A stretch of 64,000 nucleotides of DNA from Thiomicrorhabdus aquaedulcis (GTDB lineage: Bacteria; Pseudomonadota; Gammaproteobacteria; Thiomicrospirales; Thiomicrospiraceae), in contig NZ_AP018722.1 of NCBI RefSeq assembly GCF_004001325.1, positions 2,294,001 through 2,358,000 of the forward strand, written 5' to 3'. A program made the translations under genes and the position numbers. The notes below the pieces were generated by a model. The model was not told the DNA's origin, did not search any database, and saw only the letters and a program-made list of their open reading frames with translations. Of the stretch, positions 1 to 64,000 are shown one piece after another (positions within the stretch are counted from its first letter, which is position 1; the number at the start of each line of letters is the position of its first letter).

Positions 1-1
1 T

Positions 2-160
2 ATTGAAGAGCATCCCGATTACTGGATTGTAAAAAAAGTCACCACCAAACCTAAATACCAGTTAAGTGAATTGATTGCGCAATGTAATCCAAACGCCCTT
101 CAAGATAATACGTTACAAGCTTGGGAAAGCAATGAAAAAGTGGGGAATGAGGTTTGGTAA
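2..160 (+). CDS. chpS: ChpS/MazE-type antitoxin, C-terminal end only
   Basis: This is the 3' end of a gene cut by the window edge; 52 codons remain before the TAA stop. The visible tail reads YQLSELIAQCNP, then LQAWE, and ends in GNEVW. This resembles the C-terminal toxin-binding tail of E. coli ChpS, which has YSLDELLAQCD and ends in GDEIW. Antitoxins of this family carry an N-terminal AbrB/MazE DNA-binding domain, which lies outside the window. The gene overlaps the downstream toxin start by 7 bases, as expected for a translationally coupled toxin-antitoxin pair. The assignment rests on tail similarity from memory plus the adjacent ChpB-like toxin. Confidence 0.8.
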   Translation: MEEHPDYWIVKKVTTKPKYQLSELIAQCNPNALQDNTLQAWESNEKVGNEVW

Positions 161-495
161 AACGTATGTTTGATCGTGGTGACATTGTACGTGTTTGCCT
201 TAACCCTAAGGCTGGAACAGAAACCCAAGGTGACTTTCGCCCCTGCATCGTACTTTCACCCCAAGCCTTTAATGCACTTGGGCTTGCTTTGGTAGCCCCC
301 ATTACCCAAGGCGGAAACTTTGCGCGTAACCAAGGCTTCGCCGTTCCACTTTCGGGTATGCAGACTCAAGGTGTGGTACTGGTGAATGGCATTAAAAGCC
401 TCGACCTAACCGCGCGCCAAGCTAAATTTATTGAAACCGCTGATCGGGTCATTATTGATGAATGTTTGGCTAAATTGCATGCCATTTTAGAATAA
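154..495 (+). CDS. chpB: ChpB/MazF-family endoribonuclease toxin
   Basis: This 113-residue protein is a MazF/PemK-family toxin closest to ChpB. It has the family's usual length and the hallmark stretches GDIVRV near the N-terminus, RPCIVLSPQAFN around residues 30-40, and VAPITQGGNFAR around 47-58. MazF-type toxins cleave mRNA and are neutralised by the cognate antitoxin, here the partial ChpS gene just upstream. The TTG start at 154 gives an N-terminus MVKRMFDRGD that aligns with ChpB MVKK..FERGD. An ATG at 166 is an alternative start. No truncation is visible. The antitoxin likely autoregulates the operon from a promoter outside the window. Confidence 0.9.
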   Translation: MVKRMFDRGDIVRVCLNPKAGTETQGDFRPCIVLSPQAFNALGLALVAPITQGGNFARNQGFAVPLSGMQTQGVVLVNGIKSLDLTARQAKFIETADRVIIDECLAKLHAILE

Positions 496-652
496 TCAAA
501 CGCGGGTAAATAATTTCAAAAAAAAGTAGTACAAAAATTAAAATAGTACGCTACTATTACAGCCTGAGATAGTTCACAGTGAAAAGTACGGTGAAAACGC
601 TAGATTAAGATGTTTTTTGTTTGCTAACCAATTGATTTATAATTGAAAAGGT

Positions 653-682
653 AAGGAGTCAAAGTTCTCTCCTTCCGCACCA
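653..682 (+). other. Possible 3' fragment of a tRNA-Leu gene (attachment-site-like)
   Basis: The stretch ends in CTCTCCTTCCGCACCA, which resembles the T-arm and acceptor 3' end of a tRNA-Leu. No matching 5' half (for example GCGGAAG) or anticodon arm is visible upstream. Such orphan 3' ends are left when integrative elements recombine into tRNA genes. The T-loop is not canonical, so chance resemblance is possible. A TATAAT-like box around 638-643 lies just upstream and a terminator follows at 721-751, so a short transcript of about 100 nt is an alternative reading. The rest of the 496-914 gap shows no gene I can support. Confidence 0.25.
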
Positions 683-720
683 CATTTTTTTAGACGGTTG
701 ATCACCTTCTAAAGTATTAA

Positions 721-751
721 AAGCTGGTCTTGCAAAAGACCGGCTTTTTTT
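721..751 (+). terminator. Rho-independent terminator
   Basis: A stem AAGCTGGTCTT / AAGACCGGCTT with a GCAA loop (one G-T pair) is followed by a run of seven T. It lies downstream of the toxin gene and of the tRNA-like fragment, and before the frameshifted lipoprotein gene. Confidence 0.85.
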
Positions 752-914
752 ATGTCTAAAATTCTTGTACGACACTTTAATTGCTGCTTTAAGGCTTTTT
801 TGTCGCTTTTCGTTTTGCCGCCCTTTTTATCCTAGTTTGTCTGATGTCTTCACTTACCAGGCCTGGTGGTTTGTGGTATGCTTTTGCGTCTTAATTCTTG
901 TTAGGAAAACCCTT

Positions 915-1378
915 ATGACCTCCTCTTTTAGACCGTCTAAACTCTTTTTGTATGCCATGTTACTGGGGTTAAGCACGCTTTTTTAAGCGGTTGTTTGGGC
1001 ATTACCCAACCTAAAGACAGCGCCATTAAAGAGGCGGTGGGCGAGCACTTTAATGCACAATACAGTGGGTTATTAAGCGCCACTCAGGTTGAAAAAATCA
1101 ACGGTTACAAACAAAACGACACGCATTATGTCGCGCAAATGAACATTATCGCCACCGCCGAACGCTCGCTGGACGACTACGCCAAACACACCTTGCAAGA
1201 CGACACGCTGTCGCCGCTTGAAAAAATGGCCAGCACACTCAGCACTGGCTTGCTTAAAATGACTTTACCCAGTTTTGACGCGGGCGACACGGTTACCTTT
1301 GAGCGCGAATATCTGTTTGTAAAAACCGATAACGGCTGGCAGCTTAAAAAAGAACTTAGCCAAAGCGATGCGCCGTAA
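915..1378 (+). pseudogene. Small lipoprotein, frameshifted in the signal peptide
   Basis: The ATG at 915 begins a signal peptide (MTSSFRPSKLFLYAMLLGL) that stops early at 984-986. One base later, in the next frame, the sequence continues with a lipobox LSGC and about 125 more residues ending ELSQSDAP. Adding one T to the T6 run at 979-984 joins the two parts into a 154-residue lipoprotein with LFLSGC as the processing site. I do not recognise the mature domain. It is soluble-looking and probably periplasmic or outer-membrane anchored. It precedes luxS on the same strand. Whether the missing base is real or a sequencing error cannot be told here; six other genes in the window show the same defect. 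Confidence 0.75.
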
Positions 1379-1454
1379 TCACCGCCCTCAACCAACGCAC
1401 ATCAATACACATATCACACACACAAACAAAATACAAATAAAATAGGAAACTCCC

Positions 1455-1988
1455 ATGCCTTTATTAGACAGTTTTACCGTTGACCACACCATTATGAACG
1501 CCCCTGCCGTGCGCGTGGCCAAAACCATGACCTCGCCATCGGGCGACACCATTACCGTGTTTGATTTGCGTTTTAACAAACCCAACGAAGCGATGATGAG
1601 CGAAAAAGGCATTCACACCCTAGAGCATTTATTTGCCGGCTTTATGCGCAACCATCTAAACGGCGATGGCGTTGAGATTATCGACATCAGCCCAATGGGT
1701 TGTCGTACCGGATTTTACATGAGCTTATTGGGCGCTCCCAGCGAACAACGTGTTGGCCAGGCCTGGTTAGCGTCCATGCACGACGTGTTAAACGTTCAGC
1801 GCATGGAAGACATTCCTGAACTAAACGAATACCAATGCGGCACCTTTGTCATGCACTCGCTCGAAGAAGCCAAAGCCATCGCCCAAGACATTTTAGACCA
1901 CGGCGTAGGCATCAATAAAAACGAAGAGATTGCCTTAAGCGAAGACACGCTTAAAGCGTTAGGAAACGACGTGAGTCATGCTCTATGA
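1455..1988 (+). CDS. luxS: S-ribosylhomocysteine lyase LuxS
   Basis: LuxS cleaves S-ribosylhomocysteine to homocysteine and DPD, the precursor of autoinducer-2. The 177-residue protein carries the zinc-binding HTLEH motif at residues 54-58, the catalytic cysteine C83 in PMGCRTGFY, and the third zinc ligand C128 in QCGT. An AGGAAA ribosome-binding site precedes the ATG. The stop overlaps the ATG of mtnN (ATGA), so the two SAH-recycling enzymes are coupled. A near-match of the dispersed palindrome (GCCAGGCCTGGT, 1756) encodes GQAWL in a surface-type segment. The assignment is secure. Confidence 0.98.
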
Positions 1989-2692
1989 AAATCGCCATTA
2001 TTGGCGCCATGGAAGAAGAAGTGGCCTTACTTCGAGCGCAACTGGCCAATTTAACCACGCACACTCACGCCGGATTTGAATTTTACCAAGGCCAAATTGG
2101 CGCCACCCAAGTGGCGTTATTGCGCTCGGGCATTGGCAAAGTCAACGCCGCCATCAGCACCACTATTTTGCTTGAACGCTATCAACCCGATTACGTGATA
2201 AACACCGGTACCGCCGGCGGATTTCACACCGATTTAAACGTGGGCGACATTGTCATTAGCAGCTCGGTGTGTCATCACGATGTGGACGTCACCCCCTTTG
2301 GCTACGATTTGGGTCAAGTACCCGGCATGCCATCGTGCTTTTTACCCGACGACCGTTTGGTGCAAGCGGCCAAAGACAGCATTGACAGCTTGCAAGAAGT
2401 GGTGCACATGCACGGCTTAATTGCCACCGCCGATCGCTTTATGCACCAACCCGCAGACGTGGCCAACACGCGTAAAAATTTTCCGGAAATGATTGCCTGC
2501 GAAATGGAAGCCGCCGCGGTGGCGCAAGTCTGTTACAGCTTTAACAAACCGTTTGTAATTATTCGCTCGCTGTCGGACATTGCCGGCAAAGAAAATAAAG
2601 TGACATTTGAACAGTATTTAGAGCAAGCCGCCACACATTCGGCCAAAGTAATTTTAGCCATGCTTAGCCAACTGGAAAACACGCAACCCTAG
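1985..2692 (+). CDS. mtnN: 5'-methylthioadenosine/S-adenosylhomocysteine nucleosidase
   Basis: This enzyme (also called Pfs) removes adenine from SAH, MTA and 5'-deoxyadenosine, supplying S-ribosylhomocysteine to LuxS encoded just upstream. The 235-residue sequence begins with the typical [13 protein letters not shown]. It contains the catalytic E12, the substrate-contacting EMEAAA around residues 173-178, and the catalytic aspartate D198 in SLSDIAG. It overlaps luxS by 4 bp. A terminator follows at 2756. The luxS-mtnN pair forms a self-contained SAH detoxification and AI-2 synthesis operon. Confidence 0.97.
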
Positions 2693-2755
2693 GCCAAGCC
2701 TGGCTTAATATTTAAGTTAACCAGGCCTGGTTAAACTGTAAATTGCACCCACAAA

Positions 2756-2776
2756 AAACCGCCTTAACGGCGGTTT
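2756..2776. terminator. Terminator between convergent mtnN and the 2806 lipoprotein gene
   Basis: The hairpin AAACCGCC / GGCGGTTT with a short loop is flanked by A-rich and T-rich sequence. It can serve both converging genes. A perfect palindrome copy lies 25 bp upstream at 2720. Confidence 0.75.
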
Positions 2777-2805
2777 ATTTTTCTTACATCTATTAAAAAG
2801 ATTAC

Positions 2806-4056
2806 TTATTTCTGTATTTCAAAAGGCAGCAATTTTTGCAACGTATAGTCGCCCGAACCGCTGTCTGAGGTTGCAATGGTCAACGTTAAAACACCAGCTT
2901 CACTTACAGTATATGAAATACTGCTTGCAAGACCCAAACCTTTGTCACCATCTTTATTTTCAGTCACGTTAAATAAAAATGCGCCATTTTCACCCAGTGT
3001 GTAAGTGCCTTTTTCATAGACCACTGCACCGTCAGGTAAGCCACTGTTATCGCCAGATTCACTGCCTTCTAAAGAAAATACAAAGTAGGTGTTGTCTTTA
3101 TTAAACGCCAGTAATTTAGTCTCGCTAATACCGGTCTCACCCTTATCAAACACCCAAACTCCGTTAATGGCATCTGGCTCTGCCACTTGCGCGGCTAAAG
3201 AAACAGTACGCGCAAAATCAACACTTCCATCAATCTTAAAACCAAGTAAGTCATCAGATAGTTCAAGATCGAGAGGTAAAGATTCTAGTGTTGTTGATTC
3301 ATCGCCGTAAGTGCGTGTAAATGTAATGGTTTTGTCAGTCGAATTCACCACATAATTACCAACTTGCAAAACATCCTCTGCTTTAAACTTCTCGTCACTC
3401 AACAACAAATACTGACCATCGACCTCGAACTTAATAAACGTCAGACCGTCTTCAATACTGCCGGTTTTCATCCACGTACCAACAATGCCGTTTGCATTGG
3501 CTAAGTGATCTTTTACATCTTGTTCATTTTTCCAGGCAATCGCGCTGCTATCTAAAAGAACGCCCGAAAATTTTGACTGAAAAGAAGCTGTATCTGCTGT
3601 TGAAAAATCAGCCGCTGTAAGAGTGGTATTTGCTAAAGCCGCAACCACCGCAGGGGTAATTTTAATTCCATTAGAAGGGTTTTTGTCTTCATCCAAGGTT
3701 TGTAACAACAGCCCGATGTTTAAAACTTGCTGATTGTCTACATCTTGAGAACCGGCCATATCAAATGGCGTCACAACGCCTTTTGCCAAAACGGGCGGAA
3801 AGCTTACGCCGCCAATTGAAAAGGTAACGGTTTCACCCGCTTCGTATTTGTATTCACCTTTGTCACTGGTGGTACCACTTTTTGTAGCTGTTTTATAGGC
3901 AACGCCTGCAACCGCACTGTCAATAAAAGTACCCGTTGATGAGGTATCAGCAGGCGGGGGGGGGGTAGAACTACCACCTCCACCGCCGCATCCGGCTAAA
4001 GTCAACGAGCTTAAAGCGGTGGCCAGTAAGGTTAGTTTCATAGTATTGATGTTCAC
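2806..4056 (-). CDS. Adhesin-like or surface lipoprotein of unknown function
   Basis: This 416-residue protein has a lipoprotein signal (LTLAGC around residues 19-24) followed by a Gly5-Ser-Ser linker and a short proline run. Residues about 44-90 contain FIDSAVAG, then YKTATKSG, then GETVTFSIGG. That module is seen in many proteobacterial surface proteins after a lipid anchor. The C-terminal half has two similar stretches beginning GTWMKTGS and GVWVFDKG, each followed by a strand-rich segment; these look like duplicated beta-rich lipocalin-like domains, which is inference. A coding-strand run of ten C lies in the linker (separate entry). It is monocistronic and converges on mtnN. Confidence 0.8.
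   Translation of the reverse strand: MNINTMKLTLLATALSSLTLAGCGGGGGSSTPPPPADTSSTGTFIDSAVAGVAYKTATKSGTTSDKGEYKYEAGETVTFSIGGVSFPPVLAKGVVTPFDMAGSQDVDNQQVLNIGLLLQTLDEDKNPSNGIKITPAVVAALANTTLTAADFSTADTASFQSKFSGVLLDSSAIAWKNEQDVKDHLANANGIVGTWMKTGSIEDGLTFIKFEVDGQYLLLSDEKFKAEDVLQVGNYVVNSTDKTITFTRTYGDESTTLESLPLDLELSDDLLGFKIDGSVDFARTVSLAAQVAEPDAINGVWVFDKGETGISETKLLAFNKDNTYFVFSLEGSESGDNSGLPDGAVVYEKGTYTLGENGAFLFNVTENKDGDKGLGLASSISYTVSEAGVLTLTIATSDSGSGDYTLQKLLPFEIQK
3956..3965 (-). repeat. Poly-C(10) tract in the lipoprotein linker
   Basis: Ten G on the plus strand read as ten C in the gene, encoding TPPPP just after the lipid-anchored Gly-Ser linker. Homopolymers of this length in surface-protein genes are classic slipped-strand phase-variation sites. 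A gain or loss of one base would cut the protein off shortly after the lipobox. Confidence 0.8.
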
Positions 4057-4268
4057 AAAATTCCCTTTTATTTACTAAATTTAGTTATTAAATCTATTTA
4101 ATTACGCATTTAAAACGTTGGGGAATATTAACCCAACCTACGCATTAATTAAACCAAATTACGTTAAATAGTTAGAAAAGTGAAATCAATCCGTAACCCT
4201 AAAGCATTTACACCGCAAACTGTGCTTTTACCTTATACACAGTAAAAGAGTCTAACAACCTCTAACCA

Positions 4269-5804
4269 TTAAAGTAACGCTTGAGCAAACTCGCTCGCCG
4301 CCACCGGGCTTGACCATATTTGGCCTTGCCCCATTGAGCAGCCCATTTGGGTTAACCATTGTTGGGTTTCTGGGGTGTCGATGCCGGTGGCGATCACGCA
4401 TACGTCTAGGCTTTTGGCCATTTGTATGATGGCGCGTACCCATTTGCGGCCTTTTTCAGTTTGTAAAGCGTTGTGCAGCCAGGTGCGATCTAATTTGAGT
4501 TCGTGCACATTTAAGTGCGCCAACTGGGTTAAATCGAGCGCGTATTTGCCCACGTCGGTTAAGGTAATTTGGTAGCCCGCGTCGCTTAATGCGTTTAGGG
4601 TTTGGGTAAACAATGGGTCGGCTTTTTCAAGCGCTTGCATTGAAAACTCCAATTGCAGTTGCGCCCGATTTACTTGGTAGTGATTTAGGCGTTGCTCTAA
4701 CAACGCGGGCCACGCTTCACGTTGCCACACGCTGTTTAAAATGGGCACCGACACCACCAGTTCGGGGTTTGAAAGCTGCCATTGTTGTAAATAATGCAGA
4801 CCGGTGTCCAGTAGCCACGCGCCCATAGAGTACGCCCAATCGCTTTTGTTTAAAAACTCTACCCAACTGCTTAAATACGGCGTCGCCAACGCGGGGCAGT
4901 TCCATTGCGCGCTTAGGCTGGCGCCGACAATTTTTTGACTGCTTAAATCCATTTGCGCCTCAAAGCAGCTTTTAATATGACCTTGCTCCATGGCGATTTC
5001 AAACTTATGTTGCATAACGTGGCTTTGCGTGGGCGCTTGGCTCATAACTTGGTCGTAAAACCGATAGGCGCGCCGCCCGCTGGATTTGGACACGTACAAG
5101 GCCTCGTCGGCGTTTTGAATGAGTTCGGCCGAGGTTTTAGCGTCTTCTGGAAAGCGCGCTACGCCTATGCTGGTCGAAATCATTACGTCTTTTTGATGAA
5201 TAAAATACGGCCGACTGACCTCGACAATAATGCGTTGGCAAATGCCTTCAATCAGGTCACGGTCGGCCAAATTGGCCAATAAAATCACAAATTCATCGCC
5301 GCCTAAACGGCTCACAATGTCGCCGTCACGCACCGCCGAAATAAGCCGCGCGCTTACATTGCGCAGCAGTTCATCGCCCGCTTGATGGCCTAAATTATCA
5401 TTAACGGGCTTAAAGCCGTCTAAATCTAAAAACAACAAACTAAAATGCGAATCGGCCTGACGCGCTTGCACCACCAGTTGTTCTAGGGTGGCGTTAAAAT
5501 AGGCGCGATTGGGCAGATGGGTTAACGAGTCGTAATTGGCTTGCCTAAACAGCTCGCGAGTGCGTTGTTGCACTTGGTTTTCGACCATATTAGCTAAATC
5601 TTCCGACAAGTCGCTGTGCTGTAAAAAACGTCTTTGCAACGAGCCCATCAGTTTTTTGACACTTAACCCGACCGTTGAGCTGGTGACGCTGCGTTGCTCA
5701 CGACGATTACGCTCGGAACGTAAAAAACGTTCTACCGCCGGCGACAGCATTTTGCTGGCATAGCTGTCCGCGGTTAAATCGTTTTGCTGAAGTGCGTCTA
5801 ACAT
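4269..5804 (-). CDS. Diguanylate cyclase with degenerate EAL domain
   Basis: This 511-residue cytoplasmic protein has no obvious membrane segment. Residues 1-90 are a charged helical region. A GGDEF domain follows (about 95-250) with intact RLGGDEF and an allosteric RxxD I-site (RDGD) exactly five residues before GGDEF. It should make c-di-GMP and be product-inhibited. The C-terminal EAL domain (about 275-511) has lost its catalytic signature: EAL is replaced by ASL, DDFG by TDVG, and the AEGVE position reads ATGID. Phosphodiesterase activity is therefore unlikely; it may bind ligand or partner. It lies alone, divergent from purT. Confidence 0.9.
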   Translation of the reverse strand: MLDALQQNDLTADSYASKMLSPAVERFLRSERNRREQRSVTSSTVGLSVKKLMGSLQRRFLQHSDLSEDLANMVENQVQQRTRELFRQANYDSLTHLPNRAYFNATLEQLVVQARQADSHFSLLFLDLDGFKPVNDNLGHQAGDELLRNVSARLISAVRDGDIVSRLGGDEFVILLANLADRDLIEGICQRIIVEVSRPYFIHQKDVMISTSIGVARFPEDAKTSAELIQNADEALYVSKSSGRRAYRFYDQVMSQAPTQSHVMQHKFEIAMEQGHIKSCFEAQMDLSSQKIVGASLSAQWNCPALATPYLSSWVEFLNKSDWAYSMGAWLLDTGLHYLQQWQLSNPELVVSVPILNSVWQREAWPALLEQRLNHYQVNRAQLQLEFSMQALEKADPLFTQTLNALSDAGYQITLTDVGKYALDLTQLAHLNVHELKLDRTWLHNALQTEKGRKWVRAIIQMAKSLDVCVIATGIDTPETQQWLTQMGCSMGQGQIWSSPVAASEFAQALL

Positions 5805-5959
5805 AATGGTGATCCTCGTCGTAAAACCAAATGTATCGGTGAGCCAATGTGAGCCAATGTGCGTCTTAATGGCCTATAATGTTTAACTATTAAAGGGGCG
5901 TTAGCGCCGCTGCACCGATTGGTTTTTTTAGTTAAATTAACATAAGCAAAGGAGATGCC

Positions 5960-7150
5960 ATGTTGAGCATTGGAACACCACTTTCTAACACGGCTGTACG
6001 TGTTTTACTGTGTGGCGCGGGTGAATTAGGCAAAGAAGTGGCAATTGAACTGCAACGTTTAGGGGTAGAAGTGATTGCCGTTGACCGTTACGCCAACGCA
6101 CCGGCCATGCAAGTCGCGCACCGCAGCCACGTAATTGACATGCTGGATGGCGCAGAGTTAAGACGCATTATTGAGCTTGAAAAACCCCATTACGTAGTAC
6201 CCGAAATTGAAGCCATCGCCACCGACACCCTGGCGCAACTAGAGCAAGAAGGGGTGAATATTATCCCCACTGCGCGTGCCACACAGCTCACTATGAACCG
6301 CGAAGGCATTCGCCGCTTGGCCAGCGAAATGCTTAATATTGCCACCTCACCGTTTGAATTTGCCGACACCTATGAAGATTTTGCCGCTGCCGTGGTGCGC
6401 ATTGGCATGCCGTGTGTGATTAAGCCCATTATGAGCTCGTCGGGCAAAGGCCAAAGCGTGGTTAAAAGCTCCGCCGACATTGACCAGGCCTGGTTGTATG
6501 CCCAAGAAGGTGGACGCGCCGGCAAAGGCCGGGTGATTATTGAAGGTTTTGTAAACTTTGATTACGAAATTACCCTGCTCACCCTTGTGCACAGCCATGG
6601 CCTGAGTTTTTGCGACCCCATTGGCCACTATCAAGAAGACGGCGATTATCGCCAATCGTGGCAACCGCATCCCATGAGTGCGGCGGCGTTAGCCACCGCG
6701 CACGACATCGCCCGCAAAGTCACCCAAGCACTGTGCGGCGACACCGGACGCGGATTATTTGGCGTAGAACTGTTTGTAAAAGGCGATACCGTCTATTTTA
6801 GTGAAGTGTCGCCCCGCCCACACGACACCGGATTGGTGACGTTAATTTCACAAGATTTATCGCAATTTGCCCTGCACGCGCGGGCTATTTTAGGCCTGCC
6901 TATTCCCAGCATTCGGCAACTGGGCGCATCAGCGTCCAGTGTGATCTTGCCCACTGGGCAGTCTAATCACACCGCGTTTTCTAATTTTGACGTGGCACTG
7001 AGCAAACCCGACACCCACTTAAGACTGTTTGGCAAACCCGACATTAACGGCCGTCGTCGCATGGGCGTGGTGCTCACCCGCGCCGACACCATAGAACAAG
7101 CGTTAGCCAAAGCCAAACGCGCCGCTGCCGCGATTACAGTGACGTTTTGA
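5960..7150 (+). CDS. purT: Formate-dependent GAR transformylase PurT
   Basis: PurT performs the third step of purine synthesis, converting GAR to formyl-GAR with formate and ATP. The 396-residue protein is full length for the family. It has the N-terminal [12 protein letters not shown] nucleotide-binding motif, ATP-grasp residues around [13 protein letters not shown], and [22 protein letters not shown] near residue 270-295. An AAAGGAG ribosome-binding site lies 8 bp before the ATG. A perfect copy of the dispersed palindrome at 6483 encodes DQAW inside the ATP-grasp region. The gene stands alone, and downstream lies a REP-like repeat. Confidence 0.97.
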
Positions 7151-7229
7151 GGTTTGAGTTTTGAGGTGTTAAATCTAGATTTAAGATGTCTTAACCATTA
7201 AACCCTCAAAACCACCCATAACAAACTCC

Positions 7230-7305
7230 GTCATTACGGGCTTGACCCGTAATCTATTGCACTTACCATATGTGTGGCAGATGCCGTGTCGTAGCACGGC
7301 ATGAC
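7230..7305. repeat. REP-like intergenic repeat, two hairpins
   Basis: Two inverted repeats, ATTACGGG/CCCGTAAT and ATGCCGTG/CACGGCAT, are separated by about 28 bp. The same pair in the opposite orientation occurs at 44641-44707 and 46053-46122. Bipartite intergenic elements of this look are common in proteobacteria. The surrounding purT-fliS gap (7151-7516) also holds a palindrome copy at 7321. Confidence 0.8.
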
Positions 7306-7516
7306 GAACTTATCCAAACGACCAGGCCTGGTCAATGTGGTTTTAACCTCTTGTTTTTATTAAAAACACCTCTGTCAATTTCTTAACACCGCCAACTTGG
7401 CACAGACCCTGCTATACGACCAGCAAAGGAAATTCTTTAGGCGTTTTTTATGTTTTAAAACGCAATCGAATTTCACACTTACACAGGCGATAGCCTTAAA
7501 CCGCAGGGGAACCATC

Positions 7517-7951
7517 ATGACATTAAACAACACCACCGCTAAAGAGATTAAAGCACCCATTCTTGAAGAGTATCAACGCAACCAAGCCATGGAAAAATCA
7601 TTAGCCGAAAACCCACGTAAAACCGTGTTATTGCTGTTGCAAGGCGCGGTTGACAAAGGCAACTTGGCCAAAGTGTGTCACCAAAGCCAAGCCTTAGTTG
7701 AAAAAGGCTTTCACCTAGGTCGTATGACCACTATTTTAGACGCGCTGCGCGATCGTTTAGCGTTTACCAAAGACACGCCATTGGCGTTTGATTTAGAAGA
7801 GTTGTACCGCTACGCCGACCAAAGTATTCAGGAAGCGGTGTTTGAAAAAGACACGTTCTACCTAGACAGCGCGGTCGAAATTTTGACCGAACTGCGCGAC
7901 GCGTGGCTGGAAATGATGCAACAAACCGGACAACTGCCCGAAAACGCTTAA
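7517..7951 (+). CDS. fliS: FliS-family flagellin chaperone
   Basis: The 144-residue protein has the all-helical FliS layout. It shows a KTVLLLLQGAVDKGNLAKVCHQ helix region split over residues 34-56, LRDRLAF near 77, and LEELYRYADQSIQEA near 92-106. It ends with a C-terminal ELRDAWLEMM matching the family's conserved aromatic end. FliS binds the flagellin C-terminus in the cytoplasm and prevents premature polymerisation. I chose the ATG at 7517 because AGGGGA lies 7 bp upstream; the reading frame is open further upstream without a better start. No other flagellar genes are nearby, which is unusual for fliS. Confidence 0.7.
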   Translation: MTLNNTTAKEIKAPILEEYQRNQAMEKSLAENPRKTVLLLLQGAVDKGNLAKVCHQSQALVEKGFHLGRMTTILDALRDRLAFTKDTPLAFDLEELYRYADQSIQEAVFEKDTFYLDSAVEILTELRDAWLEMMQQTGQLPENA

Positions 7952-7994
7952 ACGCGTTTGACCAGGCCTGGTAAGTTAAAACAAAACGCAAAAC

Positions 7995-8078
7995 GTAATT
8001 TGTAACAAGTAATTTGTAACAAGTAATTTGTAACAAGTAATTTGTAACAAGTAATTTGTAACAAGTAATTTGTAACAC
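7995..8078 (+). repeat. Six tandem copies of a 14-bp unit
   Basis: The unit GTAATTTGTAACAA repeats at 7995, 8009, 8023, 8037, 8051 and 8065; only the end of the last copy differs. It lies downstream of fliS and a palindrome copy at 7961. It has no spacers, so it is not a CRISPR array. Confidence 0.95.
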
Positions 8079-8121
8079 GCAATACCGTATAAAACGATTA
8101 ACCATTGCCCATTGATAATCA

Positions 8122-8157
8122 CCCAAACGCCAAGCTTGTCTTGGCGTTTGGGTTTTT
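8122..8157 (+). terminator. Rho-independent terminator downstream of fliS
   Basis: A 13-bp perfect stem CCCAAACGCCAAG / CTTGGCGTTTGGG with loop CTTGT is followed by TTTTT. Confidence 0.9.
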
Positions 8158-8198
8158 GGCTGTTTTAAACAGCACCCATAAACGCCCGCCTAAAAAGC

Positions 8199-8236
8199 AA
8201 AAAACCCAGTGGCCGAGACTTGGCCACTGGGTTTTA
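8199..8236 (-). terminator. Terminator of the TonB-receptor gene
   Basis: A 14-bp stem AAAACCCAGTGGCC / GGCCACTGGGTTTT lies 56 bp past the stop of the minus-strand receptor gene and is flanked by A/T runs on both sides. Confidence 0.8.
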
Positions 8237-8291
8237 ATCGTTTAACGCTAAATCCCCTTCACCTTTTACACGTTAAAGGCTGGTTAATAAC

Positions 8292-10364
8292 TTAAAACTT
8301 ATACTTTGCACCCAGCTCAAATGAACGGTCTGGACCGGCGTAAATTCCCTGTCTTAAACTGGCAATGTAACGCTCGTCGGTTAGATTTTTAACCGCGCCA
8401 AACACGCTTAATTGTTTGTCTACCGTGTAATGTGCGTTTAAATCCAACGTGGTGTAAGCGTCCACCTGACCGGTAAAAAAGCCGCTGGTGTTTTCGGCAA
8501 TTTCTTTGGTGTTGGCGGTGTCGGTAAATTGAGCACTCATGTGATTGGCGCTTAATGCCGTATTTAACCCGCCATTTTTATAACCTAATGAAGCATTCAT
8601 AATCCACTCTGGCGTGTACGTCACACGATTTCCGTCGGCAATGTCTAAGTCGCCGTTGGCTTTATAACGATTGCCCACGTATTGGGCGTTGGCCACGTAC
8701 GTCACATTGGTATCCAAACTAAAGCCGCCGCCCAACTCAAAGCCTAACGCCGCTTCTATGCCTTGATGCAAGGTTTTGCCACCATTGGTTTTTTGAAAAT
8801 CACTGTTGCTGTTGGCGGGAATAATTTGGTTTTCAAAATTCATCTGAAAGGCCGCTAACTCATAACGTGTTGTATCGACCGCGCCGCGCACCCCAATTTC
8901 GTAGTTAACCGAACGCTCGGCTTCTAATTGCTGGTCTTCATAACCGGTCAATGCGTCGGCCGTTACCGCTGGCGCAAACGCTTTGTACACGCCACCAAAC
9001 ACCTGCGCGGCTGGCGACACTTGATAGGTCACGCCCACACCCGGCATCACCTCGGTATTGTCGGTAGAGGCACTTTGAGCACGATTGCGCTCGTTAACCG
9101 ATTCTTGCTCATATTGCTCAATACGAATTCCGGGGGTAATGGCCAATTGGTCGTTTACCATAAAACGATTTTGCGCGTACACGGCCACACTCTTAGCCGA
9201 ATCGTGCACTTCTTTGGTTAATGTGCCCGAACGCGGACTGCTGCGCGAGGCGGTAATGCCTTTATCCACCATGCTTTCATTCATTAAACGCAAGCCCATT
9301 TCGGTTTCGTTTTGTATGCCAAACGTGTTGTGCGCCACACTCAAACGGGTGTCTAATCCGGTGCGCTCAAACGCTCGATTATTGCCTTTTACTTCGTCGG
9401 TATACACCCATCGCCCCGCCGCCTTTGATGCTGTGTTATCGGTGCTAAAACGCCAGTAATCACGGCTCATTTCACTCCAATACACCAAAGTATTAAGCTT
9501 TACCTGATCACTAATGTCCCACTCGTGGTTAATGTCAAACGAGTTACGCTCGGTTAAAAAGTAATCATCGGGTGCGGGGTTGTAGGTAGCACCGTCTTTG
9601 TAAGCGTCTAAAAATAACCCGCGATACGAAATATTGGCCTCATTATCGTAATGCGTAAACTTAGCACTCACCCATTGATCGTTGCCAATCGCCATACCGC
9701 CTTTTACCATGAGGTCGTTCATGATAAAGCCTTTGTCTTGAAAACCATCGCTTTCGGCTTTGGTGTAAACAATGCCGGCCACCGCATCACCCGAAGGTGC
9801 GCTGCCACCGGCTTCGACCGTGGCTTCTTTGTAGCCGTGCGAACCTACTCGACCGGCCACCGACGCGCCGTCCTCGGGTTGTTTGGTTTTATAGTTAATA
9901 ACCCCCCCAATCGTGCTTGGACCATAACGCAATGAAGACGCGCCTTTTAACACTTCGACGCTTTCCATGCGCTGAATTCTTGGATTGTAATAACGCGCAT
10001 TGCCCAAAAATAGACTGGGGGCAACGGGTACACCGTCTTCTAAAATAAGGGTTTTGTAATCGGCCGCGCTTAAACCACGCACACCAATATTGGCCACCAC
10101 CGCGCTCTCTTCTTCCGGCTTTATGACCACGCCCGGAACATTTCTAAGCGCGTCTTGCGTAGACATAGGTTGACGAAGCTCCAGCTCTTCTTTGGTCACA
10201 ATCGCCACCGAGCCCGGTTGTTTGGCCACGGCATTGTCGGCGGTGCCTACCACGTCGATGCGCGGCAGTTCGGTTTTCTTAAGTTCTTGCGCGCTGGCCT
10301 GTACGCTCATGGCGGCCGCCATACTAATGAGTAATGTTTTAAGCGCAAATTTTTGGTGTGACAT
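8292..10364 (-). CDS. TonB-dependent outer-membrane receptor, FecA-like
   Basis: The 690-residue protein has a signal peptide ending ASAQE, then a TonB-box-like stretch (LPRIDVVG). A plug domain covers about residues 45-165 with VAIVTKEELE, QDALRNVPGV and the highly conserved VEVLKGASSLRYGPSTIGG. The rest is a 22-strand beta-barrel ending in the outer-membrane signature YKF. The plug resembles ferric-dicitrate receptor FecA and related iron-chelate receptors. The neighbouring hemP and fbpC-A-B genes and a Fur-like operator support iron-regulated ferric transport. The exact ligand cannot be told. An AAAGGA ribosome-binding site precedes the ATG at 10364. Confidence 0.92.
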   Translation of the reverse strand: MSHQKFALKTLLISMAAAMSVQASAQELKKTELPRIDVVGTADNAVAKQPGSVAIVTKEELELRQPMSTQDALRNVPGVVIKPEEESAVVANIGVRGLSAADYKTLILEDGVPVAPSLFLGNARYYNPRIQRMESVEVLKGASSLRYGPSTIGGVINYKTKQPEDGASVAGRVGSHGYKEATVEAGGSAPSGDAVAGIVYTKAESDGFQDKGFIMNDLMVKGGMAIGNDQWVSAKFTHYDNEANISYRGLFLDAYKDGATYNPAPDDYFLTERNSFDINHEWDISDQVKLNTLVYWSEMSRDYWRFSTDNTASKAAGRWVYTDEVKGNNRAFERTGLDTRLSVAHNTFGIQNETEMGLRLMNESMVDKGITASRSSPRSGTLTKEVHDSAKSVAVYAQNRFMVNDQLAITPGIRIEQYEQESVNERNRAQSASTDNTEVMPGVGVTYQVSPAAQVFGGVYKAFAPAVTADALTGYEDQQLEAERSVNYEIGVRGAVDTTRYELAAFQMNFENQIIPANSNSDFQKTNGGKTLHQGIEAALGFELGGGFSLDTNVTYVANAQYVGNRYKANGDLDIADGNRVTYTPEWIMNASLGYKNGGLNTALSANHMSAQFTDTANTKEIAENTSGFFTGQVDAYTTLDLNAHYTVDKQLSVFGAVKNLTDERYIASLRQGIYAGPDRSFELGAKYKF

Positions 10365-10519
10365 AAAGAGTCCTTTTAAAGGTTGTTGTCAAAATCAATT
10401 ATTTTTGGCTGGCTTAAAAACATCTGGCTGGCTGTAAAAGTACGTTAGGAGAGTACAAGGGCTTTAATGCTTTTAATGTTTTAAGAGCATTTGTGGGGTC
10501 GTTCGTTACTTGGTTAAAA

Positions 10520-10708
10520 TCACTTGGTTAAAATTAATTTGTTGTCGCGGGTAATTCGCAAGGTATACATAAATTCATTGTGCTGTATGGTGAGTCTTTT
10601 GTGCCCAGCAAACAAATCGGCACTGTGCAAAACTCTAACGGCCTCAGCATTGAGATTAGCCTCTTTACTTTGTTGGTTAATCTCTTTAGGTGTTGTGGAG
10701 TAATTCAT
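10520..10708 (-). CDS. hemP: Hemin uptake protein HemP family
   Basis: This is a 62-residue protein. The C-terminal half (LTIQHNEFMYTLRITRDNKLILTK region, residues about 39-62) matches the HemP signature I.H....Y.LR.T...KLILTK. HemP proteins are small and iron-regulated, and are encoded beside haem or ferric-siderophore receptors; in some bacteria they act as regulators. Here the gene lies between the TonB receptor and the divergent fbpC, downstream of the Fur-like operator and a 15-bp tandem repeat. It probably shares iron control with the receptor gene 155 bp downstream. Confidence 0.85.
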   Translation of the reverse strand: MNYSTTPKEINQQSKEANLNAEAVRVLHSADLFAGHKRLTIQHNEFMYTLRITRDNKLILTK

Positions 10709-10725
10709 GTGCCTCTACCCAATAT

Positions 10726-10783
10726 TAATAAACAGACATTAAATAAACAGACATTAAATAAACAGACATTAAGTAAACAGACC
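10726..10783 (+). repeat. About four tandem copies of a 15-bp unit upstream of hemP
   Basis: The unit AATAAACAGACATTA-like sequence repeats with a 15-bp period at 10726, 10741, 10756 and 10771 (last copy diverged). It lies between the hemP start and the operator, so its copy number would change the hemP leader length. Confidence 0.85.
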
Positions 10784-10869
10784 GAAAAACCACTTTAAAA
10801 GCGTTGGTAACGCAAATAAAAATGATTCGTAAAACGATTTAAGAAGGCATGATAAAGGTTTTTTATGCA

Positions 10870-10900
10870 AATGCAAATAGTAATAAATGCTATTTGCATT
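10870..10900. promoter_or_regulatory. Fur-like operator in the hemP-fbpC divergent region
   Basis: Perfect 11-bp arms AATGCAAATAG / CTATTTGCATT are separated by nine bases (TAATAAATG). TGCAAAT-type hexamers around an AT-rich core are typical of Fur sites in gammaproteobacteria. The location between hemP and fbpC supports iron-responsive control of both. Assignment to Fur rather than another repressor is inference. Confidence 0.65.
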
Positions 10901-10986
10901 AAAAATAACTTTTTAGCAAAACAGTATTGAAAACAATTCGTATTTGGATTAATATGTTTTTAAGTGCTTTTAACAGGGGGTTTTAA

Positions 10987-11655
10987 ATGCTGTCATTACA
11001 ACAAGTAAGTGTGTTACATGAGCGTTTTCCAGTACTCAACACCTGCAACCTGCAATTGGCGCAAGGCGAAATTGTGGGCTTGATGGGCGAAAGCGGCAGT
11101 GGCAAAACTACCCTGTTACGCGCCATTGCCGGTTTTCAGCGTTTGTCGCAAGGTGAAGTGATTGTGGCCGGGCGTTGTTTAAGCTGTTCAAAACACTGCA
11201 CCGCGCCCGAACAACGCGGCATTAGCATGGTGTTTCAAGACTACGCCTTGTTTCCACATTTAACCGTGGCCGACAACATTGGCTTTGGTTTGCACCGCGT
11301 GTCTAAAGCCGAAAAACGTCTGCGTGTAAACCACTTAGCCGGCATGATGGACATTACCGAACTGCTTGCGCGTTTTCCGCACGAGTTGTCGGGCGGCCAG
11401 CAACAGCGCGTGGCCATTGCACGCGCCATGGCACCCAAACCCGATCTACTCTTATTAGACGAACCGTTTTCAAATTTAGACCGCCCGCTGGCAATGCGCT
11501 TGGCTAAAACTCTGCGTGAATGGATTAAAGCCGAAAACCTCTCGGCGCTGGTGGTAACGCATTCACGTGAAGAAGCCAACAGCATGTGCGATCGTTTGGC
11601 CATATTGCATCACGGTGCTTTGCAGTCGCTTGAAAGCCAAACTTCTGCGGCGTAA
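10987..11655 (+). CDS. fbpC: Ferric iron ABC transporter ATP-binding protein, short form
   Basis: This 222-residue ATPase has Walker A GESGSGKTT (about residues 34-42), a Q-loop VFQDYALFPHLTVADNIGFGL, signature LSGGQQQR, Walker B LLLLDEP and the H-loop THSREEA. The order of features and the fbpA/fbpB neighbours indicate the FbpC/Fe3+ importer class. It energises the FbpB permease at the cytoplasmic face. It lacks the roughly 120-residue C-terminal regulatory (TOBE) domain of classical FbpC, and no continuation is visible in other frames, so the short form seems real. A Fur-like operator lies about 90 bp upstream. Confidence 0.88.
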   Translation: MLSLQQVSVLHERFPVLNTCNLQLAQGEIVGLMGESGSGKTTLLRAIAGFQRLSQGEVIVAGRCLSCSKHCTAPEQRGISMVFQDYALFPHLTVADNIGFGLHRVSKAEKRLRVNHLAGMMDITELLARFPHELSGGQQQRVAIARAMAPKPDLLLLDEPFSNLDRPLAMRLAKTLREWIKAENLSALVVTHSREEANSMCDRLAILHHGALQSLESQTSAA

Positions 11656-11762
11656 ACAGCGCAAACTCTACTTCTCTCATTCCTTGTTGATTCAATCCAA
11701 CGCCTCACGTGCTCCTAACACGCGAGCTAGGCTTGAGCGCCCATACATTTTAAAAAGGCTAA

Positions 11763-12854
11763 ATGACTATGAAACACCTTGTTAACCTATTTAACACCAC
11801 CCGTAAATGGTCTTTAGCACTGGGTTTAAGTGCGGTGTCGGGCTTATCGCTTTCACCAGGCCTGGTAGGTTTTATGGCATTGGGATCAATCGGTCTATCA
11901 AGCCAAGTCATGGCGCAAGACGAGGCGTTGGTGATTTACAGCTCACGCAAAGAGCCGCTAATTAAGCCGTTTTTAGACGCGTTCTCGAAAGAAACCGGTA
12001 TTAAAATCACCCTGTACACGGGTAAAGACGGCGCGTTAATTGAGCGCATTAAATCCGAAGGTGCCAGCACGCCGGCTGACATTTTAATGATGGCCGATGC
12101 CGGTAACTTAGGCTACGCCGCCAGCCAAGGGCTGTTTAGCCCAATGCAATCCCCCATTCTTGAAAAGAACATTCCGGCACACTTACGCGACCCGCAAAAC
12201 TTATGGACAGGCTTATCCATTCGTGCGCGCACCTTGGTGTACAGCACCGAGCGCGTTAAGCCCAGTGAGCTGTCCACCTACGAAGAGTTAGCCGACCCTA
12301 AATGGCAAGGCCGTTTGTGCTTACGCTCGGCCAACACGGTGTACAACAAATCGTTGATTGCCTCACAAATCGCTCACAATGGTGAGGCCAAAACCGAACA
12401 AATGGTAAACGGTTGGGTTAAAAACTTAGCCGCCAAACCCTTTGCTAAAGACGCCGAAGTGATGAGCGCCATTTTAGCCAACCGTTGCGATGTAGGCATT
12501 GTAAACACCTACTATTTTGGCCAAGAAATGGCCAAACAACCCGAGGCTAAAATCGCGTTATTTTGGGCGAATCAAGACAGCACCGGCACGCACATTAACG
12601 TCAGTGGTGCTGGCGTTATCAAACACAGCGACCAAAAAGCCAACGCACAAAAACTCATTGAATGGTTAAGCCGCGACCCGGCACAAACCTTGTATTCGGA
12701 AGCCAATTTTGAATACCCCGCCAACCCTAACTTTGCCGTATCGCCACAGATTGCAGCGTGGGGTGAGTTTAAAGCCGACACCCTTAACCTTGGAAAAGTG
12801 GCGCAATTGCAAGAAAACGCGGTGCGCTTAATGCAAAAAGCTGGGCTTCAATAA
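11763..12854 (+). CDS. fbpA: Periplasmic ferric iron-binding protein
   Basis: This 363-residue solute-binding protein belongs to the FbpA/FutA class. The mature part starts near residue 52 after SSQVMA with LVIYSSRKEPL. It contains TGIKITLYTGKDG, ADILMMADAGNL and VNTYYFGQ (tyrosine pair typical of Fe3+ ligands), then GTHINVSGAGV. The signal sequence is unusually long, about 51 residues. Its middle (SPGLVG) is encoded by a perfect copy of the dispersed palindrome at 11855. Two ATG starts (11763 and 11769) are possible. It lies between fbpC and fbpB in one operon. Confidence 0.92.
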   Translation: MTMKHLVNLFNTTRKWSLALGLSAVSGLSLSPGLVGFMALGSIGLSSQVMAQDEALVIYSSRKEPLIKPFLDAFSKETGIKITLYTGKDGALIERIKSEGASTPADILMMADAGNLGYAASQGLFSPMQSPILEKNIPAHLRDPQNLWTGLSIRARTLVYSTERVKPSELSTYEELADPKWQGRLCLRSANTVYNKSLIASQIAHNGEAKTEQMVNGWVKNLAAKPFAKDAEVMSAILANRCDVGIVNTYYFGQEMAKQPEAKIALFWANQDSTGTHINVSGAGVIKHSDQKANAQKLIEWLSRDPAQTLYSEANFEYPANPNFAVSPQIAAWGEFKADTLNLGKVAQLQENAVRLMQKAGLQ

Positions 12855-12856
12855 CG

Positions 12857-14449
12857 TTGCTTTCCAACACCCTTAAACATCGCTTAACCCAATGGCCAGT
12901 TAATCTGGTCATGGGTTTTTTGCTGATTATTTTATTGCTCCCCACCTTGCAATTGTTAAGCGGCTGGTTTGACTCCGACCCACAGCTTTGGCAACATTTT
13001 GCCGACACTTTGCTCTTAGACTTAATAAGCAATACCTTACTGCTGTTATTGGGTGTAACCTTTGGCACTTTGGTGCTGGGCGTGGGTTTAGCGTGGTTAG
13101 TGGTGATGTTTGAGTTTCCGGGACGACGCTGGCTTAGCTGGCTTTTGTTACTGCCTTTTGCCATGCCAGCCTACGTGCTGGCGTTTGTGTTTTTGGGTGT
13201 CTTTGATTACAGCGGCACAGTGCAAAACACATTAAGCCAACTGGGCTGGACGCCCATCGACATTCGCGAAGGTGTTTGGGGGCCGGCCTTGGTGCTGTCG
13301 CTGGTGTTTTATCCTTACGTCTACATTTTAAGCAAAACCGCCTTTGCCAACCAATCGATTACACTCATCGAAACCGCGCAAAGCCTGGGCTGTGGTGCTA
13401 ACTGCATTTTTTGGCGAGTAAGTTTGCCGCTGGCGCGCCCCGCCATCGCCGCCGGTTTAAGCTTAGCGCTCATGGAAACCTTGGCCGATTTTGGCACCGT
13501 TGAACTGTTTAATTACGCCACTTTTACCACCGCCATTTACAGCGCCTGGGAAGACTTTCGCTCCTTGGCCGTGGCCGCGCAACTGTCGTCACTGTTGTTG
13601 CTGTTTGCCCTGCTGCTCTTGGGCACCGAACGCTTAACGCGTGGCAAGCGACGCTACAATCAACAAGCGCGGTTAAGCTCGCCACCGTTTACCCTAAGCC
13701 GCAAAGCCCAATGGGGCATGAGCCTCTTATTATGGGGGTTTTTAGCCCTTACCTTAGGCATTCCATTGCTGCAACTTAGTCTGTGGGCGGCTCAAACCCT
13801 AAGCCAAGAATGGGACGCACGCTACATTGACTGGTTTAATAGCACCTTAATATTGTCGGTGTTGGCGGCGTTAATCACCGTGGCATTGGCACTGTTTATG
13901 AACGCCTTGCAAAGCCAACGCCACGCCTCACGTTGGCTACGCTTTAGCATTGAAGTGGGCAAAATAGGTTACGCCCTGCCTGGCATTGTGTTGGCGATTG
14001 GCATAATGGGACTGTTGGCCACACTGAATAACTGGCTCAATACCCAGTGGTTTTTGGGTGGATTATTTGCGCTCATGCTGGCGTATTTGGTGCGGTTTAT
14101 TGCCGTCGCGTACGGTCCGGTGCAAAGCCGATTTTTAAGCATAAAACCCAATATTATCGAAGCCGCACGCAATATGGGCGCCAGCAAATGGCGCATGGCG
14201 TGGCAAATTTATCTGCCGCTGCTTAAACCCGGTATTTTAAGTGCGTTACTGCTGGTATTTATGGACGTGTCTAAAGAACTGCCCGCCACCTATTTACTGC
14301 GCCCCTTTGGTTGGGACACCTTGGCCATTCGTATTTTTGAACTCAGCGCCGAAGGCCTATACGAACGTGCCGCCATTCCATCGCTGTTACTGCTCTTAAT
14401 AGGCATTTTGGGGTTGTGGCTCATGAAACGCTTAGGCGTTATTAAATAA
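12857..14449 (+). CDS. fbpB: Ferric iron ABC transporter permease FbpB
   Basis: This 530-residue inner-membrane protein is a fused double permease with about 12 membrane segments. It has two BPD-type ATPase-contact loops: one around ETAQSLGCGANCIFWRVSLPL and one around EAARNMGASKWRMAWQIYLPL. That is the FbpB/SfuB architecture for Fe3+ import. It starts with TTG only two bases after the fbpA stop, implying translational coupling; an in-frame ATG at 12911 is the alternative. It pairs with FbpC for ATP and FbpA for substrate. Confidence 0.92.
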   Translation: MLSNTLKHRLTQWPVNLVMGFLLIILLLPTLQLLSGWFDSDPQLWQHFADTLLLDLISNTLLLLLGVTFGTLVLGVGLAWLVVMFEFPGRRWLSWLLLLPFAMPAYVLAFVFLGVFDYSGTVQNTLSQLGWTPIDIREGVWGPALVLSLVFYPYVYILSKTAFANQSITLIETAQSLGCGANCIFWRVSLPLARPAIAAGLSLALMETLADFGTVELFNYATFTTAIYSAWEDFRSLAVAAQLSSLLLLFALLLLGTERLTRGKRRYNQQARLSSPPFTLSRKAQWGMSLLLWGFLALTLGIPLLQLSLWAAQTLSQEWDARYIDWFNSTLILSVLAALITVALALFMNALQSQRHASRWLRFSIEVGKIGYALPGIVLAIGIMGLLATLNNWLNTQWFLGGLFALMLAYLVRFIAVAYGPVQSRFLSIKPNIIEAARNMGASKWRMAWQIYLPLLKPGILSALLLVFMDVSKELPATYLLRPFGWDTLAIRIFELSAEGLYERAAIPSLLLLLIGILGLWLMKRLGVIK

Positions 14450-14477
14450 AAACCTTTGCACACATTGGAGTCCAATC

Positions 14478-14756
14478 ATGGCCATTGCCAGTACCCGCCA
14501 CATTTTAGTCAAAACCCAAGAACAAGCCTTAGCGCTCAAACAACAACTCGCCAAAGGCGGCGATTTTGCCCAATTGGCCAAAAAACACTCCCTGTGCAAC
14601 TCAGCCAAAAAAGGCGGCCATTTGGGCGAGTTTGCGCCCGGAAAAATGCTCAAAGCGTTTGACGACGTAGTGTTTAAATTACCGGTTCTTACCGTACATG
14701 GCCCGATTAAAACCAAATTTGGCTTTCATTTAATTGAAACTATTTATCGCAGTTAA
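14478..14756 (+). CDS. ppiC: Parvulin-type peptidyl-prolyl isomerase
   Basis: This 92-residue cytoplasmic parvulin carries the family signatures RHILVKT at residues 7-13, GGDFAQLAKKHS at 27-38, KKGGHLGEF at 44-52, and the C-terminal TKFGFHLI. It has the length of E. coli PpiC and no signal peptide. It catalyses cis-trans isomerisation of peptidyl-proline bonds. TTGGAG precedes the start. It follows fbpB by 28 bp and may be co-transcribed, though a functional link is not expected. A MITE-end-like sequence and a palindrome copy lie just downstream (14766-14828). Confidence 0.95.
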   Translation: MAIASTRHILVKTQEQALALKQQLAKGGDFAQLAKKHSLCNSAKKGGHLGEFAPGKMLKAFDDVVFKLPVLTVHGPIKTKFGFHLIETIYRS

Positions 14757-14849
14757 TCTTTTTTAGAGACCTTTGCTAATCGACGTTATAAGCCCTTTCT
14801 CGCTAAAATGCATTTGACCAGGCCTGGTGGGTTGATATTTTAATGTGAC

Positions 14850-16058
14850 CTACTCATGCCTTAACGCATCAATGGGGTTTAGGCGGGCGGCGTTGCGGGC
14901 TGGAAAGTAGCCAAAAATAACGCCTATCACCGCTGAAAACACAAACGCTAAGACCATAATGCTTACATCAAACATCAGCGGCAGTCCCATTAAGGCGGTT
15001 AATCCGGCCGAGGCTCCGATGGCCAATGCAATGCCAATTAATCCACCCAGCGACGACAGCACCACGGCCTCGACCAAAAACTGCAACAACACTTCGCGCT
15101 CTAACGCGCCAATGGCCATGCGGATGCCAATTTCGCGGGTGCGTTCGGTCACCGCCACCAACATAATGTTCATAATGCCAATGCCGCCCACCAATAAACT
15201 CACCGCCGCCACCGCCCCCAAAAGCATGGTCATTACCTTGGTGGTGCCGGTTAAGGCGTTGGTTATTTCGCGGGTGTCCATCACCGAAAAATCGTTTTTT
15301 TGCATTTGACTTAAATGCCGACGGTCGCGCATCAACTGGGTAATGGCGCGGTTGACAATGTCGGTATTAATATTGGGTTTTACCGCAATGCGAATCATCG
15401 TAATGTCTTGATTACCGGTAAGGCGTCGTTGCACGGTTTTAAGCGGCATAATGAGCGTATCGTCTTGATCCGAGCCCATCATCGACTGACCTTTGGGCGC
15501 CAACACGCCAATAATTTCGCACGAAAAATTTTGTAATCGGACGCGCTGTCCCAACGGTTCGGCTCCAGAAAACAGCTCTTTTACCAAGGTAGCGCCAATC
15601 AGACAACTCGTTTTGCCCGCCCCCAGCTCGGCCTTGTTAAAGGTGCGACCTTGGGCGAGCGTCCAGTTGCCGGTGATAAAATAATCGTTGGTGGTGCCCA
15701 CCACATTGGTGCTCCAATTAAGATTACCAAACACCGCCGTTACCGAACGACTGACCGTGGGTGCGACCGCCACCAACGAGCTGATTTCGGCTTGAATGGC
15801 CTGCGCGTCTTCGACTTTAAACAGACGTGAGCTGCTGCTGTCACTGCCCGGCCCCATGCGTTGACCGGGCATCACCATTAACAAATTACTGCCCAAACTG
15901 GACACTTGCTGGGTGACTTTTTGGGTGGCGCCGTTGCCAACGGTAACCATGGTAATGACCGCCGACACACCGATAATAATCCCCAGCATGGTTAAGGCCG
16001 AGCGCATTAAATTGCGGCTAATCTCTCTAAACGCCAATAACAGTACATTCCAAATCAT
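14850..16058 (-). CDS. MacB-type ABC exporter permease subunit
   Basis: This 402-residue protein has one N-terminal membrane segment (LTMLGIIIGVSAVITMVTVG), a large periplasmic domain of about 200 residues, and three C-terminal segments. Between them is the FtsX-like motif TREIGIRMAIGA; the protein ends LNPIDALRHE. That is the MacB permease half. In E. coli the ATPase is fused; here it is a separate gene overlapping by 4 bp. The likely role is export of a drug, peptide or lipidic substrate from the periplasm through the TolC-like protein encoded at the head of this operon. The substrate is not predictable. Confidence 0.93.
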   Translation of the reverse strand: MIWNVLLLAFREISRNLMRSALTMLGIIIGVSAVITMVTVGNGATQKVTQQVSSLGSNLLMVMPGQRMGPGSDSSSSRLFKVEDAQAIQAEISSLVAVAPTVSRSVTAVFGNLNWSTNVVGTTNDYFITGNWTLAQGRTFNKAELGAGKTSCLIGATLVKELFSGAEPLGQRVRLQNFSCEIIGVLAPKGQSMMGSDQDDTLIMPLKTVQRRLTGNQDITMIRIAVKPNINTDIVNRAITQLMRDRRHLSQMQKNDFSVMDTREITNALTGTTKVMTMLLGAVAAVSLLVGGIGIMNIMLVAVTERTREIGIRMAIGALEREVLLQFLVEAVVLSSLGGLIGIALAIGASAGLTALMGLPLMFDVSIMVLAFVFSAVIGVIFGYFPARNAARLNPIDALRHE

Positions 16059-16762
16059 TCGGGTGACCTACTTTTGTTTGTCGCTGAATCGTGCTCAACC
16101 TGGCCGTCCACAAAGTGAATTAACCGCTGTGCAAACTGCGCCATCTCAGACTCATGGGTGACCATTAAAATGGTAATGCCCAACTCGCTGTTAAGCTGAC
16201 TTAACAGTTGCATAATCTCTTTACTGCGCGCGGTGTCTAGATTGCCCGTGGGCTCGTCGGCCAATAACACCCGTGGATTGGTTACCAAAGCACGCGCAAT
16301 GGCCACGCGTTGTTGTTGGCCGCCCGACAGTTCGCTCGAGCGATGGTTTTCCCAGCCGTCTAAGCCCACCAACGCCAAGGCTTTACGCGCGGCGGCGTGG
16401 CGTTGTGCGCGTGCCATGCCGCGATACAACAACGGCAGCTCGACGTTTTCGAGCGCGGTGGTGCGCGCCAATAAGTTAAACCCCTGAAACACAAACCCCA
16501 AATAATGCCGACGCAACAAGGCCAATTGGTCGCGCGTCAGTTGTTCAACGTGCACACCGTCAAACAGGTATTCGCCTGCGCTGGCGCTGTCCAAACAGCC
16601 CAATAAGTTCATCACCGTCGATTTGCCCGAACCACTGGGACCCATAATGGCCACAAACTCACCTTCGTTAATATCAAAACTCACGTCGTTTAACGCGGTA
16701 AATTCTGAAGCACCTTGGCCGTAGCGTTTTACAATGCGGTTAAATTGAATTAACGGCGACAT
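16055..16762 (-). CDS. MacB/LolD-type ABC exporter ATPase
   Basis: This 235-residue ATPase has Walker [10 protein letters not shown] (about 40-48), the LolD/MacB-class Q-loop [25 protein letters not shown] region, signature LSGGQQQR, Walker [13 protein letters not shown] and the H-loop MVTHE. It pairs with the permease encoded next. Its start abuts the end of the macA-like gene (shared base at 16762). It works as the motor of a MacAB-TolC-type tripartite system. Confidence 0.95.
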
Positions 16763-18113
16763 TACAGCGGCACCTCAACACCCACAATCAGCGCGTCACC
16801 GGCTTGCAAGGCGTTGTCTTGACTTTCGAGCACCTCAATTTGATTGCCCGTGGTGTCACCGGTTTTAATTTTTACCCCTTGCGGCTGCCCATTGACCAAA
16901 CGCCACACGGTGCGATAGCCCTGTGGGTCATCTGGCGTTGCCGCCCCTTGCGGAAGGCTGGGCATGCGCCGTGGCATGGGAATAAACGAATCGACTAAAC
17001 TTTTTGGGCGCGCGGTGCCACATTAAGCACATCGGGGGTAAAACGTAAGGCGGCTTGCGGAATGAGCAACACATCGGCCTTTTCTTTTACCAAAACATCG
17101 GCACTGGCGGTCATGCCCGGACGCAAGGTTAAATCGGGGTTATTGACCTCTAACAAGGTGGTGTAGGTCACCACGCCGTTGGTGGTTTGCGAACCAAAAC
17201 GCACCTGTTTAATCTGCGCCGGAAACACCACATTGGGGTATGCGTCTACGGTAAAACTCGCCGTTTGCCCTGCCTTAACCAAGCCCACATCGGCCTCGTC
17301 CACGTCCACTTGCAGTTCCATGCGGCTTAAATCTTCAGCCAAAGTAAACAGGATGGGCGCCGACATGGTCGCCGCCACCGTTTGCCCACGTTCAATCGAG
17401 CGAATGAGCACCACTCCGTTAATAGGGGAAACTATGTCAGTTTTAGCCATATCGGTTTGATACAGCTCTAAAGTGGCTTTGGCTTTTTCAACCTCGGCCA
17501 ACGCCATGGCTTTGCTGGATTGTGCGCGCTTAAGCTGGGCTTGCGCTGCCAAAAAATCGGCTTGCGAAGGTAATTTGCCGTCCGACAGTTTTTTGATGGT
17601 GTGCATGCGCACCATATGGGCTTGCGCCTCTTCGAGCGTGGCGTTGGCTTGCAGCACCGTCGCATTGGCCACTTGCAACGCCGCTTGGGCTTGTAAGGTT
17701 TGCGCATGCAACTTGTCGGTATTAAGCCTGGCTAATAATTGGCCTTTGGTGACGGTGTCGTTAAAGTCTACAAACACCTCGTCAATTTTGCCCGACAACT
17801 CACTGCCCACTTCCACTTTATTGGTGGGTTGCAAGGTGCCGGTGGCCGCTACGGTGGCGCGAATGTCGCCACGCTGAATGGTTTGGGTTTGGTAGCTTGG
17901 GGCTTTATCGGCGTTAGGCAAACTTAACCACCACGCTACGGCGGCTAACAGAACCACACCCAACGCGCTTAACAACAACCACTTACGCACAGTGTGCGGC
18001 TTGGCATTGAGCTTGAGCGTTTGCTCAATAGTCGGCTTGCTGGTCTTAATGGGCTTAATTGCACTGCTTGAATCGCTGTCTGATGTTTGGTCTAATTTTG
18101 TCTCTAAACGCAT
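16762..18113 (-). pseudogene. MacA-type membrane fusion protein, single frameshift near the C-terminus
   Basis: The first 372 codons (18113-16995) give a periplasmic adaptor. It has one N-terminal membrane segment (LLLSALGVVLLAAVAWWL), a lipoyl/barrel region with LQPTNKVEVGSELSGKIDEV, a long alpha-helical hairpin (about 130-215), and a barrel ending LIPQAALRFTP. The frame then stops after QKV. The next frame continues with SLVDSFIPMPRRMP and about 75 residues of the conserved C-terminal domain. Adding one base to the five-base homopolymer at 17001-17005 restores a 450-residue MacA homologue. A GGAG ribosome-binding site precedes the ATG, three bases after the upstream stop. Confidence 0.88.
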
Positions 18114-18116
18114 AAC

Positions 18117-19643
18117 TTACTCCAAAACGGGGGATGAATAAGGCGCAAAGGGCACCAAGGTATCGGGGGTAGAAACGGGCGCTTGCGACAGCGCCCAGTG
18201 TCCAGCAATGGCTTTAGACAAACTCACCAATTGCGTTAACTCATCCACGTGCACATCAATAAATTGTTGGCGCAAACTTAAGCGCGTGCGCTGTGCCACC
18301 AACACGTCGCTAAAGCCTTGCTCGCCCACTTGGTATTGAATCAACGCCAATTGCTCTTCTTGCTCGGCGGCTTGCAATGCCAGGGTTAACGACCGATACG
18401 TTTGCCGACTGGCGTGCAAACCGCTTAAGGCATCTTGGGTCTCTTTTAACGCATTTAAGAGAATTTTTTGATAATTTAACCAGGCCTGGTGCTCTTGTTC
18501 AGCTTGGCTTTGGCGTTGTGCGTCACGCGCACCGCCGTCAAACAAAACCTGGGTTGCCCCCAACGTGAGCGTGCGGACTAACCCATCCACACTCAACAAC
18601 TCGCTTAAATTAGCGCCACTGCTGGTCAAACTGCCACGCAAACTCAACTTAGGCCATAAATTGGCACGCGCCTCGTCGGTTAAGGCCATCGCCGCCACCA
18701 AACGGTGCTCGGCCGCTTGCACATCAGGACGTTGGCGCAGCAACTCAGCTGGCAAAGGCAACAACACGCTGGCGGGTACATTCGGTAAAAGAGCTTTATC
18801 AGGTAAAAGGACTTCATCGCGCTCATCGCGCACACCGTTTAAACCAGCCGGCAACGCTTGCGGCGCTTGTCCCAATAACACCGCTAACTGGGTTTGAGTT
18901 TGCTTAATGCGCTGTTGCAAGCCCGGTACACTGCTGGCGGTTTGTTGATAACTGCGGGTGGCTTGTTGAACCGGCAACTGGGTGACCAGGCCTGCTTGAT
19001 ATTGCATTTTGGTTAAATTAAGGGTTTCTAACCAACTTTGCAAAGACGATTGTGTGAGCGTTAACTGCTGTTGCAACGCCCGTAATTGCAGATAATTTAA
19101 CACCACCTCGCCACTCAAACTGACCAGCACATTGGCGTAATCGGCTTGGCTTGCCAACACCTGAGCATCGCGCGCGCTCAACGCCATGCGCCCACCGCCA
19201 AATACATCCAACTCCCAACTGGCGTCCAGTCCGGCGTTATAAACGCTTGAACTGGCCTGCTCGGTAGACTGAGCCGTTGCACCGGCTGACGTACCCAGTT
19301 GTGGCCCTAAACCCCCTTGCGTTTGGCTTCGCAACGCCCGCGCCTGACGAATCACCGACGCCGCCGACAACACATCGGGGTTAGCGCGCATGGCCTGCGC
19401 CATCAATTGATTTAACACTGCATCGTTTAACGTTAACCACCAGGCCTGGTCAGGTGCGTAAACAGCACGGTCACTGACCATTAATGGCTCGTTCCACGCA
19501 TTGGGTGCGTCCAGCGCGGGTGGGGTTCTTGGGCTGATGGAACTGCAACCCGATAATGACCAAGAGAACCCCAACGGTAACGACAAGGCGAACGACAATG
19601 CCAACACACTGGGCGGTATAAATATAAAACGTAATCGCTGCAC
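18117..19643 (-). CDS. NodT/OprM-type outer-membrane efflux lipoprotein (TolC-like)
   Basis: This 508-residue protein starts at GTG 19643, chosen because GGAG lies 7 bp upstream; the frame is open to 19739 without a better start. A lipobox LSGC near residue 30 anchors it in the outer membrane. Two repeated efflux domains follow, with PDVLSAASVIRQARA, ASWELDVFGG, LLRQRPDVQAAEHRL and LTLGATQVLFDGGARDAQ. It would form the trimeric exit duct for the downstream MacA/MacB pair. Two perfect palindromes lie inside it and encode DQAW and HQAW. It is divergent from rpoH. Confidence 0.93.
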   Translation of the reverse strand: MQRLRFIFIPPSVLALSFALSLPLGFSWSLSGCSSISPRTPPALDAPNAWNEPLMVSDRAVYAPDQAWWLTLNDAVLNQLMAQAMRANPDVLSAASVIRQARALRSQTQGGLGPQLGTSAGATAQSTEQASSSVYNAGLDASWELDVFGGGRMALSARDAQVLASQADYANVLVSLSGEVVLNYLQLRALQQQLTLTQSSLQSWLETLNLTKMQYQAGLVTQLPVQQATRSYQQTASSVPGLQQRIKQTQTQLAVLLGQAPQALPAGLNGVRDERDEVLLPDKALLPNVPASVLLPLPAELLRQRPDVQAAEHRLVAAMALTDEARANLWPKLSLRGSLTSSGANLSELLSVDGLVRTLTLGATQVLFDGGARDAQRQSQAEQEHQAWLNYQKILLNALKETQDALSGLHASRQTYRSLTLALQAAEQEEQLALIQYQVGEQGFSDVLVAQRTRLSLRQQFIDVHVDELTQLVSLSKAIAGHWALSQAPVSTPDTLVPFAPYSSPVLE

Positions 19644-19799
19644 GGTAAATCTCCGTAAGTCTCTGTCAATATTTGTGAATCGCTGTAAATGGCTGTAAAA
19701 CGAAACAAAACACGGAACTTGTAATACACACTTTACCACTTAAAACCCTTTAAAACCGTTTCTAAACTTACCTTAAATTATGACAACAGCATGAACCTA

Positions 19800-19826
19800 T
19801 TAGCACTCTATTGCAATGAGTGCTAA
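19800..19826. promoter_or_regulatory. Perfect CIRCE element (HrcA operator)
   Basis: TTAGCACTC - nine bases - GAGTGCTAA matches the CIRCE consensus at every arm position. It overlaps the -35 hexamer of the rpoH promoter (TTGCAA 19811-19816), so HrcA binding should block rpoH transcription. Confidence 0.95.
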
Positions 19827-19839
19827 AAATCAGTATAGT
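19811..19839 (+). promoter_or_regulatory. Sigma70-type promoter of rpoH
   Basis: TTGCAA and TATAGT are separated by exactly 17 bp, with the -10 box 27 bp upstream of the start codon at 19866. The CIRCE right arm lies in the spacer. Confidence 0.8.
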
Positions 19840-19865
19840 TTTTTTACATTAATTTAAAGAGGTCT

Positions 19866-20786
19866 ATGAGCATGCAAAAATCACTTACAAGCCCACACGC
19901 CATCTTATCTGCGCCGGCGTTAAAGGCGAATCCTCCTGTAAAAAACCCCAATTTAGCGTTGTCGGTTCAGCTGGTGCCTGGGCAAAATTTAGAAACTTAT
20001 TTGCAAACTGTTAAAAAAATTCAGGCGTTAAGTCCCCAAGAAGAGCGTGCGCTGGCCGAACAACTTTACTATCACCAAGACGTTAACGCCGCACGCCAGC
20101 TTATCTTGTCGTCGTTGCGCTTTGTGGTGCCCGTGGCGCGCAGCTACAACGGCTACGGTTTGCCATTGGGCGACATTATTCAAGAAGGTAACATTGGGTT
20201 AATGAAAGCCGTTAAACGCTTTAACCCCGAAGAAAATGTGCGCTTAATGACCTTTGCAGTACACTGGATTCGCGCTGAAATTAACGAATACGTGATTAAA
20301 AACTGGCGTATTGTTAAAACCGCCACCACCAAAGCGCAACGCAAACTGTTTTTTAAACTGCGCAGTACCAAAAAAACGTTGGAATGGTTTGGCGATAAAG
20401 ACGCCGACCTGGTGGCCAAAGAGCTGGGTGTAACGCGTGCCGATGTATTAGAGATGGAAACCCGCTTGTACGGCAAAGATTTATCGGTGGACATGCCCAC
20501 CGACGACGACAACGAAAACACCACGTTTCCTATTTTAGTCAGCCAAGAACTCAACCCAGAAATGGCGTTAATTCAACAAAGCACGGCCGACTACGAAATG
20601 AAACGCATGCGTAACGCACTAGCCACCCTTGACCCTCGCAGTCGTGACATTTTGCAACGCCGCTGGTTAAACGACCAAAAGGCGGGTTTAAAAGAGTTGT
20701 CGCAAGAGTACGGCGTCTCAATGGAGCGCATTCGTCAAGTTGAAAAGCAAGCCATGGATAAGTTAAAAAACCAATTATTGGCGTAA
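19866..20786 (+). CDS. rpoH: RNA polymerase sigma factor RpoH (sigma-32)
   Basis: This 306-residue sigma factor directs heat-shock transcription. Region 2 is present (RFVVPVARSYNGYGLPLGDIIQEGNIGLMKAV area, residues 85-117; FAVHWIRAEIN at 130-140). The RpoH box QRKLFFKLR lies at 158-166, and region 4 helix-turn-helix LSQEYGVSMERIRQVE is near the C-terminus. It is about 20 residues longer than E. coli RpoH at the N-terminus. AAAGAGG precedes the ATG. A CIRCE operator over the promoter suggests HrcA repression. A terminator follows at 20842. Confidence 0.97.
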   Translation: MSMQKSLTSPHAILSAPALKANPPVKNPNLALSVQLVPGQNLETYLQTVKKIQALSPQEERALAEQLYYHQDVNAARQLILSSLRFVVPVARSYNGYGLPLGDIIQEGNIGLMKAVKRFNPEENVRLMTFAVHWIRAEINEYVIKNWRIVKTATTKAQRKLFFKLRSTKKTLEWFGDKDADLVAKELGVTRADVLEMETRLYGKDLSVDMPTDDDNENTTFPILVSQELNPEMALIQQSTADYEMKRMRNALATLDPRSRDILQRRWLNDQKAGLKELSQEYGVSMERIRQVEKQAMDKLKNQLLA

Positions 20787-20841
20787 TATCTTGCGTAATA
20801 TCTGGCGTAACACTTGCAACCTTTAACACTGTTTTAACCAG

Positions 20842-20864
20842 GCCTGCTTAACGCAGGCTTTTTT
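20842..20864 (+). terminator. rpoH terminator built on a palindrome relic
   Basis: GCCTGC-TTAAC-GCAGGC is followed by six T. The left arm overlaps ACCAGGCCTGCT (20837), a one-sided variant of the dispersed palindrome. Confidence 0.85.
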
Positions 20865-20987
20865 GTATATTATTTTTGTGTGTTATTTTTGTATATTAAA
20901 CATGTATGAACACACCCTTATTTTTACCCGCCAAGCCTGCTAAAGGCTCTATAATAAATTCTCAATTCTATTAAAAAGAATCCCACT

Positions 20988-21680
20988 ATGCCGCAATCCG
21001 TGCTACCGAGCCCTTTAATAACCAATCTAAACAAAACCCCTGTGTTTATTTTAGCGGGCTTAATGTCGTTTGTGGCCGGTTACATTAACAGTGCCATGCT
21101 CATGGAATTTGCCTTACCCGTCAGTCAAATGACCGGCATTGCCTCACTCATAAGCGATACCATCGTAACCTCGCAATGGGGAGTATTGTGGGATGCGTGC
21201 CGTATTTTATTGGGGTTTTTGTTGGGTGCTATATTGTCAGGCTGGATGATTGGTCATCGCCAATATCGGCAAGACAAAAGCTACGGTTATGCGCTGCTTA
21301 GCATCAGTGGTTTACTGGGATTGGCGGCGGTGTTTGCCTTTATTCACTCCGAAGTGTCGGTGTTTTTGGCCGCCGTAGCCTGCGGATTGCAAAACGCCAT
21401 GGTGGCCAGTTTTAAAGGCCTGCAAATTCGCACCACCCACATGACCGGCATTGTGACCGACATTGGCGTGCATTTGTCGCTGTGGCTTAAACACAAAACC
21501 CCGTGGGGCTGGCAATCGAGCTTGCTGATGGTATTATTAATCAGTTTTGTGGCGGGTGGCGCCACTGGTATTTTGGCGTACAGCTCTATGCCTAAAATCG
21601 CTATGGTGTTTCCCAGCATCATTATGGCGCTGCTGGGCGCACTGTATTTAATACAAATGTGGCGTGCACGCGCCCATTAA
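20988..21680 (+). CDS. DUF1275 (YoaK-type) membrane protein
   Basis: This 230-residue inner-membrane protein has about six hydrophobic segments. It carries DUF1275 hallmarks: LAGLMSFVAGYINSAML at the start, ACGLQNAMVASFKGLQIRTTHMTGIVTDIG in the middle (split here by about residue 150) and a hydrophobic C-terminus. The biochemical function of the family is not established. It lies alone after rpoH, and 76 bp separate it from ovoA; co-transcription is possible but no link is known. Confidence 0.88.
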   Translation: MPQSVLPSPLITNLNKTPVFILAGLMSFVAGYINSAMLMEFALPVSQMTGIASLISDTIVTSQWGVLWDACRILLGFLLGAILSGWMIGHRQYRQDKSYGYALLSISGLLGLAAVFAFIHSEVSVFLAAVACGLQNAMVASFKGLQIRTTHMTGIVTDIGVHLSLWLKHKTPWGWQSSLLMVLLISFVAGGATGILAYSSMPKIAMVFPSIIMALLGALYLIQMWRARAH

Positions 21681-21756
21681 ACCCATTATTAATGCTACAA
21701 CACCTATACAAATACTATACAATAGTGGTCAATTTAAAATCACTTCCGGAGTTTTC

Positions 21757-23907
21757 ATGTTAAGTCGAGCAGAACTGGTGGCCCAACCCCTTTTACTTAA
21801 CCAAGGAAATGTTCAGGCCAAGCGCGCCGAAATTAAAGCCTACTTTAACCAAACGCAAGACACCTACGAGGCGCTGTTTACCACACTCGCCTGCGACCAA
21901 GCGTTTTACGAGCGCCCCTGCAGCTTGCGCCATCCGTTAATTTTTTACTTTGGTCACACCGCGACGTTTTTTACCAATAAATTGGTGCTGGCCAAGTTAC
22001 TGCCGCAACGCATCAATCCGCACATCGAATCACTGTGCGCCATTGGTGTAGATGAAATGTCGTGGGACGACCTAAACGACGCCCATTACGACTGGCCAAC
22101 GGTTGCGCAAGTTCGGACCTACCGCGCGCAAGTGCGAGAGGCCATCAACACCCTAATCGACCAGGTTGAGTTTAGCCTACCCATTGACTGGCAAAGCCCC
22201 ATGTGGCCGATTATGATGGGCATTGAGCACGAGCGCATTCACCTAGAAACCTCGTCGGTACTCATTCGCCAACTGCCTATTCACTTAGTTGTGCCCAGCG
22301 CGCTGTTTCCGGTGTGTCCGCACCACGGTCACGCGCCCGAAAACATTTTATTTGACGTTCCACCAGGCCTGGTCAACATTGATCATACCGATCCGGTCGA
22401 AACTTATGGCTGGGACAACGAATACGGCCAACATCAAGCCCACATAGACGCCTTTAAAGCGGCGGCGTTTTTGGTGTCTAACCAAGAATATTTAGACTTT
22501 GTGGACGCAGACGGTTACCACAACCCACAATATTGGGACGATGAAGGCAACCGTTGGCGCGAATTTAGCCCAGTAAAACACCCCACTTTTTGGCTTAAAA
22601 AAGCCGACCAATGGCATTTGCGCTGCATGACCGACGAAATTGCCATGCCCTGGAACTGGCCAGTGGAAGTCAACGCGCTGGAAGCCGCCGCGTTTTGCCG
22701 TTGGAAAAGCCAACAAACCGGCCGGCCGTTGCGCCTGCCCAGCGAAGACGAATATTTACGTCTGCGCGACCACACCCAAGCTCAAACACACGTGCATCTT
22801 GCCAATGTTAATTTGCAGCACTTCGCCTCGTCGGTTGCGGTTAACACTGTTAAAACCGGCGACTTTTTTGACGTGATTGGCAACGTCTGGCAATGGACAC
22901 AAACGCCTATTTATCCGTTTACCGGCTTTAAAGTTCACCCACTGTACGACGACTTTACCACCCCCACGTTTGACAACAAACACAACCTGTTTAAAGGCGG
23001 CAGCTGGATATCGACCGGCAATGAAATCAACGGCCATTCGCGTTACGCGTTTAGACGGCACTTTTTTCAGCACGCCGGGTTTAGGTACATTGAATCCAAC
23101 CACGCGGTGCAAACTCAATTTATTACCTACGAAACCGACCCCATCATTACCCAGCCCTGCGAATTTAACTATGGCGACGCCGTGCCCAACTTATCCAGCT
23201 TGCCCAACCTGGCACAAGCCTGCGCGCAACACGCCATTAACGCCCTACAAACCGACGCGGCCATGGCACAACGCCAAGCGCAAGGTCAGTTAAACGTGTT
23301 AGATGTGGGGTGTTCGGTCGGACGCAGCAGCTTTGAACTGGCGCGTTACGCCAACCAAGTTACAGGTTTGGATTTTTCGGCACGCTTTATAAAAGTCGCC
23401 AATCAGCTAAAAGAGCGTGGCTCAATTTTATATACCCTGCCGCTGGAAGGCGACATTATGGACTTTAAAGAGCGCACGCTTGACGCGCTTGGATTAAGCG
23501 ATGTGGCGCAAAAATGCACCTTTTTGCAACAAGACGCCGCCAACTTAAAACCCATTTTTAGCGGTTACGATCTAATTATGGCCGTCAATCTACTCGAAAA
23601 ACTCTACCAACCGCGCGCCTTTTTAGCCACACAGGACTCACGCCTAAACCCAGGTGGATTATTAGTACTCAGCTCGACCTATCAATGGGATACCAACATT
23701 ACCGCCAAAACCGAGTGGCTAGGCGGCTACAAAGACACCCAAAGCGGCGAAAACGTCACCAGCTTAGAAGGCTTACAAGCGGCATTAAAAGATCAATTTG
23801 AATTAATTCACACCCACGAACAAGCCTTTGCCGAATACCAAAACTTGCGCCACGCACATTGCAAAACAGCTCAAATAACCGTGTGGAAAAAGCGAAGTGT
23901 GTCGTAA
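21757..23907 (+). CDS. ovoA: OvoA, 5-histidylcysteine sulfoxide synthase / methyltransferase
   Basis: OvoA joins cysteine to histidine C5 with a non-haem iron centre and then N-methylates the product, making the thiol antioxidant ovothiol A. The 716-residue protein starts at ATG 21757 behind CCGGAG. Residues 30-190 form the DinB-like domain with the iron-binding HxxxHxE at 158-164. Residues about 230-470 form the sulfatase-modifying (FGE-type) domain, with GNVWQWTQTP, FKGGSWIST and RRHFFQHAGFRY. Residues about 505-716 are an SAM methyltransferase with LDVGCSVGRSS. A perfect palindrome at 22362 encodes PPGLV between domains. All three domains appear intact. Confidence 0.95.
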   Translation: MLSRAELVAQPLLLNQGNVQAKRAEIKAYFNQTQDTYEALFTTLACDQAFYERPCSLRHPLIFYFGHTATFFTNKLVLAKLLPQRINPHIESLCAIGVDEMSWDDLNDAHYDWPTVAQVRTYRAQVREAINTLIDQVEFSLPIDWQSPMWPIMMGIEHERIHLETSSVLIRQLPIHLVVPSALFPVCPHHGHAPENILFDVPPGLVNIDHTDPVETYGWDNEYGQHQAHIDAFKAAAFLVSNQEYLDFVDADGYHNPQYWDDEGNRWREFSPVKHPTFWLKKADQWHLRCMTDEIAMPWNWPVEVNALEAAAFCRWKSQQTGRPLRLPSEDEYLRLRDHTQAQTHVHLANVNLQHFASSVAVNTVKTGDFFDVIGNVWQWTQTPIYPFTGFKVHPLYDDFTTPTFDNKHNLFKGGSWISTGNEINGHSRYAFRRHFFQHAGFRYIESNHAVQTQFITYETDPIITQPCEFNYGDAVPNLSSLPNLAQACAQHAINALQTDAAMAQRQAQGQLNVLDVGCSVGRSSFELARYANQVTGLDFSARFIKVANQLKERGSILYTLPLEGDIMDFKERTLDALGLSDVAQKCTFLQQDAANLKPIFSGYDLIMAVNLLEKLYQPRAFLATQDSRLNPGGLLVLSSTYQWDTNITAKTEWLGGYKDTQSGENVTSLEGLQAALKDQFELIHTHEQAFAEYQNLRHAHCKTAQITVWKKRSVS

Positions 23908-23997
23908 TTAATTCAAAATTAATAACATTAATAACATTAATAACATTAACAACACGCTCAATGCCCTCTAAAAATTAAAAGTTAGAGGCGAAAAAAT

Positions 23998-24117
23998 CTG
24001 CCTGATTGAGACTCGAACCTTGTGAATAGCTGGCTTTTCACAAGGTTGCCAAAGAAAAGCAGGCAAAATTTAACCACTTTTAGGCGTACATCCACACGTG
24101 CGAGGGTCTCACTAATA
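23998..24117. repeat. Degenerate MITE-like repeat, copy A
   Basis: The element starts near TGAGACTCGAACC and ends CGTGCGAGGGTCTCA, diverged versions of the terminal inverted repeat seen perfectly at 62170. An internal stem AACCTTGTGAA / TTTCACAAGGTT (24016-24047) is present. Its right 48 bp (24066-24113) recur at 26145-26194. The surrounding 23908-24285 gap also has three TAACATTAA repeats (about 23922-23950) and no gene I can support. Confidence 0.65.
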
Positions 24118-24285
24118 CCTGGTGAATAATCCTCAGACAAGTCACCCTCTGAAACTTCAAAGTAAAGTGTGACTTGAAGTTAACAAAATATAACACTAAC
24201 ACAATAGTAAAAAACACTAACTTAATACTATCAAATAATTGCTTTAAACAATATAATTGTATTTTTTTACTATTAAGGCACTTTC

Positions 24286-24954
24286 ATGAAGCACCACATC
24301 CCCGCTATTCTTTTAGTTTCTTCTTTTTCTCTAGTAGGTTGTGCAACAGATTCGTCCCGAGTACTTGAAACCACCAAGGTCGAAAGTTACCAAACCCAGT
24401 ACCAGGGTAAAAAAAGTCCCATTGCTGTCGGCAAATTTGATAACCGTTCAAGCTTTATGAATGGTGTTTTTTCAGATGGTTCAAATCAATTAGGCAGTCA
24501 AGCCAAAACTATTTTATTGACACATCTACAACAAACAGGTCGATTTAATGTTTTAGAGCGCGACAATATGCAAGAAACCGAAATGGAAGCCAAATTAAAC
24601 AAGAAAGCTCAGACACTAAAAGGTGCTGATTTTGTAGTGACGGGAGATGTCACGGAGTTTGGCCGTAAAAATGTTGGCGACACTCAATTATTTGGGGTCT
24701 TAGGTCGTGGTAAATCTCAAATCGCTTATGCAAAAGTCAATTTAAACATTGTAAACGTCAACACCTCAGAATTAATTTATTCGGCCACTGGTGCAGGTGA
24801 GTTTGAACTATCTACGCGTGAAGTTATCGGCTTTGGCGGCACGGCGGGATACGACTCAACATTAAATGGGAAAGTCCTTGATTTAGCCATTAGAGAAGCC
24901 GTAAACAACCTTGTAAAGGGTATTGAAAATGGACAATGGCAGCCTAATAACTAA
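24286..24954 (+). CDS. CsgG-family outer-membrane lipoprotein
   Basis: This 222-residue protein has a lipobox SLVGC at residues 15-19. Its CsgG-like domain shows IAVGKFDNRSS, LLTHLQQTGRFNVLERDN, KGADFVVTGDVTEF and the C-terminal LDLAIREAVNNLVKGIE. CsgG proteins form outer-membrane channels for curli; related proteins serve as penicillin-binding-protein activators. No curli subunit genes are near. The gene heads a three-lipoprotein operon with DUF4810 and DUF799 proteins, an arrangement recurring in Gram-negative bacteria that suggests a periplasmic or outer-membrane complex. The operon is AT-rich and flanked by related repeats, suggesting transfer. Confidence 0.88.
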   Translation: MKHHIPAILLVSSFSLVGCATDSSRVLETTKVESYQTQYQGKKSPIAVGKFDNRSSFMNGVFSDGSNQLGSQAKTILLTHLQQTGRFNVLERDNMQETEMEAKLNKKAQTLKGADFVVTGDVTEFGRKNVGDTQLFGVLGRGKSQIAYAKVNLNIVNVNTSELIYSATGAGEFELSTREVIGFGGTAGYDSTLNGKVLDLAIREAVNNLVKGIENGQWQPNN

Positions 24955-24975
24955 CTATAAAAACAGGAAAAAAAC

Positions 24976-25347
24976 ATGTTAACGCATACAAGATTTATCC
25001 GAATTATCACTTTAGCCGCCATCGCAACCTTGGTAGGATGTTCAAGCGCTCCTAAGCAAGCTTATAACTGGAACGAGTACCAACCCAGTGTTTACAGCTA
25101 CCTTTCAAACAATGGCACAAGCATTGATGAGCAAATAGAAAAACTTGAAAAAAATCGACAAACCGCACAAGAGGACGGTCAAGCGCTTCCACCCGGATTT
25201 CAAGCGCACTTAGGCATGCTTTATGGCCAAAAAGGTGACACTGAAAAAATGAAAACCTTATTCTTAAATGAAAAAACCCAATTCCCTGCTTCGGCTAAAT
25301 ACATTGATTTTTTACTTTCTGATAAGTCGAAAAAAATCTCCAATTAA
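24976..25347 (+). CDS. DUF4810 small lipoprotein
   Basis: This 123-residue lipoprotein has lipobox TLVGCSS at about residues 18-24. A conserved stretch follows: YNWNEYQPSVYSYL, then PPGFQAHLGMLYGQKGD, resembling a short TPR-like helical region. It follows the CsgG-like gene by 21 bp with an AGGAAA ribosome-binding site and is probably a partner in the same complex. Function is unknown. Confidence 0.82.
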   Translation: MLTHTRFIRIITLAAIATLVGCSSAPKQAYNWNEYQPSVYSYLSNNGTSIDEQIEKLEKNRQTAQEDGQALPPGFQAHLGMLYGQKGDTEKMKTLFLNEKTQFPASAKYIDFLLSDKSKKISN

Positions 25348-25410
25348 AGACATAGAAAGCCTTGTATGATCCGTTTATGCAGGGCGTTTAAATTAACAGG
25401 AAGATAATTT

Positions 25411-26055
25411 ATGCATTTAAAAACATTAAGCTCAACAATTCTTTTAACCGCATTCTTAACGGGTTGCGCCACCCAAGAAGTTCAGCCTTATGATTACACC
25501 GAGTACAAAAAAAGCAACCCAACCTCAATCCTAATAATGCCGCCTATTAACGATTCCGTTGACGTTAATGCTTCTAATAGCGTGTTAGCACAATCCACTT
25601 TTCCACTAGCCGAATCGGGTTATTACGTTTTACCCGTAGCGTTAACCCAAGAAACTTTTCAAAATAATGGCCTGACTGAACCACAAGAAATTCAGTCATT
25701 ACCCATACAAAAACTATATGAAATTTTTGGTGCCGATGCAGGGCTTTATATAAAAATTACTGACTATGGCACAAAATATATAGTTATTTCTAGTCAAACT
25801 ATTGTGACGGCAGAAGCTCGTTTAGTTGATTTAAAAACAGGTGCCTTACTATGGCAAGGCAAGGCGACTGCCAGCTCGCAAGAACAAAAAGGAACTAACA
25901 CCAGCCTAGTAGGTATGTTGGTGAGTGCTGTCGTTGATCAAATTGTAGATACCGCTTCTGAGCGTGGACATCAAATCGCTGGTATTACCACTTTTAGACT
26001 GCTTACAGCAAAGCCAAATGGCATTCTTCATGGTCCATTGTCACAACTAAAATAA
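25411..26055 (+). CDS. DUF799 (GNA1162-like) lipoprotein
   Basis: This 214-residue lipoprotein has lipobox FLTGC (about 15-19). It carries DUF799 hallmarks: SILIMPPINDSVDVNAS, GYYVLPVALTQETFQNNGLTE split around residue 80, and FGADAGLYIKITDYG. The meningococcal homologue GNA1162 is an outer-membrane-associated antigen with a fold like TolB N-terminal/CsgG-related domains. It is the last gene of the CsgG-DUF4810-DUF799 operon, which supports a shared envelope complex. A terminator follows. Confidence 0.87.
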   Translation: MHLKTLSSTILLTAFLTGCATQEVQPYDYTEYKKSNPTSILIMPPINDSVDVNASNSVLAQSTFPLAESGYYVLPVALTQETFQNNGLTEPQEIQSLPIQKLYEIFGADAGLYIKITDYGTKYIVISSQTIVTAEARLVDLKTGALLWQGKATASSQEQKGTNTSLVGMLVSAVVDQIVDTASERGHQIAGITTFRLLTAKPNGILHGPLSQLK

Positions 26056-26108
26056 AATATTTTGTCTAAAACTCGCTTAAAAAATCTTATTTAAATAAGA
26101 CTTGTTAA

Positions 26109-26142
26109 GCCGCTACCGCTAACAGCGTAGTGGCTTTTTTTA
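26109..26142 (+). terminator. Terminator of the three-lipoprotein operon
   Basis: AGCCGCTAC / GTAGTGGCT (one G-T pair) with an inner CGC-AACA-GCG-like stem is followed by seven T. Confidence 0.75.
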
Positions 26143-26144
26143 TA

Positions 26145-26194
26145 AAATTTTAACCATTTTTGGACGTACACCCACTCGTGCAAGAGCCTCGTTT
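26145..26194. repeat. MITE-like repeat, partial copy B
   Basis: About 50 bp match the right end of copy A (24066-24113) in the same orientation at roughly 80 percent by eye, ending CTCGTGCAAGAGCCTC. It directly follows the operon terminator. The rest of the 26056-26381 gap has only a short minus-strand reading frame of about 50 codons (26215-26370) that I do not recognise. Confidence 0.6.
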
Positions 26195-26381
26195 AGTCTG
26201 GTCAGCCACAACAATCAATTCGACCAGATGCGTAAACGATAAACTCGATAAAACCTTAGCTTGCCATTGTTGTGATGCGGGGTGAATTTGGGTGTCAGTG
26301 AATCCTGAATTTGTGCATACTTAATTTGCCAATAACCCCGTTCAATCTTAACCCTTACACAAGCCATGCCTACACGACTTT

Positions 26382-27740
26382 TTAATTTAAATGTTCTAAA
26401 ACCCCTTGGGCGGCCACTTGGGCGCTGGCTAGGACGGCGGTGAGCAGGTAGCCGCCAGTGGGGACTTCCCAGTCGAGCATTTCGCCGGTGCAAAATACTC
26501 CTGGGCAGTGCTTGAGCATTAGGTGCTCAGTCAGCTCGCTTAACAGTACGCCGCCGGCGGTGCTAATGGCTTCATCCATGGGGCGGGGGCTTAAAATGGG
26601 CAATGGCAAGGCTTTTAGGGTGCGTGCCACGGTGGGCATGTCGTTGAGTTGGTGCGAAGTTAACACTTCGCGTAATAGACCGATTTGCACTGGATTTAAA
26701 CCAGCGCGTTTTAAAAACGAACTTAGACTCTGTTTGCCGCGCGGTTTTAACAGTTGCGCCTGCAACTGCGCGGGCGATTTGTCGGGCATAAGATCTAACC
26801 ACAACGGCAACGAGGCATTGACTAGGCCTGGTTGACTTGAGCTTGAACTTGAGTTTGAATTTAAATTTGAGTCTTGATGTTTATTCAACGCCAAAAGACT
26901 TTCGCGCAACGGAGCCGACAGCGCGTAAATGGCGCTGCCTTCTAAACCGTGTTGCGTAATCATCGCCTCGCCGAGTTTGTGCCACGCTTTTCCCGCATGA
27001 TCGGTAAAGCTTAGGGCGACATTTTTAATGGGTTGACCGGCAAATTTTTGGGCAAACACGCTGCTCCAACCCACATTAAAACCGCCATTGCTGGGCTTAA
27101 ACGGTGCCAAGGCTACGCCGCGCTGGCTTAACAACTCGGCCCACAACCCGTTAGAACCCAAACGCGCCCAACTGGCGCCGCCCAACGCCAAAACGGTGGC
27201 GTTGGGGGTAAGCGATACGTCGCGCGCCGGGGTGTGGTGTTGGTCTAAAAAGCGCAATTCGCCTTGCGCGCTCCAGCCCTGCCAACGATGGCGCATGGCA
27301 AATTGCACCCCCAATCCGCGCAACCGCGTGAGCCATGCGCGCAATAAGGGCGCGGCTTGCATGCTGGTGGGATAGACGCGCCCCGAACTGCCAATAAAGG
27401 TTTCAATGCCCAACTCACTCGCCCATTGGCGTAAACCGTTGGCGTCTAAGGTGTGCAACCACGTATTGACCACATCGCTTTGGTCGCCGTAACGGCTGAC
27501 AAACTGGTCGTACGCCTCACTGTGAGTTAAATTTAACCCCCCGCGCCCCGCTTGCAATAATTTGCGCCCCGCCGAGGGCATGGCGTCAAACACCGTAACC
27601 AATACACCTTGTTTGGCCAGGCATTCGGCGGCCATTAAACCGGCCGGGCCTGCGCCTATAATGGCCACGGTTGGGGTAAGAGCTTCACCATCATGTTGCT
27701 GTTCACGCGCGTTAATCAACTTTAACACCTTTAGACACAT
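26382..27740 (-). CDS. BaiN/HI0933-type flavoprotein (TIGR03862-like)
   Basis: This 452-residue FAD protein begins its Rossmann fold near residue 25 with VAIIGAGPAGLMAAE. It continues with GRKLLQAGRGGLNLTHSE, GSSGRVYPTS and VLALGGASWARLGSNG, and ends with the second FAD-contact region FCTGEMLDWEVPTGGYLL. These are signatures of the HI0933/BaiN family of putative NAD(P)-linked oxidoreductases. Substrate is unknown. The ATG at 27740 has a weak ribosome-binding site, so the exact start is uncertain. A palindrome variant (26821) lies in a serine/asparagine-rich insertion near residue 300. Confidence 0.88.
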   Translation of the reverse strand: MCLKVLKLINAREQQHDGEALTPTVAIIGAGPAGLMAAECLAKQGVLVTVFDAMPSAGRKLLQAGRGGLNLTHSEAYDQFVSRYGDQSDVVNTWLHTLDANGLRQWASELGIETFIGSSGRVYPTSMQAAPLLRAWLTRLRGLGVQFAMRHRWQGWSAQGELRFLDQHHTPARDVSLTPNATVLALGGASWARLGSNGLWAELLSQRGVALAPFKPSNGGFNVGWSSVFAQKFAGQPIKNVALSFTDHAGKAWHKLGEAMITQHGLEGSAIYALSAPLRESLLALNKHQDSNLNSNSSSSSSQPGLVNASLPLWLDLMPDKSPAQLQAQLLKPRGKQSLSSFLKRAGLNPVQIGLLREVLTSHQLNDMPTVARTLKALPLPILSPRPMDEAISTAGGVLLSELTEHLMLKHCPGVFCTGEMLDWEVPTGGYLLTAVLASAQVAAQGVLEHLN

Positions 27741-27993
27741 CTATTAATCGGCTTGTTTAAGGCGCAAATTTTAAGCTAAAAACACGCAATATAGATTTTA
27801 AATCGGTTTATTCAAACAATTTAACCAGGCCTGGTCAAATCGCTAAACTGCGTTTTATTTGAGACCTGTGAATAATTGAAAGGAATAAGTGGGAAATAAT
27901 GACCATCTTCTTATTTTTTATAGAAAAAATTGTTAAACCCTATTATTATCGTTTATGCGTAAAATTTAAACATCACGGGTAAACCAGCCATAG

Positions 27994-29310
27994 ATGAAAC
28001 CTCAACTAGACAATATCATTAATAGAAAGCCGCTTTACTGGCTTGCCGCGCTATTGCTGGTCGGGTATACCATTACTGTTACCGTGGTACATCAACAACT
28101 AAAAAATACCGTTATTGAAAGTAAGCTAGATGAATTAAACCAGCATATCCTCTATCAAAAATCACTACGTAAATACATCAACACTGAACTTAAGCCCGTT
28201 ATTTACAAACTACAAGAACAACAAATACTCTCTTATGATTATTTTGACCCTCATGTTCTGTCGGGTACTTTTATTGCTAGAAGCATTTATAAGATTTTTG
28301 ATGAAAACTTAGATTCCAAAAAGATCAACAGCTGGAAATATCGACTGGCTGCTAACACCCCTCGAAATCCAATCAACCAAGCAACGCCTGCTGAAATTGA
28401 ACTGCTCGATAAATTCAATAACAATCCAGATTTAATACATATCCACCAGATTGATATCGTTAATGGTGAGGAGATTCTCTACTATGCTGCACCATTTAAT
28501 CCAAATGATGCGAGTTGTTTAACGTGTCATGGTGATCCTAAGGATGCACCCAAAGGGCTTGTTGAAAAATATGGCTCGGTAAATGGCTTTTATGAAAAAA
28601 TTGGCAACATACGCGCCTTTATTTCATATCGCCTAAACCTGTCTGAAAGCATGGCTTACGCTCACAAAACCTTTATGGCTATCAGCATAATTATACTTTT
28701 CTTAGTGTTGATTTTCTTTGCCATTGCAAGCTGGGCATATTTAATAGAGCAAAAAAGAAAGCTCCTAGTTGCTCGCCAACAAGAAGAGTTGGAGTTTGTA
28801 GCTCATCATGACTTTTTGACCAAGTTAAAAAATCGTCATGGCTTAAATCGTGATTTCAAAGAGCAATTAACGGCCCTCAACAACGAAGCTCTTCATTATT
28901 CTAATCTCTGGGTGGTGATGCTCGACATCGATTTTTTCAAAGCAATCAATGATGATTTTGGTCATGACATCGGTGATATAACACTGCAAAAGTTTGGTGC
29001 CATTCTTCAAGAAGAAGTAAACACCCTTGAGCATGCCCAAGCCTACCGGCTGGGGGGAGAAGAATTTTTAATGATTATTCGAAACACCGACGCTAAAATC
29101 ATAAACGCGATTTACACAGACATTTGTGAATCATTAGCCAACATCGAGATTCAGGGCTTAGATAGAACGATTCAGCTCTCCGCTGGAGCAACCGAAGTCC
29201 AGCGTGACGAACATCAGTTTGACATTCTTAAACGAGTAGACAACGCTTTATATCAAGCCAAACAGCAAGGCAGAAATCGCCTAGTAATTATTTACAAAGG
29301 TCTCAAATAG
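27994..29310 (+). CDS. Membrane diguanylate cyclase with DUF3365 haem-c sensor domain
   Basis: This 438-residue protein has membrane segments at about 13-33 and 230-255 enclosing a periplasmic domain. Near its end is a haem c attachment motif CLTCH (175-179); with PFNPNDASCLTCHGDP context this is the DUF3365/Tll0287-like sensor fold. The cytoplasmic GGDEF domain follows (about 262-438) with LDIDFFKAIND and RLGGEEF intact, so it should make c-di-GMP. No RxxD I-site precedes GGEEF. The protein probably reports redox or gas state of the periplasm. It lies upstream of an RsbQ-PAS-GGDEF pair in an AT-rich patch. Confidence 0.9.
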   Translation: MKPQLDNIINRKPLYWLAALLLVGYTITVTVVHQQLKNTVIESKLDELNQHILYQKSLRKYINTELKPVIYKLQEQQILSYDYFDPHVLSGTFIARSIYKIFDENLDSKKINSWKYRLAANTPRNPINQATPAEIELLDKFNNNPDLIHIHQIDIVNGEEILYYAAPFNPNDASCLTCHGDPKDAPKGLVEKYGSVNGFYEKIGNIRAFISYRLNLSESMAYAHKTFMAISIIILFLVLIFFAIASWAYLIEQKRKLLVARQQEELEFVAHHDFLTKLKNRHGLNRDFKEQLTALNNEALHYSNLWVVMLDIDFFKAINDDFGHDIGDITLQKFGAILQEEVNTLEHAQAYRLGGEEFLMIIRNTDAKIINAIYTDICESLANIEIQGLDRTIQLSAGATEVQRDEHQFDILKRVDNALYQAKQQGRNRLVIIYKGLK

Positions 29311-29350
29311 ATTTTTTTATAAGCAATTTACTTTAACAACTTTAACAACT

Positions 29351-29396
29351 TTAATATTTTAATATTTTAATATTTTAATATTTTAATATTTTAATA
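29351..29396 (+). repeat. Five tandem TTAATATT octamers plus a partial sixth
   Basis: Perfect 8-bp units start at 29351, 29359, 29367, 29375 and 29383, then TTAATA. The array lies 90 bp upstream of the RsbQ-like gene start, where length changes could alter promoter geometry. Confidence 0.95.
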
Positions 29397-29486
29397 AGTT
29401 TCAAAGTCACCATTACCCTTGATTGTTTAAGAACAAGCTTAACTCGTCAATTAAAAACGCCTGTTTAACATGAGGGAAACATCACA

Positions 29487-30307
29487 ATGTCAGTTTATTT
29501 TGATCAAAAAACGATACAACACAGAAATAATGTAAATTTCATTGGAAAAGGCTCGCAAATACTTATGCTGGCTCATGGTTTTGGATGTGACCAACAAATG
29601 TGGCGATACTTAAGCCCTTTACTTGCAAACGAGTACCAATTGGTACTTTTTGATTATGTTGGCTGTGGCAAATCAGATTACACAGCATTCGACCAAACCC
29701 GCTACAACGCACTGGCGGGTTACGCACAAGATGTCCTAGATATTTGCCAAGCCTTTGAATTAAAAGATATTATTTTTGTGGGCCACTCAGTTAGCGGTAC
29801 AATAGGCATGCTAGCCGCTATACAAAATCCTGAATTTTTTTCAAAAATGGTGATGGTCTGCCCTTCGCCGTGTTTTTTAAATTTTCCACCCGAATACATG
29901 GGCGGGTTTGAGCAACAAGACTTAGAAGAGTTAATTAACTTAATGGATAAAAACTATATTGGCTGGGCCAATTTTTTAGCTCCGTTAGTTATGGGGCAAA
30001 AAAACGACTCTCGTTTGATTAAGGAACTTGAAAACAGTTTTTGCTCAACTGACCCCAATTTTGCCAAATTCTTTGCTAAAGCAACTTTTTTTCTGATTTT
30101 CGAAAAAAACTGCCCGAAGTCAATCACCCTAGTCTTATTCTGCAAAGCACAGACGATACTTTAGCCGCCGTAGAAATTGGAAAATACATGCAAAAGTCTT
30201 TACCAAACGCTACTTTAAAACTGATTGAAGCCCATGGCCACTGCTTGCATATGACCAAACCTGAGGCAGTATCATCTGCTTTAAAAACATTTATGGGCCC
30301 CCCTTAA
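29487..30307 (+). pseudogene. RsbQ/KAI2-type alpha/beta hydrolase, single frameshift
   Basis: The first 200 codons give an RsbQ-like hydrolase. HGFGCDQQMW is at 30-39, FDYVGCGKSD follows, and the nucleophile elbow GHSVSG has S101. The frame derails at the T7 run 30086-30092. One extra T restores the natural continuation: FRKKLPEV, ILQSTDDTLA (catalytic Asp) and AHGHCLHMTKPE (catalytic His), for 273 residues in total. As written the protein lacks two triad residues. RsbQ in Bacillus activates the PAS-containing phosphatase RsbP under energy stress. Here the next gene, abutting base to base, encodes a PAS-diguanylate cyclase, suggesting the same sensing logic with a c-di-GMP output. Confidence 0.88.
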
Positions 30308-31216
30308 ATGTCTATAAATACGCCTAGCACAACATTGTACAACCGATTTCCGACTTTACTCATCATTTCGGATCAGATGAATCGCAACCTGAGTTTTAGC
30401 AACGAATTTTCTAATACGCTTTTAGGCTACACGCCTGCCGAGGTCATTACCAAGAGTATTACTGACATCTTATCGAATGGCAGCATCATTTTTTTAGAAA
30501 CTTATATAGAACCTCTTTTAAAAGAACATGGGGAATGTCTTGAAGTTCAGCTAACATTCAAGCATAAACAAGGCTTACGCGTGCCATGTGTTGCTAATAT
30601 CTCTCTATTGGAAAACCATCTTTTCTGGGCGATACAGGCCACTCAAAAAAGGGACAAGCTTTACCAAGAGCTCATCAATACGCGTGACACACTCGAATTA
30701 CTCACTGAAAAACTCCGACTTGCAGCCAGAACAGACCCCCTGACTCAGCTTTTAAATCGCCGAGCTGCAATTTACGATTTAAATAAATTAATGGAACAAA
30801 ATAAAAGGCGATTTGTACCGCTTACTTTTTTATTAATTGATGTAGATTTTTTCAAAAAAATCAACGATGAACTTGGCCATACCGGCGGAGATGAGATTTT
30901 AAAGAAACTCTCAACCATTCTGCAGAAAGTATGTCGATCAATTGATATTGTGGCTAGATGGGGAGGTGAAGAGTTTTTAATTGTCCTTTACAACTCTGAA
31001 CGCTCACAAACTGCAATTTTCTGCGAAAGATTACACGAGCAAGTACAACAAATTCATATACAAAACCAAAGCGTTACTATCAGCATAGGAATTGCGCAAA
31101 CAAACAGTTCAGAAAATCTTATAGACGAAATGATTAGACTAGCAGACATCGCGCTCTATCTGGCTAAAAATAACGGCCGTAACCGTAGCGAGTTTTTTTC
31201 GCCAAAACCGACTTAA
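30308..31216 (+). CDS. PAS-GGDEF diguanylate cyclase, putative RsbQ partner
   Basis: This 302-residue cytoplasmic protein has an N-terminal PAS domain (about 10-115; FSNEFSNTLLGYTPAEVI and HKQGLRVPCVANISLL), a short coiled linker, and a GGDEF domain (about 140-300). The latter has LIDVDFFKKINDELGH and RWGGEEF. An RxxD I-site (RSID) lies exactly five residues before GGEEF, so product inhibition is expected. Its ATG begins one base after the stop of the frame-restored RsbQ-like gene, implying co-translation. In the Bacillus RsbQ-RsbP pair the hydrolase acts on the PAS domain; the same relation is inferred here. Confidence 0.92.
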   Translation: MSINTPSTTLYNRFPTLLIISDQMNRNLSFSNEFSNTLLGYTPAEVITKSITDILSNGSIIFLETYIEPLLKEHGECLEVQLTFKHKQGLRVPCVANISLLENHLFWAIQATQKRDKLYQELINTRDTLELLTEKLRLAARTDPLTQLLNRRAAIYDLNKLMEQNKRRFVPLTFLLIDVDFFKKINDELGHTGGDEILKKLSTILQKVCRSIDIVARWGGEEFLIVLYNSERSQTAIFCERLHEQVQQIHIQNQSVTISIGIAQTNSSENLIDEMIRLADIALYLAKNNGRNRSEFFSPKPT

Positions 31217-31414
31217 CATTTACCTGATCTGGCTGTTTTAAAGGCTCAAAACCACTTAATTAAAAGTGGCCTACCTTTTTCGATTGGCCGCATGATACAC
31301 AGCAATAATAATTGGGGTAATAATTGGGGTCAGAGTCAATGCCGTTAAGAAAATTAAAAATTAGAAAACCCCATTTGAACGTAACCAGATTAACCTTTCC
31401 ATGAGATATCAATA

Positions 31415-31933
31415 ATGCTTTCCCGATGTTTTTCCGCTGGTTTTAAAACAATTATTTTGCTGCTGTTGGCCGCAAATGCTTGGGCGAGTTCGGTGGATAA
31501 CACCGTGCAAAAACCGGTGATTGGCTGGATAGAAACGGTGGATTTGCCGCACCTTACCCTGCGTCTTAGCGCCAAAATTGACAGCGGCGCCGATCATTCG
31601 TCTTTGCACGCCACCGACATTACTTTGTTTACACAAAATGACCAGGCCTGGGTGCGCTTTACCACACTAAACAACACCGTGCACCAACAGCCGCTGTTGC
31701 GTATGACGCACATTAAAGCTAAACCAAATATTGCAGCCCAACCCGACACCGAACGCCCTGTGATTGCGCTCAGCGTCTGCCTAGGCTCGCAGTTGCAAAC
31801 CGTGCCGGTTAATTTGGTGAATCGTCAGGCGTTTAGCACGCCGATGTTATTGGGTCGGTCGGCGTTGCAAGCGGTGCTGATTGATTCGGCGCGGCAACAC
31901 TTAGCCCCGGCACACTGCCCAGGAGCGCGGTAA
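31415..31933 (+). CDS. Retropepsin-like putative zinc protease (PF05618 family)
   Basis: This 172-residue exported protein has a signal peptide ending NAWAS. The family core reads IGWIETVDLP then LRLSAKIDSGADHSSLHA, where the D-S-G triad corresponds to the retropepsin-like aspartate motif. C-terminal LVNRQAFSTPMLLGRSAL completes the fold. Relatives are annotated as ATP-dependent zinc proteases or RimK-associated proteins, but a proteolytic role is not well established. A palindrome variant (31641) encodes NDQAW. The stop overlaps the earP ATG by one base. Confidence 0.85.
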   Translation: MLSRCFSAGFKTIILLLLAANAWASSVDNTVQKPVIGWIETVDLPHLTLRLSAKIDSGADHSSLHATDITLFTQNDQAWVRFTTLNNTVHQQPLLRMTHIKAKPNIAAQPDTERPVIALSVCLGSQLQTVPVNLVNRQAFSTPMLLGRSALQAVLIDSARQHLAPAHCPGAR

Positions 31934-33105
31934 TGAACCCTAATACACCGCCCTTGCAATGGGATATTTTTTGTCGGGTTATTGATAACTTTGGCGACAT
32001 TGGCGTGTGCTGGCGTTTGGCGCACATTTTGCAAAACCATTATGGACAAACCGTGCGGTTGTGGGTGGATCAACCCGCTGCGCTGACGGCGTTGCACCCC
32101 AGTGTTAATGCCGCTTTAAACCAGCAATGGGTGCAAAACATTCAAGTCTGCATTTGGTCTGACCAGCCGCACTCGTTTTCGCAACAGCATTTTGCCCAAC
32201 CGCAACTGCCCCATGTGGTGATTGAGGCGTTTGGCTGTGATTTGCCCGCACCCTACGTGCTGGCCATGCAACACACTCAACCCCAACCCATTTGGATTAA
32301 CCTAGAATACTTTAGCGCCGAACCCTGGGTGGCGGGCGTGCACGGTTTGCCATCCAAACAAGCCAATGGAATGGATAAATATTTCTTTTTTCCCAGCGTT
32401 TTGCCCCACGCCGGCGGCTTAATGCGCGAAACCAATCTGCTGAGCCTGCGCGATGCGTTTATAAATCAACAAGACACTTACCAGGCCTGGTGTAAGGCTT
32501 TTAACGTGCCTTTACCGTTAAAAAACCACTTTAAAATATCGCTGTTTGCCTACCAAAACAGTGCGTTAACCGCGCTGTTTACCTTATGGGCAACCGGCTC
32601 AGAACCGGTGCAAGTCTATTTGCCGCAAGGCCAGTTCCTGCCGCTGGCGCAGGCGTATTTTGATCAACCATTGCACGCCGGGCAAACCGTGGTAACAGGC
32701 CAACTTACCCTGCATGTTTTGGCGTTTTTACCGCAAAGCGAATACGACAAACTGTTGTGGTTGTGCGACCTTAATTTTGTGCGCGGCGAAGAGTCGATGG
32801 TGCGCGCGCAATGGGCGGCCAAACCGTTTATTTGGCATATTTACCCCACCGACGACTTGGCGCATTTTGACAAATTAGCCGCCTTTTTAGAGCTCTACAC
32901 CCAAACGCTTAACCCAACGGCACGCACGGCGTTAGTCGAGTTTATGCAGCAGTGGAATCACCAAACGATTGAATCGGCTTCGTGGTCTGCCTTTAGGCAG
33001 GCCTGGCCAACGCTTACGCAACATTCGGCGGCCTGGGTGAGTTATTTAGACAATTTGGGCGAACTCACGGCAAATCTTGTCAAAATGGTGCAAAGCAAGC
33101 GCTAA
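31933..33105 (+). CDS. earP: EF-P arginine rhamnosyltransferase EarP
   Basis: EarP transfers rhamnose from dTDP-rhamnose to a conserved arginine of elongation factor P, activating it for relief of polyproline stalls. The 390-residue protein shows the family start WDIFCRVIDNFGDIGVCWRL, IEAFGCDLP, the central INLEYFSAEPWV, and C-terminal LNFVRGEESMVRAQWAAKPFIW (in part), which binds the nucleotide sugar. The efp gene follows 57 bp later with the matching arginine, confirming the pairing. A perfect palindrome at 32480 encodes YQAW. Confidence 0.96.
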   Translation: MNPNTPPLQWDIFCRVIDNFGDIGVCWRLAHILQNHYGQTVRLWVDQPAALTALHPSVNAALNQQWVQNIQVCIWSDQPHSFSQQHFAQPQLPHVVIEAFGCDLPAPYVLAMQHTQPQPIWINLEYFSAEPWVAGVHGLPSKQANGMDKYFFFPSVLPHAGGLMRETNLLSLRDAFINQQDTYQAWCKAFNVPLPLKNHFKISLFAYQNSALTALFTLWATGSEPVQVYLPQGQFLPLAQAYFDQPLHAGQTVVTGQLTLHVLAFLPQSEYDKLLWLCDLNFVRGEESMVRAQWAAKPFIWHIYPTDDLAHFDKLAAFLELYTQTLNPTARTALVEFMQQWNHQTIESASWSAFRQAWPTLTQHSAAWVSYLDNLGELTANLVKMVQSKR

Positions 33106-33162
33106 AGCAATGTATAATCAGCAAAATTTTTTTAGCAACTCAAGAAATAGGATATTCTCGCT

Positions 33163-33726
33163 ATGATGAAGACAGCACAAGAGTTTCGCGTTGGTAACGT
33201 GATTATGATTGGCAATGACCCAATGGTTATTTTAAAAGCCGAATTTAACAAATCAGGCCGTAACTCTGCCGTGGTTAAAATGAAAATGAAAAACTTGTTA
33301 AACGACAGCGCCAGCGAGCAAGTTTACAAAGCCGATGACAAGTTTGAACAAATTGTATTAGACAAAAAATCGTGTACCTACAGCTATTTTGCCGATCCAT
33401 TGTTTGTGTTTATGGACGAAGAATACAACCAATACGAAATTGAAAAAGACAACCTAGGCGATGCGGTTAACTATCTAGAAGACGGTATGAGCGACGTGTG
33501 CGAAGTAACTTTTTACGAAGGCAAGCCTATTTCTATTGAAATGCCCAGCATCATCGTTCGTGAAGTAACTTACACCGAACCTGCCGCGCGTGGCGACACG
33601 TCAGGCAAAGTGATGAAAAACGCCACCTTAAGCAGTGGGTTTGAACTGCAAGTGGCTGCGTTTATCGAAATCGGCGAAAAAATCGAAATCGACACGCGTA
33701 CTGGCGAGTTCCGTAAGCGCGCATAA
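33163..33726 (+). CDS. efp: Translation elongation factor P
   Basis: EF-P enters the ribosomal E-site and helps form bonds between consecutive prolines. The 187-residue protein has three beta-barrel domains. The loop KSGRNSAVV carries arginine at residue 33 (R32 if the second Met is the start) instead of lysine, the mark of EarP-dependent rhamnosylation, in agreement with the upstream earP. It ends [12 protein letters not shown], as is standard. A strong terminator follows at 33782. Confidence 0.98.
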
Positions 33727-33781
33727 GGCTAAACACACGTTTATATTTAGTGCATCTCTAAGTGCTTAACGCTGTAAAACA

Positions 33782-33812
33782 ACAAAACCCCAGTTTTAAA
33801 CTGGGGTTTTGT
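33782..33812 (+). terminator. efp terminator
   Basis: ACAAAACCCCAG / CTGGGGTTTTGT is a perfect 12-bp stem with a TTTTAAA loop, followed by T-rich sequence. Confidence 0.9.
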
Positions 33813-33898
33813 GTTTTTAAGCCTTAACGAGACTTTGATTCATCACTTTGTCTCACTCACACCCCATACACCTCATACAACACCATAGGAAAAGCATC

Positions 33899-34252
33899 AT
33901 GCGTTTATTCACCTCACTGTTACTCACCAGCGCCTTAACCGCTGGCGCCGTGTTAAGCGGTTGCTCTAACAACACTCCCACCGCCACAGACATTGAAAAC
34001 GCCATTAAAAACGGCATGACACAAGCCATGGAGCAAGCCAAAAGCATGCCCGGCGGTGAAGCCATGAGCCAAGCGATGGCCAAGGTAGAAATTAAATCGG
34101 TCAAAATTTTAGCCTGCCAGCCCGACGACGCTAAGCTGGGCGTAAACTGCAATATCGAAACCGAAGTCAATACGCCGTTTGCTGGCCTAAAAACCACCGC
34201 CCGCACTGTGCATATGATTAAAGGTTCGGACGGCTGGGTGATTGCTGAATAA
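33899..34252 (+). CDS. Small lipoprotein of unknown function
   Basis: The 117-residue product starts at ATG 33899, with AGGAAAA just upstream. A lipobox VLSGC lies at about residues 18-22. The mature part has a helical segment rich in Met and Ala (MTQAMEQAKSMPGGEAMSQ) and a C-terminal beta-like region with two cysteines (ILACQ and GVNCN). I do not recognise a family. The ordering of a helix followed by a conserved strand pattern resembles small periplasmic DUF lipoproteins. It lies between efp and a metallopeptidase-like gene. Confidence 0.75.
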   Translation: MRLFTSLLLTSALTAGAVLSGCSNNTPTATDIENAIKNGMTQAMEQAKSMPGGEAMSQAMAKVEIKSVKILACQPDDAKLGVNCNIETEVNTPFAGLKTTARTVHMIKGSDGWVIAE

Positions 34253-34282
34253 GACGTTTACACCAAAAAGCGTCGACACGCC

Positions 34283-34798
34283 ATGAAACCCAAAGCCGCG
34301 CCCAACTATTTAGCCGGTTATGCGCCCGCACTTAGCCTGCAAATTGCCGAGCTTATCGCCGAGCAAAAACTGGCCAAAGTGCTGTTAACAAAATACCCCA
34401 AAGCGCACGCCGTGCGCACCGATCGCGCGCTGTACGATTACGTTATGGACATTAAAAACCAATTTTTACGTAAGGTAGGCACGCTTAATAAGGTGGCGTT
34501 TGACAGCAAGCTGCACATTACCCACAGCGCATTGGGCACGCACACCAGCGTATCGCGCGCCCACGGCCACACGCTGTTGGCCAAACGCGAAATTAGAGTG
34601 GCGACCGTGTTTAAAGACATGCCCGATGAATTTCTGCGCATGATTGTGGTGCACGAACTGGCTCACTCTAAAGAACACGACCACAACAAAGCGTTTTACC
34701 AACTGTGCCAACACATGCAACCCAACTACCACCAAATGGAATTTGAAGTGCGTGCGTACTTAACCTATTTGGATGCCAACGGTGCGCCGCTGTGGTGA
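34283..34798 (+). CDS. YgjP-like metal-dependent hydrolase (DUF45)
   Basis: This 171-residue cytoplasmic protein carries the gluzincin-type motif VVHELAHSKEHDHNKAF (about residues 122-138), with HELAH as metal ligands and a downstream histidine. Around residue 66-95 is the FDSKLHITHSALGTHTSVSR region typical of YgjP/DUF45 proteins. The substrate is unknown. It sits in a run of small genes on one strand, 40 bp before the DUF6172 gene. Confidence 0.85.
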   Translation: MKPKAAPNYLAGYAPALSLQIAELIAEQKLAKVLLTKYPKAHAVRTDRALYDYVMDIKNQFLRKVGTLNKVAFDSKLHITHSALGTHTSVSRAHGHTLLAKREIRVATVFKDMPDEFLRMIVVHELAHSKEHDHNKAFYQLCQHMQPNYHQMEFEVRAYLTYLDANGAPLW

Positions 34799-34838
34799 GT
34801 AATCAACAGACCCTAATTAAACTTTTATCGAGAATCCC

Positions 34839-35204
34839 ATGAAAAAAACCTTTACCCTAACATCTGAAAAAGTTCCCACTGCCCGTTTGGTCGAAGCCAT
34901 TAAGCATGATGTGCGCAAATACTTAAAACGCGAACGCGCTAAAGCCCTACCCAAAACCTTTAACTATTGGGACTTTGACTGCCGCTTTGGTGCCGATCAA
35001 GCCAGCAGCGAAGTGATTGCCGTGTCGGACATTGACCAGCACATCAACCAAGCCGAACAAACCCAAATGGCGGCGTTTTATTTAGAAATCTTAGCCAAGC
35101 CCGCCTTTAAAGAAAAAAGCGTGCCCCCTAAAAAAGCCGCCTCCCAGCAAAATGACGACGAAGACGACTACCTTGACGAAGACTATTTTGACGACGAAAA
35201 CTAA
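34839..35204 (+). CDS. DUF6172 family protein
   Basis: This 121-residue protein starts MKKTFTLT and contains RLVEAIKHDVRKYLKRERAK and NYWDFDCRFGAD, stretches I recall from the DUF6172 family. The C-terminus is strongly acidic (about 18 Asp/Glu in the last 25 residues). No catalytic motif is visible and function is unknown. A perfect palindrome lies 10 bp after the stop. Confidence 0.75.
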   Translation: MKKTFTLTSEKVPTARLVEAIKHDVRKYLKRERAKALPKTFNYWDFDCRFGADQASSEVIAVSDIDQHINQAEQTQMAAFYLEILAKPAFKEKSVPPKKAASQQNDDEDDYLDEDYFDDEN

Positions 35205-35315
35205 ACTTTTTTGACCAGGCCTGGTGATGAATAATTGGATACAGTAATGTCTAAATCTGGGGATTTTTGGATATAATAGACACCGCTGTAGCCAAAAATA
35301 TTAAAAAGGTGATGT

Positions 35316-35615
35316 ATGGTGCGCTTTCTTTTACTGGATGATACCGATGTTATGCAGTCGTTTGCAGCGCATTTACGCCGCTTGCGCGAAGCCGCCAAAT
35401 TATCGCGCGACGCACTGGCTAAACAAAGCACGGTTCCGGCCTCGACCATTAAAAAATTTGAGCTCACTGGCCAAATTTCATTGCGTCAATTACTGCTACT
35501 TTGGCAATCGCTTGACGATTTAAAGCGGCTCTACGAGCTTACCCAAAATCCAAGCTCCGCCACGCACGCCCCCCTACCCAAAACCATTGACGAGGTTTTA
35601 AAAGATGCGTTTTAA
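35316..35615 (+). CDS. XRE-type helix-turn-helix regulator, HipB-like, with hipA remnant
   Basis: This 99-residue protein has a helix-turn-helix at about residues 16-68 (AAHLRRLREAAKLSRDALAKQS then STIKKFEL). A terminal EVLKDAF resembles orphan regulators that precede hipA genes. Overlapping its stop, an ATG at 35605 opens MRFKPVHPAK and ends after 19 codons at 35664. This looks like the very start of a HipA-type kinase gene, followed by unrelated sequence. The pair therefore appears decayed, with only the DNA-binding partner left. The 35665-35858 gap has no supported gene. Confidence 0.7.
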   Translation: MVRFLLLDDTDVMQSFAAHLRRLREAAKLSRDALAKQSTVPASTIKKFELTGQISLRQLLLLWQSLDDLKRLYELTQNPSSATHAPLPKTIDEVLKDAF

Positions 35616-35858
35616 GCCTGTTCATCCAGCAAAGACAGACTCACAAACTACCAAAAATAAGTGAAAATTCGCAGATCCATCGCGCTTTTTGTGTTATTTT
35701 GCTTAAACAATTTTATTGCCACAGTAAACTGCGAACATAAACCATTCTGGGCAATAAAATCAAACAACTTCTGAAGAATTGGTTTCAAAACTAATCTTAA
35801 TTTTTCATGGGTAAGGGTTGCAAGTCTCTTTTCTTCGCTTTTCAAGGATCACGTTTAA

Positions 35859-36983
35859 ATGAAACACAACATACTTTACATCTTTTTATTATCGTTTTTT
35901 CTATCAGGTTGTTTTAGCTCCTACCCAACACATATAGAGTTTGCAGAGGCGCAAACCAACGAAGGAAAATGTGCAAGCGCAGGTAGCGAGATAAATCAGG
36001 CTTTACAAGACCCACTTGGTAAAGAGAGCGTATCAAACCTGTTTGAAAGAATCCCGGAAGCACAGAAATGTTATGAATTTTATTTAAACAATCTCATATC
36101 GGACATTACTGGCATATACACCGCTGATGCCGCTAAAACACCAATAGAACGTGCAAGAAAAAACAACCTTATTAGTGATTTTTTTTATAACAACCTATTA
36201 TCTAAAATGCAAATAACTATTATTGAGCGATTAAAGGATGGAAGAATAAAATTTACACTTAATGACAATCCATTTGAGCCTTTTCCTTATTTACTTGACC
36301 CTAAATACAGAACGATCATTGTAAATAACACGATCAAAGCTATCCAAGAGAATAACTCGGCTAATCTTAGACCCGTAAAAGCTTTAATGGAATATGCAAA
36401 AGGACTTGAAAATCAATCTGATGAAAAAATCAAGATTCAAAATAGCATTCCATCTTTAAATCTTAATGCTTTAGAAACCAAGCTTGTTACTTTAGTATTC
36501 CCAGAATATAAACCAAATAAAGAAGCTATTGAAATCATTAACAATACACTGATTGATACCACTGATAAATTTGGTCAGTGGACTGTGCAATATAAAGCAG
36601 ATTTTTTGGATGGTGAAAAACGATCTCATGCATCCGTTAGAAATGACGTCGCAATTTTTGGCCTGATGTGTACAAAAGAAAAAATTAGTGCCTCTTTAGC
36701 TGTAAGGGGTAAACCTTTTACAGCGCCAGGTTCAAAATCTGTGGTCAACATTAAAATTGATGATGGAAACTTAATAACAGTTGATGCAGAAGCCTCTTCT
36801 TACAATATTGTTCAATTTGACCTTAAAGATGAACAATTTCAGCAAGTAAAAATAGGTAAGGAATTAAAATTCAGGATACTACCACTTATACCTGGTCATA
36901 ATATGAAAGAAGGACTTTTTCAATTAACTGGCTCTGAAGATGCCATTGAGGCCGCTGTAAACTTCTGTGATTATAAATTTTGA
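35859..36983 (+). CDS. Lipoprotein of unknown function
   Basis: The 374-residue product has a clear lipoprotein signal with FLSGCFSS at about residues 16-23. The mature part is helical over roughly residues 30-200, then has a strand-rich domain from about 235 (FGQWTVQYKADF through NFCDYKF) with cysteines at 271 and near the C-terminus that could pair. I do not recognise the family. It is notably AT-rich compared with the flanking earP-efp and nemA genes and stands alone, suggesting recent acquisition. Confidence 0.75.
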   Translation: MKHNILYIFLLSFFLSGCFSSYPTHIEFAEAQTNEGKCASAGSEINQALQDPLGKESVSNLFERIPEAQKCYEFYLNNLISDITGIYTADAAKTPIERARKNNLISDFFYNNLLSKMQITIIERLKDGRIKFTLNDNPFEPFPYLLDPKYRTIIVNNTIKAIQENNSANLRPVKALMEYAKGLENQSDEKIKIQNSIPSLNLNALETKLVTLVFPEYKPNKEAIEIINNTLIDTTDKFGQWTVQYKADFLDGEKRSHASVRNDVAIFGLMCTKEKISASLAVRGKPFTAPGSKSVVNIKIDDGNLITVDAEASSYNIVQFDLKDEQFQQVKIGKELKFRILPLIPGHNMKEGLFQLTGSEDAIEAAVNFCDYKF

Positions 36984-37193
36984 ATAGATTCATACACTTA
37001 AAGGTGTTGCTGGCCTTCCACTTGGGGAGCCCGCAACAGAAAATCCCAATGTTTAAATAACATGGAAATAACACGTAAAAACCCTTTAAAAACCCTTTAA
37101 ATGCCCAAAGAATTTGATAAAACCTCCCTTGGTGTATAATCTGTGTACAATTATTTATCTATCCCACCGTTCACAAACCCTAAGGAATTCATT

Positions 37194-38294
37194 ATGAGTG
37201 CTCTGTTTACTTCGCTGGTTATTGGTCAACAAACCCTAAGCAATCGCGTTATTATGGCGCCGCTAACTCGGTCACGCGCCGCGCAACCTGGTGATGTACC
37301 GCATGATTTAAATGTTACTTATTACACGCAGCGTGCTTCAGCTGGGTTGATTGTGACCGAGGCGACTCATGTATCCCAGCAAGGCAAGGGGTATGCGTTA
37401 ACCCCTGGCATGTACACCGACGCGCAAGAAGCTGGCTGGAAAAACATTGTGCAAGCCGTGCACGCGCATGGCGGCAAATTGTCGTTGCAGTTGTGGCATG
37501 TGGGACGTATTTCGCATACTCTATTGCAAGAAAACGGCCAAGCGCCCGTGGCACCGTCGGCCATTCAGGCGGTTAATTCTACCTGCTTTGTGATTCACCC
37601 CGATGGCACGCCCGAAAGCGCTCCGTGTTCTATGCCGCGCGCACTGGCCGTGGATGAAATACCGGGTATTGTTGAACAATTTCGTCAAGCGGCACAACGT
37701 GGCTTACGCGCTGGGTTTGACTTTTTTGAAGTGCATGCGGCCAATGGTTATTTATTGCATCAATTTTTGGCCACGCACACCAATCAACGCACCGATGCGT
37801 ATGGCGGGAGCTTAGAAAATCGCGCTCGCTTAACCTTAGAGATTTTAGAGGCGGTGATTGACGTAGTAGGTGCCGATAAAGTGGGAATGCGTCTGTCACC
37901 CAACTTTGTGGCGCACGATATGGCCGACACCGAATCAGAAGCCTGCACGCTATATTTAGCCCAGGCTTTGCAAGCGCGCGGCGTGGCCTATTTGCACATT
38001 GCCGAACCCGATTGGGCCGGCGGTGCTGAGCTAACCGATGCGTTTAGAATGCAAATTCGTCAAGCCTTTAAAGGTGGGCTTATTTTTTGCGGCAACTACA
38101 GCGCCCAAGACGCTCAACAAGCCATTACCGCTGGTGTGGCCGATGCCATTGGCTTTGGTCGGTTGTACATCGCCAACCCTGATTTGGTAGAACGCTTTAA
38201 GGTTCACGCGCCATTAAACACTCCCAATCCGGCTACGTTTTATGGCGGCGGCGCTGAGGGTTACACCGACTATCCAACCTTAAACCAAGCTTGA
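37194..38294 (+). CDS. nemA: Old yellow enzyme-type flavin oxidoreductase
   Basis: The 366-residue FMN enzyme starts at ATG 37194 behind AAGGAA. It has the OYE hallmarks NRVIMAPLTRSRA (12-30), GLIVTEATHVS, QLWHVGR, the active-site pair in FDFFEVHAANGYLLHQFL, NQRTDAYGGSLENRAR and the phosphate-binding C-terminus VADAIGFGRLYIANPDL. NemA-type enzymes reduce N-ethylmaleimide, nitrate esters and other activated alkenes with NADPH. It probably pairs with patB 33 bp downstream only by position. Confidence 0.93.
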   Translation: MSALFTSLVIGQQTLSNRVIMAPLTRSRAAQPGDVPHDLNVTYYTQRASAGLIVTEATHVSQQGKGYALTPGMYTDAQEAGWKNIVQAVHAHGGKLSLQLWHVGRISHTLLQENGQAPVAPSAIQAVNSTCFVIHPDGTPESAPCSMPRALAVDEIPGIVEQFRQAAQRGLRAGFDFFEVHAANGYLLHQFLATHTNQRTDAYGGSLENRARLTLEILEAVIDVVGADKVGMRLSPNFVAHDMADTESEACTLYLAQALQARGVAYLHIAEPDWAGGAELTDAFRMQIRQAFKGGLIFCGNYSAQDAQQAITAGVADAIGFGRLYIANPDLVERFKVHAPLNTPNPATFYGGGAEGYTDYPTLNQA

Positions 38295-38327
38295 GCCAAC
38301 TTTGAACCAAGGTGCGTAAACCCCAAT

Positions 38328-39581
38328 ATGACAGACATTGACTCATCCAACCACATGGTAAAGCCGGCTTTAAGCAAGTCGGCTGACGTGATTAATCGCC
38401 ACGGCACAGACGCTGAAAAATACACCTTAGCGCACAGCCTATTTGGTACAGAAGATGTATTGCCCATGTGGGTGGCCGATCAAGATTTGTGCACCCCGGC
38501 GTTTGTCATCGACGCGCTTAAAAGCCGTTTAGAGCACCCCATTTTAGGCTACACCTCCGCGTCAGCACAGGTTTACCAAGCCATTATTGATTGGCAAGCG
38601 CGTCACCATTACCACATCACCCAAGCGCACATTGTGTTTACCCATAATGTCGCCAATGGGTTTTACATGGCGGTGCAAGCCTTTACCAGGCCTGGTGATG
38701 CGGTGTTGGTGCAAACACCGGTTTATCCGCCTTTTTTACAAGCACCCATTGTGCATCAACGCCGCTTGGTCAGCGTGCCACTGGTGTTAAGCCATTCGCC
38801 ACAACCACGCTATCACATTGATTTTGAAGAGTTTGAACAAACCATTGTTCAACAAAACGTCAAATTATTTTTATTTTGCCATCCGCAAAATCCATCGGGG
38901 CGAGTGTGGCTTAAAGACGAGCTTGAACGCATTGCCGCCATCTGCTTACGTCACAAAGTGTTAGTGGTGTCAGACGAAATTCATTCCGACCTGCTCTACC
39001 CTGGCCACACCCACATTCCCATGGCCAGCTTGTCACCCGCCATAGCCGCCAATACCGTCACCCTAAACTCGCCGGGCAAAACCTTTAACCTGGGCGGTTT
39101 GCACATAGGTTATGCGCTATTAGCTAACCCGCAACACAAAGCCGCTTACAGCCAAGTGACGCAAGGCAATGCCATTAACAATTTAAATGTCTTTGCGTAC
39201 GTGGCGCTGCAAGCGGCCTACAGCGCGCAAGGTTTCACGTGGAAACAACAACGACTGAGCGAGTTTGCCAACAACATTAACCAAGTCATCGCGTTTTTTG
39301 CCGAACATTTTCCCACTGTTAACGTCATGCGTCCCGAAGCGTCTTTTTTAATTTGGCTGGATTTTAGCGCGCTGTTTAACGAGCAAAGCGCCTTAAAAAA
39401 TTGGCTGGTACAACACGCCAAACTAGGCTTAAACGACGGCCAAACCTTTGGGCACGAATCGGGCCAAGGCTTTATGCGCTTAAACATCGCCGTACCCACC
39501 GCCACCTTAAACGAGGCACTGCAACGCTTACAAAAGGCCAAGCTGGGGCTTACTCTTAGATTTACCGCATCAGAAAATTAA
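38328..39581 (+). CDS. patB: PatB/MalY-type C-S beta-lyase (aminotransferase fold I)
   Basis: The 417-residue PLP enzyme has ADAEKY-like N-terminus, PMWVADQDL near residue 45, HNVANGFYMAVQAF, CHPQNPSGRVW, VVSDEIHSDL and the PLP lysine in NSPGKTFNLGGLHIGY. This is the cystathionine beta-lyase PatB/MalY pattern, which cleaves cystathionine and related thioethers to pyruvate and ammonia. A perfect palindrome at 38685 encodes TRPG in a conserved loop (FTRPGDAVLVQTPVY), showing a copy fully compatible with the family sequence. Confidence 0.92.
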   Translation: MTDIDSSNHMVKPALSKSADVINRHGTDAEKYTLAHSLFGTEDVLPMWVADQDLCTPAFVIDALKSRLEHPILGYTSASAQVYQAIIDWQARHHYHITQAHIVFTHNVANGFYMAVQAFTRPGDAVLVQTPVYPPFLQAPIVHQRRLVSVPLVLSHSPQPRYHIDFEEFEQTIVQQNVKLFLFCHPQNPSGRVWLKDELERIAAICLRHKVLVVSDEIHSDLLYPGHTHIPMASLSPAIAANTVTLNSPGKTFNLGGLHIGYALLANPQHKAAYSQVTQGNAINNLNVFAYVALQAAYSAQGFTWKQQRLSEFANNINQVIAFFAEHFPTVNVMRPEASFLIWLDFSALFNEQSALKNWLVQHAKLGLNDGQTFGHESGQGFMRLNIAVPTATLNEALQRLQKAKLGLTLRFTASEN

Positions 39582-39641
39582 CACTCAAACCAAGCTTGCA
39601 TTCTGCATACTTAACGCCTATATTATCCAGATGGATAAATA

Positions 39642-39955
39642 ATGATTATTAAAAATTTTAAACTTAACGACCATTATCCTTTTGATGAAAGCCTAACGGC
39701 TATTAAAGACCCTATTGCCAAGGCCAGAACTTAACCCGGCTAAGACGATTAGAACAAGGCAATCGTGGGGGTTTTAAACACATTGAAGGCCAACTATATG
39801 AACTGCGAATTGACGTGGGAAAAGGTTGGCGCGTTTACTATAAACAAGCAAATAATGAGTGGATATTATTGATGATTGCTGGCTCAAAGCCTAATCAATC
39901 AAGCGATATTGATAAAATAAAAGGATGGTTAAAACATGACACAATTAACCCATGA
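39642..39955 (+). pseudogene. RelE/HigB-type toxin, single frameshift
   Basis: The first 30 codons (MIIKNFKLND through AKART) end at a TAA at 39732. The next frame continues LTRLRRLEQGN, then HIEGQLYELRIDVGKGWRVYY and LLMIAGSKPNQSSDI. One extra T in the TT at 39731-39732 restores 104 residues. The whole matches the short ParE/RelE-like addiction-module killer family, with ELRID.G.G.RVYY as its signature. As sequenced the toxin is dead. The partner antitoxin gene overlaps by 20 bp. Confidence 0.82.
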
Positions 39956-40219
39956 TACGTTTACTGTAAGTGATTACCTTAATACTCCTGAAGACATAAA
40001 GGCGTATTTGCAAGCCGCCCTGGATGAAAATGATCCAGCTTTTTTATTGACGCCCTAGCGGTTGTGACACGTTCAAGTGGCATGAAAGCTTTATCAGAAA
40101 AAACTGGCTTAGGGTATCAAAGCTTGTATAAATCATTTGGCACAGGCAAACATCCTAGATTTGAAACGGTGTTTAAGGTAGTTGAGGCGATGGGATTACA
40201 CTTTAAACTCGCCTCTTAA
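39936..40219 (+). pseudogene. HigA-like antitoxin of the RelE-type pair, single frameshift
   Basis: The ATG at 39936 opens SDYLNTPEDIKAYLQAALDEND, split here by the family's usual start. It meets a stop at 40058 after the T6 run 40040-40045. One extra T restores the continuation DALAVVTRSSGMKALSEKTG then SFGTGKHPRFETVFKVVEAMG and LKLAS-like end, a 94-residue helix-turn-helix antitoxin that pairs with the upstream killer protein family. Both genes of the pair carry an independent one-base lesion. Confidence 0.82.
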
Positions 40220-40418
40220 GGCGCTTAAAATCTTTTGTTAAAAGTAGTTTAAAACTTCACACTTAAACCATTTTTAAGCGTTTTTTTAACATTCTAGGCA
40301 TTAAGGCTTTTGTTTTTTTAGGATTTTGTATAAAGTTCGCATTCAACAAAAAGTTTACGCAAACGGACGGCAACGTGGCCTGCCCATCAACTATTTTTTC
40401 TTTTGGAGTGAACATCCC

Positions 40419-41522
40419 ATGAAAACCTGGCTATCCCCTTTAAAAACCATTGTGGCCGTTTTAGGCTTAAGCGTTACATTAAGCGCGCACGCGCAAGAAA
40501 CTTTGCATGTGTATAACTGGTCAGACTACATTGCCGAAGACACCTTGGCAAAATTTGAAGCGCAAACCGGCATTAAAGTGGTCTACGATGTATACGACTC
40601 AAACGAAGTGTTAGAGGCCAAACTGTTGGCGGGTAAAAGCGGTTACGACTTGGTGTTTCCTACCGCGCGTCCGTTTGTTGAACGTCATTTAAAAGCCGGT
40701 ATTTATCAAAAAATTGACAAAAGCCTTTTGCCAAACCTAGGCAATCTTGACCCAGTCATTATGCAATCGTTAAGCGACATTGACCCCAACAACGCCTACG
40801 CCGTACCGTACATGTGGGGCACCACGGGTGTGGGCGTTAACGTTGCCAAAGTCAAAGCTATTTTGGGCAATGACGCACCGTTAGACACCTGGAAACTGTT
40901 TTTTGATCCAGAAACTTCGGCCAAATTAGCCAGTTGTGGCGTGTCATTAATGGACGATGCCACCGAAGTATTGGCCGCCGCGCACGCTTACAAAGGCGAG
41001 GCCACCGACGACTTTAGCAAAAAATCGGTCGAAAGCGCCGCCAACACCATTAACGCTGTACGTAAAAACATTCGTTATTTTCACTCATCGCAATACATTA
41101 ACGACCTAGCCAACGGTGATTTGTGTGTGGCACACGGTTATTCGGGCGACATTTTGCAAGCCCGTGACCGCGCGGCCGAAGCCAAAAATGGCGTCGAAGT
41201 CGCCTATTTTGTGCCGTCTGAAGGCGCCGTGGTGTGGACCGACGTTATGGTGATTCCGGCTGATGCGCCCAACCCAAAAGCCGCGCATCAGTTTATTAAC
41301 TTTTTACTGCAGCCTGAAGTGATTGCCAACATTTCAAACTACGTGGCCTACGCCAACGCCAACGCTAAAGCGACGCCCTTGGTGGACGAAGCCGTGCGCA
41401 ATGACCCAGGTATTTACCCACCTGAAGCGACGCGTAAACATTTTATGGTGTTAAAAAATCCGTCTGAAAAACAAGCCCGCGACATGAACCGCGCTTGGAC
41501 TCGCGTTAAAACCGGTCAGTAA
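40419..41522 (+). CDS. potF: Putrescine-binding periplasmic protein PotF
   Basis: The 367-residue solute-binding protein starts at ATG 40419 (TTGGAG upstream). The signal peptide ends SAHAQE. The mature chain begins LHVYNWSDYIAEDTLAKF, with YDLVFPTARPF, VPYMWGTTGVGVNV and WTDVMVIPADAPNP, as in PotF/SpuD. It captures putrescine or spermidine and delivers it to the PotH-PotI permease. The operon potF-G-H-I is complete. A palindrome-pair hairpin separates potF from potG. Confidence 0.94.
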   Translation: MKTWLSPLKTIVAVLGLSVTLSAHAQETLHVYNWSDYIAEDTLAKFEAQTGIKVVYDVYDSNEVLEAKLLAGKSGYDLVFPTARPFVERHLKAGIYQKIDKSLLPNLGNLDPVIMQSLSDIDPNNAYAVPYMWGTTGVGVNVAKVKAILGNDAPLDTWKLFFDPETSAKLASCGVSLMDDATEVLAAAHAYKGEATDDFSKKSVESAANTINAVRKNIRYFHSSQYINDLANGDLCVAHGYSGDILQARDRAAEAKNGVEVAYFVPSEGAVVWTDVMVIPADAPNPKAAHQFINFLLQPEVIANISNYVAYANANAKATPLVDEAVRNDPGIYPPEATRKHFMVLKNPSEKQARDMNRAWTRVKTGQ

Positions 41523-41558
41523 TTTCAACATAACGCCTGTTACAACGCATCAAAAACA

Positions 41559-41603
41559 CACCAGGCCTGGTCAGTTTAAAATTTAAATTGACCAGGCCAG
41601 GTG
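41559..41603 (+). repeat. Inverted pair of palindromes in the potF-potG gap
   Basis: A perfect copy (41560) and a variant ACCAGGCCAGGT (41591) with their flanks form one large hairpin. CACCAGGCCTGGTCA pairs with TGACCAGGCCAGGTG with a single mismatch, and the arms are joined by an AT stem-loop. Position suggests partial termination or mRNA protection giving more PotF than PotGHI. Confidence 0.8.
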
Positions 41604-41686
41604 ATCTTGTTTTAGCGTTGCTTGTTTTAGCGCTGCTTTTTTAAACTCTGCGATTTTTATTTAAGACCCCACATCAAGGTTTTGCC

Positions 41687-42817
41687 ATGCACGATTCTCA
41701 ACAACCCTTTGCCAACATCAACACACTCGAAAGTGAACCGATTGTGCACATTGACAAGGTCACCAAAACCTTTGGCGACGTGTACGCGGTGGACGACGTG
41801 AGTTTAAAAATTTACCAAGGGGAGTTTTTTTCACTGCTGGGCGCATCGGGTTGCGGTAAAACCACTTTATTGCGTATGTTGGCGGGGTTTGACTTACCTA
41901 CTTCTGGGCGAATCTATTTAGACGGTCAAGACGTAACCGACTTGCCGCCGTATCAACGGCCGTTAAACATTATGTTGCAATCCTACGCGCTGTTTCCGCA
42001 CATGAGCGTGGCCGACAACATTGCGTTTGGCTTAAAACAAGAGCACATGCCCAAAGCCGAGCGCACCGAGCGAGTGGCCGAAATGATGCATTTAGTGCAA
42101 ATTGAAAAACTCGCCAATCGCAAACCCCATCAACTGTCGGGTGGGCAAAAGCAACGCGTTGCCTTAGCGCGCTCGCTGGCCAAACACCCAAAAATTTTAT
42201 TGCTAGACGAACCCCTTGGCGCACTGGACAAAAAACTGCGCGAACAGACGCAGTTTGAACTGGTCAACATTCAAGAACGTCTGGGCATTACCTTTATTGT
42301 GGTCACCCACGACCAAGAAGAAGCCATGACCATGTCGTCGCGCATTGCCCTAATGCGCGACGGCCGGGTGGCGCAAGTCGATACACCACGGCGCATGTAC
42401 GAATACCCGTCCAATCGCTATTCGGCCAGTTTTATTGGCTCGATTAACCTGTTTGAAGGCACGGTCATTTCACAACTCGGCGACCAGGTGTTAATCGAAT
42501 CGGACGACATTGGCGGCCAATTATTGGTACGCCATTCGCAGCCTTTGGTGGCTGGCATGGACGTGACGGTGGCGGTTCGCCCCGAAAAAATTCGGGTCAT
42601 TGCGCACACCAGTCAACAACCCAATCAACTGGCGGGCGTAATTAAAGAGATTGCCTATTTGGGCGATGTGTCTATTTACCACGTCGATTTGCCCACCGGC
42701 AAGCGGGTGCAGTTTACCCAATCCAACGTGCAAGCCCTGGCCGAACTGCCGCTAAACTGGGAAGAGCACGTTTGCCTAACCTGGCAAGCCGATTCGTGCG
42801 GTTTATTAATTGAATAA
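41687..42817 (+). CDS. potG: Putrescine ABC transporter ATPase PotG
   Basis: The 376-residue ATPase has Walker A GASGCGKTT (about 53-61), MLQSYALFPHMSVADNIAFGL, signature LSGGQKQR, Walker B ILLLDEPLGALD, H-loop VVTHDQEEA, and a C-terminal TOBE region (about 300-370). These are PotA/PotG features. It energises the PotH-PotI channel from the cytoplasmic side. Full length for the family. Confidence 0.94.
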   Translation: MHDSQQPFANINTLESEPIVHIDKVTKTFGDVYAVDDVSLKIYQGEFFSLLGASGCGKTTLLRMLAGFDLPTSGRIYLDGQDVTDLPPYQRPLNIMLQSYALFPHMSVADNIAFGLKQEHMPKAERTERVAEMMHLVQIEKLANRKPHQLSGGQKQRVALARSLAKHPKILLLDEPLGALDKKLREQTQFELVNIQERLGITFIVVTHDQEEAMTMSSRIALMRDGRVAQVDTPRRMYEYPSNRYSASFIGSINLFEGTVISQLGDQVLIESDDIGGQLLVRHSQPLVAGMDVTVAVRPEKIRVIAHTSQQPNQLAGVIKEIAYLGDVSIYHVDLPTGKRVQFTQSNVQALAELPLNWEEHVCLTWQADSCGLLIE

Positions 42818-42830
42818 TGGGGTAAAGATT

Positions 42831-43748
42831 GTGAACTTTTCACCCATAATTGCGCGTTTAAAAACAGTCAACTGGGGCAAAACCACCGTGATTGGTGTGC
42901 CGTGGTTGTGGCTGACGTTGCTGTTTTTAGTGCCGTTTATTTTTGTGATTAAACTCAGCTTGTCCGAAGCGGCCTTAATGCAACCGCCGTATTTGCCGTT
43001 TGTGCGGCAAGTCGAAGATGGCCTAGTCACCATTGTGCTTAACTTTAGCAACTACCTGCTGTTGTTTGAAGACCCATTGTATGGCCATGCCATTCTAAAC
43101 TCGTTGACCATCGCCAGTATTTCGACCCTGATTGCGTTAATCATTGGCTACCCCATGGCGTACGCCATTGCCAAAGCCCCACAACAATGGCGTTTGCCAC
43201 TGTTAATGCTGATTATTTTGCCTTTTTGGACGTCGTTTTTAATTAGGGTGTACGCCTGGATTGGCATTCTTAAAAACAACGGTCTTATTAACAACGCCCT
43301 AATGTGGCTAGGGGTAACCGACCAACCCATCGAAATGCTCTACACCCCCATTGCGGTGTACGTGGGCATTATTTATTCGTACCTGCCGTTTGTGATTTTA
43401 CCGCTGTACGCCACCTTGGTGCGCATGGACGATTCGCTCTTAGAAGCCGCCGCCGACTTGGGCTGTAAACCCTGGAAACAGTTTTTAACCATTACCCTGC
43501 CGCTGTCCATGCCGGGCGTGATTGCGGGGGCGATGCTGGTATTTATACCGGTGATGGGTGAGTTTGTGATTCCCGATTTACTGGGCGGCCCCAACACCCT
43601 AATGATAGGCAAACTGATGTGGACCGAATTTTTTAGCAACAAAGACTGGCCCGTCGCCTCGGCGCTTGCGGTGGTGTTATTGAGCCTGCTGATTATTCCC
43701 TTTATTTTGTGGCAACATTACGAACGCCGCCAAGAGGAGAATCGTTAA
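42831..43748 (+). CDS. potH: Putrescine ABC transporter permease PotH
   Basis: The 305-residue inner-membrane permease has about six segments, with the ATPase-contact loop EAAADLGCKPWKQFLTITLPLS. I prefer the GTG start at 42831, which has GGGGTAAAG upstream; a TTG at 42810 overlapping potG would add seven residues. Its stop overlaps the potI ATG (TAATG). Confidence 0.92.
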   Translation: MNFSPIIARLKTVNWGKTTVIGVPWLWLTLLFLVPFIFVIKLSLSEAALMQPPYLPFVRQVEDGLVTIVLNFSNYLLLFEDPLYGHAILNSLTIASISTLIALIIGYPMAYAIAKAPQQWRLPLLMLIILPFWTSFLIRVYAWIGILKNNGLINNALMWLGVTDQPIEMLYTPIAVYVGIIYSYLPFVILPLYATLVRMDDSLLEAAADLGCKPWKQFLTITLPLSMPGVIAGAMLVFIPVMGEFVIPDLLGGPNTLMIGKLMWTEFFSNKDWPVASALAVVLLSLLIIPFILWQHYERRQEENR

Positions 43749-44590
43749 TGAAAAGTCGCTTTCCTTTGCTCATGACCATATTGGTGTTTGGCTATGCATT
43801 TTTGTACGGCCCTATTTTGAGTTTAATTGTCTATTCGTTTAACGAAAGTCGTTTGGTGACGGTTTGGGGCGGCTGGAGCACCAAATGGTATGGTGAGCTG
43901 CTGCAAAATCAGCAAATTTTAGACGCCGCTTGGCTAAGCATAAAAATCGCCGCCATCAGCGCCAGTTTTGCCGTGGTGCTGGGCACACTAGCCGCACTGG
44001 CCTTGGTGCGCTTTAGACGCTTTAAAGGCCGCAGCATGCTCGAAATTATGGTGGCCGCCCCCTTGGTCATGCCCGAAGTGATTTTAGGCTTATCACTGTT
44101 GCTGCTGTTTGTGGCCATGGACGACCTATTAGGCTGGCCAGATGGCCGAGGGCAAACCACCATTATTTTGGCGCACATGACCTTTGCCATGGCGTACGTG
44201 ACCATTGTGGTGCGCTCGCGCATTGCCCATTTAGACCAAAGTTTAGAAGAAGCCGCCATGGACTTAGGCGCCAAACCCTTAAAAGTGTTTTTTGCCATCA
44301 CCTTGCCCATCATCGCCCCCGCACTAATGGCCGGCTGGCTCTTGGCCTTTACCCTATCCCTCGACGATTTAGTGGTGGCCAGCTTTGTTTCGGGCCCCGG
44401 AGCCACCACACTGCCCATGGTGGTTTACTCCAGCGTGCGCATGGGGGTTAGCCCACAAATCAACGCCCTCGCCACGCTTATTGTGGTGTTTGTAAGCCTC
44501 GCCGTCGCCCTCGCCGGCTACGTAATGTACCGCCAAGAAAAAATCAGACGCACCGAACTGCACGCCCACACACAAACCGATAAGTCTTAA
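43748..44590 (+). CDS. potI: Putrescine ABC transporter permease PotI
   Basis: The 280-residue inner-membrane permease shows FLYGPILSLIVYSFNESR at the N-terminus and the contact loop EEAAMDLGAKPLKVFFAITLPI near residue 185. It completes the PotFGHI importer. The start follows GAGGAG and overlaps the potH stop. Its last bases (AAGTCTTAA) are the beginning of a 127-bp direct repeat that recurs beyond the fic gene. Confidence 0.92.
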   Translation: MKSRFPLLMTILVFGYAFLYGPILSLIVYSFNESRLVTVWGGWSTKWYGELLQNQQILDAAWLSIKIAAISASFAVVLGTLAALALVRFRRFKGRSMLEIMVAAPLVMPEVILGLSLLLLFVAMDDLLGWPDGRGQTTIILAHMTFAMAYVTIVVRSRIAHLDQSLEEAAMDLGAKPLKVFFAITLPIIAPALMAGWLLAFTLSLDDLVVASFVSGPGATTLPMVVYSSVRMGVSPQINALATLIVVFVSLAVALAGYVMYRQEKIRRTELHAHTQTDKS

Positions 44591-44708
44591 ACATTCAAAC
44601 GTTAAAGTCCTTTTGACCAGGCCTGGTTATGTTACGTTTTATGCCGTGCTACGACACGGCATCCATCACATGCGTCGTAACAGATTGCGGATCAAGTCCG
44701 CAATGACC
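44582..44708 (+). repeat. Long direct repeat, left copy (flanks fic)
   Basis: The sequence from AAGTCTTAAACATTC through a palindrome copy (44616) and the two REP-like hairpins (44641-44707) is nearly identical to 45992-46123, with about six substitutions and one 5-bp indel. The left copy includes the end of potI. Confidence 0.95.
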
Positions 44709-44776
44709 AAATTGGGTTTAAGCTAGCCCGAATGTTTTGGGCTAGGTGCAATGCTTAATAAACGCGCAGTATCAAT

Positions 44777-45877
44777 TTAATACGCTTTAAAATCATTGTC
44801 ATTTTGGGTTAACAACGCCATCAGCTTAATGTGAATAAACAGCTTTTCTCTGCCGACTTCCTGCTCTTGCAATACGCCAATTTCGCAAAGCTGTTTTAGA
44901 TAAACTGAAGCGGTTTGGCGCTTGGCAATGTCTTTATCCATTAGATTACTGATTCGACAATAGGGTTGTTCAAATATCACATCAACCAATTCATAGCTGT
45001 ATATTTTAGGCCTCATTTGCTTAATGTAGGTACGCGTATGCTCGGCCAATTGCGTAATGGCTAAAATTTTCTTGGTCGTCCATTGTGATGTTTGCTCAAC
45101 CCCTTTGAGCATATAAATAATCCAATCTTCCCAGGCCTGGTTTCGCGTTACATTTAACAGCAAACTGTAATACTCTGACTTGTTTTGAATAATATACCGA
45201 CTCAAATAAAGTATCGGCAAGCCTAGTAATTGTTCTTGAATTAAATACAAGCTATTGATTACTCGGCCTGTGCGGCCGTTACCATCGGCAAAGGGGTGAA
45301 TCGCTTCAAATTGATAGTGGGCAACCGCCATTTTAATCAGGGGATCCCAATCTTGCTGATTATGAATAAATTGTTCCCAATTACTTAACAACGATCGTAT
45401 AACCGCTTCCCCCTCTGGCGGGGTATAAATGACTTGACCCGTTTTGTCACTCGCTAACGCCGTGCCCGGCACTTTACGAATCGACATCTCGTGCCCTTTT
45501 ATTTGACTGCAAATCGCAATACAAGTATTGGTATTGAGTGGTTTTTCTACCAGCTTTTGAACGCCGGTAAATAACGCAGTTTTATAGCGTAGAGCTTCTT
45601 TTGTGGCCGGATCTGCATCCTGTCCTTGTTGCACATATTGAAAAAGCTTATCCATTGTTGTAACAATATTTTCAATCTCAGACGAAGACTGCGCCTCAAG
45701 CAAAGGCAACGTGTTAATCAAAATCGTCTGATTAGGAATCAGTTTAGCCGATTGGTTCAATTCTGCTAGAGCGGCTCTTGCCAAAATACAAGCCTTTAAA
45801 ATCGCTTTTGTTTCCAGTTCTTTATTGGGGGGCAGTAACGGTATCGCATTGTATGCTTTAATTGGATTCCAATTCAT
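44777..45877 (-). CDS. Class II Fic-domain AMPylation protein
   Basis: The 366-residue protein resembles SoFic of Shewanella. Residues 65-70 hold the inhibitory motif SxxxEN, and the N-terminal domain has ILIN and SSSEIEN. The core Fic motif [12 protein letters not shown] lies at 194-205, complete for adenylylation. A winged-helix-like C-terminal domain follows. Fic enzymes transfer AMP to hydroxyl residues of target proteins; the inhibitory glutamate E69 suggests autoinhibition. No toxin-antitoxin partner gene is adjacent. The gene lies between two long direct repeats, and a palindrome variant (45130) encodes NQAW. Confidence 0.95.
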
Positions 45878-46278
45878 AGCCTAGCCTTGCATTAAATATT
45901 TAAATTTTATCGATTTATCGACATGTTTTGTCTATATGTCGACAGTATAAAGACATCGACAAAAAATATTTATAAAAACGTAAAAACCTACAAGTCTTAA
46001 ACATTCAAACGTTAAAACCCTTTTGACCAGGCCTGGTTATGTTACGTTTTATGTCATGCCGTGCTACGACACGGCATTCATCACATGCGCCGTAACAGAT
46101 TGCGGGTCAAGCCCGCAATGACCTAATTTGGTGTGTGCTAAATTGGTGTGCTAGAGGTACCTAGAGCTGAACCGACCAGGCCTGGTTAAAACTAAAAACC
46201 CATTAATTACAATAACGTGCTTGTTGATAACGGGGTTTGGTTTTAATATAACCTTTTTTTAAAGCCCTTAACCCACTT
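45878..46278. other. Intergenic region upstream of fic and of the response regulator
   Basis: The part next to fic (45905-45970) has repeated TCGACA/TGTCGA motifs, including ATCGACAT...ATGTCGA, a possible operator for fic. The remainder holds the right copy of the direct repeat and two perfect palindromes (46026 and 46175). No reading frame is convincing. Confidence 0.55.
45992..46123 (+). repeat. Long direct repeat, right copy (flanks fic)
   Basis: This matches 44582-44708. It begins with AAGTCTTAA, which in the left copy is the last codons of potI, so the right copy carries a duplicate of a gene end with no gene. The unit spacing is 1410 bp and encloses exactly the fic gene and its promoter. 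Confidence 0.95.
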
Positions 46279-47640
46279 ATGAATATTCTCATTGTTGACC
46301 CATCCGTTAGTTATCGTCACGTTGTCAAACAGACGTTAAGCAGTGAAGAGACTCAAATTGCCGAGGCCAGCAGTGGCAGTGAAGGCTTGGCTTTTTTAAA
46401 AAAGAATAAACCCAGTGCCATTTGCGTTGCCCATGAGCTGGGCGATATGGACAGCTTTAAGTTTCTTAAAGTCCTTAAACTCAACACCATTTTAAGCAAT
46501 ATCCCTAAATTTTTACTCACCTCAAACAACGCACCCGACTTTAAACGCCAAGCCTACGATGCAGGCTTTACCGAGGTGTTTATAAAATCGGATTTTCCTA
46601 CTCTAAAACGCGCGCTGCACAGCTTAATGCTGTACGCCACCCTTAATATTTCAGCGCGCATTCTTTATGTTGAAGACACCCAAAGCACCGCCGATTACAC
46701 CAGCCACATGATGAAATCGGCCGGCTGGGACGTGGTACACGTTAAAAGCGGTGAAGAAGCCGCCGCGCTGTTAGACAACAGTAAAATACCGTTTGATTTG
46801 GTGGTGACCGATTTGGTGCTCGAAGGCCAGGTAAGCGGCATTGGTCTGATTAACCTTATTCGCCAAGGCAATGAAAAAATCCGCGACATTCCCATTTTAG
46901 CGGTATCAGGTTGGAACGATTTGTTGCGCCAGGTGTATGTGCTTAAACACGGTGCGGGCGACTTTATTGCCAAACCGTTTCACGAAACCGACTTTTTGGC
47001 GCGCGCCATTAATCTCATCATGAGCAAACGTGCCCGCGATGAGTTATTGCGTGCCCAAACCGCATTAGACCAAAAAGTGAATATAGACTCGCTGACCGGA
47101 GTCAATAATCGTCGGTTTTTAGACGATTTTGGCGCAAAGTTAGTCGAGTCGGCGCTGCTTAAAAACCAAAGCATCTCATTGATGTTGTTAGACATTGATT
47201 ACTTTAAACAGATTAATGACATGATGGGACACCTGGCCGGCGATACCGTGCTTAAAACCGTGGCCTCAATCTTAAAAAATAACGCCCAATCGCATGACGT
47301 GATTGCCCGATACGGTGGCGATGAATTTATTGTGCTCATTAAAGGCTTAAATCATCAGGACGCACTGCAGCGCGCACAAAGCATTCGCGAACAAGTCGCG
47401 GCCGCCGAGCCACTGGGCATTGGCGTGACCTGCACCATTGGCTTGGCCAGCCACGATAAGAAAATGGCGGTGCAACTGGTTGAGCTGCTTAAAAACCTAA
47501 ATCAAACCGCAGACGAGGTTGTGCTCAACTATCACACGCTGTTTAAAGCCGCCGACCATTCGTTATACGCCGCCAAACAAGACGGACGTAATCGCGTTTG
47601 CATCAACAATTTACTCGATCAAACCAAACACATACTCTAA
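46279..47640 (+). CDS. Two-receiver diguanylate cyclase response regulator (PleD-like)
   Basis: The 453-residue protein has two REC domains and one GGDEF domain. REC1 (1-120) has lost its phospho-acceptor aspartate (AICVAHELGDMDS where FDLVLLD is expected), so it is probably a dimerisation or sensing module. REC2 (about 127-245) keeps the acceptor in VVTDLVLEG and the switch lysine in AKPF. GGDEF (about 270-450) has LLDIDYFKQIND and intact RYGGDEF, with no RxxD I-site. It should produce c-di-GMP on phosphorylation by an unlinked kinase. No partner kinase is adjacent. Confidence 0.9.
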   Translation: MNILIVDPSVSYRHVVKQTLSSEETQIAEASSGSEGLAFLKKNKPSAICVAHELGDMDSFKFLKVLKLNTILSNIPKFLLTSNNAPDFKRQAYDAGFTEVFIKSDFPTLKRALHSLMLYATLNISARILYVEDTQSTADYTSHMMKSAGWDVVHVKSGEEAAALLDNSKIPFDLVVTDLVLEGQVSGIGLINLIRQGNEKIRDIPILAVSGWNDLLRQVYVLKHGAGDFIAKPFHETDFLARAINLIMSKRARDELLRAQTALDQKVNIDSLTGVNNRRFLDDFGAKLVESALLKNQSISLMLLDIDYFKQINDMMGHLAGDTVLKTVASILKNNAQSHDVIARYGGDEFIVLIKGLNHQDALQRAQSIREQVAAAEPLGIGVTCTIGLASHDKKMAVQLVELLKNLNQTADEVVLNYHTLFKAADHSLYAAKQDGRNRVCINNLLDQTKHIL

Positions 47641-47672
47641 ACTGCGCCGACCAAAGCAGAGCCACAATTCAT

Positions 47673-49016
47673 TCAAGACTTATTTAAATCTTGCGCAGTC
47701 CGCGCGGTTTCTGCCGCTGTTACGGTACTTTGTTCGGCGTTAAAGGCGGTGTCCTCAGGTTGAGGAAAATCCGGTTTATGGTCTTTAACCCACGCTTCAT
47801 CTTGTCGTGGATCCATCTGTGCTATCGCCGCGCCCGAGGCGGCCGGCACGGCCACAAACACACTTAAATCTTCATTGGCAATCCGCTCTGCGGTTAAGGC
47901 ATACCCGCCCAATATCAGTGCGGCTAAGGCCAAAACACCAAAAAACAGATCTGAAGACACGCCCAATACCGCACCCAATATCAACGGCGCCAAAAATGAG
48001 CCTATTCCATAAGCAAACAGCAAACTGCGACTGATTTCAAGCAGGTCTTTGGTTTCGTCCAGCTCATCGTTAGCACGAGCCACACTCAGTGGATAAATGC
48101 TAAACAAGCTCATACCCAATAAAAACCCCAAAAGATAAAACACCCAAGTTTGCGACGCTAACAGCACCATAAGCAAACATAAAACAAAACTAAACAAACC
48201 CGACCAAGCCAACAATTTGCGCCGCCCAAACCGATCCGATAAGGTTCCAACCGGCCATTGAGCCACTAAGCCGCCTAAAATGGTAATGGCCATAAACCAC
48301 GCCACCACCGACGGCGTTTCAAACACATTCAGCACGTACACGGGCATCATGGTGTAAAAGCCACCCACAAAAAAACCGCCAATGATGCTGCCCACCAACG
48401 CCAAGGGCGCAATCTGCAAAACCTTGGGCAAACTGTAGCGTTCAAAGGGTTTTAACACCGGTTGGGTAATTCGGGTAATGGCCACTAAAACTAAAGAAGC
48501 CAACACCAAAACAGAGCCTAAAATAAACACCACGTAAGATTCAACGTCCAGGTTCAAAATAAGCTGACCTAACGCCGTCGCCATAAAGAAAACCACCGTG
48601 TACACGGCCAAAATTCGGCCACGGTCTTTAGAGCTGCTTTTTTCATTGAGCCAACTCTCTAACACAATTAACAACGCGTAAAAAGCAAACCCCGACAGTA
48701 GGCGTAAAACCGCCCAAAACCATGGATCAAAGTACACAGCATGCCCTAAAAAGGCCATTACCATCACCGCAGAAAAAGCCGAAAAACTCCGTGCATGCCC
48801 TACCGAAACAATCCATTTTTGACTAAAAATGGCCGCCAACATCGCACCCAAAAAAAACGCCGAGTTAATCGCCCCAATCGACATCTCCGAAAGGCCGGCT
48901 TGCTTTAAATACACACCAATAAACGTCATCAACATGCCGTATCCGGTCGCCAAAAAGGCAATCGAAACAAACAGCGACAAAATTGGCCGTAACGCTTGCC
49001 TAAAAAAAACTGGCAT
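47673..49016 (-). CDS. Major facilitator superfamily transporter (YcaD-like)
   Basis: The 447-residue protein has 12 membrane segments, with the MFS loop motif GTLSDRFGRRKLLAW in the middle and LESWLNEKSSSKDRGRILAVY near 120. The sequence pattern is that of YcaD-like MFS proteins, whose substrate is not known. The last about 60 residues are a soluble, Ala/Thr/Gln-rich tail unusual for the family. A terminator lies upstream beyond its start at 49053. Confidence 0.85.
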   Translation of the reverse strand: MPVFFRQALRPILSLFVSIAFLATGYGMLMTFIGVYLKQAGLSEMSIGAINSAFFLGAMLAAIFSQKWIVSVGHARSFSAFSAVMVMAFLGHAVYFDPWFWAVLRLLSGFAFYALLIVLESWLNEKSSSKDRGRILAVYTVVFFMATALGQLILNLDVESYVVFILGSVLVLASLVLVAITRITQPVLKPFERYSLPKVLQIAPLALVGSIIGGFFVGGFYTMMPVYVLNVFETPSVVAWFMAITILGGLVAQWPVGTLSDRFGRRKLLAWSGLFSFVLCLLMVLLASQTWVFYLLGFLLGMSLFSIYPLSVARANDELDETKDLLEISRSLLFAYGIGSFLAPLILGAVLGVSSDLFFGVLALAALILGGYALTAERIANEDLSVFVAVPAASGAAIAQMDPRQDEAWVKDHKPDFPQPEDTAFNAEQSTVTAAETARTAQDLNKS

Positions 49017-49052
49017 ACCTACCCCTAAAAAAACCCTAAATAAACCCTAAAT

Positions 49053-49090
49053 AAAAAAACCTGTTGATGATGACACCAACAGGTTTTTAA
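49053..49090. terminator. Rho-independent terminator-like hairpin
   Basis: AAAACCTGTTG / CAACAGGTTTT is an 11-bp stem with a 10-base loop and T-run. No gene clearly ends here: it lies 37 bp upstream of the MFS gene start. It may end transcription from a promoter within 49090-49360, or be a relic. Confidence 0.6.
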
Positions 49091-49360
49091 TGACGTAACA
49101 GTTAACCGCGCACTCAGAACCCTATCGTACTTTACCAGGCCTGTCAAACCAGGTATTGAGACCTTTGCGCGAGTGAATAGGCGGCCAAATGAGTTATTAC
49201 TTTGCTCTAAAAAATCTTTAAAGGCTAATACGGGCATTAAACTGGACGCGGCTCTCTCTAAAACCCTATACTCCTTAGACTTATTTGAAAGCATTAGCCG
49301 CATATAAGCAATTTGGGTTGCGCATTTAGCGTTACCTCAACTAAAAGGAAGTAAAAAGGT

Positions 49361-49750
49361 ATGAGACAAATAACCGTGCTAATGATTGGTCTTGGACGTA
49401 TTGGTGGAAAGTTTTATCAGCAGTTTACTCAGCTAGACGAAGGCAGAGTAAGGATTATTGCTGTGAGCGAACCCAATATGAACAATCCGCTATTGGCCGA
49501 CGCAAAGTCACGCGGCATCACAAACTACACTAACTTTGAAGAGGCCATTCATGAATTTGGCTCCAAAATTGACATTATTATGGACACGTCAAATCGTCCA
49601 GAATTAAAAGTCGCAGTGCGTAAACTCTTGCAAGAAACAAACAACCAACATACGGTTTTAGTGCCCATGGTGGTCGATTACCTTATGTGGTACATGTTGC
49701 CAAGCTCAGAAGACATTCCGCAATCTCACCATTCCAATATCGGTTACTAA
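49361..49750 (+). CDS. Short Rossmann-fold NAD-binding protein
   Basis: The 129-residue protein starts with ITVLMIGLGRIGGKF, a nucleotide-binding GxGxxG fingerprint, then EPNMNNPLLADAKSRG and an IDIIMDTSN strand. This is the N-terminal half of Gfo/Idh or homoserine-dehydrogenase-type folds, but the catalytic half is absent. The end GY is followed by a stop with no continuing homology visible in other frames. It might be a regulatory NAD sensor or a truncated enzyme. AAGGAAG precedes the ATG. Confidence 0.7.
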   Translation: MRQITVLMIGLGRIGGKFYQQFTQLDEGRVRIIAVSEPNMNNPLLADAKSRGITNYTNFEEAIHEFGSKIDIIMDTSNRPELKVAVRKLLQETNNQHTVLVPMVVDYLMWYMLPSSEDIPQSHHSNIGY

Positions 49751-49834
49751 GCAAGCACTTTAAGCCAGGCTGACTGACTTAACACACGACTTGACGGTGC
49801 CTTTTGCTTATTAAAGACACATCTAAAAAAAGCG

Positions 49835-51055
49835 TTAAACCGCCAAATCAATTTGCTGAATACTGCGCGCTTGACCGTCTTCCATCAATACCAAGCCACT
49901 GCGTTGAATTTTGGCTTGGGATTGTAGGGTTTGATCGCGGTATTCGTAAGGACTTAACACCGAATCCAAATAAATCGCCCCAATGCCCAAGGTCGCTAAA
50001 CCGTCCAACCGCGCATAGCCTTCTGGCGTGGTGTGCCAAACGCTAAGCTGTGAAAACACCGCGTCGTTTTCATCAATCCAACCGTTATCATCTTGGTCGT
50101 GCAACGCCAGGTCGGCAAAACCGTTGCCCGATTGCGTACCAAACAGCTCCGATCCGTCGTCGGCGCGATGGTTTTGGTTGCGATCCAACACCAAATACCC
50201 CGAACCGGCTTGCCATAACGGAATCTCTTTAAGCTGTTGGTTGCTTTCTAAATCAAATTGCACTCGCTCCACACTCAGTTGCGCGGGTTGACCCGCAAAA
50301 CTAATCACCAACGGGTCACGCATCACCAACCCCTGGGCGCGTTCCACACTTTGGCTAAGATGGTGCGACTGGTTGATGTGACTGGCAAAATCAAATTCAA
50401 TGCGCTGACCGTCTGCGGTCGTTACCCGACCTTGCGCTTTAAACGTCATGGATTCTTGCAATTGATAGTCTAAAGACACCGCCTCATATTGGCCTGCTTG
50501 CCCCAACGAATCTATTCCTTGAGCGCCTTGAACACCGACTGTTGGCGGCTGGGCTATAAACTGCAATGGCGCGGCAGGATCATCGCCGTTTTCCGATGCG
50601 GAGCGTTCGTACCCATACACCTCCATGCGAAACTCTTTTTGCGTTAAGCGCGTCATAATCTCTTCGACCACGCGCACCATTTCGGCCAACTTAGGCGGTA
50701 ACGATTTGTTTTCTTGCGCGGCTTGCGTACTGTGCGTGCCTTGGGCTAAATTGCCCGGCGTGGCAAAACCGGCCAAATTAGGTCGATTTAATCGAGCGTC
50801 CAATAAGGGTGCGCCAGGCAAAAAAGCGCGTGCATCGCTCAGGTTAGGTGGGTTTTTAGCGGTGTTTTCGGTGCCTTTTTCGCTACTATCGTACGTGCTA
50901 AAAGAGTGCTGACGCTGCACTTCCATCTCAACCGTTTTAGTCTGCCCCGACACCCGTTGGCCGTTTTGATACTGCTCTTGCACATGCGAAATCGACAACC
51001 GCTCAAAAAACCGCTGCTGCGCCCCCATTTCAACACTGTGAGTCTGAATTTTCAT
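49835..51055 (-). CDS. Calcium-loop protein of unknown function
   Basis: The 406-residue protein starts at ATG 51055 behind GGAGGCG. The N-terminal half is low-complexity and polar. The C-terminal part carries two EF-hand-like calcium loops, DRNQNHRADDGSELFG and DQDDNGWIDENDAVF, as in haemolysin-related calcium-binding proteins. No signal peptide is seen; related proteins are sometimes exported by type I systems. A decayed copy of its first part and promoter lies at 56612-56908. Confidence 0.75.
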   Translation of the reverse strand: MKIQTHSVEMGAQQRFFERLSISHVQEQYQNGQRVSGQTKTVEMEVQRQHSFSTYDSSEKGTENTAKNPPNLSDARAFLPGAPLLDARLNRPNLAGFATPGNLAQGTHSTQAAQENKSLPPKLAEMVRVVEEIMTRLTQKEFRMEVYGYERSASENGDDPAAPLQFIAQPPTVGVQGAQGIDSLGQAGQYEAVSLDYQLQESMTFKAQGRVTTADGQRIEFDFASHINQSHHLSQSVERAQGLVMRDPLVISFAGQPAQLSVERVQFDLESNQQLKEIPLWQAGSGYLVLDRNQNHRADDGSELFGTQSGNGFADLALHDQDDNGWIDENDAVFSQLSVWHTTPEGYARLDGLATLGIGAIYLDSVLSPYEYRDQTLQSQAKIQRSGLVLMEDGQARSIQQIDLAV

Positions 51056-51316
51056 GTCGCCTCCCCAATACCAAACCACCGCACAACACCGCAAAAAACC
51101 GGTTTTAAATGTACGCGTATGGGATATTTATCGGCGGGCTACACAAAAACTTTAAACTGATGCCTATTGATGTAACTCAAAGGGCGTTAAACGCTGATAA
51201 ACACTAATAAAGGGGGGTTCGGTTGCGCCCGGTTTGATGGATGGACAGTAATAAACATTATGTGCAAGCCGGATCCTAAGATACTGACCACAAAGATAGA
51301 TTGCCAAAAAATGTTT

Positions 51317-53239
51317 TTAATCCACATGACGAATTACTTTATCTTTGATTGAAACGGCAATACGTTTTCCCAATTCAAACTCAGGAAAAACCGGGTTTTT
51401 CTCTGCCTCTCGTTCAATCATGTGCCACTCACATACCACCTCATTCTCTGTAAACTCAGCAACTAAATACCCTCTTTGACTACTATTGCAATACTCAACA
51501 TCTTTAACAAAAGAGACAATGCTGTTTTGAATAAACGCTTCATAGCCACCCGGAATTTGCATATCCTTTTCTAAACCCGGGGACGAAACAGACCCCGTTC
51601 CAAACTCAACGCCAATTTGAGTACCATTATTATTGGTTATGTAGTTACACCAACCATTGTGTGAATCACCCGATAAAACCACCAGATTTGCATCGACATT
51701 ACTGACCAGCTGCAATAAACACTCTCGCTCAGCATCATACCCATCCCAAGCATCCAAGTTATAGGGCACCTTTGGATTAAGTTCCGAGTTAAGCAAATTG
51801 CCATTATCTATAATTACGTTTTTTTCTTCTGCCGATAACGATGAAAAAAGCCGGTCATAAAGATCAGAGTCTTCGACTTTAACCAATTCAATTAATGCGA
51901 AAGCTTGCTCTATTTGACTTAACAAATCATAGCCGTCAATTTGAGTTGTATAAGCCTCTAACAAACCATCGCGCGCTAGCTCAGCAATTAAAAGACTTGC
52001 CAAGGCTGTAAATGCATTAAAAACCTCATAGTAAGTTAAAAAATTTAAAGGATTAGGCCGACCCGTTAGCGGATCAAACTGAATCACCGATGATGGTACA
52101 TAAATCCGTGCCATTAAAACTTGCTGCCCTAATACTTGCCAGGCAACCCCTTTACTTTTAGCACTAATCAGAGCATTTTCTAGCCAAGATAGCTGGGCAC
52201 TTCCTAATAGATTTCTATCTGGATTCTTTAAATCACTCATTAATAAGTCGGGCTTAATTAAATTGCCTTCGGCATCAAAATAATCTCCGTACATAAGCTG
52301 CTGATCGCGTCCAATTACCCTTGTATCCAGCATAATTAATGAGAGAATTTTGCCAAACTCAAAGACTCTATAAGTGATTACTTTATCTTCTTCTAGTTGA
52401 GGTACGCGAACAGGCAACCATTCGTACCAAGCTTGTATGGCCGCCTCCTTGCGTTCATAAAAACTCCCTTCGTCTTCAATGGTGTGATTTTCAGCTCCGT
52501 CAATGTAGCTATCATTAGCAATTTCATGGTCATCCCATACACAAATAAACGGCGCTTTTGCATGCAATTCAATTAAGTTTAAATCTGCGTGATACTGAGC
52601 ATAACGCTGTCGGTAGTCAGACAAGGTAATGCACTCATACTCAGGTTGATGAACACGGCCAATTTCCTCACCAGTTCCTGCTTCTGGATAGTCGTCTTTA
52701 GCATATTCATAAATGTAATCGCCTAAATGCAATACCGCGTCAAAGGTCTCTGCTTGTTTAGCCGCTTCTTTATAAACATGAAAAAAACCAGCCGGAAAAT
52801 TAGCGCAGGAGAAAACCGCTAGTTTCACGGAGTCTGCATTAATCGGAAGGGTTTTAGTTTGTCCAACAGGCGAGATTAATCCCTTTACTTTAAATCGATA
52901 ATAATACCTTGTACTCGGCTCAAGCCCTTTAACATCAACCTTTAAAGTGTAGTCGGTCTTTTCATCAACCATCGCCGAATCTGAATTCACCAACTGGGTA
53001 AACTCAGGGTCTGTTGACACCTCCCAACTGACCATAGCGGGTACTTGTTTTAACGAGGTAACGCGAGTCCATATAATGACACTATCCGTCAATGGATCAC
53101 CACTGGCTATACCATAGTCAAAGGCAAAGGCACTTTTCGAACTTGAATCCGAAAAGCACCCATTTACTCCAGAAGAAACAACGATAGATGCTGCACTGGT
53201 CGCCAATAATTTTAATAACACTCTTCTAGAAAGCTTCAT
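51317..53239 (-). CDS. phoD: PhoD-family alkaline phosphatase/phosphodiesterase
   Basis: The 640-residue protein has a twin-arginine signal SRRVLLKLL followed by a cleavage region with lipobox-like VNGC. The PhoD N-terminal Fn3-like domain follows (DYGIASGDPLTDSVIIWTR and LEPSTRYYYRF). The metallophosphoesterase core has FSCANFPAGFF, VLHLGDYIYEY, VWDDHEIANDSY and LSGDSHNGW. PhoD enzymes use Fe3+/Ca2+ to hydrolyse phosphate esters in the periplasm. The chain has a longer insertion (about 430-480) than usual. It is the last gene of a minus-strand cluster with ABC exporter genes. Confidence 0.93.
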   Translation of the reverse strand: MKLSRRVLLKLLATSAASIVVSSGVNGCFSDSSSKSAFAFDYGIASGDPLTDSVIIWTRVTSLKQVPAMVSWEVSTDPEFTQLVNSDSAMVDEKTDYTLKVDVKGLEPSTRYYYRFKVKGLISPVGQTKTLPINADSVKLAVFSCANFPAGFFHVYKEAAKQAETFDAVLHLGDYIYEYAKDDYPEAGTGEEIGRVHQPEYECITLSDYRQRYAQYHADLNLIELHAKAPFICVWDDHEIANDSYIDGAENHTIEDEGSFYERKEAAIQAWYEWLPVRVPQLEEDKVITYRVFEFGKILSLIMLDTRVIGRDQQLMYGDYFDAEGNLIKPDLLMSDLKNPDRNLLGSAQLSWLENALISAKSKGVAWQVLGQQVLMARIYVPSSVIQFDPLTGRPNPLNFLTYYEVFNAFTALASLLIAELARDGLLEAYTTQIDGYDLLSQIEQAFALIELVKVEDSDLYDRLFSSLSAEEKNVIIDNGNLLNSELNPKVPYNLDAWDGYDAERECLLQLVSNVDANLVVLSGDSHNGWCNYITNNNGTQIGVEFGTGSVSSPGLEKDMQIPGGYEAFIQNSIVSFVKDVEYCNSSQRGYLVAEFTENEVVCEWHMIEREAEKNPVFPEFELGKRIAVSIKDKVIRHVD

Positions 53240-53257
53240 CTAAGTCTCGCGGCCTAA

Positions 53258-54007
53258 TCAAATAACGTTACACGCATGGGGTAAATTAAAACCCTCTAAA
53301 TCTTTTGGCTTGTTGGCATCAATAATGACAACCTTATTAATAATTGAGACAATCTTGCCATCTTCCATTTCAATAATTACATCGGCAATTTCAGCCACAT
53401 TTGGATCATGTGTGGCAATTAATATCGCCCCCGATGAAGTGTTCAAATGGCCTCTTAATTTATCTAAGATAAGCTTGGCCGTTTTAGAGTCGACATTACC
53501 AGTCGGCTCATCCGCCAGTAATAATTTTGGGTGATTTATTAAAGCTCGCGCAATGGCTCCTCTCTGGCGCTCTCCGCCAGAAACTTGCCTAGCATAAGCA
53601 TCTGCTCTATGACCAACACCCATGCCATTCAGCAAATTTTTAGCCCTATTCTGACGCTCGCTGCTCGAAACTTGTCTATTAGACAATAAGGCTGACTCAA
53701 CATTCTCTTGCAACGTTAAAACGGGAATGAGGTGATGAAACTGGAAAACAAACCCCATAAAATCTCGACGAAATTTAGAAACTGATTCAACTTCATTTAA
53801 CCGCTTTCCTTCATATAAAATTTCACCACTTGAAGGGGTGTCCAATGTGCCAATAAGGTTGAGCAAGGTACTTTTTCCGCAACCAGAGGCTCCCATTAGT
53901 GCGTATATTTTTCCCGATTCTAAAATTAAATTAATCCCAGATAATCCCTGAACTAACCCTTCGTCATAGACTTTCGTTAACTCAGTAATTTCAACTAACT
54001 TACTCAT
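53258..54007 (-). CDS. LolD/MacB-type ABC exporter ATPase
   Basis: Starting from ATG 54007 the protein has 249 residues: EITELTKVYDEGL, Walker A GASGCGKST, GFVFQFHHLIPVLTLQENVE, signature VSGGERQRGAIARAL, and Walker [13 protein letters not shown]. The LolCDE/MacB-class signature is intact. I prefer 54007 over upstream 54076 because it overlaps the permease stop by 8 bp and lacks the odd hydrophobic extension. It forms an exporter with the overlapping FtsX-like permease. Confidence 0.9.
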   Translation of the reverse strand: MSKLVEITELTKVYDEGLVQGLSGINLILESGKIYALMGASGCGKSTLLNLIGTLDTPSSGEILYEGKRLNEVESVSKFRRDFMGFVFQFHHLIPVLTLQENVESALLSNRQVSSSERQNRAKNLLNGMGVGHRADAYARQVSGGERQRGAIARALINHPKLLLADEPTGNVDSKTAKLILDKLRGHLNTSSGAILIATHDPNVAEIADVIIEMEDGKIVSIINKVVIIDANKPKDLEGFNLPHACNVI

Positions 54008-55126
54008 GACGAATCGCCTTTGAAACTTGAATATTGGTACCGTATAACGTAGGAAACAGCGAACTAAGAAGTCCAATTACAACGGACATCAATAAAACGT
54101 TAAAAAAGACCGGTAGAGTGGGGGCATCGGGTAAAAACATCACCACACTTGAAAAATGACTTTGTAGTATTGGAAAAACCCCAAAAGACGCTAAATACCC
54201 AAGAACACCTCCCGTTAAAGCCAATATCAACGACTCCACTAAAAACACCATTACAATCATCTGTCTAGGCCAACCAATCGCACTTAAAATTCCCAGTTCT
54301 TTGGTTCGTTCGCTTATCGCCATAATAAAAGTATTAAGCAACACCGCTCCTGCAATAAACAGGGTCATAACTGACACAATATCCGTGAAATAAAAAACGC
54401 TTTTTATGGGTCCCAAATAATCGGGCAGTTGCTGGCTTTGAATGGCATTCATATCCGGAAATTGGCGATTTATTTTTTCTGTCATCATCAACGTATCGGT
54501 TGAATTTTCTAGCTTAATAAACAGTAAACTTGCTTTACCCGGTCTAGATATCAAGCTTTGAACACTCTCTAAATCTGAGATTAATCCAGAATTTAAAAAA
54601 CTAAGCCAGCTTGAATAGATACCAACAATCGAATACTGCTCCCCATCACCAAACCCTATTTCATCACCTACGTCTAAACCATAGACTTTGGCTGCCTTCT
54701 CACCAATAATCAACTCTCTTTTTCCAGCGGAAATTACACGTCCTTTGCTAAGGTTAAAACCAAACCTCTGAGCAAAAGTGTTAAAGCTAGATACGCCTAA
54801 AATGAACACTAACTTGTCACCTTGCAACCGTTGATTGCCAATTAATAACGAGTGCACGGCCTTTACGCCATTCAAATTAGATATGCCCTCAAAGATATGT
54901 TCATCAATAATGGAAGTACCAGGATTGGTCGCATGCTTAGCTTGAACTGCAATATCTATATTCTGTTCCCCTAGAACGTTTGAGATTTGCTCAGAAAAAG
55001 AAGAGCCAACACTGGTCAACACCGAATAAAGAAAAATAATTAATGCCACTGAAAATAATGTAAAAAAGTGCGTAATCGTGTGCGCATAAGATTACGAAAA
55101 GCATAGCTTGCTATAATTTTATACAT
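54000..55126 (-). pseudogene. FtsX/MacB-type permease, single frameshift near the N-terminus
   Basis: The ATG at 55126 opens MYKIIASYAFRNLMRTRLRTF, cut short for this entry, then the frame stops. The next frame carries on with ALIIFLYSVLTSVG and 345 more residues: a periplasmic domain, then ISERTKELGILSAIGWPR and a terminal VSKAIRHE. One extra base in the A6 (coding-strand T6) run at 55062-55067 restores a 375-residue permease, with the first membrane segment made whole. It belongs to the ABC exporter with the ATPase encoded next. Confidence 0.85.
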
Positions 55127-55279
55127 ATCCCATCTCTGTTATTTAACCGACAAGCCATTCAAAAAAATGAATAAATGCAACCTCATAAACAAAACAAGTG
55201 TGCCTAAGCACACTTGTCTGTTTAAAATGCATATACCCTTTACGTTTAAGCAACTTGCTTTAGTTCAATTGAACCGCTT

Positions 55280-56314
55280 CTACGGCAAGATATCGCCTGT
55301 CGCTAAACCAGAGCAGTCCATTAAGCCTAATGGGCTACCATCAAACATAACATCAAAACTGTTTTGAACCGTTGATGATGGAGACATAGTCAACACAGCA
55401 TCATTACTGCCGGTTACCTCAATCACACCGCTCAAAATGATATCTGCATCATTAACAACAATGGGCGTTGAGGTACGGACATTAACCGCACCCACTTCTG
55501 GATCACTGTAAGTAACATTAACCAAGTTAACCACAACATCTGCTGTCTCTGTGGTGTCTGCGTAGTAAGTCGAAATATCAACATTTGAAACACTAAACAC
55601 CTCACCTGAACGCCCATCAGTCACACTCAATAAATCAGCGGTCATTGTGCTTGGTTTATCGGACGTTGCATTGTCATCTCCATTTCCGTAGGTATAAACA
55701 AAATCATCCAATTTCGCGACATGCGTGTAGGTTCCTTCAGCACTCTTCTCGATTGCTTGCAAACCCTCTGAACCGGTTGATAACTCGACATACTGAGGAA
55801 TTGGACCTAAGTCACTTGGCTCACCAACGTTTTTAACATCAGCAACCCCATTTAAGGTCACGCTTTCAATATCATCACCTAGACAATAATTTACAAAGGT
55901 ATAAACCACATCATCGACACCGTCATCATGAGTGCCTATTTTTGTGTAATACCCCGGATCTGTTGGGCACGTCCCTGGCGTTGATTCATTAATCGTCGTT
56001 AATCTAACCGTTGCCAACTTAGTGCTTACCGAAGCTTCACTATCATCCAAAACCTCTTTAATTGCCGATTGATAAATCAACGTAAAAGCTGGTGATGCCG
56101 AAGTTACAACGGTATCCGAAACATAAGAACACCCTGGTAAAGCCTCTGCTGCGTTAACCGCTAAAGTTTCAGCTTTAGATGAAGTTAATTCTGTTAACTC
56201 TGTAGTTTCTGTCGCTGCGCTGGTTGAAGAGCCTCCACCACTGCACCCTGAAAACATGGCTAATACTAGAGCTGTTGACGCTAATCCTGTACCCATTAAT
56301 AAATGTTTATTCAT
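55280..56314 (-). CDS. Exported lipoprotein of unknown function
   Basis: The 344-residue protein has lipobox MFSGCSGGGSS (about residues 20-30), then a Thr/Ser/Ala-rich linker and a beta-rich domain with four to six cysteines (PGCSY, PGTCPTD, NYCLGDD, LMDCSG), which may form disulfides. I do not recognise the domain. It heads the permease-ATPase-phoD cluster and may be a substrate or partner of the exporter. AT-rich relative to flanks. Confidence 0.72.
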   Translation of the reverse strand: MNKHLLMGTGLASTALVLAMFSGCSGGGSSTSAATETTELTELTSSKAETLAVNAAEALPGCSYVSDTVVTSASPAFTLIYQSAIKEVLDDSEASVSTKLATVRLTTINESTPGTCPTDPGYYTKIGTHDDGVDDVVYTFVNYCLGDDIESVTLNGVADVKNVGEPSDLGPIPQYVELSTGSEGLQAIEKSAEGTYTHVAKLDDFVYTYGNGDDNATSDKPSTMTADLLSVTDGRSGEVFSVSNVDISTYYADTTETADVVVNLVNVTYSDPEVGAVNVRTSTPIVVNDADIILSGVIEVTGSNDAVLTMSPSSTVQNSFDVMFDGSPLGLMDCSGLATGDILP

Positions 56315-56611
56315 GACCCTCTCCTTCAGTTAAAGTCGGCAAATTAAAATAAATTTTTAATGCCTAAATATGCTTACTTCCTGAAGTTAATTTTAAGTAG
56401 AAGAGAAAGGGATCAAAATCACCCTAAAGAATGATATTACCAATCCAGTATCGATTCTCGGCATAAAAACTGATATGAATTAACAATCAAGCACCGCTAT
56501 AAACCCTGCAACGCTTGTCACTAAGGCTTAGGCGCTTAGATTTGGCACAGCCGCTAAAAACCATTGCAAACCACTGAGTGTTACACTTTCGCTTACAGTA
56601 TCGGCTTGATA

Positions 56612-56908
56612 CGGCGATAACGATTTGCTGTCTTGCGCGGCATGGCATGGCAAAACCTGCCAGATTAGGTCGATTTAATCGCGCGTCTAATTAAGAGTAC
56701 TTGGCAAAAAAGCGTGTGCATCGCCAAGGTTAGGTGGGTTTTGGCGGTGTTTTCGGTGCTATCTTTGGTACGATTAAAAGTGCTAAATTACTGCTGGCGC
56801 AGCAGCACCATCTCAACACTGTGAGCCTGAGTTTGCATGTCACCCCCCCAATACCCAAACCAACGGACAACATAGAAAAAAACCGGTTTTAAGTACGTGC
56901 ATATCTGT
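56612..56908 (-). pseudogene. Decayed partial duplicate of the calcium-loop protein gene
   Basis: The stretch aligns by eye to about 50685-51110, which covers the first part, start codon and leader of the 49835-51055 gene. Shared runs include GGTCGATTTAATCG, GGTTAGGTGGGTTTT, GCGGTGTTTTCGGTGC and ACCGGTTTTAA. It has two internal deletions and many substitutions, no open frame remains. The rest of the 56315-57074 gap shows only a palindrome variant (56963) and a terminator. Confidence 0.85.
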
Positions 56909-57035
56909 TTTTATCAAAGGGCTAAATTAATATTTTAGCCGTTAAAATAAAAAACCCTAATTACCAGGCCAGGTGGGTTGGACGTGGTTTATAAAATACC
57001 TTAGTGTCAAATTATTGGGTGCTACAAACTAAAAA

Positions 57036-57052
57036 CCCCTCGTTAAGAGGGG
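57036..57052 (-). terminator. Terminator of the 57075-58844 gene
   Basis: CCCCTC-GTTAA-GAGGGG is followed by TTTTTAG on the minus strand. Confidence 0.85.
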
Positions 57053-57074
57053 CTTATTAATCAACCAATAAAGG

Positions 57075-58844
57075 TTAATCTTTTAACAATGTCGCTTTTA
57101 CTTCAAAAACAGCGGTGGTTCCACTGACTTCGTTACCCACAATCAAATAGTTTTTGTTATCTGGACTGTCTGCCGCAGGCACAAACTTAAAGCCTTCTGG
57201 GCCTAAATCGCCAGCGTCAACTGTGTAAGTTGTGTCTGTTCCAGCAGGCGACTTGGTTAAATCACGATTATTAACATACTGCACATATTTAGGCGCGTAA
57301 GGGTTCGAAATATCGTACGTCATCACCCCGCCCATACGTTCTAAGCCAATAAAGGCATAGGTGTGCCCATCAATTTTGCCAACTGTAATGGCCTCGGGTT
57401 CTGGGCCTTTATTATCAGAACGGTCATCGCCGGTATTTTCGGCATTATCATTGTTAAAGTCTTCACCGTACAACTGCGCCGTTTTAGTTTCAAAGAAACT
57501 ACCTGAGTCAAATACTTGCTGGCCTGTTTCGGTATCCCAGATAGAAAACGAACGCCCACCGTAGGCATATAGCTTGTTTATCGTAGTACCATTATTCATA
57601 ACCTTAGTTTGAAAATAGGAGAATTTTAAACGCCCTAAAGTTGTGTCCGTATCAAGGCCAGTTAGCGCAGCTCCCATAATCAAATCAGAATCACCAATAT
57701 CTTTCAAAGCCAACTCATCAAGGCATTTCCCATCAAAATAATAACCAGCCGCTGTACAACTTGTAGAATCAGTCACGGCATTTAACCAATCCTCTCTTGA
57801 ATCGCCTTCATTTGCGGTTAATAAATATGTTTTGCCATTGTAGGTCATAGAGCTAATCGAATCAGGCATATACATACCCATAACTGGCCAGTTTTTGATA
57901 TTAACACCGTCTTTCTGACTGGCATCCATTTCATTGCCAGGAATCGAATGATCTTTAAACCCTAGACCAAAGATTTTTTCAATCGAGTTGTCTGCTAGAT
58001 TAATGACCGCAATGGCGTTGTTTTCTTGTAAGGCTACAAAGGCTTTAGAACCATCTTCAGAAACCGTAATGTATTCAGGTTCAAAACTTTGTGCCACGGT
58101 GGCTTTATTGCCAACATTGGTTGCGCTATAACCGTCTAATACCATTTTGGTTAAATCTAATTCTGCGTTACGAGTACCGTCAATGTTAAAGTCAGCGAAC
58201 CCAATATCTACTTTAGAAAAATTGGCTAAGGTAATGACACTCACAGAACCTTCTGGATCAACCAAATAATTATCTTCAGGCTCACCTTCATTAGCCACTA
58301 ATACTTTTTTACCATCTGGCGTAAACGTCACCATGTCAGGCAGTGCACCTGTTTCAATAACACTGGCCACCGAAAAATCGCCGGTATTTAAAATCACCAC
58401 CCAACCATTATTGGTTTTGGTGGCGTTAGCCACCGCCACAGCAGCGTAATTGCCGCTAACCGCAATACTATTAGCCTCGCCTACCGTTGCTGTAGAAAAT
58501 CCGGCAAAGCCATTAATCAAAGTCGCCATGTCTAAGCTTTGTGAGGGTGAGGTACTTACAGAAGCACCAAGATTGTTAAACACATCCACTTGGCCACTGC
58601 GTGCATTCACCGTGTAGATACGGTTATTAGCTTTGTCATAAGCCACAATTTCCGAAGCGCTTACAGCAAAACCCTGCGAAGCCGTACGCCCAACTTGCTC
58701 TAAGCTGACCACTTGAGTGCTGGCGTCGTCGCCTGCTAGACCTTGCGCACCAGTGTCACCGTCTTCTGCACCGCCGCAACCGGTTAACACCAACGTGGTG
58801 GATAACATTAAGCCCATTGCGATAGATAGTTTGTTTAGTTTCAT
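57075..58844 (-). CDS. Choice-of-anchor I family lipoprotein (beta-propeller)
   Basis: The 589-residue protein has lipobox LVLTGC (about 18-23), then a beta-propeller region of repeated blades (IVAYDKANNRIYTVNARSG, MVTFTPDGKKVLVANEGEPE, ITVSEDGSKAFVALQENNAIAVI and GPEPEAITVGKIDGHTYAFIGLER, all given in part). The AP-like context LVANEGEPE and EPEYI is the choice-of-anchor I signature. These proteins are surface or periplasmic and often near phosphatases; function is not established. It is separate from the phoD cluster by the decayed duplicate and has its own terminator. Confidence 0.87.
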   Translation of the reverse strand: MKLNKLSIAMGLMLSTTLVLTGCGGAEDGDTGAQGLAGDDASTQVVSLEQVGRTASQGFAVSASEIVAYDKANNRIYTVNARSGQVDVFNNLGASVSTSPSQSLDMATLINGFAGFSTATVGEANSIAVSGNYAAVAVANATKTNNGWVVILNTGDFSVASVIETGALPDMVTFTPDGKKVLVANEGEPEDNYLVDPEGSVSVITLANFSKVDIGFADFNIDGTRNAELDLTKMVLDGYSATNVGNKATVAQSFEPEYITVSEDGSKAFVALQENNAIAVINLADNSIEKIFGLGFKDHSIPGNEMDASQKDGVNIKNWPVMGMYMPDSISSMTYNGKTYLLTANEGDSREDWLNAVTDSTSCTAAGYYFDGKCLDELALKDIGDSDLIMGAALTGLDTDTTLGRLKFSYFQTKVMNNGTTINKLYAYGGRSFSIWDTETGQQVFDSGSFFETKTAQLYGEDFNNDNAENTGDDRSDNKGPEPEAITVGKIDGHTYAFIGLERMGGVMTYDISNPYAPKYVQYVNNRDLTKSPAGTDTTYTVDAGDLGPEGFKFVPAADSPDNKNYLIVGNEVSGTTAVFEVKATLLKD

Positions 58845-59046
58845 GCTTGCCTCTTAATTTATGATTAAAGATGACTTGTCATTATGAAAACAAAACATGA
58901 CAACACGGTGAACGGCATGTTAAGAAATAGTGTCATTTTTAAGACAGATTGGCGCGACAACTTTAGAGTAAACAAGGGTTTAAATTTTTCAACTACCAGG
59001 CCTGGTAAATTTAAAGAAATGTTTAAAACAAAGAGAGATTAAACTA

Positions 59047-59078
59047 AAAAGCCCCAGCGATGTGCATCGCTGGGGCTT
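59047..59078 (-). terminator. Terminator of tRNA-Arg
   Basis: GCCCCAGCGATG / CATCGCTGGGGC is a perfect 12-bp stem, followed by TTTTT on the minus strand, 8 bp past the tRNA 3' end. Confidence 0.92.
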
Positions 59079-59085
59079 AGGTTTG

Positions 59086-59160
59086 TGGTGCAGCCACCAG
59101 GAATCGAACCTGGAATTGCCCCTTAGGAGGGGGCGGTTATATCCATTTAACTACGGCCGC
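59086..59160 (-). tRNA. tRNA-Arg (CCT anticodon)
   Basis: The 75-nt minus-strand sequence folds as a tRNA: acceptor GCGGCCG/TGGCTGC with two G-U pairs, D-arm with TAGTTAAATGGATATAAC, anticodon CCT in CCTCCTAAG, T-arm CCAGGTTCGATTCCTGG, and an encoded CCA. It resembles E. coli argW. Confidence 0.97.
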
Positions 59161-59254
59161 GAATGGGGTGGTATTTTAACCGTTTGATGCGCGGTTTGCA
59201 GGCTTAAATGGTTGGCATCGCACATTAATGCTGCGCTAAAAATGACTACCCTAG

Positions 59255-59300
59255 CTGATCACACTGGCTGATCACACTGGCTGATCACACTGGCTGATCA
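59255..59300 (+). repeat. Three and a half tandem copies of a 13-bp unit
   Basis: The unit CTGATCACACTGG starts at 59255, 59268 and 59281, then CTGATCA. The array overlaps the stop codon of the minus-strand gene ending at 59285. Because 13 is not a multiple of three, copy changes could move the stop. Confidence 0.92.
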
Positions 59301-59836
59301 AGCGCGCCCAAACGCGCCAGCGCGTGCTGACCCGTGATGGTGTCGAGTTGGTAGATGTTAAAGTTGGTTTTAAGCGAAAAGTCTTGGGTTCGGGTGGCAT
59401 AGTTGGTCGAAACACTGCCTTGGGGTGAATGCACACGGTGAAACACCTGCGGTGGCCAGCCTAAGATGGCGGCACCGGTAAATATTTTTTGGCCGTTATG
59501 GTAAATGGCGTCGGTGGTAACTTCAAAACGTTCAACCTGGCCGTGTTTTACCGAATACAACTCCACCAAACGCTGGCCTTGATGCACCACTAATTTGTCT
59601 TCTTGGTCGGTGTGCATGTACCAGTACCAGGTGTCGTCGCCGGCGATGAGTGGGCTTTTTCCGCCGGGTTCGTGCAGTACCAAATCGATGCTGGATAAAT
59701 CGTCCACCACGCCGTCTACGCTAAAAAACTGTACCTTGGGCGTCGCTCTAAGCGGCTTTAAAGGCAAAATAAAACATAAGTTTTCAATGTAAACGTTTTT
59801 ACACCCAACCACCAAATCTGTTAGTAACCCCGACAT
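59285..59836 (-). CDS. Conserved cytoplasmic protein of unknown function
   Basis: The 183-residue protein starts at ATG 59836, where GGAG lies 6 bp upstream. The sequence is beta-rich, with WYWYMHTDQEDKLVVHQGQ near residue 70 and VFHRVHSPQGS near 130. That pattern resembles a cupin-like jelly roll (HTD and HRVHS could supply metal ligands), which is inference. No signal peptide. The stop lies within a 13-bp tandem repeat. Neighbours are tRNA-Arg and the mutarotase gene. Confidence 0.7.
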   Translation of the reverse strand: MSGLLTDLVVGCKNVYIENLCFILPLKPLRATPKVQFFSVDGVVDDLSSIDLVLHEPGGKSPLIAGDDTWYWYMHTDQEDKLVVHQGQRLVELYSVKHGQVERFEVTTDAIYHNGQKIFTGAAILGWPPQVFHRVHSPQGSVSTNYATRTQDFSLKTNFNIYQLDTITGQHALARLGALDQPV

Positions 59837-59985
59837 AACCACTCCAATGCATAAGCGTATGATAATATTCTAATCTTTGAGCTTTAAGTTATAACACTTA
59901 ATGTGTGAATGCAATGCTTTTTAAGGATTATGCATCAAACGTGCGACTAATGTTTTTAGGGCTTTGACCAGGCCTGGTTAAACGC

Positions 59986-60011
59986 AAAACCGCCCTAAAA
60001 AGGGCGGTTTT
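59986..60011. terminator. Terminator between the 59285 and 60046 genes
   Basis: AAAACCGCCCT / AGGGCGGTTTT is an 11-bp perfect stem with an AAAA loop; on the minus strand it ends the mutarotase gene. A palindrome copy (59967) abuts it. Confidence 0.85.
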
Positions 60012-60045
60012 GCGTGGGCGTACAAAGGTTTTAAACGTTAAAGTG

Positions 60046-60987
60046 TTAGCGCGCTTGACTCGACAGCATCATGGTAAAAGTGTGTTTTTCATTAGCACCA
60101 ATCACCACGGCATTGTCGGCGATATTACCGGCTTCAACGCACACAAACGCTGGCCATAAATCGTCTGGAATGTCGCCAAAGCCTTTTACGGTTTCTGGAC
60201 CCGGGTTCCAAACCACCGCCGATTGGGCGTTGTTTTTTTCAATGATAATGGCGCGATGGTTGCCCGCGTCTTCAATGACCGTGTCGGCGGTGTGGTTTAA
60301 GTACACCGAATCCATAGGCGGATTAAGCACTAAATCACCCGCTTGACGCTCGGCCGGTGCGTGGCTGAGTTTGTCTAAATGCGTGGCACCGTCTAAACCG
60401 GCAATCACCAAATTACGCGCGTCGGCGACGGCAAAATAGGTGTGAAACGCTTCGGTAATTTCAATGTCGTGGTCGTTTAGGTTGTAGGTGGTAAGCGACA
60501 ACGCAAGTTTTTCACCGACTTCTATTTTAAGTTCGGCATGAAAGTAGTGTGGCCAAAGCGCCAAGGTTTCTTCGCTTGAATCAAAGCCCAACACCACTTC
60601 GGTGGCACCCGAGGGCATGTTGGCGACGTGCTCTAACTGCCATACCGCATTGCGCACAAAACCGTGTGCTGGGGCGGCCGGATTAGTGGCATTAGCCCCA
60701 AACCACGGCCAACAAATAGGCACACCACCGCGCACGGGCTTTTGGCCGTTGTAAATACTGGTGGGGCTCACCCACAACACTTCGGGCTGGTCGCTGGGCT
60801 TAAAATTTAACACCGAACCGCCATGGGTGGTAATTAAAGCGCTCGCCAGACCGTTTTTAACCTCAATCATCATAATATTGTCTTGCATGCGAAACGACAC
60901 CCCTTCGGCGGTGAGCTGTTGCGCGTAGGGTTGAGTGTCTTGGGTATCTTGCTGAGCGTCTTGCTGTGCGGTGCTATTGGGCATCAT
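60046..60987 (-). CDS. D-hexose-6-phosphate mutarotase (YeaD family)
   Basis: The 313-residue protein is an aldose-1-epimerase-fold enzyme with GGVPICWPWFG, PAHGFVRNAVW, ITEAFHTYFAV (catalytic-type histidine) and WNPGPETVKGFGDIPDD at the C-terminus. These are features of glucose-6-phosphate 1-epimerase YeaD. It interconverts the anomers of hexose-6-phosphates. The N-terminal 25 residues are Gln/Asp/Thr-rich and variable. GGAGG precedes the ATG. Confidence 0.92.
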   Translation of the reverse strand: MMPNSTAQQDAQQDTQDTQPYAQQLTAEGVSFRMQDNIMMIEVKNGLASALITTHGGSVLNFKPSDQPEVLWVSPTSIYNGQKPVRGGVPICWPWFGANATNPAAPAHGFVRNAVWQLEHVANMPSGATEVVLGFDSSEETLALWPHYFHAELKIEVGEKLALSLTTYNLNDHDIEITEAFHTYFAVADARNLVIAGLDGATHLDKLSHAPAERQAGDLVLNPPMDSVYLNHTADTVIEDAGNHRAIIIEKNNAQSAVVWNPGPETVKGFGDIPDDLWPAFVCVEAGNIADNAVVIGANEKHTFTMMLSSQAR

Positions 60988-61045
60988 GCCTCCTAAAATA
61001 ATTTATAAGTTAAACACGTTAACCAGGCCTGGTGAAGTGCGATGC

Positions 61046-62145
61046 TTACGCAGGACGCCATTCGCTGAGGGTTTGTTCTAACAATGCGCGTGGATAGTCG
61101 CCAGTCACGTACGCTTGGCCAATGGTTTTTAACAACACCAAACGAATGGTGCCGGCTTGGACTTTTTTATCGCCCGCCATTAAATCTAAATACGTTTGGT
61201 TGCTCATTTGCGCCACACTGGGCGGATAAATAGGCAGATGCGCTTGTTCAAAAATGGCTTGAATGCGCGTGCACTCTTCGGGGCTTAAATTACCCAACAA
61301 ACGCGATAAATAGACCGCTTGCATGGTGCCGGCACTCACGCCTTCGCCGTGCAACCAGTTACCATACCCCATGCCCGATTCAATGGCGTGGCCAAAGGTA
61401 TGGCCTAAATTAAACAGCGCACGTAAACCCGACTCTTTTTCGTCCAACGCCACAATGTCGGCTTTGTTTTGACACGAACGTTCAATCGCTTCCATTAATG
61501 CGGCCGGTTCGCGTTTAAGCAAGGCGCTAATGTGGGTTTCAAGCCACTCAAAAAAGGGATAATCGCCAATTAAACCGTATTTAATCACCTCGGCCAGACC
61601 AGCAGACAACTCACGATCGGCCAGCGTATTAAGGGTTTGGGTATCAATCACCACGCATTCGGGTTGGTGAAACGCCCCAATCATATTTTTACCCAGCGGA
61701 TGATTTACACCAGTTTTCCCCCCACCGAAGAGTCTACTTGTGACAGTAAGGTCGTGGGCATTTGAATAAAATTAACCCCGCGCTGAAACGCGGCGGCGGC
61801 AAAACCGGTCATGTCGCCAATCACCCCGCCGCCCAACGCCACCAACGTGCAACTGCGATCAAACCGCTGGCCAATCAGCGCATCAAACACCAAGTTAAGG
61901 GTGTCTAAATTTTTATACTGTTCGCCATCGGGCAAAATCACCGTTTCAACGGTAAAGTCGGCAAAGGCTTTTTTGCACGCGTCCAAATACAAGGGGGCGA
62001 CCGTGGTGTTGGTTACAATCAACACCTGCTTGCCCTTAACATACGGCTTAACCCATTGGGCGTCGCCCATTAACCCTTGGCCAATAAAAATGGGGTAACT
62101 GCGGTCGCCTAAATTAACGTGTAATGTTTTAACGTGCGTTTTCAC
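61046..62145 (-). pseudogene. aroB: 3-dehydroquinate synthase AroB, single frameshift
   Basis: AroB makes 3-dehydroquinate from DAHP in the shikimate pathway. The N-terminal 146 codons (62145-61705) include [31 protein letters not shown] and end at SVGGK then a stop. The next frame continues [18 protein letters not shown] with HTFGHAIES and HGEGVSAGT. One extra base in C6 61718-61723 or T4 61714-61717 restores 366 residues. An aroB loss would impose aromatic auxotrophy, so a sequencing error is the simplest reading. aroK lies upstream, separated by a MITE-like insertion. Confidence 0.93.
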
Positions 62146-62169
62146 AATCGGTACTCTTTAATGCTTAAT

Positions 62170-62347
62170 GAGACCTTTGCACGAGTCAATGCACGAATAA
62201 AAATGGTTAAAATTCACCTGATTTTTGTTGAAAATCTTGCGAATAGCTCGCTATTCACTGCGTTTTCCGCCGCAATCAGGCAAATTTTTTACCCTCAAGG
62301 GGTACTTACGCCTATTTTTTTTCGCACCTGATTCGTGCAAAGGTCTC
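62170..62347. mobile_element. MITE-like element, 178 bp, between aroK and aroB
   Basis: Perfect 15-bp terminal inverted repeats GAGACCTTTGCACGA / TCGTGCAAAGGTCTC enclose AT-rich non-coding DNA. Both sides carry TAAT (62166-62169 and 62348-62351), a likely target-site duplication. Internal parts match the degenerate copy at 23998-24117. It encodes no transposase. Confidence 0.85.
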
Positions 62348-62351
62348 TAAT

Positions 62352-62882
62352 TTAAATAACGTGCTCGACTTCCAGCTCATCCAAAATTTGTTTTACAACG
62401 CGGTACACCGACACTTGCTGAGTTTCAATGACCAAATCGGCCATTTCTAAATACCATGGTTCGCGGCGTTCCATTAACTCGGCCAAGACTTTTTCGGGGT
62501 GATCGTTTTGCAATAATGGTCTATTTCGGTCGTGCTTGGTGCGCTGAATTAACGCCTCAACCGACGACTTTAAGTACACCACAAAGCCACGTGTGCGCAA
62601 ATGTTGGCGATTTATTTCACGCTCAACCACGCCGCCGCCAGTCGCCAACACCATTTCGACCCGCTGGCTTAAATCGTCAATCACCGCTTCTTCGCGGTCG
62701 CGAAAACCTGACTCGCCTTCAATGTCAAAAATCATCGGAATGGTCGCGCCAGTACGCTGCTCGATCACATGGTCACTGTCCATAAACTGGTAGTGCAGTT
62801 TCTCGGCTAAAATGCGCCCAACGGTCGATTTTCCGGCGCCCATAGGGCCTATTAAAAATATACTTTCTTTATGCATACGCAC
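62352..62882 (-). CDS. aroK: Shikimate kinase
   Basis: The 176-residue kinase phosphorylates shikimate. It has Walker [10 protein letters not shown] at about 12-20, the substrate-binding [14 protein letters not shown], the GGGVV motif (ATGGGVVE) and the lid NRPLL. Either ATG at 62882 or 62876 can start it. It lies upstream of aroB on the same strand, the standard aroK-aroB order; the MITE inserted directly after its stop. Confidence 0.96.
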
Positions 62883-63349
62883 ATTGTAATGGATTTATTA
62901 ACCGGCCTCCATTCAAGATTAAAAAAGCCAACAACTCTTTTGGTCTTATTTTATCAATCCAGATTTATTGAGCCGCGTAATTAAGTTTCATTATTGAGCG
63001 CCCACCCTAAGAACCACAATGCACCAACTCCGTTTTAACTTGCATATTAAGCAGACTTCTAAAACATCATAATATTATTATTTAATAATATAAAACAACA
63101 ACCTAGACGCATATAAACATTTTATTGTTCATTTTGGTATAACTTATGTATAACTATGTTTGAGCAACAGAAAATCAAAAAAATAAATTGGCTGTTGTGG
63201 CTATTACATTGTTACTCACTTTAGTTAACACGTTTTACCCCTAATCTTTATACGTTGCTTTTATTTGCCTTAAAGTGCTTTGCACGAGTAACCCATTCGT
63301 GCAAAGTACTCTTTAATGGCTAGCCGTCACAAAATTATAGGAGGTTGTC
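62883..63349. other. Non-coding region between aroK and the last gene
   Basis: The 467-bp stretch is AT-rich, with an ATAATATTATTATTTAATAAT patch near 63068. No reading frame on either strand looks genuine. A short inverted repeat lies at 63274-63310; promoters for both flanking genes presumably lie here. Confidence 0.6.
63274..63310. repeat. Minimal inverted repeat of the MITE family
   Basis: AGTGCTTTGCACGA and TCGTGCAAAGTACT face each other across nine bases with one mismatch. The CTTTGCACGA core is the inner half of the 62170 element's terminal repeat. It looks like a MITE reduced to its ends. Confidence 0.7.
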
Positions 63350-64000
63350 ATGGCTCAAGTACTCAAATCGTCGCACATCCACGATCATTACACCGAAAGT
63401 GGAGAGCACATTATTTCAAAAGATATTTCATATTCTCATATAGGTTCATGGCTCAAAAAAGGCTGGATGGACATGGCGCACGCCCCGGCGGCGTCGCTGT
63501 TTTATGGCCTGGTCATGATGTTTTCTGTCTTAGCGGTGTATACAGCGTTTAAGGATCAACCCATTACCATCTTTAAAATTGCCACCTTTTTTGTCATGAT
63601 TTCACCGTTTTTAGCCACCGGCTTGTACGCTATTTCATGCCAGTTAAGCAAAGGTCAATCGCCCGACTTGTTTAGATCAATGTTTGCTTGGCGACGCAAT
63701 AAAACTGAAATTGCTTTATTTGCTTTGGTGCTTGGGGTCATTGTGGCAATGTGGGCCACCATTACACCTTTAATTGCCGCCATTGCTACGGCCAATACAT
63801 TGTTAATTATTAATCCAGAAGCGGGTTTAATGGGATTTTTAACCTCTGATGCCGGGATTAACTTTTTAATTTCGTTTGCTGTACTGGCCTCTTTAGTGAC
63901 TGCGTTTGTGTTTACCATTAGCGTCATTACTATTCCTCTGCTGTTACGCGACACCCATGTGGGCGTGGTGTCCGCCATGATTTTAAGTTTTCAAGTCGTC
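63350..64000 (+). CDS. DUF2189-type membrane protein, N-terminal part
   Basis: The gene runs off the window after 217 codons. It starts at ATG 63350 with AGGAGG upstream. After about 45 polar residues, hydrophobic segments begin with LFYGLVMMFSVLAVYTAF, IFKIATFFVMISPFLATGLY and further runs, giving at least five membrane spans. GWMDMAHAPAASLFYGL and SPFLATGLYAIS match the DUF2189 family of inner-membrane proteins of unknown function. The rest of the gene lies beyond the window. Confidence 0.75.
   Translation, partial: MAQVLKSSHIHDHYTESGEHIISKDISYSHIGSWLKKGWMDMAHAPAASLFYGLVMMFSVLAVYTAFKDQPITIFKIATFFVMISPFLATGLYAISCQLSKGQSPDLFRSMFAWRRNKTEIALFALVLGVIVAMWATITPLIAAIATANTLLIINPEAGLMGFLTSDAGINFLISFAVLASLVTAFVFTISVITIPLLLRDTHVGVVSAMILSFQVV

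Follow-up and report, generated by a model that had tools for sequence, protein, structure and literature searches.

Why does one 12-letter palindrome, ACCAGGCCTGGT, recur along the chromosome of Thiomicrorhabdus aquaedulcis, a sulfur bacterium of the Thiomicrospiraceae? The question was raised by a 64-kb window, the whole stretch of DNA analyzed herein (GCF_004001325.1, NZ_AP018722.1, positions 2,294,001-2,358,000), in which 21 perfect copies are found. An earlier sequence-only reading of the window had reported these copies with about ten variants. The recount at up to two mismatches agrees with it, giving 32 matches that consist of 21 perfect, 8 one-mismatch, and 3 two-mismatch copies. When the window was shuffled 100 times, the mean number of such matches was 1.65 and the largest was 7.

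Abundance, placement, and flanks

Markov models of orders 0-4 predict 0.003-0.017 perfect copies for the window, and order 5 predicts 0.68; the order-5 value is high because the motif itself inflates the model. The whole 2.54-Mb genome contains 718 copies (0.28 per kb), whereas an order-4 Markov model, scaled up from a 464-kb sample made of 20 sampled genome stretches and the window, predicts about 0.6; a control pattern read backwards had 0 copies genome-wide. The genome-wide count, proposed as a check by the sequence-only reading, is thus far above the Markov expectation. Within the 464-kb sample, 129 perfect copies were found versus 0.02-0.11 expected at orders 1-4 and 4.98 at order 5. Perfect copies outnumber one-off copies by 129 to 49, which indicates a sharp consensus. 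No earlier description of the motif was found in the open-licence literature, in agreement with that reading, which knew of none.

The perfect copies in the window were assigned by our own gene caller as 14 intergenic and 7 coding, which bears out the two thirds first reported. The intergenic copies, given like all others without strand, are located at 856-867, 2720-2731 (28 bp past an MTA/SAH nucleosidase gene, 1985-2692), 7321-7332, 7961-7972 and 35214-35225 (both roughly 10 bp past a stop codon), 14817-14828 (convergent), 27824-27835 (divergent), 41560-41571, 44616-44627 and 46026-46037 (with similar flanks), 46175-46186, 58995-59006, 59967-59978, and 61022-61033. The coding copies are within purT (5960-7150) at 6483-6494, where the 12-mer is also present at the orthologous codons of family genome G078; a solute-binding-protein gene (11855-11866); an outer-membrane efflux protein gene with two perfect copies (18479-18490 and 19439-19450) and a one-mismatch copy (18985-18996); ovoA (21664-23907) at 22362-22373; a variable segment of earP (31933-33105) at 32480-32491; and an aminotransferase gene (38685-38696). 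Further one-mismatch copies are GCCAGGCCTGGT in the luxS ORF (1455-1988) at 1756-1767 and those in a HI0933-like flavoprotein gene (26821-26832), a putative zinc protease gene (31641-31652), and a reverse-strand ORF (44777-45877) at 45130-45141; the intergenic ones are at 20837-20848, 41591-41602, and 56963-56974.

The same preference was observed in the 464-kb sample, where 66 perfect copies are intergenic, 61 coding, and 2 at boundaries, with called genes covering 81% of the sequence. The density is 0.76 per kb in intergenic DNA versus 0.16 per kb in coding DNA. Intergenic density exceeded coding density in all 17 genome samples, some of which held only 4-9 copies, by a rough gene caller.

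The core is flanked by AT blocks 2-4 and 9-12 bp outside the 12-mer on both sides. At intergenic copies, the AT content is 83% at -4 to -2 and 84% at -12 to -9 compared with an intergenic background of 61%, and between the blocks it is 53% at -6/-5 and 60% at -8/-7. The outer block is weak at coding copies (58-66% AT). The sequence-only reading had extended the motif to an 18-mer, TTG-core-CAA, in many copies. This was overstated: the extension is present on one side in 10 of the 21 window copies, on neither side in 11, and on both sides in none; in the larger sample, 13 of 129 copies have it on both sides.

The motif was found in 19 of the 20 sampled stretches at 3-8 copies per 20 kb, with zero copies in one stretch, and no clustering along the chromosome was seen in these stretches. 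The copies may be spaced more evenly than random, with weak support (P from 0.02 to 0.21 by test): the spacing CV is 0.90 (P 0.18), the 20-kb dispersion index is 0.74 (P 0.13) or 0.56 without the zero stretch (P 0.02), and the 10-kb and 5-kb bins gave P 0.21 and P 0.02. The second contig (96.8 kb) contains 5 copies versus 28 expected. Similarly, genome G036 has an 83-kb gap without copies; the 20 kb of it examined encode a TrwC relaxase and an integrase core, and the gap is probably a conjugative-element-like region.

Dialects in the family and origin of the coding sites

At least 50 copies of ACCAGGCCTGGT are present in 27 of the 62 Thiomicrospiraceae genomes, and at most 5 in each of 365 other Gammaproteobacteria. 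The 100-kb samples of 11 motif-poor relatives show a related motif in its place in 8 (ACCGGCCGGT, AACAGGCCTGTT, AACAGGCCGGGT, or ATCTGCCAGG[C/T]TGGG) and no such motif in 3. The dialects overall are these four, ACCAGGCCTGGT, and ACCAGGCCTGCT, many with A-tracts outside. Most of the species sampled have a palindromic core; in some relatives, one half-site is changed and the site is asymmetric. Of the 17 genomes with a motif that were sampled, 13 had more perfect than one-off copies; one-off copies prevailed in G005, G025, and G035, and the two were equal in G018.

Alignments of coding sites were used to distinguish substitution from insertion. In cysS, all 17 family orthologs are gapless at the motif site, and the CAGGCCTG core occupies identical codons in T. 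chilensis, strain ZW0627, and two MAGs. Over 15 coding sites, 31 of 46 alignments are gapless, and 9 sites are gapless throughout. The motif sites are nevertheless gappier than random places of the same alignments (15/46 gapped versus 91/920, with 829/920 gapless). earP, gapless in 3 of 12, supplies 9 of the 15 gapped alignments; at its site, the aligned place in 17 relatives holds a perfect copy in 2 and a one-off copy in 3. An earlier, looser alignment test was gapless in only 9 of 23. The alignments suggest that the motif arises by substitution rather than insertion, as in DUS of Neisseriaceae and USS of Pasteurellaceae, and insertion may still apply at the remaining 6 sites, each of them gapped in at least one alignment.

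A proposed uptake signal and the alternatives

We favor, with confidence slightly above even, the reading that ACCAGGCCTGGT is the DNA uptake signal of T. aquaedulcis, a self-DNA tag that would be read by a cell-surface receptor of the competence machine. Point mutations creating a tag would spread and fill the genome because tagged fragments would be taken up and recombined more often. When receptor specificity drifts, the whole genome would follow, giving dialects. The mostly two-fold symmetric core and the AT blocks that flank it on either side suggest a dimeric receptor gripping both half-sites, or the reading of either half. We infer a role in uptake, a pilin-like surface receptor, and dimeric binding.

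The support counted for this reading comprises the excess, the sharp consensus, the symmetric AT flanks, the mostly gapless coding sites, and the intergenic enrichment, together with the scarcity of copies on the second contig and within the conjugative-element-like region, the dialects within one family, the few close inverted pairs in asymmetric-dialect samples, and ComEC, which was found in 56 of the 62 family genomes. ComEC was also found in the motif-free genomes G003, G019, and G024, so its presence does not track the motif. This is counted against the reading, as are the ComP_DUS result, the palindromic core, the low density, the weakly even spacing, the four genomes without perfect-copy excess, the weak coding AT block, the gappier motif sites, and a gene-end bias. 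The ComP_DUS model (PF16732) had no above-cut-off match in the 62 genomes, and the control genomes gave none either; the receptor may possibly come from another pilin family than ComP. A PilY1 search had no match anywhere, controls included, and three GspH-model matches were rejected as receptor candidates, being type II secretion genes. No paper on natural transformation in Thiomicrospiraceae was found in the open-licence literature.

It is unlikely that the motif is a chromosome-organizing site to which a nucleoid or segregation protein binds chromosome-wide. The two-fold symmetry and AT blocks resemble a dimer binding site, and the presence in nearly all sampled stretches and the depletion on the second contig would agree with it. 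The excess of perfect over one-off copies, however, is unlike ordinary binding sites, the copies are not clustered in the sample, the absence from the 100-kb samples of three motif-poor relatives is odd for a housekeeping function, and the motif sequence turns over inside one genus.

It is quite unlikely that the palindrome is generated and preserved by methyl-directed mismatch repair acting with a DNA methyltransferase, as proposed for HIP1 and alternate HIPs of cyanobacteria in the accessible part of Elhai 2015 (PMC4390886). The motif is palindromic and highly iterated, T. aquaedulcis has one C5 methylase, 40 of the 49 one-off copies have the mismatch at outer positions 1 and 2, and other GC-rich palindromes replace the motif in some relatives, as in that text. 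However, neither PF00145 (C5) nor PF01555 (N4/N6), the two methylase families searched, was matched in 11 of the 27 genomes holding 50 or more copies or in dialect genomes G018, G020, G023, G025, and G063, and Hydrogenovibrio halophilus (G062) likewise matched neither; the same text reports certain HIP1-rich genomes without the CGATCG methylase. Moreover, no methylase-like sub-site was seen in all dialects, a palindrome ratchet does not suit asymmetric dialects, and the wide AT blocks are left unexplained. The Dcm-like methylase suggested as a reader of CCWGG is not supported, because several dialects (ACCGGCCGGT, AACAGGCCTGTT) have no CCWGG site and because 11 motif-rich genomes match neither of the two families searched.

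A terminator or RNA hairpin family, maintained for RNA structure, is very unlikely. Convergent intergenic regions hold 1.76 copies per kb versus 0.71, and in tandem spacers 23 of 38 copies are at most 40 bp past the upstream stop codon; this gene-end bias is compatible with the rivals to uptake as well. Nearly half of the sampled copies are intragenic, however, and the copy at 7321-7332 alone among nine perfect copies in 1-20000 passed the terminator rule. Left and right flanks pair as if independent at -1 and -2 (41 vs 39.4 and 86 vs 83.8 expected, of 127), with a modest excess at -3 and -4 (60 vs 47.3 and 51 vs 42.6), and a single asymmetric-dialect site cannot make the same perfect hairpin. 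Least probable, and highly so, is a copied and inserted palindromic element (REP/RAYT or MITE-like): the sharp consensus, the longer flanks common to the 44616 and 46026 copies, and the gaps near coding sites would fit it, but the copies extend beyond the window, no sharply conserved unit lies outside the core in the 464-kb sample, and most testable coding sites, cysS included, are not explained by the unit insertion that characterizes REP and MITE copies, which also answers the mobile-repeat objection of the sequence-only reading.

To our knowledge, DNA-uptake self-recognition tags have been reported so far from only two bacterial families. The uptake reading opens a nearly even prospect that Thiomicrospiraceae is a third family that recognizes self-DNA at uptake, and that its system arose independently of those in Pasteurellaceae and Neisseriaceae. 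The signal would be mostly two-fold symmetric and the receptor probably dimeric, and dialects would turn over within one genus as half-sites, spacing, and symmetry change, with a new dialect able to overwrite the old one at identical codons. If true, there would be a third family in which to test, by comparison, why uptake specificity evolves and how receptors and genomes coevolve, with several dialects and with chemolithoautotrophs among its named members. The palindromic case would constrain receptor models, and the motif would mark foreign DNA and compatible donors in Thiomicrospiraceae.

Comparison with known repeated sites

Like HIP1 and alternate HIPs, the motif is a highly iterated palindrome swapped for other palindromes in some genomes; unlike HIPs, which generally have cognate methylases, it has asymmetric dialects, and 11 of the 27 motif-rich genomes match neither of the two methylase families searched. 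It is a short repeated chromosomal site like matS, KOPS, and Chi. Those sites are clustered or oriented; here the motif is spread over the sampled chromosome and mostly palindromic, and a palindrome is strandless. Density, in-gene copies, spread, and sharp consensus agree with the analogy to DUS and HIP1, rather than matS or KOPS, drawn in the sequence-only reading.

By analogy, the motif is filed as probably working like DUS and USS, not as a proven member. Its copies are far above chance and mainly non-coding with many in genes, and its dialects lie within a family. USS, of the AAGTGCGGT and ACAAGCGGT types, likewise have a sharp core with AT-rich segments spaced beside it, prefer intergenic DNA while occurring often in genes, mostly align without gaps at coding sites, and differ as dialects among subclades. 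The excess of perfect over one-off copies is clear for USS, and sources differ for DUS: the accessible part of Redfield et al. 2006 (PMC1626085) describes it as typical of uptake sequences, unlike regulator sites, and that of Frye et al. (2013) has one-off 12-mers outnumbering perfect DUS 12-mers. Unlike in USS, most species sampled have a palindromic core, the AT blocks, seen at intergenic copies, are two-sided rather than one-sided, the sequence is unrelated, and the uptake role is putative. Known uptake sequences are described as non-palindromic in the accessible text of Bakkali 2007. USS and DUS also usually reach one per kb, about three times the density seen here.

DUS of Neisseriaceae have eight dialects and the receptor ComP, for which neither family nor control genomes gave an above-cut-off match here; a single DUS is asymmetric and without flanking motifs. 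According to the part of Frye 2013 available, Simonsiella muelleri has two DUS dialects whose 1294 occurrences overlap as dyad-symmetric pairs. Like DUS and USS, asymmetric-dialect samples here have inverted close pairs, in small numbers (less than 60 bp apart; 2 in G020, 1 in G063, 2 in G064, and 0 in G068). Like DUS, the Thiomicrospiraceae motif is split within one family into several dialects whose cores are partly conserved, and its distribution marks exogenous DNA.

Copy number and placement along the genome

Within the window, the palindromic 12-mer ACCAGGCCTGGT was found in 21 perfect copies and in 11 further copies with one or two mismatches, and a shuffled window gave a mean of 1.65 matches in all (perfect plus up to two mismatches). 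Markov models of orders 0-4 expect at most 0.017 perfect copies there, and the claim of the sequence-only reading that the word is far commoner than chance was confirmed. The full-genome count that it had proposed was also performed. The genome has two contigs, C1 (2,440,205 bases, carrying the window at 2,294,001-2,358,000) and C2 (96,830 bases), and holds 718 perfect copies and zero copies of the backward control pattern. In a 464-kb sample (20 sampled 20-kb stretches and the window), 129 perfect copies were counted versus 0.02-0.11 expected (Markov orders 1-4); the order-5 expectation of 4.98 is inflated by the motif itself. The same sample has 49 one-mismatch copies versus the 129 perfect ones, with the mismatch at outer positions 1 and 2 of the half-site in 40, at position 4 in four, and at positions 3, 5 or 6 in five. 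The copies at 44616 and 46026 of the window have very similar 25-bp flanks (44590-44650 and 46001-46060); they flank a reverse-strand gene at 44777-45877, and this looks like a duplicated or inserted segment.

The 129 sampled copies comprise 66 intergenic copies, 61 coding copies and 2 at gene boundaries, with densities of 0.76 per kb in intergenic versus 0.16 per kb in coding DNA. Between two called genes, 64 copies were located: 16 in convergent spacers (1.76 per kb), and 38 in tandem and 10 in divergent ones (0.71 per kb each). In tandem spacers, 23 of the 38 copies lie at most 40 bp from the upstream stop codon. Intergenic density exceeded coding density in 17/17 motif-bearing samples, some with few copies; the densities in relatives are rough because our gene caller, a simple dicodon script, misses genes (in the samples of three relatives it called 54-63% as coding).

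Three to eight copies were present in 19 of the 20 sampled stretches, and there is a weak indication that copies are evenly spaced. The sole stretch lacking a perfect motif (L028, 1-20000; G000:C1:2240001-2260000; P 0.003 for one stretch taken alone among 20) has RuBisCO large subunit, CsoS2 carboxysome and LysR-type genes among ordinary genes, and a portion of it may have been acquired by transfer or be under strong constraint. C2 carries five copies versus 28 expected (P 1e-7). A role as a site that organises the chromosome is unlikely. In G036, a genome labelled as congeneric with H. halophilus, an 83-kb gap free of copies was found at 209-292 kb of C1. The 20 kb read inside it (L068; G036:C1:250001-270000) holds genes for a TrwC relaxase, an integrase core, a Fic protein, an RTX-repeat protein and an ABC-2 transporter, which suggests that the gap is likely a conjugative element. 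The distribution of DUS, the uptake sequences of Neisseriaceae, has already been used in that family for finding such elements, as a part of PMC7371117 describes.

Family distribution, dialects and candidate readers

At least 50 copies are present in 27 of the 62 family genomes (range 84-718). The remaining 35 have at most 38 copies, and 21 of those 35 have zero. Outside the family, each of 365 genomes has at most five copies (class-wide sample of 369). Therefore, the motif is a family trait with a patchy distribution.

Dialects, the related words that relatives carry in place of ACCAGGCCTGGT, were surveyed in 20 relatives by k-mer scans of 60-100 kb per genome, together with flank profiles and counts. 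ACCAGGCCTGGT is the main word in seven (G009, G015, G021, G030, G061, G062, G078). G070 has a CCAGGCCTGG core with a variable outer base, and G035 has ACCAGGCCTGCT. The 12-mer is rare or absent in the other 11. Among these, G005, G018 and G025 share the core CAGGCCTG, with the palindromic form AACAGGCCTGTT; G023 has ACCGGCCGGT; G020 has the asymmetric AACAGGCCGGGT; and G063, G064 and G068 have the asymmetric ATCTGCCAGG[C/T]TGGG. The G064 dialect was seen in flank profiles and counts, as the k-mer list there was filled by a repeated gene. The k-mer scans turned up no comparable word in G003, G019 and G024. Flank profiles show A-tracts outside the core in many dialects. The dialects of named genomes agree with the survey, with AACAGGCCGGGT seven times in 21 kb of T. 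cannonii and GCCAGGTTGG three times in 21 kb of Hydrogenovibrio JE_KL2; none of nine counted words was found in 13-21 kb of T. marina, T. heinhorstiae and strain 6S3-12. Smaller samples gave five copies of CCACCCCTGGCG in G069 (40 kb) and four of ACATCAGGCC in G031 (20 kb). Further motif-poor genomes were sampled at 1-40 kb, which is too small to judge, and the stretches from G002 and G004 are all N. Two repeats are separate from the dialect motifs: a second over-represented word family in G018, CACATGGCCGCTAA and its neighbours, with seven copies per 100 kb, and a strongly repeated gene segment in G064.

A Dcm-like methylase reading CCWGG had been proposed from the sequence alone. This reader was rejected, as were C5 and N4/N6 methylases of the two families searched: CCWGG is missing from several dialects, and the C5 family PF00145 and the N4/N6 family PF01555 are each without a match in many motif-rich genomes. 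Neither family was matched in 11 of the 27 genomes holding 50 or more copies (G010, G015, G021, G027, G033, G062, G065, G067, G079, G080 and G082, with G010 and G079 only 83-86% complete), nor in the dialect genomes G018, G020, G023, G025 and G063. The 11 genomes matching neither family argue against a highly iterated palindrome driven by a methylase, and such a palindrome, driven by a methylase and repair, is an improbable explanation.

The competence protein ComEC is present in 56 of the 62 family genomes, motif-bearing and motif-free alike. The ComP_DUS model gave nothing above cut-off in the family and the PilY1 model gave no match anywhere; the controls were silent for both, and the PilY1 search is uninformative. 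The GspH model, like ComP_DUS, was discarded as a receptor finder; its hits were type II secretion operon genes only. Genes with the prepilin signal pattern were found in 11/11 genomes examined, including type II secretion pseudopilins. Unusual large prepilin-like frames of about 260-540 residues (L258, L259, L267, L268, L269), some in tandem, carry a recurring CPDT or CPDS segment and are possible receptor candidates.

Site anatomy and origin of the coding copies

The flanks of intergenic copies in the window's genome contain two AT-rich blocks, at positions -4 to -2 (83% AT) and -12 to -9 (84%); AT content is 53% at -6/-5 and 60% at -8/-7, against an intergenic background of 61%. The outer AT block is weak in coding copies (58-66%). 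T occupies position -2 in 80% of flanks. The extension to an 18-mer (TTG-core-CAA) that had been reported for many copies was not borne out: the full form occurs in none of the 21 window copies and in 13 of the 129 sampled ones. Left and right flank bases are independent at -1 and -2; at -3 and -4, symmetric pairs are in modest excess. This pattern agrees better with two half-site readers acting on double-stranded DNA than with an RNA hairpin, and hairpins or terminators are a very unlikely explanation.

Gene copies were aligned via protein to relatives (identity of 45% or more across 60% or more of the query, all relative loci), and gaps within three residues of the site were scored in 46 alignments of 15 coding sites. 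In this pooled test, 31 alignments were gapless and nine sites were gapless throughout. Random places in the same alignments were gapless in 829/920 cases, so the segments around motif sites are more variable than average. The earP gene accounts for nine of the 15 gapped alignments; it is a poor locus for this test, as it is present in only 18 of the 62 genomes and its copy lies within a variable segment. A first test (at least 35% identity, five residues each side) had given 9/23 gapless, with earP at 5/17; a second (at least 45%, three residues, earP loci left out) had given 28/34, namely 17 of cysS and 11 of 17 others. The pooled test, on which our reading is based, slightly lowered our estimate for an uptake signal.

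The cysS site is gapless in 17/17 family orthologs; the best named matches, mostly Thiomicrorhabdus, have 78-81% identity. At exactly the same codons as the motif, the CAGGCCTG core is present in T. chilensis, ZW0627, ZodW.150 and WV30; the copy in Thiomicrospira ALE5 is one-off, and species free of the motif use other codons. Thus, most testable sites arise by substitution in place, and one place can hold the core of the local dialect. At the aligned place of earP, relatives have two perfect and three one-off copies with gaps around them. EarP itself (window 31933-33105) has its closest relatives, at 59-65%, in family genus g5, and within the window's own genus only 4 of 32 genomes have it, a pattern suggestive of horizontal transfer or repeated loss. 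Confinement of the copies to the window as a mobile unit, raised by the sequence-only reading, does not agree with 718 copies genome-wide; with nine of the 15 coding sites gapless in every alignment and cysS gapless in 17/17, a mobile element is the least credible explanation.

Comparison with known uptake sequences

On balance, the analysis leans towards ACCAGGCCTGGT working like an uptake signal sequence. It is a putative rather than a proven member of that class, and the model searches gave no ComP-type receptor. In the literature searched, no description of ACCAGGCCTGGT or of uptake signals in Thiomicrospiraceae was found; for CCAGGCCTGG, none of the matches listed concerned bacterial genomes by title. 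The portion of Helsem et al. 2025 (PMC12616744) compared here names only two families with such uptake specificity. Portions of PMC1939737 and PMC5217627 also entered the comparison.

According to the relevant parts of Redfield et al. 2006 (PMC1626085), uptake sequences occur at about one copy per kb with somewhat regular spacing, prefer non-coding DNA yet have many coding copies, show an anomalously strong consensus in which perfect copies outnumber one-off ones, fall into subclade types, and originate by substitution; USS also have AT-rich flanking segments. ACCAGGCCTGGT agrees with this list except for its lower density, weakly regular spacing and palindromic core. Gaps were found in 24% of alignments there versus 15/46 (33%) here. 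Only for USS is the consensus criterion clear, because in the counts of Frye et al. 2013 (PMC3630211), in the part concerned, one-off DUS 12-mers are more numerous than perfect ones.

HIP1, in the portion of Elhai 2015 (PMC4390886) compared, is likewise a palindrome that other words can replace, but the link to a methylase does not hold here for the two families searched. Known uptake sequences are non-palindromic, as Bakkali 2007 stresses in the part compared. However, according to a passage of Frye et al. 2013, two dialects of Simonsiella muelleri are arranged in overlapping pairs with dyad symmetry (1294 occurrences), for which dimer-based recognition was suggested.
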